Position numbers and translations under genes: made by a program. Of a stretch of DNA of 64,000 bases, positions 1 to 64,000 are shown piece after piece. How positions within the stretch are numbered: position 1 is the stretch's first letter; each line of letters starts with the position of its first letter. The notes under the pieces are model-generated. The model searched no databases. It saw nothing but the letters and a program-made list of their open reading frames with translations, and was not told the origin of the DNA. Source of the DNA: Sphagnum magellanicum. Its lineage: Eukaryota > Streptophyta > Sphagnopsida > Sphagnales > Sphagnaceae. The stretch lies in assembly GCA_021904315.1 (NCBI GenBank), contig CM038925.1, forward strand, positions 5,520,501-5,584,500. The letters run 5' to 3'.

Positions 1-940
1 CCCATGGTTTTTATTCCCTACATTGGTGGTGAATGAAGGAAGCTGTGAGTGTTCCATGATCTTGGGTTGTCACTTTGACAGCTTATATCATTTGCTCTCT
101 TGCTCATTTCCTCCCCAGTTTGTTTCATGATTGCTGTTCCCAAAAGTCCCAAATCATGTTTGTCAAGAAGTTTTGAAAGTTATTCCAGGGTTTCTGAATT
201 AGATCCATGCTTTCTTTTTTATTGTTGTTCCCACAAAGTCCCAAGGATTAATTGGCAGCAGCAGGCATATACATATTACACACCTAAAAAATCTTGCTGT
301 CTATTTATGGAATACAGTGATAAGCCTCGAGCTGTGCCTTATTTTTGTTGTTTTTTCATGTTTTTTATCCCCCTTTATTTTCCATTCTTGCATACTTTGG
401 TGGTCATGTTTCAAGTACACACTAGCATGGTGTCAGATCAAATGTGGTGGCTTTAATAAGTGCCTTTCATACGGGAGGCCTTATTCCTAATGCCCAGTAC
501 TATTTTACATACTACATTTCTATGGAGGTATTGCTAGCTTGGTATATTGACATAAACAGCTGTTGTAGATTATTCTTCAATCCCTCCTAGGAAGATTAGT
601 ACGCAGAATGACCTGAACCAGCAGCTCAATTATTCTAGTGGTCTTAGGTGATAGGTTACAACCTCATAATTATCCATTTGACAAGATAGATATGTCATTC
701 AACAATTCAAATGTCAGCATTGAGATCAGATGTTGCGGAATAATGCATGCCAGCTGGATTATGTCCATGAATGGACAGGCTGAGCCTATTCCAGGGTATG
801 GAAAGCACTCCAGGGACTTTTTCTTTGTTTTCCAAAGCACCTCCCCGCCTGGAAGATTCATTTGTCGGTTGAAGACCCTTAGACTGATCACATGCAGATC
901 TTCTACCATTTGAATAAGAAAACCTTTGGTGCTTTACTCT
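1..940. other. Noncoding, nothing recognised
   Basis: No reading frame here has a recognisable domain or a codon pattern that persists beyond short chance ORFs on both strands. The stretch is moderately AT-rich single-copy-looking DNA. Confidence 0.5.
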
Positions 941-1058
941 GGGGAAGGCCTGCTCCCACTGACCTCCCCTAAATTCTGGGCCTACACCAATGTCTGGCAA
1001 CCACCTTCAAGGCTATAACCCTCAAGTTAGGGGAGGCCTTGGGGAGCAGGCCTTCCCC
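941..1058. repeat. Long imperfect palindrome (hairpin)
   Basis: The left arm (941-972) and right arm (1027-1058) are reverse complements over about 32 bp with a few mismatches, sharing GGGGAAGGCCTGCTCCC and CTCCCCTAA blocks. The loop is about 54 bp. The arms are far more GC-rich than the surroundings. It could be a small foldback element or a transcribed hairpin; the sequence alone does not decide. Confidence 0.7.
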
Positions 1059-1794
1059 TATACTTATTACTCCTACTGTAATATTCTTCAGGACTTATGG
1101 CTTCTATGAACTACCCCAGTGAGTGTCACTTGATGTTGTCTACAGTTCCTCCAAAAACAACTCTGGTTTCTGATGAAGAGAAACTCCTTGCCTGTGGCAT
1201 CACCATAGTAAGGCATCAGAGTTTTAGTGTACACAATCTGATTTGCCATATCTTTCTTCAAAACATAGTTCACCACATCATGATTCAGCTTAAACTGTAG
1301 ACACATCACAACAAGCATTCAAATGGGTAATATAAACCTAAATCATACCTCCCATTGCTGCTGCCTCCTGTGCAATCCATTAGACCCCTTCTCATTTACT
1401 CTCAAGAGACTCTCATTGTTCCCCTGGTCTGAATGATGATGGCCTATCCATTCAGGTGCCTGAAGGACTACTAAAGGAAGAAGCACTCCGATTTTGTTTG
1501 AGAAGAAGAGGAGGCGCCATTTGCTTAAGTTGCCTCCCATGTTGCAGCAAAAATATTACAGGGGGTAAGGCGCTCTCCAAGTAAGTTACACTTTAAAAAA
1601 TTCTACAAGTTCTTTGCGACCTAGTTATAGGTGTAAGATAATTGGTGACTTTGAGATAATAGGTGCATGTAGGTTGTTAAGGGTATGTTTCCATGATCTT
1701 CTGCCCATCCATTATTTTGTACTATCCTCACTCAAATAATTGGGGATGTTTATGTAAAAAGTTGAGACACTGGCCCACTATTCTAGTGTGTCTT

Positions 1795-1817
1795 CCCCCC
1801 CCCCCCCCCCCCCCCCC
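1795..1817. repeat. Poly-C tract (23 C)
   Basis: An uninterrupted run of about 23 cytosines. Its exact length may be an assembly estimate because such runs are hard to sequence. Confidence 0.9.
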
Positions 1818-2639
1818 TCTGGAGATACCCAATAGACTCACAAGTGGCAGTCACCTTGCCTCAAAAACTGGTCAGACAAGTGCAAACTTCATCTCCAGTT
1901 ACATTAACTCTCTACACCTGCAACAGCTGGGTGTTAAATTTTGTTACATGAGTTGAGAAATAGGAAGGGGAACCTAGAAACCAGAAACCAGAAACCCTTC
2001 TGCTATCATTTGAGCAATTTCATTACAATTGGATACTCCATGCTGGTTCACCCTAACCCTATATATGTATTAACTGGTGTCGGGCAATTCTTAAAATGAG
2101 GTACAGATACTTGTTGGTTATCAACCTGGGTAAACTTTCACTTACCCATTGATTCTCATAATATTCAAAGAATCAATTTTGGTATATAATCATGGTTCTC
2201 AAAAAAAAAAAAGTCAAAGAACCATCAGCTCTTTAAGGTTTTTGAAATAACCAGAGTCAGTGGAACTTGGATTCTGAATTTTTTTCAAAGAACCAGTTCT
2301 CTGATTTTGGAATATTTAGAGAACCAAAACCGGTAGGTCTTTAAAAATTCCAAGAACCCTATAACACAAGTATCAACTATTAGGGTACTTTAGGGCTAGT
2401 TGGTTGTTATTGAGTAGGTAGTAAAATCAGAAGCTAAGGTAACCCCATTGTGGTTAGTTAGAGTACTGAAACTCAACGAAAAGTGGTTTCCTGTCCACCC
2501 ACTGCCCATTTCTCACAGTACTCTGTGGCCATTGGCTCACTCTAGTCCCCAGTTTATGACCATCTGTAGTTGACAACTTTGGACCGGTTTAGGGTTAAGG
2601 TTTAGGGTTGAGGTTTAAACCTTTAACCAACAATTGTTA

Positions 2640-3540
2640 AACCAGTGTTATGCATGTAAATGTCAACAGTCTTGTATATGGCATGTAAATCTCTTTACAC
2701 TTAACATGTCTGAACTTTTTACATTTACACTTATATTGTTATTATGTATAATTTTTTTTAACATTTACATGACCATGTGTAAATGTTTTGGGGTGTGTAA
2801 GTGTATGTATTATATATCTTTAATGGCCATGCCTTCTTACAAATTCATATTAATTAGTTGTGGGTGCATCCCAAAACTCAAATTTATTTTTTTGTAACGG
2901 GTCACTTTGATTGGCCCTTCACAAAAAAAATGATATTTTGATACTCCCCAAACATTAGCATTGTTTATCACCATGTTATTATGGTGATGCTATTTCAAGG
3001 AATATCTTGAATGCACATTTTGCTCCACCTCATTGTTTGAGTAGAACTTTTTTTTTTGACTTTGTTCATCACTACTTTTGGCCTAAGCTTTTACAAGAGT
3101 GTAGGTACTTTTTGTAATGTATGTTAATTAATTTAATTAGTAGTTGTGGTGCATCCCAAAGCACAAATGTTGTAATGAGTTTTTTTTGTTGCAATGTGTC
3201 ATTTGATTGGCCTATCACCAAAAACATTATGAAAACCTCCTCCCCCTTTCCCCAAGTAGAAATCACATTTTTCATATTATTTTATACTTACATTGTTTTA
3301 CATGTTCACACAAAAACCATATAAATGTATTTGTTTTTACACTTACAATGTTTTACATGTCATAAATAGATTTATATGGTTTTACACTTACATGTCTCAT
3401 GTTCTACATTTACACTTACACAAACATAGATGGATATTAGATACTTACATAGAGTGTAAATAAAATTTATTATGGGATTTACATTCAGTGTAAGTCTTAA
3501 ATCATTTACATGCACAATATTAGTTTAAACCATGTAACTA
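2640..3540. repeat. Patch of repeated TTTACACTTACATGT-type words
   Basis: Variants of the words ACATTTACA, TTACACTTACA and CATGTAAATG recur on both strands many times in about 900 bp. Spacing is irregular, so this is a degenerate simple-sequence patch rather than a clean tandem array. Confidence 0.5.
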
Positions 3541-4980
3541 CCTAAGCCATGGATGTGCCTAGCTCTTAGATTGGAAGGTACCAAGACAATTTTGAAGACG
3601 ACCTCTGCAACAAAATGAAATTTCAAACCATGGATCGTCCAAGCATGTAAGACATTACTATGACATGATTTGCATGTCCATAGAAAGTTAAGCCTAAATC
3701 ATAGAGCCCTACATGTAAATACAGATTATGCCATGCTAATTTTTTTGGCATAATAAAAGTTTATGCCTAGACCACGCAAGCCCTAGCAAGGCTAGCATAT
3801 AATGGCTTATCATGACATGCTTTTTTTTCTTCGTGATATGTTATTGCCTAAACCAATCAGCTCTAGCATGTTATGATGTATTATGCCATGGATTTGCTTT
3901 TCATAAAAATTTATTCATAAATTGTAAAGCACTTGAAGAAAAAATGAAGTGTGTTTTTATAACAGAACCTTATATCATGAATATCCCCTCTAGAAATGAG
4001 GAGGCATGTTAGATATTAAACCTTTTCCTTATGAGTCGGAGAGATCTTACACCTATAAGATTCCTTAAAAGTGAGAAAGATCTTAAACCTATTTACTCCT
4101 ATAGATGCTTCCCCATCCTAGACCTTGTGATCTACATATGTTTACTTTCATGTTAACCTTTGCCTGGTGCTATACAATGAGTAAACCTCATAGGCGGGAA
4201 ACATCGCAAAATGTGGAACTGGACTCAACTATATGCTTGTCTTAGGCCCCACGTTTAGAGCACTAATTATGACCTCATCCTAGGCCCTTCAATTTGGGAA
4301 TGTCCCCAACTTGGGGCTCTACCCATACACATACAACCCTAATTAATTGAGATCAACATCCAACAAGGGGTTCATATATGTAGTGATAAATCCTCAGACC
4401 CAACCCCACCCCGGCCCCCCTCCCCCCCCATGAGCTCTGTTCGAGCGTCAATGCAACACACTACACAGAGTTGCATTGTTCTATTGTAGGATCTAACTAG
4501 TTTGATTATGGTGTTAATTTAAATAAAAATAGAAATTATTTTTAATAATTGTCAAAAACTAGATAATAACAAGTGTCATGAATTACCATGTTGGTGCCTA
4601 GAACTACCATTCTCTACACACCTCACAAATGACAAAGACCACCTTAATGACATATGATTTCCAAAAAAAAAAAGATTCACTTGCAACACAAAAAATCCAT
4701 GCCCAAACACAATTTTCACAAAACTACAAAATTACATAAACACAAAAGAAGAAAAAGAAAAAAAAGAGCAAGGTGTTGAAATCTTGGGATGCGTGACCCA
4801 CACCAAGAAATTTTTGAGCCCCATTCACAAAATAACTAAAACATGTTTACATTGAAATTAGTTCTTTATTAATGGACAACTAAATCAAACTAGTGGGAAC
4901 CCGTGACCTTTGGTCACTGTGAGCTGCTTCTAAGCTCAAATTCTCCACATTTTATTTATTGCACAATGTGGGTATGGCTC

Positions 4981-6147
4981 TAGACTACAACAGTAGTAGT
5001 GTGGTTGTAAGGATGATGGGCCATGGAATCAGTCCAGTGAGGAGAGCCTTCTTCACCAGCAAATGGGTTTTGACATTGTTGGGGAGAAGGAACAAATGTG
5101 ATGAACCATTTTGCTGAAGAAATGGTAAACTTTTTTTGTTGTTGTTGTGGTGTTTTTCAAACCGATCCCATGTTCTTCCACGGTTTGGTTCTTTGTGCAG
5201 CCACCATCCCATTGCAACAAGATCAAGGAGATTGAGGCACAGACAAAAATCTGTTACAGAACAATCCTTGGTCTCTCTGCTTGCAAACCCTAAAAAGGAA
5301 AACAAAAATCTCTATTGGAAGGAATGGGGCTTTGTTTCTTCTTCTTCTTTGTGCATTGCCTGGAAGGATTTCAGTAGAGGGAGCAAAGGCCCATTTGCTG
5401 CTTATTATCACTTGATAGAAATGAGCTTCTTCTTTTCTCCCTTCCATTGCATTGTTGCCCAGCAGACCGAGCTCTCTGAGTAGTAGTACCCATGAGCCCC
5501 TCCCTCTGCGATCTGCCTGTCTGTGATGGAGCAAGAAAAATGGGAGGTCCATGTTCTTAACCACAAGTACATTGGCTTGTCTTCGAATCACCAACCTTGG
5601 AAGGCCTAATTGACTTAAGACAAAGACCTTGAAAGACTGGAGCCTGTGTAACAATCCCTACAGCCCTGTTGCTCGGCTGCTGTGAAAGCAAGGGCAGCCA
5701 GCCCCGTCTCTGAAGCTCCATTAGCCAATGTGAATGAGAGATTCTCTTCTTCCTGTCCTGGCCTTGCTGCTCTCCAATGCTTGGTCTCCTGTGATTCCTA
5801 CCCTCACAAGAAGCAAACTGGAAAATTGATGGAATTGTTGGTTGCATGGAGAGGCCTGGAAGGATGATTGATGCCCCAGGGGCTGGTTGCCCCTTTGTGT
5901 CACCACAACACAATCCAGCTTCTCTTCACCACTGTCTCTGTCTGATGAACTACACTGCAATCTGCCCTGTAGCCATTGCTTAACCTATCATCACAATGTC
6001 AATCTATTTGACTCCTACCAAGATTCAAACCAAACAAGTACACAGATTCAATTCATTGCACTATGTGATCAAAACAATGTGTTCCAATTCAAATCTTAGC
6101 ATCTTTTGGAACAAGTTTATGTCTCACAATAGATTTTTCTTATGGAA
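4981..6147. other. GC-elevated stretch without assigned gene
   Basis: Base composition rises relative to the left flank and there are moderately long overlapping frames on both strands around 5,000-5,960, but none shows a known domain, a consistent frame, or a convincing start. It could be untranslated exon, a decayed gene, or the distal upstream of the locus to the right. Confidence 0.35.
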
Positions 6148-6697
6148 AAAAAGAGTTCATGCATGAGAAAAAGGGATGGAAAAAAACCACAAGGTTTTGT
6201 AGATGTTTCTTACCAGTGACGATATTGATCAACTCCTCGCCTCGCTGCCAATATTTTTTTCCAACCGGTCGCCATTCTCTTCTCGATTTCAAATACTTCT
6301 GGACTGTATCGCAACCACGGCATGCGCGAGAATCCTTTGTTTACTGTGCAATTGATGTTGAACTTCTCTCGCTCCAAATTGTGGAGATCGAACGCCATAA
6401 TTATCTTCTCGACTACAGATCGCTCCTTCTCATGAGCAAAAAATTACGATCCTTCCGCAAACAGAATCCAGCAAAGGAAAGAAAGAAAGACAAAAGAAGA
6501 TTGCATGAAGAAAAGGGAGAAAAAAGCCACAAGGATTTGTATGTTTCTTACCACACTATTGATGAACTTTCTCTCGCTGCAAATATCTTCTCGATCACGG
6601 CAAATTTTACTTCTCTACATTGCAGCAATTATCATGATGTTCAAAAAATTACGATCCTTCCACAAACGGAATCAAGGAAAGGAAAAGAAAAGAAACA
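6148..6697. repeat. Partial tandem duplication (about 340-bp unit)
   Basis: Unit A (about 6,148-6,490) and unit B (about 6,494-6,697) share the beginning (GCATGA..AAAAAGG, CCACAAGG, TTTGTA..TGTTTCTTACCA), a middle block (CTCGCTGC.AATAT) and the end (CAAAAAATTACGATCCTTCC, then purine-rich AAAGGAAA). Unit B lacks roughly 140 bp from the middle. The long plus-strand frame that covers both units (262 codons) has no recognisable domain and may be only a by-product of the duplication. Confidence 0.65.
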
Positions 6698-7427
6698 GAT
6701 TTTTTGTCTTCCTCACTGGGCAAGATCTCTTCATCCTCAGGACTCCCGACTCCTAGACATTGAGTTCCTCAGGTCCGATCTCTTTTTCTTCTTTTTTACC
6801 ATTATTTCCCAACTGCCGCCGGTTCTGCTGCATAAGACGGTTGGAACTTGGAACTTGGAATGGGGTAGCATTCTGCAGCAGAACGTCACGTCACGGACGG
6901 ACGGACGGGAAGACATAGTGAATTTATATATAAGATTAATTACCTGAACTCGGCATAATTCTAAACTAATCATGACTGAACTGAGTAGCTGGCATAACAC
7001 ACTTGACATAAGAATCTTTACTTTTTCCTCAGGGCTAGGGAGTTCAAAATTGCTATGCTACATCAAAATATTCAAATCATTTTTATTTATTTGATTTGTT
7101 TAGGCAAAACAACCAAAACCAAACCCAAAATTTTACTTTCTTTTTTTTTGTTTTGGCAGAACAAGCAGAACTGAACCGAACCATTTTCCTCACAGCGCAA
7201 AAAGACAAGCAAGCCTGTACAGAGATTTTTGGGGGGTTGTTTGACCTGATTCATGGTATTCTGCGACCGTTTTCTTCGCTTTCTTTCCCCTCTCTCCCCT
7301 AAGCACTATTCAGCACTCGTCGTCTTTCCATTCGTATCCCCATTCCCAAGCCGCACTCTCTAGCAATTGCAACTCACAAATGGTGACTCTCCTTTCTTCG
7401 GCTATTCTGTAAAGCGGGGCTACCGAA
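6698..7427. other. Noncoding, short GGAC microsatellite
   Basis: Contains a short CACGGACGGACGGACGG run near 6,890-6,909 and pyrimidine-rich DNA. No gene is supported until the LINE fragment begins. Confidence 0.5.
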
Positions 7428-8084
7428 ATGCAAGGAAACCCACCCAGAGCGCCAACATCTGCTCCTTCATTCAAAAGGTTAAACCTGCAAAACTCCACCG
7501 TCACGCAAGTTATTGCCAGAATCTGGCATAACGCCCCACCGCGGAAGATCGGCACTCTCATATGGCTCACTTTAAACCGGGGTCTCCCAGTTGGCACATG
7601 GCTACAATGCATGGGGATCCTCCCCACGTGCAAGGTTTGCACTGAGGAGGCCCCTGAATCCCCTCAACATTGTCTCCTCGAGTGTCCCCTCGCCAAACGG
7701 GCTTGGGAGGCCTTCTATCACATATGGCAAAAATGGGGAGCGCCCAATGACATCATTTTTTCCTGGCCTTTCGTCCTGCTTGGTGAAGCTGTCTTCGAAA
7801 GAGAAGATGACCCTCCCGGAGTCCAAGGGTACCATGTAAGAGGCTTCTCCTACATCAGACAACCGCTTGACATCCTTCGCAGTTTTATCCTCTACTTTCT
7901 TTGGACGGAGAGATGCCGGAAGCATTTTGATAACCAGTATTCCTCTAGGAAAATCCTTCAACAAGCCTGGGTTGCTACCGTTGAGGTTGGAATGGCCACT
8001 TGGAAGGCCATTAATTCCCTTCGGTCCTCCCGGGACCCTAGTATTCAAGATAGGATTGATTTAAGGCGGAATGGTGCCACTTAG
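7428..8084 (+). mobile_element. LINE 3'-end remnant with reverse-transcriptase zinc-binding domain
   Basis: An open frame of 218 codons matches the zf-RVT domain that follows reverse transcriptase in plant non-LTR retrotransposons. The diagnostic block lies at residues 33-98: a W-x(4)-P..K start, then C68-x2-C71-x9-H81-x4-C86, then a conserved A..AW after the last cysteine. The residues after about 100 are the usual poorly conserved tail rich in W, R and K. There is no reverse transcriptase or endonuclease domain in the preceding DNA, so this is a 5'-truncated copy, as is common for LINE insertions. The frame has stayed open for its whole length. It sits about 590 bp upstream of the F-box coding start and on the same strand. 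The first ATG is only the first available one; true coding would extend upstream. Confidence 0.8.
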
Positions 8085-8318
8085 GCATCTTTGGGGTTGA
8101 ATGCGTCACCATCGTGTCGTGCTTCTTGCCCCCCTTGTATTTCTTGTATTTCTTTAATGGTTGATGGGGCTGCTGCCTCCCTCCCCTCTCGGGGTTTCTT
8201 CTCTAGCAATTGCAGCGTTTCCTTGCGCTTCGGTTACGATTGTCCTCTTTTCGACTACGACGATAACAGGAAGGACAAGGAGTCGAGAGACAGACGCAGA
8301 GAAAGAGAAAAAAAGTAC

Positions 8319-8337
8319 GAGAGAGAGAGAGAGAGAG
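8319..8337. repeat. GA microsatellite
   Basis: About nine GA repeats inside a purine-rich stretch upstream of the F-box coding start. GA tracts in plant 5' regions can bind GAGA-type factors; no function is shown here. Confidence 0.85.
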
Positions 8338-9268
8338 CTTGTCCCGTCTGTTGTTGCAAACAGTTCAAGGCAGGTAGTAACGGAGACGGTCGTACACGTA
8401 GGGGAAGAGAATGAGGCTTGCAATCACTGGCAGCTACAGTTGCTGCTCTTGACAAGAAGAAGAAGAAGCAGCAGAGGACAAGGAGTAACTGTAGGATATG
8501 GAAACAGTTGGGGCTGTGGTTTGTTGGAGGTAGTTAGGAAGAGACAGAAAAGAGATCGAGTATAATGAGTCAGAGGTAGAGAGACAGAGAGGGAAGTGGG
8601 GAGAGAAGCGGGGAGCTGACATGAGCAGACGAGTCTGTTGTTGCTGTGGCTGGCGTCATCGTTGCTGTCAATGTCGGCAGACGGTGGTGGTGGAGAAAAT
8701 GTTTTTCAAGCGGCGTGCATTGGCGGTGGCAGCAAGCAGGTGGAGAGTGTGGAAGAGATTTCCGAGTGTATGTTTGTTTTGGATCTGCCGGAGCTCGCTT
8801 TGGAAGGCATTCTTGTGCGCTTGCCGGCTGCGTCGCTGGTGCATATGGTAGTTGTTTGCCAGGACTTGAGGAAGCGATGTCGCACCGACCATCTGTGGCA
8901 GCACTTGTTCCATCAGAAGTGGGTACGCATTGCTGGCCGCTCGGGGTTCCGCGAGTGGCAGCAGCACTTTACGACATCATCGCAGTAAATGGATGTAGGA
9001 GCGGTGGACCGGAGTTTGCGCTTGTGGGGATGGCCGCTCTCTTGCTTGTGGCCTTTCTCCTGGCTGAATCTCCAAGGACAGCAGCCGGTAACAAGCCCTC
9101 CTCCCAATTCTCTCATGGCCTGGTACTGGGCGCTGGAGAGCGGCAAGTTCTGGTTCCCTGCCCAAGTCTACAACCGTGAGGTCCGTATTCATTTCTCATC
9201 TGTATCTTCACAATGGTATCATTCTGCTCTGGAAAGGCAACATATCACTTTCAGAAAAACAAAAGTGA

Positions 9269-9296
9269 GATGATGATGATGATGATGATGATGATG
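9269..9296. repeat. GAT microsatellite in intron 1 of the F-box locus
   Basis: About nine GAT repeats inside the inferred first intron. Confidence 0.9.
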
Positions 9297-10502
9297 GCAT
9301 ATCAGCTGTTCACAAGCAGACTGCTTGGAATACATACTCTGCTTCATCACCAAAATGTTTTAGAACAATGGAAAAAGATATTTTCTTGCATCCTGGGCTT
9401 GTAGACTTAAGCTGATCTAATTTGTCTCCTGAAGATGCAGTTGTTCTTGGAGATTGAGCTGCTGCTGATACATTGGTGTAGATTATTTTTGATGACTCGT
9501 GTAACACTCTCCACTCATGTCAAGTTTTTTTTTTTCTAAAAATTGTCAAGTCAAATTGGATGGATTTCTGTAGCAGAATGGGCATGTGGGGTTTATGTTG
9601 TCTTGCTATGATGCAGAATTGAGCTATGACCGCCATTCAGACTCCTTCTGTCCCAGGTAATAATTTCCCACTTGAAACCTTTCAATCAAGTCAAATCTGA
9701 AAGTTTTCTCTTCTGTCTCAGATGCAAAACTCCTGTAACCCTTCTTCACTGCAGCAACTTATAAGAGTGAGAAGCGTGCAGATATCCCCACATGGTCCAC
9801 GGACAATAGTGGTGGAGGAGGGAGTGCAGTGGGAGGGATTGCGATCACCTCCCCTTGACACACCTCCACATGATCTCTATCTGTCTGATTGCCTTGACAA
9901 ACTACAGCCTGGTGATCATGTTGAAGTACAATGGCGCAGGAGCAAGGACTTCCCATATGCTAACCTTCGTTTCAACATTTTTTGCAGCCATATGATTGCA
10001 CTTGGTATTAGTGACAAGTTGTCCATGTCCAGGAGTCTCAACATGCCTTCAAATATTGCCACTTTCAGCCATGCTTTTCATCCATGCTAGGCAATGGAGG
10101 CCCCATTTCTGCATTCTGTTTTTATTTAGTCCTTCAAGGGCTTCTTCATTCTAGTTGGAGAGGTTTTTTAATCCAATTTTATCCTCCAAGAAGACCATGC
10201 TCTTAAAGTTCTTGTGTCTTGTTTCTCCTTTTCCTTCCTCTTTTCTTTTGGCTTTTTCTTTATCTTTCTCTTTCTGTTTTTTGTTCCTCCTTGTTCTTGG
10301 TTTTTTAATGTCTTCTCCTTCTCTTTCAGGCTTTGTTGAGCTAGCCATCATGGTTGTGTTGTCCCATTACTGTTTTGTGACAGAAACTCAATATGCTGGT
10401 TAATTTTTGACATTGACTATCCACTGCTGGGAGCTGACAAAGTCAGTTGGGATGTTAACACACCTGGTCACTACCATGGATATTGTTGTCTTTAGGGTTT
10501 GG

Positions 10503-10548
10503 TTCTCTTCTTTTCCTGGTTGCTGTTCTCTTCTTTTCCTGGTTGCTG
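10503..10548. repeat. 23-bp tandem duplication
   Basis: Two perfect head-to-tail copies of a 23-bp unit beginning TTCTCTTCTTTTCC, inside the inferred third intron of the F-box locus. Confidence 0.9.
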
Positions 10549-11448
10549 TATATTTTGAGATCTGAAATCTCTCCAACCTTAAATAGGGTCATCTCTGAAT
10601 TCTAGTCATGTGGACTTAAATCACAAGTGTGGAGAAATTCTCATTCGTTATGCAGATATTTAGTTAGGCCTCCTGAGACCCTGTTTTCAAAAGAAGACAA
10701 ACATTGTTCTGACTTGAGGCAGGTTGAATGTATGGCAGGGTGGTGGTATGGGGTGGTTGGCCATGTTGAGACATGGGGTTGGGCGAGTCACCACTGCTTC
10801 TGCCATCTCAATGGTTTGTCTTCCCTGCTCATGGCCCTCAGATAAATGCATAAAAGGTGACTAATTTATGAGAACATACCCTCATATATGACTGTGGTCC
10901 TGTAGCACTACTGTTAAGCTTGACTGACCCCTGAGGCAGCACAATCTGGGCCTTCCTGTCCTTTCTTGCAGCCTTGTCCATCCTCATATATACTAGGCTT
11001 TTTTATCGAATTGTGCTGGAAAAGGCCCTTTCCATGATGTTATCCTAAAATTCCGTAAGCCTTTAAGGTGCCCATGGGCTGGGCCATGCTTTTGTATCAC
11101 TCTGATACAGCTCTCTTAAATTGGTGGATTACCATCATCATATACTGGTGACTTTGAGATTTGTTTCATTTGTGAGCAGCATTAATATCCTATTAGTGCT
11201 TTACAAGCTCAAGCATATAAGTGCACATGTGCACAAGTGGATTCATGGGGCTATGTACAGAAACAGTGTGGTTAGAATTCAATCAATACACACTTGGATC
11301 ACACTGGAGGTGGGCTGCTATTGATCACAAAAATCATCATGAGGAGGGAAATGAAGCAAAGGGTTTCTATGGAGGCATCAGAAAATTAAGCACTAAGGAA
11401 GAGATATGCATTTGGGAGTGACTGTGGCCAACTGAAACATTAGAGTGA

Positions 11449-12423
11449 GCAGTACAAAGTTCAAACCTTTGTAGACCTTACATGTGACAGTGGCTCCCAT
11501 TTGTATTTGTAAAAAGCACTCAAATTTAGCTCACAATTTCAAAGCCCAGTTGAGGGATTCTACCCATTGACCACAATTTTTTTTGCTTTAACAGAGCTTT
11601 TGAGGGAGTACAAAGTGCAGTGGCTTACATGATGTTCATGAGCTTTGCTTTATGCAGTACTTTCTGGTCTTATATTTTCATATCTTTTGCATCATCAGAC
11701 AAAGTCTTACCTGGTCTTGGGAAGGGGTTGAAGAAAATATCAAGAAATCAAGAGGATGGTTTACATGGAGAAATTGAAGAAAATTTTGTATCTAACAGTC
11801 AGGTTGGTAAACACCTCAAATATGGAGCTGCTGTTTCTTTAGTAAACCAAATGATGGACTTGATTCATGTTTGCTGAATGATAACCATCCCTTCTGAGAA
11901 TCTCAATGCTGATGGGCTGCCAGGTTGTGAGTTACAGCCCATAACCATAATACCTTAGAACTCCATTTCATTAGTGAGCTACTAGTTAGCACAAGGTACC
12001 ACCCTGGGCTCTCATTGCCCTGATGATTCTGTAACACATTGCTGCTTGGATTAAGACTTCATAATTGCATATGCCATGGATGAAAAGAGGGCAGCTCAAT
12101 CCTCTTCGTGGATGGATGTTTCCAATAACCAGCAAGTGGGTGCTGGTTATTGCAAACAGCCTTGGTGCATCCACACCTCCACTATTCCTGATCACCAACA
12201 CCCTCTCACTGGATACCTAGTTCAAAAGAGATAGGTTGAATCTTGAAGTGGGACAAACCATGATAAGAAAAGTGCATACCAAGTAGTACCGCAAGGCAAT
12301 GGCCACAGATATACTTCATGGGGTAGTTTACCATCTAAGTCCTAGAGCATCTGCATACACAGCAGTTAAATCGCTTGTACATTGTAATCTGGATGAAGTT
12401 TACCAGTCAAATAGTGTGCAAGT
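11449..12423. other. Noncoding with one short perfect hairpin
   Basis: Downstream of the F-box pseudogene. An 85-codon frame at 11,620-11,877 has no recognised domain. A perfect 11-bp stem (AATAACCAGCA and TGCTGGTTATT) with a 6-base loop lies at 12,124-12,151. Confidence 0.5.
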
Positions 12424-12702
12424 AAATTTCATATACTTCACGTCCATGTGATATAGACTATCTATCTATTTCTAAGTCAAACAATCAAGTGTGGGTCATG
12501 CAAAAAATTGGACATTTATTTTATTATGACTTGTAAATTCAATTGGCAATTTCGTTATCTTTTGATGCATACTTAGGTTTGCCAAGTGATATGGTGGGTG
12601 AAAAAATTGTTCAATGGGCAAGATACCAAACTCTGGGTGTTCTCCCTTTGGTGTTTCAAAGTTGGGGGTAATTTTTAATGTGTGCAGGTGGAAGACCTTA
12701 CC

Positions 12703-13039
12703 TGAAAATGTTAAATCAGCCAAAGGAAATGAATGCAGTCAGTAAGAAAGTACTACTGCGACTTTTTCCTCTGGTCTGCCCATTTGCCCCGTCTTTTTAA
12801 ACCTTGTCATGCCTGGGCATGTTTTGGTTCCATGTTCTGCATGTTTTGAACAAACTAGGGGTATAGAGGGGTATGTAACCTATTACTTGGCATGTTATGT
12901 GAGGTTACAAGTGCAAAACATGCCTGGGTGTCACTTGAGAAAATATGTATGGGGCAAATGGGCAGACTGGAAGAAAAAATCGCAGTAGTACTTTTGTACT
13001 GACTGCAAATATTTCTTTTGGCCAATTTAACATTCACCC
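12703..13039. mobile_element. MITE-1, long-terminal-inverted-repeat element
   Basis: The first and last approximately 110 bp are inverted repeats of each other (left: AAATGTTAAATCAGCC, GCAGTCAGTA, AGTACTACTGCGA; right: the reverse complements). The interior carries further inverted CATGCC/GGCATG words. The allelic position in copy 3 (62,570-62,574) is an empty site reading through the flanks with a single TTACC, whereas here TTACC and CTACC flank the element, so a 4-5 bp target duplication is likely. It has no coding capacity, as expected of a MITE. The superfamily is not certain. Confidence 0.8.
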
Positions 13040-14547
13040 TACCTATTGCATGGGCAAAACCTTTGTGGTCAGGGTTCTATCCTGTTGAGGAAACTTACTT
13101 TAAATTAAATTATGAAACATGCAGCTTGACCAACTCACATTATATGGGTAATGGACATTTGGTCCACTCCTAGCTAATTGTGTCCCGCCAAAATGAATAT
13201 GTTCAAAACGTGCTGATCATTGAAATAAATATGTTTGCAACATTAGGATTGCCAAAACACAAATTTTCAGAATTTGACAATGACCAATTTAAGCAATATT
13301 ACATAAATTATATGCATTGGACAAATTGCCTTTGACTCTATGAAAACCATCTAGAGCTGAACACCAACAAAATAATATTAGTGGATGTCTAAAATTTCAC
13401 CACATGAAATTATTGTGTCGTCAAGTTCACTCCATCATTTGTCCCGGAGTGTCATTTTTGTTTTTAATAAAACTTGGAAGATGATATGGACCCCTACACA
13501 TGATGCGTACTATTCTAGATGTGAACCTAGGCTTGACCAAAACTCCATAAGATAATGAATTTCAACATTTTCCTGAGAATATTTTGTGGACTACATCAAC
13601 TCTTTTGATTCCCACATAGAAATTTAGCAAAACGAAACTTCTCACATGTGTTAGTGACCATTAAAATGCCAACTGGTAACACAAGCTAGGTAGCTTCCAA
13701 GGGTACAAGGTAACAGTCTTGCTCTAAGCTATGTTCTTTTGGTGCCAAATTTTGTCAAAATGTGAAAAATGAAACAGGAATATTTTGTGGCAATATTCCT
13801 TTTTCTGCTAAAAATGGTCAAATTGAAAACCCTCCCCACATTTGGATGTTGATTTTAATTTGGTAGCATTTTTACGACCAGTTTTTAAACTACTTAGACA
13901 TGATTAAAAACCTGTTAGCATTTAATGCTAAGTCCCTCTTGGGATGCTAGCCAATGATGCAACATCAGAAAGTTGGAAAAAATATTGCTTGCTCTTAGGG
14001 TAAAAGGCAAATAATATAAATAAAATGCAAGAAGCAGAATCTTATCAATAAGTTAAGTAAAAAAGATTCCATCAACAACAAATCAAAGTTGCAAAATGTT
14101 AGAATTTACACGAGTTCCAAGATTATCCTTCCATGTTATTACCTTTTTGTCCACATTTCAAAACAATTCCCCATCCTCAAAAAGTAAACTTCCAATACAT
14201 GAAACCCAAGTATGGCATCCAAAAGGATAAGAAATGTTTTTCTTCCAACCGAGTGAAGCATACATTTACTCTTTCATTTGTGAGTGGACATGGCTGCGTA
14301 AAGGACATACCCACCCATTATTGGCGGATATCTCTTGGGAAATTAGTTGCCGACAAAATATTGGTGGGTACATGATTTACCTGTGCCCAATATTGGGTTT
14401 CCCAACAGTCCTCTTTTGTTGGAATTTCAAAGCAATTGCGCGTATGCATGGAACATTCTACAGGGACACAACACCAATCCATGTTGCGCTAATGGCCAAA
14501 GCACACAAGGTTTGTAACCATCCACGAAATATTGCAAAAGATAAAAC

Positions 14548-14553
14548 TTTATT
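14548..14553 (-). terminator. Poly(A) signal of germin-like gene, copy 1
   Basis: AATAAA on the minus strand, about 180 bp downstream of the stop codon of the germin-like gene. The same signal is at the same distance in copy 2. Confidence 0.6.
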
Positions 14554-14733
14554 GGGAATTGAATGGCATGACGGCCAACTCAACCACTTTCATGTCAAGT
14601 GGGATACTGAATCTGATGCCCCGCACAAAATTTGCTGCAGTGCCATAGGCAGTCCCTAAAGAATAATTTAAAGGTTGCATCTCATGCAACATCTATAGAC
14701 ATAGAGTATGTATGAATATGTATGACCTTTGAT

Positions 14734-15423
14734 TCAAGCTTTCTTATTAGCAGCTGTGACTGCGTACTCGATCTTTTGGACTGCCTTTTCACCCAATCCG
14801 AATGCTTTTTCCAAGACCACCTCGGTGATGTTGGAATTGAATAACGCTACTGCCTGTATTTGCGTACCTGGGTTCTGGCTGTTCAGGGCTGCAATTGCAG
14901 TTGCAGTACCGTCGCACACGTTGAGCTCGAAGTGCAAAAGACCTCTCGGGAACACAAACAGATCGCCCTGCTGCAACGTGGCTGAATAAAGTTTTTCATC
15001 GGTGCTCACGAAACCGACGAACAAAGAACCCTCCACCACGAAAATGATCTCTGTGGCCCGAGGGTGTGTGTGGGGTGGGACGAGACCTCCTTTAGCGAAG
15101 TCCAGGCGTGCCATGGAAATCCCCAAAGTGTTGATGCCCGGGAATTGTCCTGCAAATGCTCCTGTGACGTTACTTCCAAGGGGGTTGTTGGTGTTTCCAG
15201 GGGCGGCCAAGAGAGGGGACATGAAGTCGGTGCCGGTCACAAGGGCAGGGTTCTTGCAGACCAGACCGTTAACGATGGTGGGGTTGTTGACATCGGCGGC
15301 GACACAGAAGTCTTGCTCTGGGTCCGCATCTGATGCAATGGCCATCATGGGGAGGAGAGCTAGCTGCAACACAAAAAGTGCCACTGTGACACGACGGACG
15401 TGAGCTGAAAAGCTCCCAGCCAT
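14734..15423 (-). CDS. Germin-like protein (secreted cupin), copy 1
   Basis: Germin-like proteins are secreted, often glycosylated, manganese-binding single-cupin proteins of the plant cell wall; some are oxalate oxidases or superoxide dismutases, many have no known activity. The 229-residue length is typical. Residues 1-31 form a signal peptide (hydrophobic run ALFVLQLALLPMMAIA). The family's paired N-terminal cysteines are C40 and C56. Germin box 1 (about 112-132) has the metal ligands H118, H120 and E125 in PPHTHPRATE; box 2 (153-168) has H164 in FPRGLLHFELN. NVT at 85 and NIT at 198 are potential glycosylation sites. The frame is open 15 codons further upstream but without another ATG, so the ATG at 15,423 is chosen; it places the signal peptide correctly. 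No intron interrupts the coding region. The protein is identical to that of copy 2. The enzymatic activity cannot be told from sequence. Confidence 0.94.
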   Translation of the reverse strand: MAGSFSAHVRRVTVALFVLQLALLPMMAIASDADPEQDFCVAADVNNPTIVNGLVCKNPALVTGTDFMSPLLAAPGNTNNPLGSNVTGAFAGQFPGINTLGISMARLDFAKGGLVPPHTHPRATEIIFVVEGSLFVGFVSTDEKLYSATLQQGDLFVFPRGLLHFELNVCDGTATAIAALNSQNPGTQIQAVALFNSNITEVVLEKAFGLGEKAVQKIEYAVTAANKKA

Positions 15424-15618
15424 CGCGTTGACGAATGCTTGTTGGGGAGACCGCTGCAGATTGAGCAAAGTTAGAGAAAATTCTTGACCCCAGGTAGGCA
15501 GAAAACAATTGAGCCAGCAATACTAGTGTAGGACGAAGGGGTCTGATAGGCAAGGAAAGCAGTGTAAGAAGAGGAGTCAGGTGAGCTCTGCAGTTGGAAT
15601 GGAGGAGTGTGCAGTTTG

Positions 15619-15626
15619 GATTTATA
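15619..15626 (-). promoter_or_regulatory. TATA box of germin-like gene, copy 1
   Basis: TATAAATC on the minus strand about 200 bp upstream of the ATG, inside CTATAAATCC. Conserved at the same distance in copy 2. A 5' leader of about 170 nt is implied. Confidence 0.6.
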
Positions 15627-15781
15627 GTGAGATGGCCAAGGTGGCGTACAAGGGATGCCAAAGGTGGAGGTGGAAAAGTGCGTACACGTTCAATCAATTG
15701 TCCACCGTCCTTGTCAATCCCGTGATGGACCATTCTAACCGATGGCTCTAGAAGCTGTAGGAGATAGTGGCATACTGAGAC

Positions 15782-15880
15782 AAAGGGCAAAATCTTTTTG
15801 GAAGGGGCCAGGTTGATTGACCCATCGCCAGTCTTTTGGAACATTGGGCACTCCCCAGTAGAAACATCTCTTCGGACCCC
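15782..15880. repeat. GCCAAT-containing upstream element (copy 1 promoter)
   Basis: The block around GGTTGATTGACCCATCGCC and GGAACATTGGGCACT is also present in copy 2 (about 58,700-58,790) and, diverged, twice in tandem at 60,411-60,640. It lies about 370-460 bp upstream of the start codon. Confidence 0.55.
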
Positions 15881-16454
15881 AAGTCCAGATATAGAATCAA
15901 ATGTGCTCTCTAACTTTTCAGTTTGTGTACATGGGAATGGAACTTTGTGTGGGATAAAGTTGAGGTGCTGTTGGGAACAAATTGGGAACTTGGAGGGCCC
16001 TGGATGCCTGCTACCTCAGCTAGATCAAAAATTTGAAAAAGAAAAAGAAAAAGCCATTGCGTCACAAGAGTTTTCATATTTTACAGATATATATATAAGG
16101 AGTGCCCCTATAAATGATGCATGAATGGATATAGGGGCTATATCAATTCAGCACCCGAAAAAAGGTAATGGTCAATATACATGCTTGTATGATTGTGTTA
16201 AAGGAGGAATAGTTAGTAAGTAGTTAGGGTATGCTGGCCCATCACCAAGGCAGCCTATGATCGAACACTTTGGCAGATCTTTCTCAATTCTTCTCCATTT
16301 TGAGTGATTTAAAATGTTATAGGAGTGCCTTCTCAAGCTTTACCAATCATCTTTCAAATGCAAAGCCAAAGGACCAGCCAAAAAAGAGCAGTAAAGAAAA
16401 TACATTTTTTCAAATTGCAAAACTTCTTTTTCTTCATTTTGAACCCTCCTACTT

Positions 16455-17095
16455 TCAAACCTCATAACATTCTTATTTCTTATTCATTTTAAACGATTTA
16501 AAGTGCTATAGGAGCATCACTTGAAATTCTACAAATCATCTTGGAACTATATAATAGCAACAGAACAAGATAAAAGGAATTTTTTGGGTGTTCGGGAATT
16601 GGCCTTTGTAACGTTTTGGTGGTTTGTTTGTTTTAGTTCTTGACCCCCTTTACTTTGGGGGGCAATAATTTTCTCAATTCTATTTCGTTTTTGACAATTT
16701 TTAGTGTGCTAGATGCACCAATATGAGGGGTTCAAGTTTTGTTTGGGCACTAAAAACAACAAAGCCCTCCCCTTGGATCCAACCTGCCCTAAGTGCTTAA
16801 ATGTTTGATCACCAACTGGTTTACCCTAGTGGTTTTCTTCCCTAATTTTGAATTCTTGGACATGGGCTTTGTTGATGATTGATTTCATACTTGTTTTTTT
16901 TTTTAATGTGATTTTTTTTCAAGATTTTAAATTTGTGAAGAAAATTGGATTCTATGTTGAATGAAGTGTTTTGCACATATGTGTTTGGTTTGTTGCATGA
17001 TCTATAGTTTTATAATATATGTACTTGTTACTGTAATATTTTTATGATAAAATAATATTATAACTTCTACTATGATCTACTAAATATTTTTTATA
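16455..17095. other. Segment unique to copy 1
   Basis: Copies 1 and 2 align on both sides of this stretch but not inside it; copy 2 has only about 140 bp of unrelated-looking sequence in the corresponding place. It is noncoding and AT-rich, so it is either an insertion in copy 1 or a deletion in copy 2. Confidence 0.45.
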
Positions 17096-17099
17096 AGAA

Positions 17100-18110
17100 A
17101 ATTTCATGTTCTTGTTTTTCTTTTAAATCTATGTCATTGATTGATTAAGTTTTTTAAAGGATTTAAATCAAAGTGGGATAGTTTCAATAAGGGTTTGGTC
17201 TACAATGGAATCTATTATAGGATCTTGGTTAGAGAAGGAAAAAGTGAACGAAATGATTACAAGAATCTTGCAAAAGCAATTCGATCAAACAACGAATAAA
17301 TATCTAAAAATAATGGTGTGCCAGCAATAGAAGTATGTCGTGAACATGAAGAAATGGAGGTTGTAACATCAATGCATGTGTAATCACAAATGTCATAAAC
17401 AAAAGATAAGCTTGCAAGGTACATGACTATTTTAATGAAGACAAATGTTTCAAAAAAAATTCAAATTGTACTAACAATGAAGTGTTACAATAACTAAGAT
17501 TAGTACTTGGGGAATATAAATTCTTCGAAGAATTTTTCAAATTCACAACCAAAATCTATAACAAAACATGTATTTCCAAATTTGAAACAACAAGTGCTAG
17601 AAAAGGAGGGATACTAATTCCAAACTTCTTGACATTCAAATTTTTAAGGTTCAGTTGGTAGTGAAAAGCATGGAGTTGGAGGAAAGAGAAAAAATTGTAA
17701 TAAGATGGGTGATCCATGTACATGCTTGGTAATCCAAAATCCACCATATTATGAACCACCAAGGGACTAGGAAGAAATTCATAACCATTTTGAAGTTGTT
17801 TATGAAGAATGGGTGAATGCCAATCAAGGAACCATAGGAACTCGAATGAAACATATTACAAAAGGTAGCACATGAATTTTTTTGCACCCTCAACATGTTT
17901 TTGTAACAAAATAATTAATGAGGAAAACATTATCCATGGACAATTGTATTGGGCGTATGAACCAAGGAATGATGCAATTCGTTGGAATGATGAGGTTGGT
18001 GAATGGACCACCATTATGTCGATAAATCCATGTGCCAAATTGAATACCCAAATCCTCACCATCTATTAGGTGTAAGTATTATCATTAGGAAGGATGTGTT
18101 ATGGATCAAT
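17100..18110. other. Older diverged duplicated stretch, no identified gene
   Basis: Homologous to the inverted stretch at about 56,050-57,070, but by eye only about 80 percent identical, much lower than the adjoining germin-like core. A plus-strand frame at about 17,872-18,069 (words HGQLYWAYEP and DEVGEWTTI) looks protein-like and its counterpart in copy 2 is recognisable, but no family is recognised and stops occur in both copies. Confidence 0.5.
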
Positions 18111-18179
18111 GATGCTAGCAAGCGAACATGAGTAGGTGAACCTTATTGCAACCTTAACATTGGGTTCGCAATCAAGTGT

Positions 18180-19060
18180 GAAGTGCAAGGGCCATGAGGC
18201 CAAGAGTGTGTTTAAATGTCAAACACACTCTCACAAATGGAGGAGAGTGCAAGGGATGAAGCCCAGTGACTCCCAAGTGCACTCCCACTTTGGGAGTTGC
18301 ATTTGTGCGGGAGTTGTGAATGTTTGGAACCTTGATTGGAAAGGTAAACAAGCACCAAATTGGGCCCCTAGGACACCATTAGAAAGGTCTTGAAGCATAG
18401 ATGTGTAAGGTGCCCTCACATTGTTCATTTAAACCTGATTTGCATGAGTTATGATCAAAAGAAAAGGCAAGAGTCAAATTGGAAATTTGACTCCCAACCA
18501 CAAATCCCTTGAAAGCAGGGGTCAAATGAGGTCCGATTAGGGCGTGCTATACACCTTTGGAAAGATCCTTTTTGAGGGCAATAAGATAATTGTTTCGCAT
18601 TTTCAAAACAAATTTGATTTGAAAAATATATGAACGTCCAAAGTTTTGGGATAACAAAAGTTTCAATTTTGGGACTCCCAGGGAAAAGTGACATTTGGAT
18701 GTCGTCCTCGTAGAGAAACACAAAGTATACTATAAGGAGGGGAATGGTGCCTCCTCCCAAAGGTTGTGAGTTGTGTAAAACTTATGCTTGAAGTTGTCCT
18801 TACTAAATCCATCACACCACTTCCATTGAACTTACACTAACTAACCTCTTTTCTTGGTTGTGCAAATTGACCTCATCTTGAACTCTCGCTTATGGATTTG
18901 TCCTAGTCCCATTTCAAAGCTTTAGCATGCCCTCCTACTTTTGAAGTGTTGTAAATTAGGGAACATGCCCCAACTTTCTTTTTTTTTCGTTGTTTCGTTC
19001 TAGGACCCACCTTTGGGTTTATGGAGGAATTCAGGGGCATGTCAAACATACTCACGTGAA
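18180..19060 (+). mobile_element. Possible LTR fragment (low confidence)
   Basis: The stretch has a TATA-like ACTATAAGGAGGGG about two-thirds of the way along, conserved-looking GGACACCATTAGAAAGGTCTT and CCTTTGGAAAGATCC phrases of the kind seen in plant LTRs, and a GC-richer profile than its flanks. A perfect 10-bp inverted repeat, GAGTGTGTTT/AAACACACTC, lies at 18,204-18,230. No second LTR, primer-binding site or polyprotein was found nearby, so a solo LTR is only a guess. Confidence 0.3.
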
Positions 19061-19073
19061 TAGGAATGAGTTT

Positions 19074-19205
19074 TCAAAAATATTTCATGCCATGTCATGG
19101 AATATTCTTCATATATTCATTTGCCATGTGGAAAATATTTTGTGACATGGTAGAATATTCCATGACATGGCAAAATATTTTATGACCTGCCATGAAATAT
19201 TTTGC
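19074..19205. repeat. Cluster of inverted ATATTTCATG / CATGACATGG words
   Basis: Sequence at the left (AAATATTTCATGCC, ATGTCATGGAATATTC) recurs as its reverse complement on the right (GAATATTCCATGACATGG, GCCATGAAATATTT), forming a compound palindrome about 130 bp long. Confidence 0.6.
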
Positions 19206-22200
19206 TACTTCACATGTGTGATTTGTTTGGGGATCAATAATGGCTTATTGATTCTAAACATGGGTTTGGTTTGCAAAGTTGTCAAGAATAGCATCATGTG
19301 AAGGTTTGAAGGCACAAGGAAATAAAAAGATGCATTTTATCATCCCTATGCAACCAATGTTCCAAATGTTTAGGGCTCTTGAACAATAATTACAATATTT
19401 TCATAACTATTGAAATGAGTGGAAATTACATGTTTAAAAAATATTTGATGAAATAAAATTCTCAAAATATACTAATTATTTGATAAACATGTGTTGAAAT
19501 GGCCAAGGTACTAGGTGCAGATGAGCTCAAATGAACCAAAATTATTTTTGCAATTTTTATTACATTTGTCTATGTGGTGCCACTTTAGTGGCATGTGAAT
19601 CATGGAATGTTATGCTTATTGAATAATATGGATATTGAAAAAAATTAAATGAATCAAAAAATTTCCAATATCAAAGTTTGGTTTAGACAAAGGATGTTTA
19701 ACATTTTCATTCAATGATATTACTTTCAAAAATGGCCCCTTAGTTCTCATAATACAATTTATTTCATCCTCAAAAATTTTGTAGTAATAGGGTACTATTA
19801 AACACATTCAAAAAACATTCAAATTTTCATAGTTTTCAAATTTGGTGTTTATCAAAATCGAAGGTTCTTAAAAAGTTTATGAACCTTTTACAACATGTAA
19901 ATGTGATGCAATGTATATGTTGTCTAAAGAAAAGTTGTAGCTTATAATATAAAAATTAAACTTGAAAATGTTAACATGTTTTTGTATGATTTGAAATTAT
20001 GAAAAATTTTCAAACAAAAAACAAAATTCGTGCATTTTCAAAATTTTGTATTTATTCAAATTTGATTATAAACAAACATATGACATATTGGGGCAACTAT
20101 AAATACAATAGATAATTTTTTTCAAAATATTTCATTTGAAAATATTTCCTCTTTATGAAAACATGTTTTTTTGTCAAAAGGACCCTAAAAAGGACAATAG
20201 TCTTGAATGTAAAGTGAACACGTTGGTTTGTTGTATGTTGTTTGAACCTTAGTACGATGTTATAAAAATACACATGGAAGCATGTTATGACTATCAAAGG
20301 TTTTATTGCAAATATTGGCCATTGCCTAAATGGAAATAAATTTATGAATCCATATACTTTTATGCCACACCACTAATGTATATTCATCACAATAAAAAAT
20401 AAAACATCTATGTAGAAATATAGAGTTTAAAAAAAACCTTTAAGCCATAATAAGAATTTAAACTTCCTATATAATCTGACCAACTACAACAAACTTTATG
20501 ACTGAAAAAATCACAATTGATTTGATGTAAATATAATTTGTGATGTACTATCACTAGAGTTCAAGAATGCATCAACAAATGTTGAACTTCTTCCCAATTC
20601 CACATGTAGTGATGAATGAACCTTTTTATGAGACCATAAAGCATCATCGTCTTCGAGACGTGATACACATGTTTACATTGCACATATGCCCCATGGCTAC
20701 CCAAAGAAACTACCAACATTGCAACAAAATATACACATGAACATGTAAGAAATTTTCAATAGTGACATTGTATTGTTTGTCATTAGAAAGAATATTGTAA
20801 ATTTGTCCATACGTAAATGGCAAGACATCAATAGGGGGGAAAATAGTGCATTGGCGAAATAAGATGCCAACTTCCCAATTGTTGGTGTGTTGTTGTGTTA
20901 ATTTGAAGATGAAAGGTTGTTTCACCTTCTTGCCACCATGAATTGTACGCCAACAACTTGCAATAGACGATGTCACAAGGTTGTGACCACTCATAGTAGG
21001 CACATGGGAAATGCTTGAACTAGAAGATTGGAAACCAAGTAAACTTTGAGTGTTGTTTTTACGTAGGTGGTCAAAGGAAAACCATGCTTTTTCTAAAAGT
21101 TGTTATCTCCTTTTGAGTTATGTTAACACCCTCTTGGATGGGCCATACAATTGGAACTAGAGGCCTAACAATTACATATTTTTACATTGTCCCACCAATG
21201 TAATGCCTTAAGTCATTAGGACAAAATCAGTGTTTATGGTGCTCAAATGATCCGCTTCGATATTATGCCTAGAAACTTGAGTAACATGGAGTAGGAGTTC
21301 CACTTATAAATTTATAAAGATTGATATTTGTTTTGCATTTGAGCCCTATGGTTTTTTGGAATGTAGAACATTGAATTGCAAATTTGGGTGGGCAATGTTC
21401 AATATGCCATTACACAAATAGTTTCTTTTAATTCCAATCCACCACAAGATAATAAAGGGAACAAATTATTGGAACCAAAGGGTGGTTATTGCATGGGTAC
21501 ATCTTCGACAATATTAGGTTCAATAATGGGAACAATTAATCATAAACGAGAAAAATTTACATGGTCAAGACAAAGGGAATCATTATCTGCACAAGAGGAT
21601 AATCAATAGGTCACTTGGTAGATTCGTAAACCTTTTCACCTTCAAGGTGCGAAAGGCGATTTGTGAAGGATGACCTAAATGTGTAATTTGCCATAACCAC
21701 TACAAGTTTAGCAAGATCATTAGACCCTTGAGCCTTCCTCAACAACAGTTCATTCCTATAAGGTCCATGGATTGCCTTCCAAATGTTATTTATACAATGT
21801 AGATTATTTGAAAGCATGAATGTATTGTCAGACGTTGTTGTACAGAGACAAATGTCGCAATTTCCCAACTATTGTAACCACATATTATGCACAATTTTTA
21901 CTAAATTGTAAATGGACATGTCTACCCACTCCTCATCATTGATTTTTTGCAGATTAAAAGAAAAGAAGCATTAGCAAAATCCAAAATGTCACAATGGAGA
22001 TGGAGATAGAATGCAAATGGAATTCGAGTGCAAATGAGCATGTAGTTTTGAATACATAAAAGAGAGGGGAAATCATAGGAAGTTCACAAAAGAAATACTC
22101 GTATGGACAATGAAACCTCCCCATTGTCTGACATGAAAATGCCAAAAGTTAAGCCAATTGCTAAGCTCATGGACACCCCAAATGAGAACCACCAACAATA

Positions 22201-22689
22201 AATTAGAACATAAAAATTGTCAACCTCCCCAAGGGATGTGGCATTGTTGTACTAGTGGCAAAGAGCCTTGTGTTAATTTTGCAACTTACGTTTGATTAGT
22301 TGTTTACTATGCCCATTGAATGATTAAGTCCAATGGAATACACAGGTGCGTTCCTTATCAACCATCTTGATAGAGCGGTCCCCTAAACCATAAACAATTT
22401 TGATCGTGTTCTAATTGGTTTGTGCACTATTAGCCATGAATCCCTTGAAATTTGGTTTTGGAAACCCATGTTTTAACATGATCTCATTATTTTTTTTCCA
22501 CATAATTTGTTGAAATTTTGTGTCCTCATATTGCATATCACAAACTACTATGGTCATCATTTTATAATAGACAGGATCATACACATGAAAATCCATAGTT
22601 GTCAAACCAACAACCTATTCCACATGATCAAACATGATCCAAGTGTTTTGCAAATCCCTTGTATGTTGGGAGCAATTTTTTTTTTTAAC
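19206..22689. other. AT-rich DNA with short unidentified frames
   Basis: No gene is supported. Protein-like but unassigned short frames exist on the minus strand (20,710-21,003; 21,611-21,868) and plus strand (21,376-21,609), all broken. They may be remnants of one or more transposons. Confidence 0.4.
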
Positions 22690-23910
22690 AACCTTCAATT
22701 GAACTCAAAGCTCAAAGCAAGGAGCTTTGCACATGGCCGAAAAAGAAAAAATTGATATTGCCTCTAACTTTCGGCACCAAAACTTGTAGGCTAGGGAGGG
22801 GAAAAAAAAAAATTTATTTATTTCCTCCTTAACCTCCAACTTTCGGTGCTAAAAATTAGATGCCTAGTAGAGCTTGTGCCTGGAGCTCTAGGAATGTCCG
22901 AGAGTAAATTTTTATGTTCGTCATCAAAAGTAAGAAGTCGAGCATAAAACAATCACTCAAACTCTATGAATGGAAATCTAGGCATGGTTCAAAGCAATTT
23001 TTTTTGCTTTTGATCTCCTATTCTTGGCGCCAAAAATAACAAGTCGAGAGTAAAAACAAATTCCTTGGCCATGATTTGAGTTTCTAAGCTTTTTGTTTAG
23101 AGTTCTAGGCATGGCCAAGATCATTTTTTTTGGTTTTGGCTTCCTACTATTAAAAGTAGGAGGTGGAGCACAAAAAAAATTGCCTTGGCCATGCTTTGAA
23201 CTTTTAAACTTTGTGCTTGGAATTTTAGGCATGGCGGAGAGCAAAGTTTTTTCTCTTGGCCTCCTATTTTCAATGTCCAAAGTAGGAGACTAAATGCAAA
23301 AAAATGCTCCAATTATTTACATAGAAATATGGACATGGTTGAGACCAATTTTTTTGCTTTCGGTTTCCTACTTTTGGTGTCAAAAGTAGGAGGCCAAAAG
23401 TAAAAAAATTACCTTGGCCGTGCTTTGAATTTCTAAGCTTTGTGCTTAGAGTTCTATGCATGGCCAAAATAAATAAAAAATTGTCTTGGCCTCCTACTTT
23501 TGGCATAAAAAATAGGAGGTTAAATGCAAAAAAATTTGTTTTAGCCATGTTTTGAGCTTCCAAGATCCGTGCTTGGAGCTCTAAGTGTGGCCAAAAACAA
23601 TTCTTTTTTACTTTCAATCTCCTATTTTTGGCTTTCAAAGTAGGAGGCTAAGAGCCAAAAAGTTTGCGCGAGCCATGCTTTGAGCTCCAAGCTTTGTGTT
23701 TGGAGTTCTAAGCATGGCCAAAAGAAAAAAGGTTTTGTTCTTGGCCTTCTATTTTCAATGTCATAAGTAGGAGGTTGAATGCAAAATGCTTCGGGCATGT
23801 TTTGAACTTCTAAGCTTTGTGTTTGGACCTTTCAACATGGTGAAATCTATCTTTTTATTCTTGCCTCCTACTTTTAATGTCGAAACTAGGAGGTCAAAAG
23901 TAATAAAAGT
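22690..23910. repeat. Tandem array of about ten 105-130-bp units with internal hairpin
   Basis: A diverged unit repeats head to tail, with starts recognisable by GGCATGGCCAAG-like words near 22,981, 23,109, 23,228, 23,331, 23,457, 23,584 and 23,712, plus weaker units before and after. Each unit contains CTTTGTGCTTGGAGTTCTA, and a short inverted repeat in which CCTCCTACTTTTGG is followed within a few bases by CAAAAGTAGGAGG. Short ORFs on both strands here simply follow the repeat. Confidence 0.85.
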
Positions 23911-25558
23911 TTCTCAATATATTCATTCAAGAATTTTTTTGCATAGTTTAATGTTTCAAGCTTGAGTAGAACAATCTTAGATCAATGTTAGGTTTTGTGG
24001 CCCCTAATTTCGTATCTAAATATATTGTGCAATTTCACATTGATGTTACTTGCAAAGTAGAAGAGTAAAAAAAAAATGAAACCCTATTTGAAAAAAATCT
24101 TTCATATAATCATTAAGACATAAAAATAGATCATAGATTTTTTTGAAAATAAGATCTTGCATTATCAACCACATTAGACTTATGATGACCAATCTAACAC
24201 CCTCCAATAGTGGTCAATAATAAATGGGCATTGTTTCAAATTGCACATATAACTTAAAAATGCTTATGTGCAATGTTTGGTTTCCAACTTGGAACTATGC
24301 ACACTTCCAAGGACAATGTGTATGATGACAACAATAATGTTATTAAATATGTCTACCAAGCTTCAGTTAGTACTACATAGGGATTGGAATGGACTCTCAA
24401 TATCGGCAAATTTAGTATCATTGGGGAAAATCTCCCAAAAAATTCCCAAAACAATCTTGACGTTAAACACCATTATGTCTATTACCAATGCCATTACCAA
24501 GGATTTTTAGGTCAACGACAAATTGATTGGTGTCATTCCAAACCATAAAATTACATTCATAGACTTGTGTGACTTTTTCGATGAAGATGGAACATTGCCA
24601 ATCTTTGTACACTTGTTTAATTCTTCACTTTTGAATCACAATGATTTTGACATGTTCTATTCAAATCTTTAGATAGGTTGCCTCGAAATCCACCCCCCTT
24701 TTTTTTAAAGTGTCGTGGAATGCTTTAAGGCAATGTCTTTTGCCCCCCATGCCGCCTTGGAGTTGAAATAATTGAATTATGATACACTTTGGATTGAAAA
24801 TGTTCCTAGCATTCTATCTATTTTTTATGGGAATGTTTTCTTAGAACTCCCCCTTGTTGATAATCCAAATGGCCATCTTGATTAGATGCAAAGAATGGAG
24901 AAGAAGTATGACATCAAATTTTGGTGCAAGGTCAAGACAAAAAACATCAATAATGATTTCAATATACAGATGGCAATTGAAACACAATTAAAAATGGAAT
25001 ATTAATTCCCAAATTCAAATAGTTCAAGGAGCTATTTTGAAACATCAAATTATTAATCATCTATTGACTTGACGAGTGTACTTGGATTTTTTAAAGAATT
25101 AATAAAGTCAATATAGAATCTTCAATAAATCAATGATCTCACAAAGACTTTCAACTTCTTTATCACATATTTCAAGTCCACTGAACATATCAAGGTCTTC
25201 CTTTGAATGGACATTTTTCCAAATTCACTACCATTTTTGTATGCAACACACCATTGCTTGATAAACATCATTGAAATATACCTGAAGACAGATTATAGTA
25301 CCTTGGTGAATTCAACATGTGTTTGTTGACTAATTAATTAATTGATTTTGAGAATTCCATTTCAACAAATGATATGTTTTAAAATATTCCATTAGGTGTT
25401 TTATTTTCTTTGATAAAAAAGTTTCAAATTTTTTTTTCAAAAATTTCAACAATTTTGAAAATAATGTAATTAATGTCAAACTAGCCCAAGTATTATGGTA
25501 TTCAAATTTAGGCCCCTAGATTTTCTTACCCACCCACTTTCTTAGCTAGGGTGAACTA
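23911..25558. other. AT-rich DNA with a decayed plus-strand frame
   Basis: From 24,268 a plus-strand frame (80 codons) continues after one stop codon at about 24,508 for roughly 50 more codons (words FIDLCDFFDEDGTLPIF). It resembles a decaying protein-coding stretch but no family is recognised. Confidence 0.35.
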
Positions 25559-25917
25559 GGGGGAAAATGTTATATCTTCCAAAGAAATTAGAAGTATTGT
25601 TATGATTTTTTCCCTTAGTTTGCCCTTTGCCTTGTTTATTTTTACCTTTAGATACCTAATCATGTTTTGGGTCCATGTTATGCATGTTATGAACATGTTA
25701 TGGGTATTAGGGGTATGTAACATGTCATTGAACATGTTATGTGCCCTTTGGAACATTCATAACATGGATGGGTATGAGTCCAAAATGTGTTCGGGTATCA
25801 CCTGATTTGTTTTTTAAAATATGAATGGGGCAAAGGGTAGACTGGGGGGGAAAAATTGCAGTAATACTCTTTTGTACTAACTACATTCAATTTCTTTGGC
25901 CGATTTAACATTTTCCC
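25559..25917. mobile_element. MITE-2, same family as MITE-1
   Basis: Ends are inverted repeats (left GGGGAAAATGTTATATC; right GATTTAACATTTTCCC), and the terminal about 100 bp match MITE-1 (TTGCAGTAATACTC, ACTAACTACATTCAA, TTCTTTGGCCGATTTAAC). The interior shares GGGTATGTAAC and ATGTTATG words with MITE-1. Noncoding. Confidence 0.75.
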
Positions 25918-26762
25918 ACAAGGAACCAGCACCCTCATTGGTACCTTCACCAAGTTTTGGATTGATTGACGCCACTTAAAGTATCTCCATTAGTGATCAG
26001 TATGGGATGTGACACTAAAAATCTTGGATAAAAAACAACATTCAATCCAATTTGATGAAAACTAATGCTCAACTTTCAAATCTTTGGAACAATCTATAAA
26101 TATAATCAATTTATTAAATGTATTTGTGTTTTTCATTTGCAAGATAGTTTGACGAATCTCGATGGGTTGTTATCAATTATCTCCCACACATTTGCAGGCA
26201 AGATACTAAATACCTCCCATCAAGCTCTGTTTAGCACTTGTTTTAGGTCATAATGCCCCACCATCATGCCTTCCATGTCACACATGTGAACCCCTTTCAT
26301 TGCTATCTGTAGAACATCTCAAGCACTATCAAAGGCCTTCAAACGGCGTTGCCATCAATGAAATTTTTTTGTGTTCTATCGATAAATCAAATCAACGCAA
26401 TTTTTTCCTCGTCAACTACAAGTTTGGATTGTTTTACTGCTTACCTAAATAGTAAATCTTCAAACAACCAAAGAATTTGAGCAATGTGTCGAAAATGGCG
26501 GAGACGAAAATCAAATTTGAAATCCATTGAACATTAGTAGATTTGGGATAAGGTTCCTCAGGCACCCATGACTAAGCATTTGAAAGCAAAGTAAACTGGT
26601 CAATAGGTACCTTTAAACCTAGCCTCATTTTTTCTAATTGAAACTCATGTTTTGCTTCGAAACCCATATGTAAAACTTGTTTTTTATCCCTAACATTTTG
26701 TTTCCATAAACCAATCTACATTAAGTTACAAACCAAGATTTTTTGCAAGCTTACAAACAAAT
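25918..26762. other. Noncoding, nothing recognised
   Basis: AT-rich DNA between MITE-2 and CACTA element A. A 62-codon plus-strand frame at 26,065-26,253 has no recognised content. Confidence 0.4.
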
Positions 26763-27052
26763 CACTAGTAGAAATCAACCAAAATGTAACCATTCAATTT
26801 ACAACTACATGCGACTTGTAGTCGTTTGTGACTAGATTTGTGAATATTTGCAACTACAAGACCAACTTTCAACTATTTTGGTCATTTTCACAACTATGAT
26901 GTAACTATTAGAAATTTCATCCTATGGGTTGCATCAATTTTACATTTATTTAACCCATTAATACATTGATATGTCCCATTAGTCGCAATAGTCACTAAAT
27001 TAGTTACATCCTAAAGGTATTTTACAATGACATAAGGGTGTATTTTAATGTG

Positions 27053-27077
27053 TATATATATATATATATATATATAT
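27053..27077. repeat. TA microsatellite
   Basis: About twelve TA repeats within CACTA element A. Confidence 0.9.
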
Positions 27078-27109
27078 GCATGCATACATATGTATATTGT
27101 TCATATAAT

Positions 27110-27700
27110 GAATCTCAAATTTAATATTTCAAGTCTGAAAATTAGTAATTGCGTCTAAAAATGGACATTTCAATTTTGAATATTGTTATTTGAATATGAA
27201 AATTAACATTTGAATTCTGAATATTGTTATTTAAATTCAAAAAACTTATTTGATCTAAAAACCGATATTTGAATTCTAAATTATTATTTTTGATTCTAAA
27301 AATTATTATTTCAATTTAACAAACTTTATTGAGTCTAAAAATCGGCAATTTGATTTTAAATATTTTTATTTGAACTTGAAATTTGATGTTTGAATTTTGA
27401 AGTTTAAAATTTAAATTTTAAGAAATTATATGACTTGAAAGTTGAAATTTGAATTCCAAATTATTATTTTGGATTCTCAAAATTAATATTTAAATTCAGA
27501 AAATTATTAATTGATTTTTAAAACAGAAATTTTAATTTTAAATATTCATATTTGAATCTGAAAAATAACATTTCAATTCTGAAATTTGTTATTTAACTTT
27601 GAAAAAATTATTTGATCTAAAAATTGATATTTGAATTTTGAATTACTATTTTGGAATCTTAAATTTATATTTTAATTCAAAAAATTATTGATTGAGTTTC
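27110..27700. repeat. Degenerate AT-rich tandem repeats
   Basis: Phrases such as ATTTGAATTCTAAATTATT, AATTATTGATTGA and TTTTAAATATTTTTATTTGAA recur with a period of roughly 120 bp or its half. Very low complexity, inside CACTA element A. Confidence 0.55.
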
Positions 27701-28825
27701 AAGGGTTTTTTCTACTAGTGTTATCCATAATAAATCACTTTTATAAATAATTATAAATGATTATGTTTATTAAATCGAAGTGCCACAAAATAATTATTTT
27801 TATAACATAGATTTTTATATTATATAATTTATATTTTATTTTAGAAAAAATAATTAATTAAATTAATGTTACATTACTTTAAAATCATTGTAATTACTTC
27901 AGATAAGAATTAATTAGTATGTGCATAATAAATTTCTAATTGAACATAATTATTTCATTGATTTTAATTTCACAATTTATTATATAATAATATTATCTTT
28001 AAAAATTCTATGATTAATCATCTATGATAAATATTTTATAGTAATTTTATAGTAATTATGAAAATTAATGCTATGTTTAACAAATTATTGTATTTATAGT
28101 TAATAATTACCCAGAGAAAAAAATTATTTGACCTATCATAATTTTTACAACAATAAATTGTATTATACAATAAATAATGTAATTAATTGAATAATAATTT
28201 TAAAAAAATTTGCGTAAGAATTTACTTTCTAATAACAATTGTTAATTCATTATTTATAATTTTTAAATAAATATTTTAAATATTTTATTTAAAAGTATAA
28301 TCATTAAATTAGTTTTCACATTAATTATATTATATATAATTCAATCATATTCTAAAAAGTAATAAAATATTTTTAATATTTATAAATTATGTATTAATGA
28401 CTTGTGAGTAACTAGATAGCTAGTTTGTTAAATATTAATAAGTTATTATTTATTTAAGTAATTGATAATGAATATTAAATATTTGTAGTGTATAATTCAT
28501 AATTTAAATATATGTAAATTTCATCATTATTAATTAAATGATTATCTAATTATCTAGTACTTGAATTGTTTAAAAATCTAAAAACTAAGAAAGTAAAGCA
28601 TGAAGAAAGTTTTGAAATTGCAATTAGTTTGTAAGGAAGTTGCAACTTCAAAACTTATCCCATATTGTTTGTTCTTCATTCCTATTTTGAACACTATATA
28701 AACAAGGGGGGTATGCCCATTCAATTTCACATTAAAAAATTTGTGCACGTGGGATGAGTTAATCAAAAGGTTCAACCCAAAATAAAAAAACAAATAATGC
28801 ACAATTTTAAAATACTTACCTCCCC

Positions 28826-29040
28826 AACCTATTTATCTATCTAGTTAGGTAGGTACCTAGTTTGACCTACCCATTTAGGTCGGCCTATGTACCTACCTAT
28901 CTAAGTACCTACTTATATGAGTAGGTATTTAGCCTAGGAGGGTAGAACCTACCTACTTTTCTTTTTACTTAAGTAGGTAGGTAGGTAGGTAAGGATTGTA
29001 GGCACCCATTTATGTACCTACTTAAGTACCTACCAACCTA
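28826..29040. repeat. ACCTACCT / AGGTAGGT-rich patch
   Basis: Runs of (A/G)GGTAGGTA and TACCTACCTA on the same strand that can pair with each other into hairpins. A similar patch at 48,903-48,965 lies in the CACTA fragment C, so this is a subterminal feature of the family. Confidence 0.7.
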
Positions 29041-29420
29041 ATATTAATGTTTTATTAAATATTTATGCCACATGGCATATTTACATTGGGCCACGTTTCA
29101 TAATATAAGATCATCCAATTATTTGAATTGAATGTCTTAGATTATTTCAAAATAATAATAATAATAATATATTAAGACACGTGGCAACACATGACTTGCT
29201 TTCAATTGTGACAAAAATAGTTGCATCTTAGTCGCATGTGACAATACGTATACAATGGAGTCAAAGGATGAAATGTATTTGTTGACTTTTTCTTTGCGAC
29301 TAGTTTATCACATGCGACTTATCTTAGGCGACTAAAAGGATTTTAGTTGCAAAATGTCTCTTGCGACTAAAATTTAGTCACAAAGAGTAGTCGAAAATAC
29401 ATGTTTTTCTTCTAATGAAT

Positions 29421-29984
29421 ACATCAAAATTGTTTTTGGTGATGAAATATTGAAGCAATAGTTTGTGTTCTTTACATGCATTTAATTGTAGAATGTTCAA
29501 TATTTTGCAATTCCATCCTATGAAGTCAAAATAACAACCTTCCCTTGCACCTCTACTCTAACACATCATCTCCAATGTTTAGGGTTTGCTAACCTTGCTT
29601 TGCTTATCAAAATCCAATGCTTCCTCATGAATGTTCTTTCCAACATCCTTGCTTACAAACTCCATTCAAGTTTCCAACCTAGGATTTTAGTTTTGTTTAT
29701 TTATATTTTATAAAAATTGAAAACATTCGTGTTTTCATTGTTGTTATATTAAAGCAACCCACATTCAAGGTAGCTTTTGACCTTGTTCTAAAGGAGGAAA
29801 AAAATATAGTAGAATTTATTATTGCTCAAATTCCACTATGCTTGTTTATTTCAAGGACTTAGGGTTTACTTACCTTACTTTTTTGTTGATAATGTAGTAG
29901 AATTATGACAATATGAATTTTAATGTCTACAATAATCTTTGCCATAGAATGTTAATTTTGCTTAGTATTCTTCATTAAAGCTTC
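29421..29984. other. Noncoding spacer between CACTA A and the MULE
   Basis: No recognised gene or repeat boundary. Possibly the 5' flank of the MULE. Confidence 0.35.
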
Positions 29985-30166
29985 CAAATCACTATCTTGT
30001 AACAAATATTTTTTCGAAGGATTACAATTTTTTTATGCAACGTTAAACCAAAATTATGATAATGTTGTTGTGGATGATGTAGGAATCCCAAAAATCCTAC
30101 TACGTGAACCTTTTATTGCTTAAAAGGAAAAGGATTTAATTGAAACACTGAAGGAAACCATGCAAT
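29985..30166 (+). mobile_element. 5' fragment of MULE coding region, left of CACTA B
   Basis: A plus-strand frame reads through QFFYATLNQNYDNVVVDD and GIPKILLREP, then one stop, then KEKDLIETLKETMQ, up to the CACTA B insertion. If CACTA B and one copy of its AAT duplication are taken out, the same frame continues across the junction into the frame at 34,807 that leads to the MULE amino-terminal region. The fragment on its own is not diagnostic of any family. Confidence 0.55.
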
Positions 30167-33100
30167 CACTAGTAGAAAACCCCTCCTTTTGTAACTACAT
30201 TTTTAACTACAAACCAAGTCGAAAACTACACATATAGTTGTAATTTAGTTTTTGCAATTGGGAAACATTTTTTGCAATTGTTAACTAGTCATGTCGAAGA
30301 GTACAAGTTGAGAATGAAATTATAATCAAAAGTGTATGCCACGTGTCAACACCACAATAATAGCCATTATTTACCAATTTAGTTCAAAATTGTTCCACCA
30401 ATATAGTTGAGGGATGTTGTCAATTACATTCGACTAAAAGATGAACTTCATCCATTAACTAAACATGACATCAGCCAAAAATATAATTACAATTTAAACT
30501 AGGTTACAACTATGTAAGTTGAACATTTTGACTATGTTACAATTATGCAAATCAAACATTTGGCCAGTGGTTTGGTGACATGTGGCACACTCACAATGTT
30601 GACACATGCCACATTCATAAAATGTGGCATCAACAAATAGTTAAATGACACTTGGCACATCCACATCAATAAGTTAGGCCACATGGTGCTTAAACAAAAG
30701 TTAAATTTAAGGCTAGGCACCGAGGTTAAACCTAAACATAGGCCATTTAATTTAGGCTTAAGTTAGGGCTAGATCTACGCACTTATGTTAGGCCTAGACC
30801 TAAACCACATGGTAATTAATAAATGAAATTTTATTTCATTTGGTTTAGCATTTAGGGTTGAATGCTTTTGATTGGTTCATCCCAAATGGCTATTAGATTT
30901 TCATTTTTATTATGTTCTCCAACAATCCTAATGCATTCCTTTATATAGTTTGGATTCATGGAATGGAAACCAAACAATATTGGATAAAGATTTTAGTTGT
31001 AACCTAGGGTAGACACACCTATCACCGAACACTTAACGATATTAGATCATTATAATTCTCTTGTCCATGGTATGTTCCTTTTGAAACTTAAAACAATTTT
31101 GTAATCCTCCACCTTGCATATCTAAATATGTAAAAAACATTACAATCTAATAGAAAATGAACAAGATATGCCCTTTCAAAGTGAAGGGGGTTGTGTTTTG
31201 GATTTTTTCATAAGTGTTCAATATGATTTTGAAGCTTAAACTTTTCAACTATTTTTTTTTTACTTTTCATTTTAAACAAATTTTATAGATTTTGAGATAA
31301 CACATTTGTAACCTTTGAAATTGTTCAAAATGAACGAGAAATGAACAAGATATAATTGCCGGAAATAAAAGGGGTCTAGAGACAAAATTTGAAACAAAAT
31401 ATCACTCTTTCTCTTCTTCCTTTTTCTATTTTGTTCCTTTGCTTTTGAGGTTCAAAGAACATTTGTACCTTTTTGTTTTGCACTTCCAATGACATAAAAA
31501 CATTCAATTTGGTGTTGAAATGAGGGAAAATTTGAAAGTAGTTGATGATAAAGTACCATTTGTTATCTACTCTAGTTGTAACCTAGTTGCAACCTAATTG
31601 TAATTCAAATAGTTGTAATCTAGTTGTACAAGCTACTCTAAGCTTCGTTAAGCCTAGACTTAAATTAATAATCTACTTAGCCTAGGTCTAGCTACTTACT
31701 TTAATTACTTATAGTAATTATTCATCAACTATTTGTAACTATATAGTTATATAATTAAACAATTAAACATATTATCATCATTTATTAAATAATATGGTGA
31801 TTAGTTATTTTGTTTAAAACTCAGCAATTAAATGAATTTATCTATTAAATAATAACTTATCACTGAATTTTTTTTAAAATTAGAAATTCATTAGAAATTT
31901 TTATTAACATTTCATAAAACAAAGAATTAACTCAAATATAAATATTCAATAATAAAATTTAGATTATATTTCAATTACAATAATTATTATAATGTTGTGA
32001 TAATTAATATTTGACTACAATTACAACAACAACATTAATAATAATATTGTAGCTAATAGTTAGGTTAGGCTAATTATTTAGCTTTTTTTTTCATATTTTC
32101 ATCTAACTTGTTGGAACTATTAAATGACCTAGTATAATAAATAATAAATAAGAAAAAATATTTTAGAGTATAGTAGTGTTAAATAACAATAATTTCTAAA
32201 ATTATATGATAATTTCAAGTATTTTTACTAATTATTCTAAGAATTATTATAATTTAATCATAAATAAATAAGGAAGGAATTTTAATAAATGAAAAAAATA
32301 TTGGAACTAGTAGCAAATATTAAAATTAAAATTAAAATTCTAAAAATTATTAATTATGTCTCATTACATGACATGTTGTAAACTAAAACTGAATCTATGT
32401 GGAAATAATAAATTACACAAGTATTGAACATATTTCAAATTTTATTTTAAAATTATTTTCATTATATTGTAATATTTATATGCACAAAAAAAATCATCAT
32501 ACATGTTATCATTCATGTATACAAAAAACATTTACGTGTACTTTAATACTTAATTAATTTTTATTGTAACTATTAAAATATATTAAGACATCATACATAT
32601 AAAAATGAATAAACATTAAAATTCCACAAAATTATGAATTGTGTATCATTATTTGATTTGTTTTAAATTAACCTTTTATTTACAAAAAAATTAAAAATTA
32701 CATATGTTGAACTTACATTATTACAAACTCATATTTCAAATTTTCTTTAAATTTTATTTTGGAATTAAATTTGAATATTTATATGCACGCAAAAAATTGC
32801 ATCATACATAAGTATTCATTTGCACAAATAGAATTTACATGTAGTTTAATGTTTAATGAATTTTTATTGCAATTTAAAGAAAATATTGAGATGTCATGGC
32901 TATAAAGATTAATAAACATTAGAATTCCACCAAACATTATTAATTATGTATCATTATTTGATATGTTGTAAACTAAAATCCAATTCATGTATAAATAATA
33001 ATTAGGTGTATTAAATATGCACATTATTACAAATTTATATTTCAAAATTTCCTTAAATTTCCTTCAATCAAATTTTATTATTTGTGGGCACAAAAAAAAA

Positions 33101-34803
33101 TTGCATCATACATAACCATTCATTTTATACAAAGATAAGTTACACATAATTTAATCTATTGATGAAGGTAGATAGTTTGTTTTGTTTTATTCTATCATGT
33201 TGAAATTTCCCAAACCAAATTACTTCATATAATGTTATTGACATATTTGAAAACCTAACAATGAATAAAGGTGCATTGACTTGGGTTGAAATTTTTTGGA
33301 ACTACAATGCAAAGTTTATTGATTATTGAACCATTTTCTTAATAAACATTAATAAAATCATAAATAAAAATTGTATTCGAATCATAAGGTGCATTTGGTG
33401 TTATTGGAAAATAATCACTGAGTTAGATTTAATGAAATTTATTTCATAATATTCATACTTAAGGTGTGGAAGATATTGAATTTTGAATGAATATTGTTGT
33501 TGAAAATTCAAACAAATTATAACAAATTAGGTTTAGAAGGGAAAATGAGTTGAATGTGTTCACACTTGGGGCCAATAACAAATGTTACTTTATTTATCCA
33601 TGAAGGAAGGCAGTTTGTTTTGTTTTGTCATAATGATATCTCCCAAACCATGGTGTCTTGGGTTATGTTATGGAACTGATCATCAAAAAGTTCTCAATGA
33701 ATAGGGGTGCAATGACTTGATTTAGAATGTTTAGAGCCATAGTGTGGAATCTATTGATTATTGAACCATTTTTTCATTGAATTTTTTGAAAAACCAAGAT
33801 TGAAACCCATATTGGAATTTGGGGGCATCCTTGGTATTATTGGAAAGCCCTCACCAAGTTTGATTTAATAAAGTTGATTTTGTAATTTTGAGACCTAAAA
33901 TGTGAAAAATATTATTGAATTTTTGGTGGGTACATATTGTTGTTGGAAATTCAAACAAATTGCAAAAAAGGGTTTGGAAGGAGAATTCAATTAAATGCGT
34001 TCAAACTTGGGCCAATGACATAGGGTACATTAGTGTTTATCATAATTTAAAACAAATATTAAGATATCATGTGCATAAAAATGAAGAAACATTATAGTTA
34101 CACAATATTATTAATTATGTATCATTACTTGATATAGTGTAATGATTTACATATTAATAATAAATTACATGTGTATTGAACATAAACATTAATACTAACA
34201 TTTTTTTAAAATTAAAATTTATTTTGAAATTAAAGTTTAATAACTATATGCACACAAAAAAACCATTCATTTATACAAATAAAATTTACATGTAATTTAA
34301 TGTTATCATAATTTTAAATAAATATTACAATATTATATGTATAAAATTAAAGTTGCCTATTAGTTATTTAACCTAGTTGAAAAAGATAATTGCAAACAAG
34401 ATTGTATTTCATCCATCCTCTGGTACATTTTATCATCCAATTTTTAATACATTTTATCATCAAAAATAGTTGAACACTAATCAATGTCTTAATTGTGTGC
34501 CAACTAAAGAACCTTAGATGCCAAGAATATTTCGAAAATGACCCTTTAGTTGAAACATGCTTCACATTGTCTACCAATATAGCTAGAAGTTCGACTTGGA
34601 AACATTGTTGATCTCGAGAATATTTGGCAATTGACCACACAGTTGAAAAAAGTTTTCAACTATATACCCATATAGTAAACAAATCAACTTAATTGGTAAT
34701 TGCCATAATTTTATTTTAAAAATTTAAAATTAAGTTGAAACATACTTGCAAATGTCATGTAATTGAAAACTTTTGATTAAAAAAGGGGAGTTTTTTACTA
34801 ATG
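30167..34803 (+). mobile_element. Non-autonomous CACTA element B
   Basis: Starts CACTAGTAGAAAACCCCTCC and ends with the inverted partner GGGGAGTTTTTTACTAATG. AAT at 30,164-30,166 and at 34,804-34,806 is the 3-bp target duplication. Subterminal GTAACTAC/GTAGTTGTAA-type motifs are frequent at the left end. The 4.6-kb interior is extremely AT-rich without transposase or other long frames, so it depends on an autonomous partner elsewhere. It has the same 5'-CACTAG / 3'-CTAATG terminal asymmetry as element A. It is nested in the MULE coding region. Confidence 0.8.
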
Positions 34804-34806
34804 AAT

Positions 34807-37652
34807 CACCTCCTCCTAAACCATTTTAAAAGGATCATATCACATGGTTGTTTCATGTTACATTTGGCCATGATCTTTATAAGCATATTGAAATTGTGGT
34901 CATTCCATGGGATCGACTTGAACATTTTGTGCAAAGGGAACAAAACAATCCAAAATCCCCTTGCCAATTTACAAGGACAAAGGAGCACAAGCTTTGCGAT
35001 CCCCCAAACACATTGACACACCCAAGAGCCAACTCTACATCACTTGTTTTAAGGTAAGGAAACAATGAGCAAAACATTTGATTTATGGTAGTCTTTGTTT
35101 TCCACTTAAGTTTCTGATGTGGTGTGTTTTAGTTCTGCAATTTTGGCATTGTTAACCATATGCCAATTTTGGCAATGTTGGTGGTCACATTATAATATAT
35201 TCCTTCCAATCTCCCTTTTCTTTTTGAATCCTATGTCTTTTGCAAAGATTTGGTGTTGTACCTTGATTTTATAATCTTGCCAAAGTTTGCTACTAACCAT
35301 CCTTTCATGATATATAAATTGAATTAAGGTATTAATTGTCCCATTATATTGTGACCATTTACATTTCAATTTTTTAAATAACTGAATACTATGTGGATGA
35401 ATTTCCTATTCAAGGCTTGACGTGAATTTGGAACTCATTGCCTATGTCATTTTGCTGCAAGTTCTCTTATAACTTTGGACCAGAAATTACACCAATGTAC
35501 TCTTGGAGGACATGCAATTTAGTTATTATTGTCTACACAACAAAAGTGAAAGCATCACTAAGTGAATGGAACAACTAGCAAGAAGAAGGGGAAAAAGGCT
35601 TTATTGGAGTTCCTGGAATCCAACTATCAATCACAATAGAGGATTCGTATTTCAAAGACAGTGTGTGGTATGTCCATTAAGCGTGGTTGTCAAAAAGCTT
35701 TCATTGCAAAGCAACCATATTTGGACTAGAGCCTTTATTGGTTGATATACCTAAATGCAAAACATAAAAACAAGGAGGGTCAAGTATGCCATGGGAAAGA
35801 TGTTATTGGATATTGACATGTTCTAAGTTCCTAACTATCAAATGGTATGAAGGCACACTTAATGGGGTTGCTAAGGCAAGGCCTATCCCCAGTTCAAGTA
35901 ATGACTCATCACAAAACGCATATTAGAGAGATGACATTGAAAAATGAACCTGTGACCTAAGACACCTTTTTTCTCCCATCACATGTGAGAAACTTGGCAC
36001 AAAAGCAAGTTGATGAACTATGGCAAAAACACCGCAACGACCCATTCAATGTCAATATGTGGATTCTAAATTTTTTTGATTCAATTTTCTTTTATTTTCA
36101 ACATGCCCCTATGGACCTCAATTCACAAACCCAAGATGACACTCCATTCACATTAGGAATTCAAACTCCATGGTAGTTGGAAATTATGCAAAACTTTGGG
36201 CATGGCAATTCAATATCTTTTGATGCAACATTAGCACTCATCAAAGCAATGTACGCCACTTTTGCTATTGTATGAAATGCCCCATAATTAATATGTTCCA
36301 CAACATTGTAACTAATGTTGGCTCCATGTTATTTGTAGTGCCCTTTGTACATTGTAATGGTGTTTGATGAATGGCAAAATGGGATACTAGTTGCATTCAT
36401 TGTCATTGGAAAAAATTGAGAGAATGATTTTGACCTAATTCTTTGAGCACTATCAAAATGTATGCCAAACACTTGGATGCCTAATGTTATCCTTGTTGAC
36501 AATGTTCAAGTTGAAATCAATGTGTTGAAGTTTGATTGAATCCCAAAATCTACCTACAATTCCATGTTTATCAATTGTGTATTATAGTGCATATTTTGTT
36601 GCAAAACAAAATAGTGTGGTAGATCATACTTTGCTGCACAACATACTTTGCCACTTGAATTATGTTTATTTTGTAGAGCATTAGTTTCTATCAAAACATG
36701 GTATATTTCATGCCATATTGACATTCATAAACACTTTATTAGACTATTGCAAGACCTAATTTCTATAGTTGATGTTTTCCCTTGTAGCAATGTTTAGCTA
36801 AAGGCCAAAGTTTTTTTTTAATGTTTGTGGCATGTGCACAAAACATGAGCAAAAAATGTTGTAAAAGAAATTGCAAGTGCGGAAGGCCGAACAAAAGTAT
36901 TATCTTCTTTAGGGAAGATCATGTATTCATGAACTTGTCCACTAGATCATGATCTTGTTTTATGGGCACAACTACAAATAGACATTATGGCAAACAATTA
37001 CCCCAATGCATATTAATTCATTACATACCTTAAAGACCATTGGATGCATGAGGCGACAATGTGGTGTGTTGGCAATTGCAACATTCCACATGCAGGGCAG
37101 GACACCAATGTAGGGTGGAATCATTCCATAGCAACATGAAATGAATATTTTTTTCTTCTAGAAAATGGTTTATTGGACGTAGAATGGGTTGGTTGATTTT
37201 TTCGTCTTGTTGGAGGTGTTCATACTCACTATTGGTACAATGTGCAATGTAAGTTTTTCAAATATGTGAAAACAAGAAACAAGAAGGCATTGTTGTTTCC
37301 ATTGTAAGGGCTCGAAATATTCCAAATTCCAATGTCTTATAGGGAGGACATTGCATTTGCCACATCCATCAACCACACACCCAAAGTATGGACCATTCAC
37401 GCTTCATCATTTGAATGGCCACAATGCAATTGCCCACTTGCAAAACAAGGAATTACATGTAAACAAGCAATGAAGGTATTCAAAATGCTACACCTTAACA
37501 TTCCAGACAATGCCATTGTTAGGGGTACATGCACATTCCATGGAGTAAATAAGGGTCCTCTAGTAGCTAGACAAATGGTTTTTTATGACCTCCCTAATAA
37601 AAACTTGACATTGAAAATAAAATTGAAAACATTGGTAGCTTGGAGATGACAA
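34807..37652 (+). mobile_element. Decayed Mutator-like (MULE) transposase with SWIM finger
   Basis: Plus-strand frames broken by several stops and frameshifts give, in order, the parts of a plant MULE transposase: an amino-terminal region (IPWDRLEHFVQREQNN, 34,885-35,057); a FLYWCH/FAR1-like stretch (RGCQKAFIAK ... NAKHKNKEGQVCHG, about 35,660-35,800); PFTLGIQTPW followed by NFGHGNSISFDAT (36,147-36,230), where D is the first expected catalytic aspartate; VFDEWQNGILVAFIVIGK (36,360-36,413), the second region; then WHVH, and HWMHEATMWCVGN (37,038-37,076); and CNCPLAKQGITCKQ (about 37,425-37,466), a SWIM zinc finger in which the final His is Gln. The last frame ends at 37,649. The element is dead. 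Terminal inverted repeats were not found. Confidence 0.8.
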
Positions 37653-40038
37653 CCACTACTACCCAGATCGTATTTGTCAACCTAGGGGACCTCATTGACT
37701 AGGTATTTCATGACATAAAAACCACATCCATTGAAATTCAAGTGCTACAACTACATATACTATTAGGTCTAAAGGCATTGAAAGGCAAACAACAAGACAT
37801 GATAGCTAGGGGGATTGCTGGTCTTAATCACCATGACATAGACCCTTTGTTTCCATTTGATCCTAGTGATAACACTTTTAAAAGGCATAGAGGAATCTTA
37901 GAACCCCATGCTTAAATACAAAATCACCTAAAGGAAAAAGCAACTAGGCACATGTGCATTTAGATGCCAAGGGAATTTAAGACAACAAACGTGGGTATGA
38001 ATTTGTATTTGCAAGTGCATAATACTTTGTGTACCTAAATTTTTGTTTTCATTTAATCTATATTTTCAGTTATTGTTTATGTATTGTTTAATGGGACTTA
38101 ATACCATTGCCATAATCTATTAGTGATATGCATGTTACAAAACATTGTTTTATGACAAATGTAATTAAAGCAATGATTGTTCCAAGACACCGTTGTAGAC
38201 ATGCTAGTTTTTCAACCTTTATATTCACACCCAATAAATGATCAACCTACATTCTGCATTTTGCTGGAACACATGTTGAAGCACATTCCATTATTCCATG
38301 AAGAACAAAACATGAGTATGTGGGAAGACTTGCTTTTACATATTACTAGCAAGTTTTTAAATTTGTATTATAAAAAATGAACTAACATTTAAACAATTGT
38401 TAGCATTTCCAAATCAACCCAAATTACCAACATGGGAAGTAGCCCTTAGAATCCCACTTTCCCCTGGACTATAACCTTAAATTGTTATCACATATATAGG
38501 TTTCTACAAATGTAAAAATATAAACATCTATTAAAATGTAGCACAATACATATTGCATTGTGTCCACCTACAAAAGTGCATGGTTTCAATATCTATTAAA
38601 ATGTGCAAAATATTTTTAAACCCATCAAATTTCATCGTCTTCAACACTAAAGGTCCAATTAATGGAAGTTATTGATACTAACACAAAAAACCACTATACC
38701 ATAGTTAACCTGAACAAAATAAAGGTGTGCTAAAAACGAACTGTTCTACCACTATAGTTTAATGAGTATGATTGTGTTACTGCTACTACAAACCCATCTC
38801 AAACTCCATGTTTTTTATGTCAATTAATTGGTATAAGACACTAACTTCTTGCTTTTGCCACTTCTATGAGATGATGATACATTGACAAATTGTGTTGATG
38901 TTGATACTCCACCACTACTTACATTTCCTAGGTTAACAACCCAACCTATGTTTGCAAAATCTGATACACATAATGTCTTTAATATTGCATTCACTGGAAT
39001 CGACTATAGTGTAATCACATCATCCCTTGAAAACCAAGTTGGTGTCACTTGCAACCAGCAAAAGATTACAAGATTCAAAAGAGTCAAAACACATAACTAG
39101 GAACCAAAAAAGGCGTTAGATGTTAGACATAATTAGTCAAAATTGAACATTTATTTTTAATTACAATTTAAAACCATAATAATCATGGCAAGTTAATCCT
39201 TTTTCCTTCATGAATGTTAAGGAACTTAAAGTAAAAATTCATTTGATCTAATTTTAGGTTTTGGTTTTAATTTAGAACATTTGAAAATGTGCACCTATTG
39301 CATCAAATGGAGCCAATTTTGCAAAGGATTATCAAAACGATTCATATAATAGAAGAATTTTCATTGAAAAAAATATAAATGATAAGAACATATTAACCAC
39401 ATTAAAAAAACATTCACAATTTTAAAAATGTGGAATCCTAAAACTTCAAAAATTCAAAAAATGTTTCAAAATGGCTTTAGACTTTCAAAGCTTCAAGAGT
39501 CCCTTACCACATATAAATGGGTTATAATGTACATGATGTATGAATAAAAGTTATAGCTTAGAGTATAACAAAACTAAAGAATGTGAAAATTTAATTTTTG
39601 GTGATGATTTAAAATTTTGATCATTTTTCAAAATGAAACATTGAATCTGTAAGGAATTTGCACACTATTAAAAATTCATATTTATTCAATAATGACTAAC
39701 AAAAAAGATGTGATGCATTGGGGAACATTTAAATGTTTCTGTGAGGCAACTTTTGTCCCTCTACCTCCGGTTCTACAAGGTGACTATGTTTGAAAGCACA
39801 AATGCTACCGATGAAGGACAAATGCGAATGTATGTCTAGTTATTAGGTTGCGTTCGTAAATGAAGTTAATTATTTTGCCTTCCAAGCATCATTCACAATT
39901 CAACATTGATAGATTCATTATTTAGATTCACACATTCCAAATCCTAGAACCTTATATCAAATTGTCATCCCTTTTAATGAACACTTATGGACTCAACACC
40001 TTCTTAAACTTGGCTACAACCAGCAAGCCTTTGAACTA
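37653..40038. other. AT-rich DNA, no gene
   Basis: Only short unassigned frames (38,177-38,380; 38,882-39,100). May include the 3' part and flank of the MULE. Confidence 0.4.
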
Positions 40039-40364
40039 TTGTTTCTAACACATAGGTTGTCCAAATCTCGCTTGCTTTAGCTCTTTGGAAAGCTAACCAC
40101 TAGGCGCACCTTCCCACCAAATATCAAGATCTGCAGCTAAATAACTAGGAAGTTATGCTACGAAACTCGAGAGGGTTTTGCAAAGGAAATTGGTCCAACT
40201 TGACTGCAGACCCCCAGTCACTTGGAGAATTGTTTCTCTCACATACGTTGTCCAAATCTAGCTTGCTATAGTTCTCTGGAAAGCTAACAACAAGGCGCAT
40301 CTACCTACTAAATCTTAGGCTTTGCAGCTAAATAACTAAGAAGTTATATTACGAAACCCGAGAG
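40039..40364. repeat. Two 135-bp direct repeats
   Basis: Unit 1 (40,039-40,173) and unit 2 (40,230-40,364) are direct repeats sharing TTGTCCAAATCT, GGAAAGCTAAC, CAGCTAAATAACTA and AGAAGTTAT-type blocks at roughly 85 percent identity. The phrase GTCCAAATCT...TTGGAAAGCTAAC is reminiscent of LTR or untranslated regions of plant retrotransposons, but no element could be delimited. Confidence 0.75.
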
Positions 40365-40603
40365 ATTTTTTGTGAAGTTTTTCTACATTCTAACCTTCCA
40401 ACCTCATCGCCTCACCCCCATTCCTTAAAACTATTACAAGATCTTCCCTCCACTCCTTTCCTTCTTCCCTCTCCTAAGTCTCATCCCCATTTCCTTTCAA
40501 AAGTCTTCTGAAACAAGTATTCAAGGAAATTCTCCAAGGCAAAAAAGAGACCCCCCCAATCATCCTAGTCGCCTTTTAAAGAAAAGGAGAAGGGAGGTGA
40601 AGG

Positions 40604-40860
40604 AGGATCCCATGCTTGGTGGTCAAAGGAGGATCCCATGCTTGGTGGTCAATGAAGATCCCTTGCTTGATGGTCAATGAAGATCCCTTGCTTGGTGGTC
40701 AATGAAGGATCCCATGCTTGGTGGTCAATGAAGATCCCTTGCTTGGTGACCAATGAAGGATCCCATGCTTAGTGGTCAATGAAGGATCCCATGCTTGGTG
40801 GTCAATGAAGATCCCTTGCTTGGTGGCCAATGAAGGATCCCATGTTTGGTGGTCAATGGG
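40604..40860. repeat. Minisatellite, about 33-36-bp unit, seven to eight copies
   Basis: The unit alternates between GGATCCCATGCTTGGTGG and GATCCCTTGCTTGGTGG with TCAATGAA linking. The overlapping minus-strand frame of 65 codons (repeating TTKHGI/DHQAWDPSL words) is a consequence of the repeat. Confidence 0.9.
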
Positions 40861-41113
40861 AGGAGAAGAAGAAGGTTCCTTGCTACCTATTCCCACTTCC
40901 CCTTGAGCAACTTTATTTGAACCTTCATTTTATTTTATTTTTTATCCTTTGACCTTAAATTTTTACTTTACCATGGTCCTAGGCCATCATTTACACCTCC
41001 TCTTCCTTTCCTCGGCATATAAATCATGACCGCAAAACTTGATGTCACAAGTCCACCCCACCTCCATTGTCAATTTGATTTTGTTGAAGATCTTTCCTCT
41101 TTTCCTTGAAAGT

Positions 41114-41536
41114 ATGGCGTCGCGCATGGTCACATCCTATGGGCCCCAAGCCGCACAAGCGAATGAAGAATCGCCTTCGAAGTCATATTTAGATCTAACC
41201 TTAACGTAGCATTCTCGCGATGAAGAACCCGAACCTCGCGAAATGCGCGCTTGTCTTGAAGTTGAACCCCCTCGAGCTTGGTACTATTGTATTTCGCCAA
41301 ACTCCCGCACCCTGGTGATCTTATTACAAGTTGACCCCACTTCTGGTGACGAACCTGAAACTGTCTACGAAGGTTGTTATGAAACCGAAGACACTTCTAT
41401 CTTCGTTTAGTCTTCAGTTCCCGGCGTTGGACACTATCGTTGGTTACGCGGTCCGATTTGTCGACTACCTCCTAATAGCAAAGCGGACTACCTAGTTCGT
41501 ACCATTCGATGCATTCTAGACTTCCTACAGTTATGA
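41114..41536 (+). pseudogene. Broken ORF of unknown function with two in-frame TAG codons
   Basis: A plus-strand frame of 141 codons from ATG at 41,114 to TGA at 41,534 is interrupted by TAG twice (after LDLTLT, and after DTSIFV). GC content and CpG frequency rise sharply over the flanks and the codon composition looks coding (MASRMVTSYGPQ, EEPEPREMRACLEVEPP, GHYRWLRGPICRLPPNS). AATAAA follows within 80 bp. Neither a domain nor a family is recognised. The sharp boundaries suggest a coding piece of a retroelement or a small captured gene. Readthrough of the two TAG codons cannot be excluded but decay is simpler. Confidence 0.5.
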
Positions 41537-43385
41537 GCTAAAGCGTAGCTTAGGACTTGACATGTACTTGTAGCTCCTTGTTGAGCTTGCTCATAATCCA
41601 AATAAACATTTCAGTCCTCATGAAACTCCTATTATCATTGACACATTGTCACATCGTTTATTTAATCATTAAGCTAATTTGAATCAATCCTTCGCTCCTA
41701 TGGGTTGAAGACTACTCTAGCTCTATTGGGCCTTTCACTAACCCCCTCACCCTACTTCATAAATTCCCAGCGTTCTTGCTACTTGCCAATTACTAATACT
41801 AGACCAATGTTTTATCACACACCATGAACTCTGGTGTTTGTTTTTCTTTCCCCAACCTTTTAGAGATTTCTTATCCCTACTTCCGCCAGTAAGGTTCCAA
41901 AACTATGGTTTATCAACTCTTTGTTACAGAAATGAACTAACCTAACTAATATCATATTTCAGACAACTAAACCCCCCCCTCACACCTTGTGCACACTCAT
42001 CAACCCCTATTCTAACACAAAGTTGTTAAACCCCCCTAATAACTTCACCACATTCACATATTCCTAACCCAATTTTAAATATTGAGATTATTAGCCATGG
42101 CCATGTCGGTAGAGCTCACAGTTTCTTAAAACAAGTTATAAAAAATTTCTTTCAAAAATTCATTTGCATGTAAAAATGTTTTTGGGAAAAATGATGTGTA
42201 GTCCTTTTCCAAAGTATTTTTTTAAGCTCCTAGTTATAGGTTTCGACCCAAGATGTAAATAATCTTATATTCAATTATACCAAAAATTTAACACGTTGGG
42301 TAGGGGTAACTACACCTTTATGTTAATTGCATTGTTGTAGAAAATGTAGTCGTAATATTTGGTCATGAATTTCATGACATGAAATCCACACTCCTAATTA
42401 GATAGTTGTTATGGTCCATCAAGCCACACCCAACTGTTTTTTGATATTGCTCACTTCCATTCAAATGTCCTTGATAATTTACCTTGTGTAACAACCCACA
42501 TTTTTGCAAAAAAATCAATGCACACTTATAGATTAGAAGATGTTGGCACTCTTGAAAAGGTTGTAATGCATAAAATGGGAAGCATTCATTACAATGACAT
42601 TCTAGTGGTTAGCATGTTATAGAGGGACTAAGGCCTTTCGGACATTGGAAGGCACTTTAAACTTTTTCCTTGTATGTATACCACAATCTAAAGAAATCCA
42701 ATGCATCTATAGACAAGTAACTAAAGGTGTTGTCCAACAACCTAAAGATATCACATCAATTTTTAATTTCAAATAATCACCTGATATGACAAATTCCATT
42801 GCAGATTTATTGGTCCCACCTTTGTTGGCAATGAAATTTACCACTACTATAACTAACCTGCAATAACAACCAATGATATTGAATATAACATTTAGCTTTG
42901 TGATTCATTTTTTTTTAGATGTATAACCTCTAGCATGTTTTGCCCATGTGAATTGATTGCAACAAAAAAAAAAGATAACACAAATATTTGACATTTGGAA
43001 TATGAAACACAAGTGGAGTTGCTCATAAACCATAATGTTCGTCAATTAGTTGTTTCGAGACATTGGTTTATGGTAGATGTTATTTTGTTGAACATGTTTT
43101 TTGTGGTAGACCTACAACTATTGACAAACACATCTATAAGCTTGAATCTAGTAGTTTTAAGTCACTTAATGCAAGTTTTCATGAATTATTAGTGGTCTAT
43201 AGAATGAAGCTTTCATGAACAACCTGAAAAACTATTATTTGAAGATGTGTAAGTACTTGCATCTATTTTCTAGGACTTGATGAATCTTTGCTTTGAAGTT
43301 CATCATCTGTCTATTCTTTCCCATAATCTATCATGGTGGCGAAGATGACGTGATTACACTAGGATTGTTATCATGAACTAGTGCG
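41537..43385. other. Noncoding AT-rich DNA
   Basis: No supported gene; short frame at 42,995-43,192 is unassigned. Confidence 0.4.
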
Positions 43386-43858
43386 ATGTTGGAACTTGTC
43401 AGTTCAAATAAGTGTTTATCTTGGGAAGAGATGTCATTCAAGTTCAATATTGGTCTAACAAGGATGCGTGATGATTGCCTTAGAGGTCGCAACCCAAGAA
43501 ATAGGGACAACGTCCTCTTAAAACCAACAGGGGCTGCTAATAAGGAATTTCATAAGATGGGTGTTGCAAGACTTGGATTATTAACATATGATTGGAAATC
43601 AACATGATTGTCATGTTTACGGTTCCACTTAAGGTTATCACCAAGGGTTGCCCCAACAAACAAATCCAACCCAAAACTTGGTCCAAATTCTTTCTTATAG
43701 TTGTGTTGGCCATGGGAAGACTAGTCAAAGTGGATGGGTTGGTGCCCAACAAATTCTACATTTTTGAAGTTTTGTTGCCGTTTTGGTACCTTTTACATAA
43801 GATGGAACAAGTATGCAAGGTTAGAATAGGATTTGTGAAACCTATGGAATTTCTTTAA
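43386..43858 (+). pseudogene. Unidentified decayed coding stretch
   Basis: Two overlapping plus-strand frames (43,386-43,607 and 43,592-43,858) join with a frame change and carry protein-like words (SWEEMSFKFNIGLTRMRDD; WSKFFLIVVLAMGRLVKVDG). No family is recognised. The frames may be chance; a broken transposon ORF is the most likely alternative. Confidence 0.25.
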
Positions 43859-44554
43859 TCCAGCCTATTTATAACATGTTTTCTCATCTCAAAAAAATAA
43901 TAAACATTAAAGGAATTTGATGCACATGTTGTTGTATCATTGTCAATTAACATTGTGGCAATGGGGACCTTTGGGGTTAACTCATGTGTTTTTTTTATTC
44001 AGCCAAGCTTCACAAACAATGTTTGAACTTGACAATCCATAACATCTTCCAAGACAATTCTGCATTTATTTTGCTTATCAAACAAGGCATTGTCATCTTG
44101 AAGGTTTAGATTTTTTTGGAAAACCCAATCAACATCAATTTCTTCCTTCACAAGCAAAGCTTCATTGACCACTTGTTTAGAAAATTTTAGTTTAAAGGTG
44201 GAATGTTTCCAAATTGTGCAAACATTTGTTGGATTGAACTTCTCAAAAATAAATGTGTTAATTCTATTGGAAACATTCTAAGTATGGAAAATCTATTCAA
44301 GACATTGTTTGCATGAAAGGGAATGGAAGAAATATTTGGTCTAGGATTTGCCTATAATCATGCCCAACATCAGTGTTGCACCACATGTCTTCCAACTCCT
44401 TTGTCGTTCCAAGATTGAATAAGTTTGAAACTACTTTATGAGCTATCTTGGACATGAATCGTTGGATCTTTTCAATGACTGGATTTTGTAGCTATGAATC
44501 AATTCCAAGTAGCCCCAAAAAATCTTGCCGACATTAAACAATATTTTCATGTCA

Positions 44555-46879
44555 CTAGAGCAATTTGGGAAACCATAGGAAACCATAGTAAAAAACATCT
44601 TGAACTGCTATGGTTAGCCTGACATAATGTCCTTGTTCACAATAGTAATGTAGGATGTTGTGTAGAATTAATCCCTTGTTTGCATGAGTAAATGGATGTA
44701 ATCTCCCAAATGTTGATTTGTAAAACAATTTGAATGTTTGGACTACGTGTAAACACTTTGTATCCAATGCTTGCAATTCTTTTTCCATTTCAGTAATGAT
44801 GTTATGCAATTTTGCTTTAGTGTGCTCCCATGGGCATTGAAGACCTCCATCCAAAGGATATCACTTCAATAGATGGTACAATGGTCACCAACCCCACTTT
44901 GACCTCTCCTCATGAACTTTCAGCTATTGGTCAATTTTTTTCATTTCATGTAAAATATAATCTGTTTTTTTCTTCTTGAGTGATTATGCGGCATTCACTT
45001 TATTGCATCATACTCCTTTTTTTGTTGCAAATATTGTAGGTACTTTCGGAGGCATTTCATTTTAGTGAACCTTTGCATGGTGTTCTCTCCACTTCCTCTA
45101 GATGTCCAAGCATTCATGGATTGTTTAACGACATCTGAAATGTGGGTTGTCCTCTCAATCCCTCCACCAACCTATAGGATGGGCAACAATAAGTAAGACA
45201 AAAAAGAAAACTAGAGCAAACCATAAACCAAAAAAGTTCCAAGAGTTGTAGAATATTCATTGGTGGATAAAAATACCATTGACCAAATGTTGACACAAGC
45301 ATGTTGCTTAAAATGTTGTATGTTTCTAGTTTCGTTAGAAGCGCCATTGTGTTTTATGGTTTTTCCAATGCTTTCTATCCATGACAATATCCGTCTTTGA
45401 TAGTAGAACATAAAGCCCATTAATCTTGACTTCCAAAGGAGGAGGAGATAGCTCACAAGTACTTTCCACTATGAAAGTTTCCACAATTGACCTTGCCTTC
45501 ACCTTAATCTTTAATCTACTAAGAGGTGGTATGCCCTTATGTGGTAAGGTTGCAACAGAAAACAAAAACAAATTTGCATTTAATTTGTCTTTCTTGTTAG
45601 GGCCTTTTGCATTGTCCAATGTGGGATTTTGCAAAGGTGGCTTCTTGAAAACCACAAGGTTTGGGGCCAAATTTACAAATTGTAAAATTGACAATTAACT
45701 TTAAAGGCAAACCTCCCACATTACATTCACAAAATCAAAAAATGAAAGTAGACATGGTTTGGTAATTCTAAGAGAAGAAAAATCTTCATCATTGTTCAAT
45801 TCATAAATCTCCTTCTCGTTAGGAGTTACGGGTCTTCCACGGGGCATTCCCATGAGTTGTTTCTAGTTCTTGGGTGGTGTTGCCTTTTTAGGGGAATGTT
45901 TTGTAACATTTTCAATAGGATGTTTTAGTTGGTTTGGTAGAGTCTTCCCATGTTTCTCCCCTAACTTGGTAAGCTTTTTAGCTTTAGATTTGGTGATGGT
46001 GGGATATATTTTCAGCAATTCCTTCCTTGTGTAATCAGGACACAAGTTCATCAACCTGTGATAAAATAATGTATTCTTGTCTTTAAACACATTCCTATAG
46101 AACTTACATTCAAATGAAGGCATGTTGCCAAAAGTTGGTATATTTAGGCGCTTCACATCAAAGTGAGCTTCCAATGCCAACATTTCATACTCCTTTTTTA
46201 GGTATAATGCAACACAATGGTGTTTACTTTGTCGCATTGTGGATTTGTGGATTTTACTTTTGCCTTCCAAACCATCGAAAATCTACAAACAATAAATAAA
46301 TTGATGCCCAAATCCTAAACTGAAACTACCTTACAGTTGAATCTTTGAAAAGTTACAATAGTAGATGCATGCATCTATTGGAATAATCTTGCACAATTCC
46401 CAACCTTAGAGCTTTACATCATACCATCACAACATCACAAAATCCAAGTAATATTACATTTTCCATACCTCCTACTACATTAATTATTTTTTGTTTGTTC
46501 TTTGTTTTTTTTATTCTTTTTCTACTTCACATTTCTTCTTACCTAAACCTAGAAAAAAATTGACATTGCACAAAGACAAAAATAATAAGCATAAAGAAAA
46601 CCCAAGGCAATTTTAAACGGTACATAATTGTTTCCTTCCTCACCATGCTCACCAACAAATCCATGGATGACAAAAAGAAAGGAAGACACGACTTACCCCT
46701 TCTACCCATCCTGCTGCTATCGTTTTAATAATCTTGATGTATTTTTGTCGATCAAATAATTGAATCATATATGGGTCCTCTTGTGCAATGATGGGCAATA
46801 CCTCTTGTAACACATGTCTCTGCTCCCCCTCCTCTTTTGCATTCATTACGACATTAGTTTGCAGAGGTGGGTCCTCCAA
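44555..46879 (-). pseudogene. Minus-strand cluster of unidentified frames
   Basis: Four co-oriented minus-strand frames lie in order: 46,649-46,879, 45,863-46,270 (135 codons, Lys-rich tail, with FECKFYRNVFKDKNTLFYHR resembling a degenerate zinc finger), 45,335-45,694 and 44,555-44,854 (with KLHNIITEMEKELQALDTKC, coiled-coil-like). Shared orientation and spacing suggest exons or fragments of a single decayed gene or transposon ORF, but no domain is secure and stops separate them. Confidence 0.3.
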
Positions 46880-47689
46880 TTTTAGTGGGTCTGAATGAAA
46901 GAGGTTTGCAAAAAAGTGCTGCTGGGTTGAACCTTCACCAAGTGTGTAATAATGGCACTGGGGGCTAGACCCATTTGTTTAGTTGGAGTTGAAGCCATCA
47001 CTGTTATGTTCTCTCGCACAGGTGCAAGATCCATCATTGTAGACAAACCTTAATAACAAAGAACAATGATGCAAAGAAAAGTAAAGGAGGTCACCTCACC
47101 ATTTAATGCAACACAACTTCCTTGTGCACAAAACCTCTCAAACTTGTGTACCCAAACAATTAGTGTTGAAAACAATTAGTGACAGTATAGGAGAACATGA
47201 GAATTACAATCCTCAAACCCTAAACATACTTTCTTTGTAGTGCCTGCAAGAAGACCAACCATGTGTTCAAAACCCCCCATCTGCGTTTTTTTGGAATTTT
47301 TTTGGAAAGGCATTTGTTTGCATTTTCCTCCTGGTTTGCAAATTTACTGTTAGTGCAAGCAACAGAACAAGTAAATTGGACTTACAATAGAACATGGACA
47401 ATCTTCGTCGACGGCAAAACACGAAAATTTTTCGTCAACGACAGAACACGAAAAATCTCCATTGATGACAAGTGGTTGATGGGGCTTGAGATGTTCTACG
47501 GATGACGATGAGAGGGGCTCTCATGTGTGACATGGAAGGTCCGGTGGTGGGACATTGCGACCTGGAACAGGTGCTGGATAGAGCTTGATGGGGGGGAATT
47601 TAGCATCTCGCCATTTGCAGTCCTCACTTAAGTTTTATGGGTGGGTTTTGGAAAACTATACCAAATCTTGGATGGAGGTTTTTTCTTGT
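46880..47689. other. Noncoding, nothing recognised
   Basis: An 80-codon plus-strand frame at 47,263-47,505 contains a small internal repeat (FVDGKTRKF / FVNDRTRKI) but no known domain. Confidence 0.35.
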
Positions 47690-48790
47690 TAGTTTTGTTA
47701 TGTAGCTGAAGTGGCGAACATCCATAACATGATTTAGCCAGATTTGGCTGCAGACTAGATATGAACCTAGAGAAAAAAAAGAAATCCTTCTGTATTCTTG
47801 CCTACCTACTGGAACTTATCATAAAAATCTGACAATTCTGGAGATTGTTTTTTTAAATAAATCTGGCGAAATTTGGGTCATTTTCTCCATGGAAAATCCT
47901 TTGTACAGGCCAAAATCATATTTTCAGGTCAAAATCTGGCGAAATTTCGCCCAAAAAACAACTGCTTGGACGTGAGAAATATTTTTTCAGGGTCACCTAC
48001 TGAGCGATGGTCTTAGAGGCTACATTTAACCCTGAACATATTAAATTTTGGACTTGGATACCCTGCTCTTGTCTGAGGACCAGATATATAATCTATACAA
48101 TGTTTAGAAGCCACTAAAAATATTTGGGGTTTTTACCATGGTAGGACTGTAGGTGCTGGTTCACTGGGGCAAACTCATTAGCCCAAAATTGCCTTGGTCC
48201 AATTAACACCTAAAAAACCCCAACGTGGCCAGAACCTGAGAGTTTGGATGATAAATCGGCCACCATTTTCGCACTGCATGCAATAGTATTTAATGAGGCA
48301 AACACTCTGAAGAAAATACATAAAACCAATTAACAGAAGGCAAAATGTCTCCGTGGAGAGGAAAGAAGATGGCTGGGTGTACCCAAACCAGCCACTCCAC
48401 CATCATCCCCTGACTGCCACAACAGTGTTTTCTTCAATCTTTGATTTAATTTTTTTTGTAATGTAGACAAAGTTGCAGCCATCCAGGGAAAATTTAGCCA
48501 ATTTTGGCTATAAACCAGATATGAAAGTAAAGGATCCTTATATACTCTTGGTTACCTGCTGGAACCTGTTATGAACTCTGGCTATACGGATTTTTTCCCC
48601 TCAAAGTAGAACGAATTTGGTCCATATTTTTCATGAAAAGTCCTTTGTATAGGATGAAATCGTATTTTCCAGGTTTAAAAAAAGGCGCCAAAAAAACATT
48701 GACTGCCAGATGCAGCATTTTTTTCGCCCCCCAAATTTGTGAAGTTGGTGGGTTGGCCATCATGCACAAGAGGACAGCCAAAGTTGGCTA
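47690..48790. repeat. Two copies of a dispersed repeat family
   Basis: Units at about 47,695-47,960 and 48,460-48,735 share a plan: GTAGC..., CATCCA, TTAGCCA.TTTGGCT, AGATATGAA, CTCTTGGTTACCTGCTGGAAC, TCTGGC, TCATGGAAAATCCTTTGTA, and GGTAAAATC-like tail. Related sequence occurs at 57,630-57,800 and 60,740-60,840. No coding potential; probably an old nonautonomous element. Confidence 0.65.
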
Positions 48791-48899
48791 GAGGTCAGAG
48801 GGGGAAGCAGAAAACTTTAGGATATAACTTGGCAACTCGTTGGAAGCTATTCTCCAAATATGGCAATTTTAGATTTCGTTTCTCTCATAATGCGGCGAC

Positions 48900-49377
48900 T
48901 TGGGCCCACTAATTCACCTACCCACCTACGACCTACCTACCTTCCTACCTCCCTACCTAACTTAATTAAGTAATAAATAAATAATCAATAGGCTTTTTTA
49001 ATTGCCACATGTCACCACATAATTGGCCTTCACAAATGGACACATGTCAAAATCCAATTCACATTTTATTGGATGGTCGAAATATTATTAATTTACTACT
49101 AATGATGAATATTGAAATAATGTTTAAATGCCAGACATACCATATAATTGAACTTCACAAATGAACATGTGTCACCATGGGCAAATGTTGTAGAATAATG
49201 TAAATGTATAAAGTACAAATTCATATCATATATATTGTTTGCATATGTAACTACTAGATGTGTGCAACTTGTCTTATGCAACTATTGGGTTTAATAGTTG
49301 CATGTGTCGCATGCAACTAAAAATTAATTACATACGACACTTGCAAAATGACAATTTTCTTCTAATGAAGGGGTTGT
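48900..49377 (+). mobile_element. 3'-end fragment of a CACTA element (fragment C)
   Basis: Ends TTTTCTTCTAATG like element A, has the same ACCTACCT-rich patch (48,903-48,965), and the same subterminal order CACATGTCA..., GCAACTATTGGG, TGTCGCATGCAACTAAAA. The 5' half of the element is missing. Confidence 0.65.
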
Positions 49378-52300
49378 TCTAAGCAAATTGATCTATGAAC
49401 TTAATGCCTCACATTAGACAAGGTCACGAAAAGGCTTGGGATTGAAATGGGCTGAACGTAGTGGTAAGGATGTCACTCATGTTGTACGTTACAATCCAAA
49501 GGGTAGACTAGTTGGTGGTGGTAGGCATTCATGGTTGATTGCCCTTTGAGGCTACGCCTTGAAACTTAATTTGGCAATTGGTGATATTCGAAGGTAACTA
49601 GCTAAAGAGCTAAAAGCCATTAAATAAACCCTAGAAATGGCCTTTGCGTATTTGGACTATCCTTTCACATACAAGTTTGTAAAAGATTAGGTTGTAGTTG
49701 TGATGAAAAGTAGGCAAGGGTGGTTTGAAGAAAAAAACAGAAAAGGGTGAACCTCAACCATGAAATTGCAGTGAGGCTCATTGGGAGCAACTCAAAAGGG
49801 TTTTGATGCAAGAAGAAAATGTTGATAGAGTAGTTCAAATGGCTAAAGTTCGAGTAACCCAAAAAAATGCATCTTGATGTAGGTGAGGTGGTGACATTGG
49901 TGTTGAGGAAAGGATGGTATATTTCAATCCTTTTGCCAACTCTTTGTTAATTAAATTAACTACTGCATTCATGGTCAAAGATTTTAATTTTGCAACTTGG
50001 GTTGGATGGGATTTAGGAGGAAGAGCTTGGGATGACCCCCACATTGCAGGAGAGCTAAATTGAATGTGAAAGGAACAAACACACCAAGTGTAAAAGGCAT
50101 GAGTTGGACAATTCTAAGGTTAGATTAAAGTTGAACCTCGTTATTGAGAAGTTAGATTGTTAAGGGAGATTCTAGTTATGTTAGAAGACATGCATGATTC
50201 TATGCCAATTATTTTGTGATAGTAGTTTAAGGTTTGGGTGTTATTTGAAATTGTAGATTCATATGTTGTAGCATGGGTATGGCTACCATTGCTTCATAAT
50301 GTAATAAGTATAAGTTGACCTTTTCTTTTGAACATCTTGTGGCGCTTGAGGAGATAGGCAATAGGACAACACCTTTTTGGGGGTTACATGTTTTTTTCAT
50401 AGAATTTTGTCATGTTTCATGTGAGTGCATCATGTCAATAACATATTTTCAAATTAACATTTCTAAAGTGCAAGTAGACTTCTCTTTGTGAATGTAGGTG
50501 TTATTCATTAAGGTAATTTGAAGCACGCCCAAGTTTTATTTGTAGGTTGATGCAGAGATGGGTTATACCGTGGTTGATTTGAACCAAGGGATCACATTTG
50601 AGATTGAGATTCATTTTGAAGCTATGGAAAATAACCATGATGAATTGAAAGCTATGCAAGGTACCTTAATGCAAAACCATGATTGAATGTCAAACATGAT
50701 GGAGGAGATCTTAGCCTTTATGAAGACATCATCAGTTGGATATGAGGGGAAGAAAAGATCAGATGATGTGAAGTTACCATCTCTTGCTAGGAGCCTAGGA
50801 GTGGTAAGGCAAATTAGTTAGAAGTTCATGTTATTTGTTGTTTTGAGTCCCCTTGCAATACTATAATACAAGTTGTTCTTTCAGCATCTATTGGTTGTAG
50901 AATGATGGATCTAAACAACAATGCAAAATATAAGATTGCTATTTGGGTCATTTTGTCTTAAGCCTAATTAATCATTCCATCTAATGTGTTATGTGGGATG
51001 GTGAGTGTAGGGTAACTACTTGACTTCATCACCAAAACATATTATAAAGGTCCAAGAGGAGATAAGCAAATCACTTTTAGGAGACTTTGACCAAGGTGTG
51101 GACTTGTACACCATCTGACATGCTTGCCACCAAGGAAGAAACTATTAGTTTAAAGGGTGTACATAAAACATCTAATGTTGGTTCTAATGATTTCTTGATG
51201 GTGAGTTCTAAAAGGTAAACATGATTTCAAACACATGGGAATAAAGTTATAGATGGCAACAAGATGCCGATGGATGTTTTTCTGGTCATTATTGATCACT
51301 AGATGATGCTTACTGCCACGAAAGAGGTGAGTTCTAGTTTACTAGTGAGCACTTGCACCATTAGTGCCTCCCTAAGGCAATTAGTAGTATACATGGTGTG
51401 TCACCTCTTGGTACTAGATGTTAACAAGTTTTTGTGTGAAACGCAACTTTTGAAATAAGGAAAAAACTGGAAGCCTTTATTTCATGCGGTCAAATGTGAA
51501 AACAAACTTGTAAGCCCACGACCCAAATTTGGTGAGCATTTGGAGTTGTGCAACCCAAAGTTTGAGATTGGCATTTGGTCATTAACAACACATTGCAACT
51601 TGCTTCCTATGGTTGACTTTTTGTTATAGGGTAGGTTAGGGGTTAAACCACTATTTGTATGGGGTGTGGAGAAATGCTTGGAGATAGGCATTTGTCATCC
51701 ATTACATCCAAACATGATCTTTCTATTGAAAAACATGAAAACAAGGTGGGAGGAGATCAGTCCAAGGTTTAAATAGTTAAGTCTTAGCATCACTTTATTG
51801 ATCGATGATTATACATATAAGTGCATTGGAAATCCCCCATTTTCCTACATCTTACCCCAACCCTACAACAACTTGGTATTGGATAACTATTTGTTGGAGA
51901 ATCTACAACTTTACCTTGTAGGCTTGTTTGAGGTTCAAAGTACCTTAGGATATGTGGGGTTAAATCCACATGGGTAGTAATGGCTGACAAGATTGAACCT
52001 ACCTTAAAAAGTTGTAAGAGATTTTGCATGGTCTTCTATGCTTTAGGTGAATGGCAATGTTAAACCATTCTATGCATTTGTAATTTAGTTAGGACTTTAT
52101 AATGTAAGTGTAAAAAGTTTGTTAGGTATGTATAAGTAAATGGGCCTTGAATCATTTGTTTGGGAATCTATACGGGTGAACTTGGTAATGGGCCCACAAA
52201 TATATTCAAAGAAATGCACATTAATGGAAAAAATTGCAGGTTATAAGAAGGTTCTTAAGTCACAAATAAAGGAAACAATTAAGCGACTTTGTGTAGAAAC

Positions 52301-53000
52301 CCACCCAACTATAAATTGTGAACATGTTTGTGTGCAATTTGAGTTTGATTTCAAGTTTAATATATGGTTTACAGTTTGAGTTTTACTTTTAGTTTGAGTG
52401 ATGGTTTTTACTTTAACAACAAAATTACATTTGCAAGTTATATTGAATCCAGTTTGAATCTCAATTTTGGTTTTGATTAACTTTGTTTGTAACTATTTCG
52501 TAGTATTAGGTGGCACCCATGTCACCTAAAATATTAAACATCCTAATCACAATAGACATGCCATTTGGCATCCATGTCATTAAAAAAAGACAATTAAGTC
52601 AAAACAAATAGGCCATTTGTCATACATGTTAACTAAGCTATTAGACACTATAGTGAAACTGGACATGCCATGTGAGTTCCATGTCACCAAGAAGTTAATC
52701 ACATCTATTAACACGGACAACTATATGTCAACACAAACTACATACACTTTAGTAATAATGGACATGCCTAGCCGGATATAAATAGACACTTAGTCATGAT
52801 AGATTCATGTGGTGAAAATGACTTGTCTATTTTGATTGTAGCAAAATTTGTCCACTATCCATTGTGATCGAAAATTTAGTCATAAAAACCAACATATACA
52901 TAAATGTAATAGTGTGGTTAAACACATATTGAAACCCCATACAAACAAAGGAGGGGGCCTTGACACGTCCCCTAACAAAATATTAAATATTAGTTTCAAG
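49378..53000. other. AT-rich DNA with broken plus-strand coding-like words
   Basis: Protein-like fragments such as EAHWEQLKRVLMQEENVDRV (about 49,775-49,834) and MMEEILAFMKTSSVGYEGKK appear on the plus strand among many stops, suggesting a degraded transposon body. No family can be named with confidence. Confidence 0.35.
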
Positions 53001-56000
53001 TTTGGTAGTGTTATTATTGACCATATGCTTATATCAAATCACGAAAGACATAATTCCAAGAATTGACAATGGTTGGTTCTACGGTTTACAAACTTGTTAC
53101 CACATCTCATTGCGGGAATTAGTGGTTTCCATTTGTTTCCAAATTTCACATGCATTGCTTGACACAATAATCTATTAACATCTAGGACCAATAGATGTCA
53201 TACCTTTTTAAATTACCAAAATGCTTAAATTGATAACATTGCAATTACCCACCTATTTTGCAAAAAGGATATGTTAACTAGCTTGTGGAACATTTGCATC
53301 TAATGGTATTGACATGGTAGTATCCATGATTTGCTTCCCACGAATGTTCATTTGTGTTTATTATATGCACTACCAATCTTCATGTTCGAATTGGAACCAT
53401 TAGATGTTTGCACCATTACATTTGTAGTTTAGGCATAATTCGAAAATTCATCCCTTTTCAACTCCATGAATGGTTGCATTCGAACTCTTTATTTTGTTAA
53501 TGAAATTAAGCCCCAACCCTAAAAAATAATCCTATAATTGGATTTTCCACATCTTACATCAATAAGTTGTAAAAACAAAAGTAATACATAATGCACCTAC
53601 AAACAAAGGGGAACTATGAACTAAAATCCACATCCTCAAATGTTTAGGATTTAGCTCCACTTTTATAGTTGGAAGCAATCCATTTTACCACTATCTAATT
53701 GCCATCATTTATTTATTCCTTGGCAATACCATCTGATTTTTCTTTTTCCTCCAATCTATAAAAAATATCATGAATAGAGGATGTTGATTTCAAGAATGCA
53801 AACATCTCTTCCATCATTGTTGACTGTGCTAGATTATAGATATGCCTTTCAAGTTTTTATACATCTAAGCAAAAATGTCATTACACTCCATTAATAATTC
53901 CTTCAACAAACTCATGTTCTCCCATGCCAGTTGTGCATTAACCTTAATCGTATGTGGACTATCCTTTGTACCCAAATTAATCTTCATGAATTATTGGACT
54001 TTAGTTAACGTCTATTGTTAAGGCCACTTGGTGAACTATGGAGTTTGGTTGTGAAGAGATGTAGGAGTAGAAGATAAAATCTACTTTTGCAATGTAGGTA
54101 AGCAAGTAACTTAAGTATTTTCCTATCAAATTAGGAGGAAAGAAAAACCAAGCATTCAACAAATTTTTTTTTGAAGCAAATACAAGTTTAAAGAGCTTAC
54201 AATGAAAAAAATACTTCCAACAACAATTGGAAAAGATAACTTTCACAATATCAAAAAATGCACAAAAACTTCATAAACTTATATTAAAACATCCCTTTTT
54301 CATCAACATTAAGATCATAGAATTATAACAACGAATGATGTATTTCAACTACCTAGGGTTCCCCATATAAAACCTTTAAAGTAGTTAAAAATGGCGAAAA
54401 TCCAAAAAGTTAGGGGAATCCCAAAAATCTCTTTAAAACTCATAGTAAATCCTTTCTAGAAATCCTTATATAAAGTCAATCTAATCAACTAACATTTTGG
54501 TTTAAAAATATACACAAGTCAAAAATCAATAATACGTTTTTGGTAACAAAAAATCGATAGTAGTTTCTAATAATGATTTGTGGAAATAGTTCTCAATAGT
54601 GATTTTTGGTAATAAAACTTTGATAACGTTTCTTGGTTACAAATTTTTGGTAGCACTTTTTAGTAACAAATTATCAGTAACACCTTTTGATAACATATTT
54701 CCGATAACACTTCTTGATAATGGTTTCCAGTAGTAGGTTTTCGGCATTGATTTTCAATATTGGTTTCTGGTAGTCAAAATTGATACTAACAACTCTTTTT
54801 TTTTAAATTCTCACATTTTTTACACCCTAAACAACATCCACCTTGCAATTTGCAATTCTTACATTTTGATTTTGCTAATGTTTCATCTACCTATACAAAA
54901 CTTGGTTTGTGGTGGCAAAAAGTTTCAATATACACCATGTTTTCAATAATTACTTCAAGTTCTTTGTTGACCCTTTCCTCAAGAACAATTCTATGGTCTA
55001 CTATAGTGTCTTATGAAGCACTATAATTTAATTTTTTATTCCTCTCCCATTTTCAATTTTATTGACTCTTAATGAAGTTACTCCTTCTAAAAGTAAACTA
55101 ATGCTACCAATAGAAAATAGAATCATGATAAAATAGGGCCAACCATAGTCAAAGTGAGGTATATTTGGGGGGAAGTTAAGGCAATTGACAATCACGTCAT
55201 TTAATCGTCCTAAACCTTGTGGCAATCAAAAGTTTGTATTGGGGTGATAGAAAAAAATTCAAGTAGTGATTGAATTTTTTTCATGTAATGATTAAAATGT
55301 TTTTGGCCAACAATTAAATTTTTTTAGTGTTAGATCAATTATGGAGATTTAACCATTGTCCATCAAACGATTGAAAATTTTCAATCGGTCAATTTGATGA
55401 ATGAATTTTTTTGGTTGCTTAAGTTGGTGGTCAAATTTTTTAAGCAATGATTGAATTTTTTGAGTAGTGATTACAAGCGCTTGCGGATCAATGGTGGAGA
55501 TTGAACCATTGTTGATTGAAACATTTGAAATTTTTGGTCACTTGATTTGGTGAATGAATTTTTTGGTTGCCTAGTTTAATGATTAAAAAATTGGGCATTC
55601 AAAAATTTTCGATTGAAAAACTAATTTAACCAAAGGAATTGGATCGTTGAAAAAAATCGTCAACATCTGTCCTAATAGACAAAACTAATGTGTTCGGATG
55701 GATGTTGACACGACAACAAACCCAAATTGGGCATGTCATGCCATTTTTAACAACCTGGGGGCCATTGAGATGCACCTCAAACTATTCCTCTTGCGGTATT
55801 AACATAAAGGTTATCCATAGCCACATTGGTTGATTTTAATCGATTTGGAACAATATGAACCTACATTTGTGCTATAATAATTGATATGTCCATAAAGGTA
55901 ATCTAACTGTAATTGGAAGATTGGTTTACACCCTTCCACACACATCACCTCCATCGTTTTCATGGGTATAGAGATGACATTATCAACAATTAAATATGAT

Positions 56001-56049
56001 GATATAGATTGATACGTGAATTCATCAAGTACATGTTATATTATTCCTT
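53001..56049. other. AT-rich DNA with two diverged tandem repeats
   Basis: Around 54,530-54,780 a 30-40-bp unit of the type GATAACACTTTTTGGTAACA repeats imperfectly. At 55,329-55,436 and 55,484-55,588 a block containing GGAGATT(T/G)AACCATTG, CGATTGAAA-like and GAATGAATTTTTTTGGTTGC repeats with a period near 155 bp. No gene. Confidence 0.5.
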
Positions 56050-57876
56050 AGCACAATGGATCATCAATGTAAAGGCATTCATTCATAACATGTCCTTTCT
56101 ATTGATAGTACCTACCCCTATTGGATGGTGAAGATATGGGTATTTGATTTGGCACATGGATTTGTCAATGTAATGGTTGTCCATTCACCATCCTTGTTAT
56201 TCCAACAAAATGCATAAATCATACGTTCCATACAATTGTCCATAGTTTATGCTTTCGTCACCAACTACTCGTTTACAAAGACATGTGGAGTTTGTGCAAA
56301 CGATTGATGCACTATGTTTTATAATTTGTTTTGTTTGAGTAATTATAATATTTGAATTGTTCCAACAATGTATGGTACTAGTGATTCCACTACTTGATTA
56401 ACATTCACTCATTATTCATTAAACAACTTTAGAATAGTTATGAATTTGTTCCCACTATTTGGTGGTTCATAGTATGGTGGAATCTTGGATTGCCAAGCAT
56501 GTACATGGGCCACCCATCTTGTTGTGGATATTTATTCTTTCTCCAACTCCATGCTTTCACTACTAAATGAACCTTCAAAATTTGAATGTTGAAGAGTTCA
56601 AAATCCCTATCCCTCCCCTTCTAACAGTTGTTGATTCAAATTTGGAAATACATGTTTTGTGTGAATCCCAAAAATTCTTCAAATAATTTTTTTTCCCAAA
56701 GTATTAATCTCAGTCATTGTAGTTCTACTTCATTTATAGTTTGAAGTTCTTTTGAAACATTTATCTTCATTAGAATATTCATGTACATTGTAGGTTTTCC
56801 TTTGTTTTTGACATTTGTGGGTTTTGTGATTACACACATGTTGTTGTTACAACCTCCATTTCTTCATGTTCACAACATACTTTTGTTGGTGGCACGAACA
56901 TTATTTATGGATCTCTATCCATTGCTTGATTTAATTGCATTCATAAGCATCCTATAATCATTATGTTCATTTTTCCCTTCCCTAACCAAGATCTCATGAT
57001 AAATTCCTTTGTAGACCAAACTTTCAAAACAACTATGATCCCACTTAGATTTAAATCCTTTAAAAACTTTAATCAATCAATAACATGTAGATTTAGAAGA
57101 AAATAGAAAATATGCAATTTATTTACAGAATAATAACAATATATCAAAAAACAACCTAAAAAGAACTACAATTCTTTCTTGAGTTCATCCCAAAAATGAT
57201 CGTCAAATGTCAAAATGAAGAAAAAGAAGTTTTGGAATTTGAAAAAATGTACTTCCTTTACTGCTCTTTTTTGGCTGGTCCTTTGGCTTTGCATTTGAAA
57301 GATGATTGGTAAAGCTTGAGAAGGCACTCCTATAACATTTTAAATCACTCAAAATGGAGAAGAATTGAGAAAGATCTGCCAAAGTATTCGATCATAGGCT
57401 GCCTTGGTGATGGGCCAGCATACCCTAACTACTTACTAACTATTCCTCCTTTAACACAATCATACAAGCATGTATATTGACCATACCTTTTTTCGGGTGC
57501 TGAATTGATATAGCCCCTATACCCATTCATGCATCATTTATAGGGGTATTCCTTATATATATATCTGTAAAATATGAAAACTCTTGTGACGCAATGGTTT
57601 TTTCTTTTTCTTTCTCAAATTTTTGATCTAGCTGAGGTAGCAGGCATCCATAAGCTGTTGTAGCCAAATTTGGCTTTTACATAAATATGAAAGGAAAACT
57701 TTAAAAACATCCTTATACTTTTTGGTTAATAATTACTTGAAACATGTATAGAAATCTGGTGAATTTTCTAGATTATTTTAATTCAATTTTTCGTGATTTG
57801 CTTTCAAAAAAATCATTGAATTTGTGACGCAAAGTCTCAAATTTTTTTGTTTTACGCGCGTGCAAAATGGTCGGCC

Positions 57877-57882
57877 CACGTG
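57877..57882. promoter_or_regulatory. G-box (CACGTG) upstream of germin-like copy 2
   Basis: CACGTG within GGCCCACGTGGTGACG, about 1.26 kb before the ATG. This hexamer is a known bZIP/bHLH target, with CACGTGG an ABA-response core. Function here is inferred only. Confidence 0.35.
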
Positions 57883-58113
57883 GTGACGGTCTACCCTGTC
57901 TGTCCATGGATGTGGACCAAAGATTATTGGGCGGGCGGATTCCGTAACCTGTTGTCGCTGTCTCGGGGGAAGACTTACCACTTGGGCAGCCCCCGATGAC
58001 CGGTCAGAGATCGGCCCTTCCCGAAGGAAACGCATGACTGTGTATACGCGTTGTCTGGACTGCAGCCTGTATAGCTGCCGAATCATCTACATAGATCGCG
58101 TGCGTGTAATCTA

Positions 58114-58119
58114 CACGTG
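58114..58119. promoter_or_regulatory. Second G-box (CACGTG) upstream of copy 2
   Basis: CACGTG within CTACACGTGGTGGG, about 1.03 kb before the ATG and 240 bp from the first one. Absent from copy 1. Confidence 0.35.
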
Positions 58120-58940
58120 GTGGGCATCTCGTACCCTCGAATCACCATGTAATCAAAGTCAGCCCTTTCTTAGCCTCCGTGCAACCGCCGGCAAGTAACC
58201 GTACTAACGACCATGATCTACGACACTTTGTTTGAGACGGGCTAAACCCCTAAGAAGGCTAGTTTGTAAGAGGAGCAAATTTTCAAGTTCACCGTTTGAT
58301 GTGGAGTGGACCTCACTAAAATACTACCCTGTGCAAATTTAGGACTAGGTCCCACAGTTTGTGCCCCTCCCATTAATTGGCCCAGGCCAGAAATGGTGAG
58401 AAACAGTTTTGGAAATTAAAGTTGTATGCAGCCAATGACAAGGCTCAGGATGCACTCAGCTTTTTGTATTTTGGGGTGGGAGGGGGGGGGGGTCCAGGGA
58501 TTTTTTTCCTCTTGTTCCCAATGTGTTCCCATCGTATTCACACGAGGCTCCTACCCGGTTCCCAGAGGGCTCCCCAAGTTCCCAATGTGTTCCCAACAGC
58601 ACCTCAACTTTATCCCACACAAAGTTGCATTCCCATGTACACAAACTGAAAAGTTGGAGAGCACATTTGATTCTATATCTGGACTTGGGGTCCGAAGAGA
58701 TGTTTCTACTGGGGAGTGCCCAATGTTCCAAAAGACTGGTGATGGGTCAATCAACCTGGCCCCTTCCAAAAAGATTTTGTCCTTTGTCTCAGTATGCCAC
58801 TATATCCTACAGCTTCTAGAGCCATCGGTTAGAATGGTCCATCACGGGATTGACAAGGACCGTAGACAATTGATTGAACGTGTACGCACTTTTCCACCTC
58901 CACCTTTGGCATCCCTTGTACGCCACCTTGGCCATCTCAC

Positions 58941-58948
58941 TATAAATC
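58941..58948 (+). promoter_or_regulatory. TATA box of germin-like gene, copy 2
   Basis: TATAAATC about 200 bp upstream of the ATG, matching copy 1 exactly. Confidence 0.6.
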
Positions 58949-59143
58949 CAAACTGCACACTCCTCCATTCCAACTGCAGAGCTCACCTGACTCCTCTTCT
59001 TACACTGCTTTCCTTGCCTATCAGACCCCTTCGTCCTACACTAGTATTGCTGGCTCAATTGTTTTCTGCCTACCTGGGGTCAAGAATTTTCTCTAACTTT
59101 GCTCAATCTGCAGCGGTCTCCCCAACAAGCATTCGTCAACGCG

Positions 59144-59833
59144 ATGGCTGGGAGCTTTTCAGCTCACGTCCGTCGTGTCACAGTGGCACTTTTTGTGTTG
59201 CAGCTAGCTCTCCTCCCCATGATGGCCATTGCATCAGATGCGGACCCAGAGCAAGACTTCTGTGTCGCCGCCGATGTCAACAACCCCACCATCGTTAACG
59301 GTCTGGTCTGCAAGAACCCTGCCCTTGTGACCGGCACCGACTTCATGTCCCCTCTCTTGGCCGCCCCTGGAAACACCAACAACCCCCTTGGAAGTAACGT
59401 CACAGGAGCATTTGCAGGACAATTCCCGGGCATCAACACTTTGGGGATTTCCATGGCACGCCTGGACTTCGCTAAAGGAGGTCTCGTCCCACCCCACACA
59501 CACCCTCGGGCCACAGAGATTATTTTCGTGGTGGAGGGTTCTTTGTTCGTCGGTTTCGTGAGCACCGATGAAAAACTTTATTCAGCCACGTTGCAGCAGG
59601 GCGATCTGTTTGTGTTCCCGAGAGGTCTTTTGCACTTCGAGCTCAACGTGTGCGACGGTACTGCAACTGCAATTGCAGCCCTGAACAGCCAGAACCCAGG
59701 TACGCAAATACAGGCAGTAGCGTTATTCAATTCCAACATCACCGAGGTGGTCTTGGAAAAAGCATTCGGATTGGGTGAAAAGGCAGTCCAAAAGATCGAG
59801 TACGCAGTCACAGCTGCTAATAAGAAAGCTTGA
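59144..59833 (+). CDS. Germin-like protein (secreted cupin), copy 2
   Basis: The 229-residue product is identical in every residue to the copy 1 protein: signal peptide 1-31, C40 and C56, germin box 1 with H118, H120 and E125, box 2 with H164, and glycosylation motifs at N85 and N198. The one coding difference noticed between the copies is a silent ATT versus ATC in an isoleucine codon of box 1 (residue 126 or 127). The frame is open to 59,099 but the first ATG is at 59,144. The gene is expected to act in the apoplast as a homo-oligomeric metal cupin. The proximal promoter is shared with copy 1, but the region beyond about 600 bp upstream differs by the 0.9-kb block. Both genes point toward their outer flanks, so they are divergent from the roughly 38-kb spacer. 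Confidence 0.94.
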   Translation: MAGSFSAHVRRVTVALFVLQLALLPMMAIASDADPEQDFCVAADVNNPTIVNGLVCKNPALVTGTDFMSPLLAAPGNTNNPLGSNVTGAFAGQFPGINTLGISMARLDFAKGGLVPPHTHPRATEIIFVVEGSLFVGFVSTDEKLYSATLQQGDLFVFPRGLLHFELNVCDGTATAIAALNSQNPGTQIQAVALFNSNITEVVLEKAFGLGEKAVQKIEYAVTAANKKA

Positions 59834-60013
59834 ATCAAAGGTCATACATATTCATACATACTCTATGTCTATAGATGTTGCATGAGATGCAACCTTTAAA
59901 TTATTCTTTAGGGACTGCCTATGGCACTGCAGCAAATTTTGTGCGGGGCATCAGATTCAGTATCCCACTTGACATGAAAGTGGTTGAGTTGGCCGTCATG
60001 CCATTCAATTCCC

Positions 60014-60019
60014 AATAAA
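60014..60019 (+). terminator. Poly(A) signal of germin-like gene, copy 2
   Basis: AATAAA about 180 bp after the stop codon, within the near-identical 3' region. Confidence 0.6.
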
Positions 60020-60410
60020 GTTTTATCTTTTGCAATATTTCGTGGATGGTTACAAACCTTGTGTGCTTTGGCCATTAGCGCAACATGGATTGGTGTTGTG
60101 TCCCTGTAGAATGTTCCATGCATACGCGCAATTGCTTTGAATAAAGAAAAGAGAAGAGGACCTCTGGTGGAAACTACTATGTGGTGGGTAAGTGCATCTT
60201 GACGGAGTTAAACTACCAATAAATTGAGGGCTAAAAATACTTTGCCTAACTTGGTTAGGAAAAAACATTTGGTATCCAGTTCTCTTTATCCTACCCAATT
60301 GGTGAATATTTAGTCTTGTCTTGAATATTCATCCTATCTGGCACATGAAACGGGGGGGTACTTATTTGTGCTACTATTAATTAGGAGGGGGGGGGTTGCA
60401 CCCCTGGAGT

Positions 60411-60640
60411 TTTTCCTTTTCTCTTTGAGAAGGAGCCACATTGATTGGCCCACCGCCAATATTTTTGGAACATCGGGCACTGCCCAACAGAGAAGCCTAG
60501 ACATGCTTCCCTCCCCAAAATAGAAGCATAGTTAAGTTTTTCTCTTTCGACAAAGATCCACATTCATTGGCTGATGGCCAATAATTTTGGATCATTGCGC
60601 ACTGCCCAATGTAGAAGCCTAGACTTCTTCCCCAAATAGA
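60411..60640. repeat. Two tandem copies of the germin-like upstream element
   Basis: Units at about 60,411-60,520 and 60,535-60,640 resemble the promoter block at 15,782-15,880: GAAGGAGCCACATTGATTGG, CCGCCAATATTTTTGGAACAT, GGGCACTGCCCAACAGAGAAGC. They lie in the orientation of copy 1, opposite to the gene of copy 2. They may be debris of another germin-like promoter, or the block may itself be a repeat. Confidence 0.65.
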
Positions 60641-60739
60641 CACATAGTTCTGCTTCCCTTTGGGCCCCCATTTACAACTTACTAGTTTGAACCCCGTGCC
60701 TAATGCACAGGTGTGTGTGTATTTGACGGTACATATTAC

Positions 60740-61275
60740 AAAACCAGATATGAAGTACAATTTTTTTAAACAACTGTCTATACTCATGGTGACACACTGA
60801 AAATCCAATGTAGAAATCTGGCAATCTTTTACTATTTTTCCACCTCACTTTTGGCTTTTGAAACCCTCCAAAATCACTTCATTTTTGAATTTTTCATTTC
60901 ATTTTTTAGCGAAATTTCTCTGGGAAAAATAATGGCATCAAGGGCTTAAGTGGCAGAATCTGCCAAAGAGGACCTAATCCTTAGCATTAAAAGTAAGGAG
61001 TCAAGCCCCATGACAAATTTGTAGGCCGGCCATAGAGGACCCCTTTCTTGACATTAAGAGTAGGGATGTAGTTGCAGAATGACAAAATCAGCAGCAAGTG
61101 CAATTGGGTCTCAATTAAACACCAGGTGAGCCTGAATGGTCATCCCCAGCCCTTTTATTTATTGGAAAAAATTCGCAGAAAAGTGAAATTAAAAATTGAA
61201 AAATTGAAAAAGAAGTGATTTTGAGGGAAAAAATAGTAAATAATAATACCATTTAAAAATCTGGATCACATAAGG
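60740..61275. repeat. Foldback element (arms about 120 bp)
   Basis: Sequence at 60,808-60,930 (AAATCTGGCAATC, TTACTATTTTTCC, CTCCAAAATCACTTC, ATTTTTGAATTTTTC, AGCGAAATTT) returns inverted at 61,150-61,270 (AATTCGCAGAAAAGTG, GAAAAATTGAAAAAGAAG, TGATTTTGAGGG, AAAATAGTAAA, AAATCTGG). Its left part carries the dispersed repeat phrase CCAGATATGAAGTACAA. Confidence 0.6.
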
Positions 61276-62289
61276 TATCAATCTTTTTGAAAAATTTAGA
61301 CTCATGAGTTAACAATTTCATTGTCAAAGTAATGCCCCTGGTTATCAATTTACTTGGGTTTTTATTTAAATAATAAATTATGCATAAAGGTCAGTTTTCA
61401 AATACTCACCTTGCAAACCACCAGTTATATTGTCTAGGTAGGGTAGGCTGTAGGGTTAAAAAAAGAAGAAGTAATATGTATTTTTTCTATTTTTCCATCA
61501 CAAACATGTTTTCTTTTTTTCCTGTTTTTTTTCATAAACTTTTCCTGATTGAGAGGAGAAAGGAAGAACAGGAAAGGCAAATGCTCGAAATGCTACACAT
61601 GACAGGCCCTCCAGGCAGAGTCAGCCATTTTCGGTGGGAGTAAACAGACCATGACGGGATGGATGGATGATCGGACGAATGTCTGACGTCTGATCATCAT
61701 TGAGCCTATCTTCTTACTACGTTCTCATCTCTGAAGAAAACCTTCGCTTCTTCAAGCTTGCTTGCTATCTAGCTAGTTCTGGAGAATGGAAGCGAAAAAA
61801 AGAAACTTCAGATATCAACTACAGACACTTCACCCTCTCATTTGTATGTTGCTTCACTTTCGTCGAGTGCTTTCTACATAAACTTTCTATTTCCAAAATT
61901 GTTTGTCACCGTTTTGAACCTAGGGTAATTGTCCCCCTTACAACCTGGGGTACTTATTGGCTCGTATGTACTTGAATTTTACATATAGATTTGTAAACGA
62001 ACAGTCTCATGGCTTATATATGTATTCCAAAAAATTTAATGACTTGATTCAGACTGATTTACTAATAATATTTTTGCATCTTGTGCATTTTACATATTTT
62101 TCTTTATGATATTTTGTGAATCATGGATAGGATCTTGAAGGTCCAAGAAAGAATAACATTATATACCTTTTCATTTTGATATACTTCACCTTTTTAATCA
62201 ACTAATGCACAATATTACCATAAGCAACCCAAAATTTCAAACATAGCCAATCTTTCAAAACCAAAAGTCTCAAAACGATCCTACTGCTT
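61276..62289. other. Noncoding, nothing recognised
   Basis: Short frames at 61,380-61,643 and 61,700-61,975 have no known content. A GGATGGATGGATGATCGGACG stretch lies near 61,655. Confidence 0.4.
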
Positions 62290-64000
62290 AAATTTCATAT
62301 ACTCGACTTCATGTGCTATAGACTATCTATCTATCTATTTCTAAGTCAAACAGTCAAATGTGGGTCGTGGAAAAAATTGGACATTTATTTTATTATGACT
62401 TGTAAATTCAATTGACAATTTGGTTACCCTTTGATGCACCCTTGGGTCTGGCAAGTGATACGGTGAGTAAAAACATTGTTCAATATTGATCATGAGCAAG
62501 GTGCCAAACTGTGGATGTTCTTCTGTAGGTGCTTCAAAGTTGGGCGTCATTCTTAACAGGTTGTAGAACTTACCTATTGCATGGGCAAGACCTTTGTGGT
62601 CAGGGTTCTATCCTGTTGAGGAAACTTACTTTTCATTAAATTATGGAACATGTGGCTTGACCAACTCACATTATACTGGTAATGGACATTGGCTGAACTC
62701 CTAGTTAATTGTGTCTGGCCAAAATAAATATGTTCAGAATATTAGGATTGCAAAAAACATATGTTCAAAATTTGACAATCACCAATTTAAGAAATATTAC
62801 ATAAATTCTTTGCCTTGGACAAATTGCCTTTGAGTCTATGAAAACCATCAGAGACCCAAACACCAACAATATAATATTAATCGATGTCTATAATTTCACC
62901 ACACGAAATTATTGTGTCGTCAAGGTCACTCCATCATTAGTCCATGAGTGGCATTTTTGGTTTTAATCAAATTTGGAAGATGACATGGACCCCTACACAT
63001 GATGCCTATTATTCTACATGTGAACCTAGGCTTGACGAAAGCTCCATATATAACGGAAACCAACACTTCCCTGAGAATATTTTGTGGACTACATCAACTC
63101 TTTGATTGCCACATAGAAATTTAGCAAAACGAAACCTTCTCACACGTGTTAGTGACCATTAAAATGCCAACTGGTAACACAAGCTAGGTAGCTTCCAAGG
63201 GTACGAGGTAACAGTCTTGCTCTAAGCTATGTTCTTTTGGTGCCAAATTTTGTCAAAATGTGAAAAATGAAACAGGAATATTTTGTGGCAATATTCCTTT
63301 TTCTGCTAAAAATGGTCAAATTGAAAACCCTCCGCCACATTTGGATGTTGATTTTAATTTGGTAGCATTTTTACGACCAGTTTTTAAACTACTTAGACAT
63401 GATTAAAAACCTGTTAGCATTTAATGCTAAATCCCTCTTGGGATGCTAGCCAATGATGCAACATCAGAAAGTTGGAAAAAATATGCTTGCTCTTAGGGTA
63501 AAAGGCAAATAATATAAATAAAATGCAAGAAGCAGAATCTTATCAATAAGTTAAGTAAAAAAGATTCCATCAACAACAAATCAAAGTTGCAAAATGTTAG
63601 AATTTACACGAGTTCCAAGATTATCCTTCCATGTTATTACCTTTTTGTCCACATTTCAAAACAATTCCCCATCCTCAATTAAAAGTAAACTTCCAATACA
63701 TGAAACCCAAGTATGGCATCCAAAAGGATAAGAAATGTTTTTCTTCCAACCGAGTGAAGCATACATTTACTCTTTCATTTGTGAGTGGACATGGCTGCGT
63801 AAAGGACATACCCACCCATTATTGGCGGATATCTCTTGGGAAATTAGTTGCCGACAAAATATTGGTGGGTACATGATTTACCTGTGCCCAATATTGGGCT
63901 TCCCAACAGTCCTCTTTTGTTGGAATTTCAAAGCAATTGCGCGTATGCATGGAACATTCTACAGGGACACAACACCAATCCATGTTGCGCTAATGGCCAA
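62290..64000 (-). repeat. Duplicated germin-like segment, copy 3 (partial, runs off window)
   Basis: Matches 12,424-14,500 in the same orientation. Identity is about 87-90 percent up to about 63,140 and then jumps to about 99 percent to the window end. It lacks MITE-1, providing the empty site. By collinearity, the 3' flank of a third minus-strand germin-like gene lies at the window's right edge, so the gene itself would begin roughly 0.2 kb beyond it. Strand is that of the predicted gene. Confidence 0.85.

Follow-up and report, generated by a model that had tools for sequence, protein, structure and literature searches.

In rice, germin-like genes occur as neighbours on both strands, an arrangement attributed to tandem and inverse tandem duplication, and 11 of them form one cluster on chromosome 8, according to the available excerpts of two studies (PMC6375593, PMC5085655). 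In the available text of the first of these papers, "gene conversion" occurs once, in the title of a reference (PMC6375593). For Korean pine, the excerpted account describes GLP clusters of 25 and 35 genes on chromosome 4, with highly similar coding regions and promoters that are said to differ (PMC12899398). Palindromes of the willow W chromosome are a further described system, in which gene conversion from arm to arm was reported in the part of the study available (PMC7023750).

Here, we analyzed a 64,000-nt stretch of Sphagnum magellanicum DNA (assembly GCA_021904315.1, contig CM038925.1, forward-strand positions 5,520,501 to 5,584,500), referred to as the window; all positions are counted from its first base. 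Self-BLAST of the window revealed two inverted matches: 14426–16001 against 60141–58566, with 99.3% identity, and 16001–16442 against 57650–57210, with 97.7% identity. An earlier reading made from the letters alone (the sequence-only reading) had described a large inverted duplication at this position and had proposed aligning its arms base by base. Both the self-BLAST and this alignment bore the duplication out, with coordinates matching within 3 nt. Alignment of arm 1 (14426–16442) with arm 2 (60141–57210) showed 20 substitutions, a 1-nt indel, and a segment of 916 nt that is specific to arm 2. The spacer between the arms spans 16443–57209 (40,767 nt). The arms may be able to recombine, and rearrangement of the locus is possible. 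The features of the arms are as follows:

14734–15423, minus strand: copy 1 germin-like coding sequence (CDS), 229 codons plus stop in a single uninterrupted open reading frame (ORF; Cupin_1; barley germin 2et7)
59144–59833, plus strand: copy 2 germin-like CDS, protein identical to that of copy 1 (ORF; CDS comparison; Cupin_1)
14426–15702, plus strand: near-identical tract of arm 1, comprising 3' flank, CDS, and 5' region with TATAAA (alignment; change-point at 15703)
58865–60141, minus strand: near-identical tract of arm 2 (alignment; change-point)
15703–16442, plus strand: more diverged part of arm 1 (alignment)
57210–58864, minus strand: more diverged part of arm 2, within which the 916-nt segment lies (self-BLAST; alignment)
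57650–58565, no strand assigned: 916-nt segment upstream of gene 2, not in arm 1 (alignment)

Comparison of the coding sequences confirmed that the two genes are intact and encode identical 229-residue proteins, as had been read from the sequence; the coding sequences differ only at base 378 (position 15046 in copy 1), a silent third-position change. Germins and germin-like proteins have about 220–230 residues. A domain search identified Cupin_1 as the single domain of the germin-like protein in both copies (residues 72–215 of 229, E 6.7e-45). The best solved relative was 2et7, which we take to be the barley germin/oxalate oxidase entry (E 1.2e-43; query residues 31–210 on chain residues 1–185). 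In this alignment, residues 1–30 precede the aligned mature start, and a hydrophobic stretch was recognized within them by eye. The query segments PPHTHPRATE and GLLHFELN align with barley PPHIHPRATE and GLMHFQFN; the manganese ligands, presumably the His, His, Glu, and His within these two segments, are kept in the query. The two genes probably encode secreted cupins that bind manganese, with both secretion and metal binding predicted from the sequence. At the columns aligned to barley asparagines 75 and 85, the query has Ala and Val. We assume that these asparagines (barley numbering) are active-site residues of oxalate oxidase needed for oxalate oxidation; a literature search on the role of these two residues found no paper. 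The Ala and Val at these columns suggest that oxalate oxidase activity is unlikely for both copies. Superoxide dismutase activity of both copies would be a guess by analogy with some rice germin-like members, for which the available part of one report describes it (PMC5085655). In both genes, TATAAA lies 203 nt upstream of the ATG. The type of gene and its layout point to a plant source. No further germin-like piece with an E value below 0.083 was found within the window by tblastn.

The intact inverted pair and its identical proteins are the parts of the overall sequence-only interpretation that stood; production of double-stranded RNA (dsRNA) by read-through did not, a transposon-rich spacer was unsupported at the level tested, and the pair is not an isolated one. 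Absent from that reading were the change-point at 15703, an older homology inward of the arms, a direct repeat at 62571–64000, and the divergent orientation of the two genes.

Divergence between the arms is uneven. A single substitution was found in the 1,277 nt of 14426–15702 against 60141–58865, compared with 19 in the 740 nt of 15703–16442. When 20 differences were placed at random, none of 200,000 placements gave an equally long run with one mismatch; the longest difference-free run between the arms, 656 nt, had a p value of 0.0075 on its own. With only non-coding sites considered, 0 of 587 differed inside the tract and 19 of 740 outside (Fisher p 1.8e-5, for a boundary picked post hoc), indicating that protein constraint does not account for the uneven divergence. 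A change-point search with permutations, which allows for the post hoc choice of boundary, placed an edge at 15703 (first 1,575 sites) with a log-likelihood gain of 13.6, whereas 300 permutations reached no more than 6.7. The tract is sharp-edged, and its high identity extends over silent and non-coding sites, the pattern by which interlocus gene conversion is recognized. The identity contrast could be heightened by variation in mutation rate or by constraint acting on untranslated regions.

Two other explanations bear on this contrast. One is a simple recent inverted segmental duplication of 14426–16442 into arm 2, with mutational heterogeneity or constraint near the gene and with the homology inward of the arms belonging to an unrelated repeat family. 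Coding or untranslated sequence makes up part of the tract, as this explanation would have it, but the distribution of the non-coding differences speaks against it, and we consider it unlikely. The other is an artefact of assembly or polishing, namely a haplotig, a misjoin, or reads of one copy correcting another. Over-polishing also yields long identical runs with sharp edges; however, 20 substitutions and two indels, one of them 916 nt long, separate the two arms, and we regard an artefact as quite unlikely. The sequences flanking the arms bear on both explanations. Inward of the arms, two further features were recognized:

17085–18111, plus strand: older inverted homology inward of arm 1 (BLAST; alignment; controls)
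56076–57135, minus strand: older inverted homology inward of arm 2 (BLAST; alignment; controls)

These two stretches, compared as 17085–18111 against 57135–56076, are collinear and inverted over about 1 kb, with an identity of 74% by BLAST with gaps counted and 81% in aligned columns only. The first part of this homology scored 236, and none of 398 control comparisons exceeded 56.5. From the gene inward, divergence passes through three successive levels: that of the near-identical tract (1 in 1,277 nt), that of the adjoining part of the arms (19 in 740 nt), and that of the inner homology (74–81% identity). Between the arm and the inner homology, 642 nt on the side of arm 1 and 74 nt on the side of arm 2 gave no convincing alignment; therefore, the inner homology may instead be a repeat family lying beside both arms, as the simple duplication assumes. 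Its collinearity and its same inverted sense argue against that assumption.

Outside the outer arm edge, homology between 60142 onward and 14425 backward could not be demonstrated, as 4 of 686 controls scored equally high. A score of 31.5 had seemed suggestive against a shuffle maximum of 31.0 (n = 500) and was dropped because those real-sequence controls equalled it. A longer alignment with a score of 55 was rejected, the best of 20 shuffles having reached 66. Diverged homologous sequence thus bounds the inverted tract on one side only, and the outer edge of the tract may be a plain duplication breakpoint. The lack of demonstrable homology between the outer edge of arm 2 and the flank of copy 1 is what a simple duplication would give at its breakpoint, and it also counts against an artefact of assembly. 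Two direct copies of about 115 nt, with 77% identity, lie at 60417–60649, just beyond arm 2.

A further flank was found in direct orientation at the end of the window:

13040–14499, plus strand: copy 1 3' flank and first 74 nt of arm 1, repeated directly at 62571–64000
62571–64000, plus strand: direct-orientation flank of a third copy, ending at the window end (self-BLAST; change-point)
12423–12703, plus strand: further, older direct homology to 62289–62575, 80.6% identity (BLAST)

Comparison of 13040–14499 with 62571–64000 showed differences at 59 of 498 aligned sites left of 13572 and at 5 of 926 to its right, with 42 gap columns excluded from the site counts, so that identity steps from 88.2% to 99.5%. 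The change-point at 13572 had a gain of 48.8; the highest gain among 300 permutations was 9.5. The G+C content is alike on either side (34.5% and 35.5%), and both sides lie past the stop codon. That the direct pair shows a like step, past the stop codon, argues against a simple duplication. The divergence of the outer part of this flank from copy 1 (59 of 498 sites) lies, in our judgement, above allelic expectation, which argues against an artefact. Over its final 74 nt, the window matches the start of arm 1 without a difference. From this register, we infer a third germin-like gene past base 64000 on the minus strand, with its stop codon near 64235. As the third flank is in direct orientation, the locus is part of a cluster, not an isolated pair. 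The 0.9 kb of near-identical direct sequence that copy 1 has in common with the third flank would allow gene 2 to be lost or gained by unequal exchange. Between the homology blocks, copy 1 has 336 nt (12704–13039) without a counterpart at 62575; this stretch may be an inserted small mobile element. Scanning 12400–13100 for bacterial promoters and terminators was uninformative.

We favour, as the probable explanation, an older duplication of germin-like genes followed by later interlocus gene conversion around the gene. The window, which contains two complete members and the flank of a probable third, would cut through a germin-like cluster. The copies in inverted (1 and 2) and direct (1 and 3) orientation would stem from an older duplication. 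In later interlocus gene conversion, the gene and near flanks of one member would have overwritten those of another, and sequence farther away would have kept its age. The identity of the proteins would then reflect this recent copying and not protein-level selection. Crossing-over within an inverted pair inverts the interval and does not copy it; hence, non-crossover gene conversion would be the natural process for copies 1 and 2, and we infer it as the mechanism. The same one-sided step in the direct pair would also result from unequal crossing-over between older copies.

The orientation of the genes also bears on the proposal, made in the sequence-only reading, that read-through could produce dsRNA. 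Gene 1 runs leftward (15423 to 14734) and gene 2 rightward (59144 to 59833), so a transcript that reads through in one arm cannot run into the other, and the proposal fails. A related idea is that the arms are a source of hairpin RNA that silences the germin-like family. Near-identical inverted sequence is indeed present, but the genes diverge, transcription across about 41 kb would have to start from another promoter, and convergence is possible only for gene 2 and the predicted gene 3; we consider such a role extremely improbable. In a broader scheme, inverted and direct copies separated by tens of kilobases would be overwritten again and again, each time only around the gene, so that the protein is held constant and upstream sequence diverges, with the convergent genes 2 and 3 giving regulatory small RNAs. 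This scheme appears very doubtful.

At the 916-nt segment upstream of gene 2, a 25-nt direct repeat (58507–58531 and 58571–58595) flanks the junction in arm 2, one copy to either side, which weakly suggests that the segment was possibly deleted from arm 1; short two-copy repeats often arise by chance. No target-site duplication was seen by eye at this junction. Copies 1 and 2 share the proximal promoter region, and copy 1 lacks the 916 nt further upstream; therefore, their regulation may differ.

The spacer had been described as transposon-rich in the sequence-only reading, which was unsupported at the level tested: 0 of 57 spacer peptides carried a transposon domain in Pfam, with no transposon family found among them at E 0.05. 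These peptides (17141–57076) comprised all 49 stop-to-stop frames of at least 75 aa and 8 shorter frames of the inner homology. Five other Pfam families matched one spacer peptide each, with a best E value of 0.014, and were taken as chance. Old, decayed, or short elements in the spacer are possible. A second set of 41 frames (34 from 79–12985, 2 from the 916-nt segment, and 5 from 60053–62607) gave zf-RVT in one frame (E 3.7e-12); a plant cysteine-rich domain was likewise found in a single frame (E 0.0044). The zf-RVT frame was assigned to 7413–8081 from a separate domain search, in which the reverse-transcriptase zinc-binding domain zf-RVT was found there on the plus strand, far from the arms (E 3.5e-12 for 7428–8081). 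It is the only clear transposon domain found among the scanned frames and presumably marks a non-LTR element remnant. A transposon-borne duplication would be expected to show transposon coding sequence, terminal repeats, or a target-site duplication where the arms end. Together, both sets covered 90 of the 121 window frames of at least 75 aa; the other 31 mostly overlap the germin-like genes or other frames. Frames 45866–46270 and 9722–10087 gave no domain match, and the match of frame 6159–6944 was below the family's cut-off (E 0.044). Rfam gave no matches at gathering scores across the window. Several repeats were observed: a tandem array at 40600–40864 with a 26-nt unit in about 10 copies and higher-order periods of 51 and 77, and degenerate tandem arrays in the spacer at 23366–23755 and 27124–27697 with periods of about 127 and about 180 nt. 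In addition, 12760–13034, within the 336-nt stretch of copy 1, resembles 25604–25912 with 67% identity.

When duplicated plant genes encode identical proteins, either recent duplication or strong selection may be held responsible. The non-coding flanks here suggest an old duplication and recent sameness, in which case dating the cluster by gene divergence would mislead.

Germin-like clusters have already been published, and the window is an ordinary further case with a neat conversion signature. As in the rice clusters, germin-like genes lie here on both strands, with inverse copies. Unlike those clusters, as far as the available excerpts describe them, the two genes here are about 44 kb apart and the identity step suggests conversion, a process that the excerpted rice text does not discuss. 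The locus resembles the Korean pine case in being a germin-like cluster with highly similar coding regions; recent tandem duplication is invoked in the available part of that account, whereas the window shows stepwise identity in non-coding flanks. As in the willow palindromes, the gene-bearing stretch of the inverted copies is near-identical. The willow arms share about 20 kb, and the W.P1 spacer is a few kilobases long in the excerpted report, whereas 1.3–2 kb are alike here and the spacer measures 41 kb.
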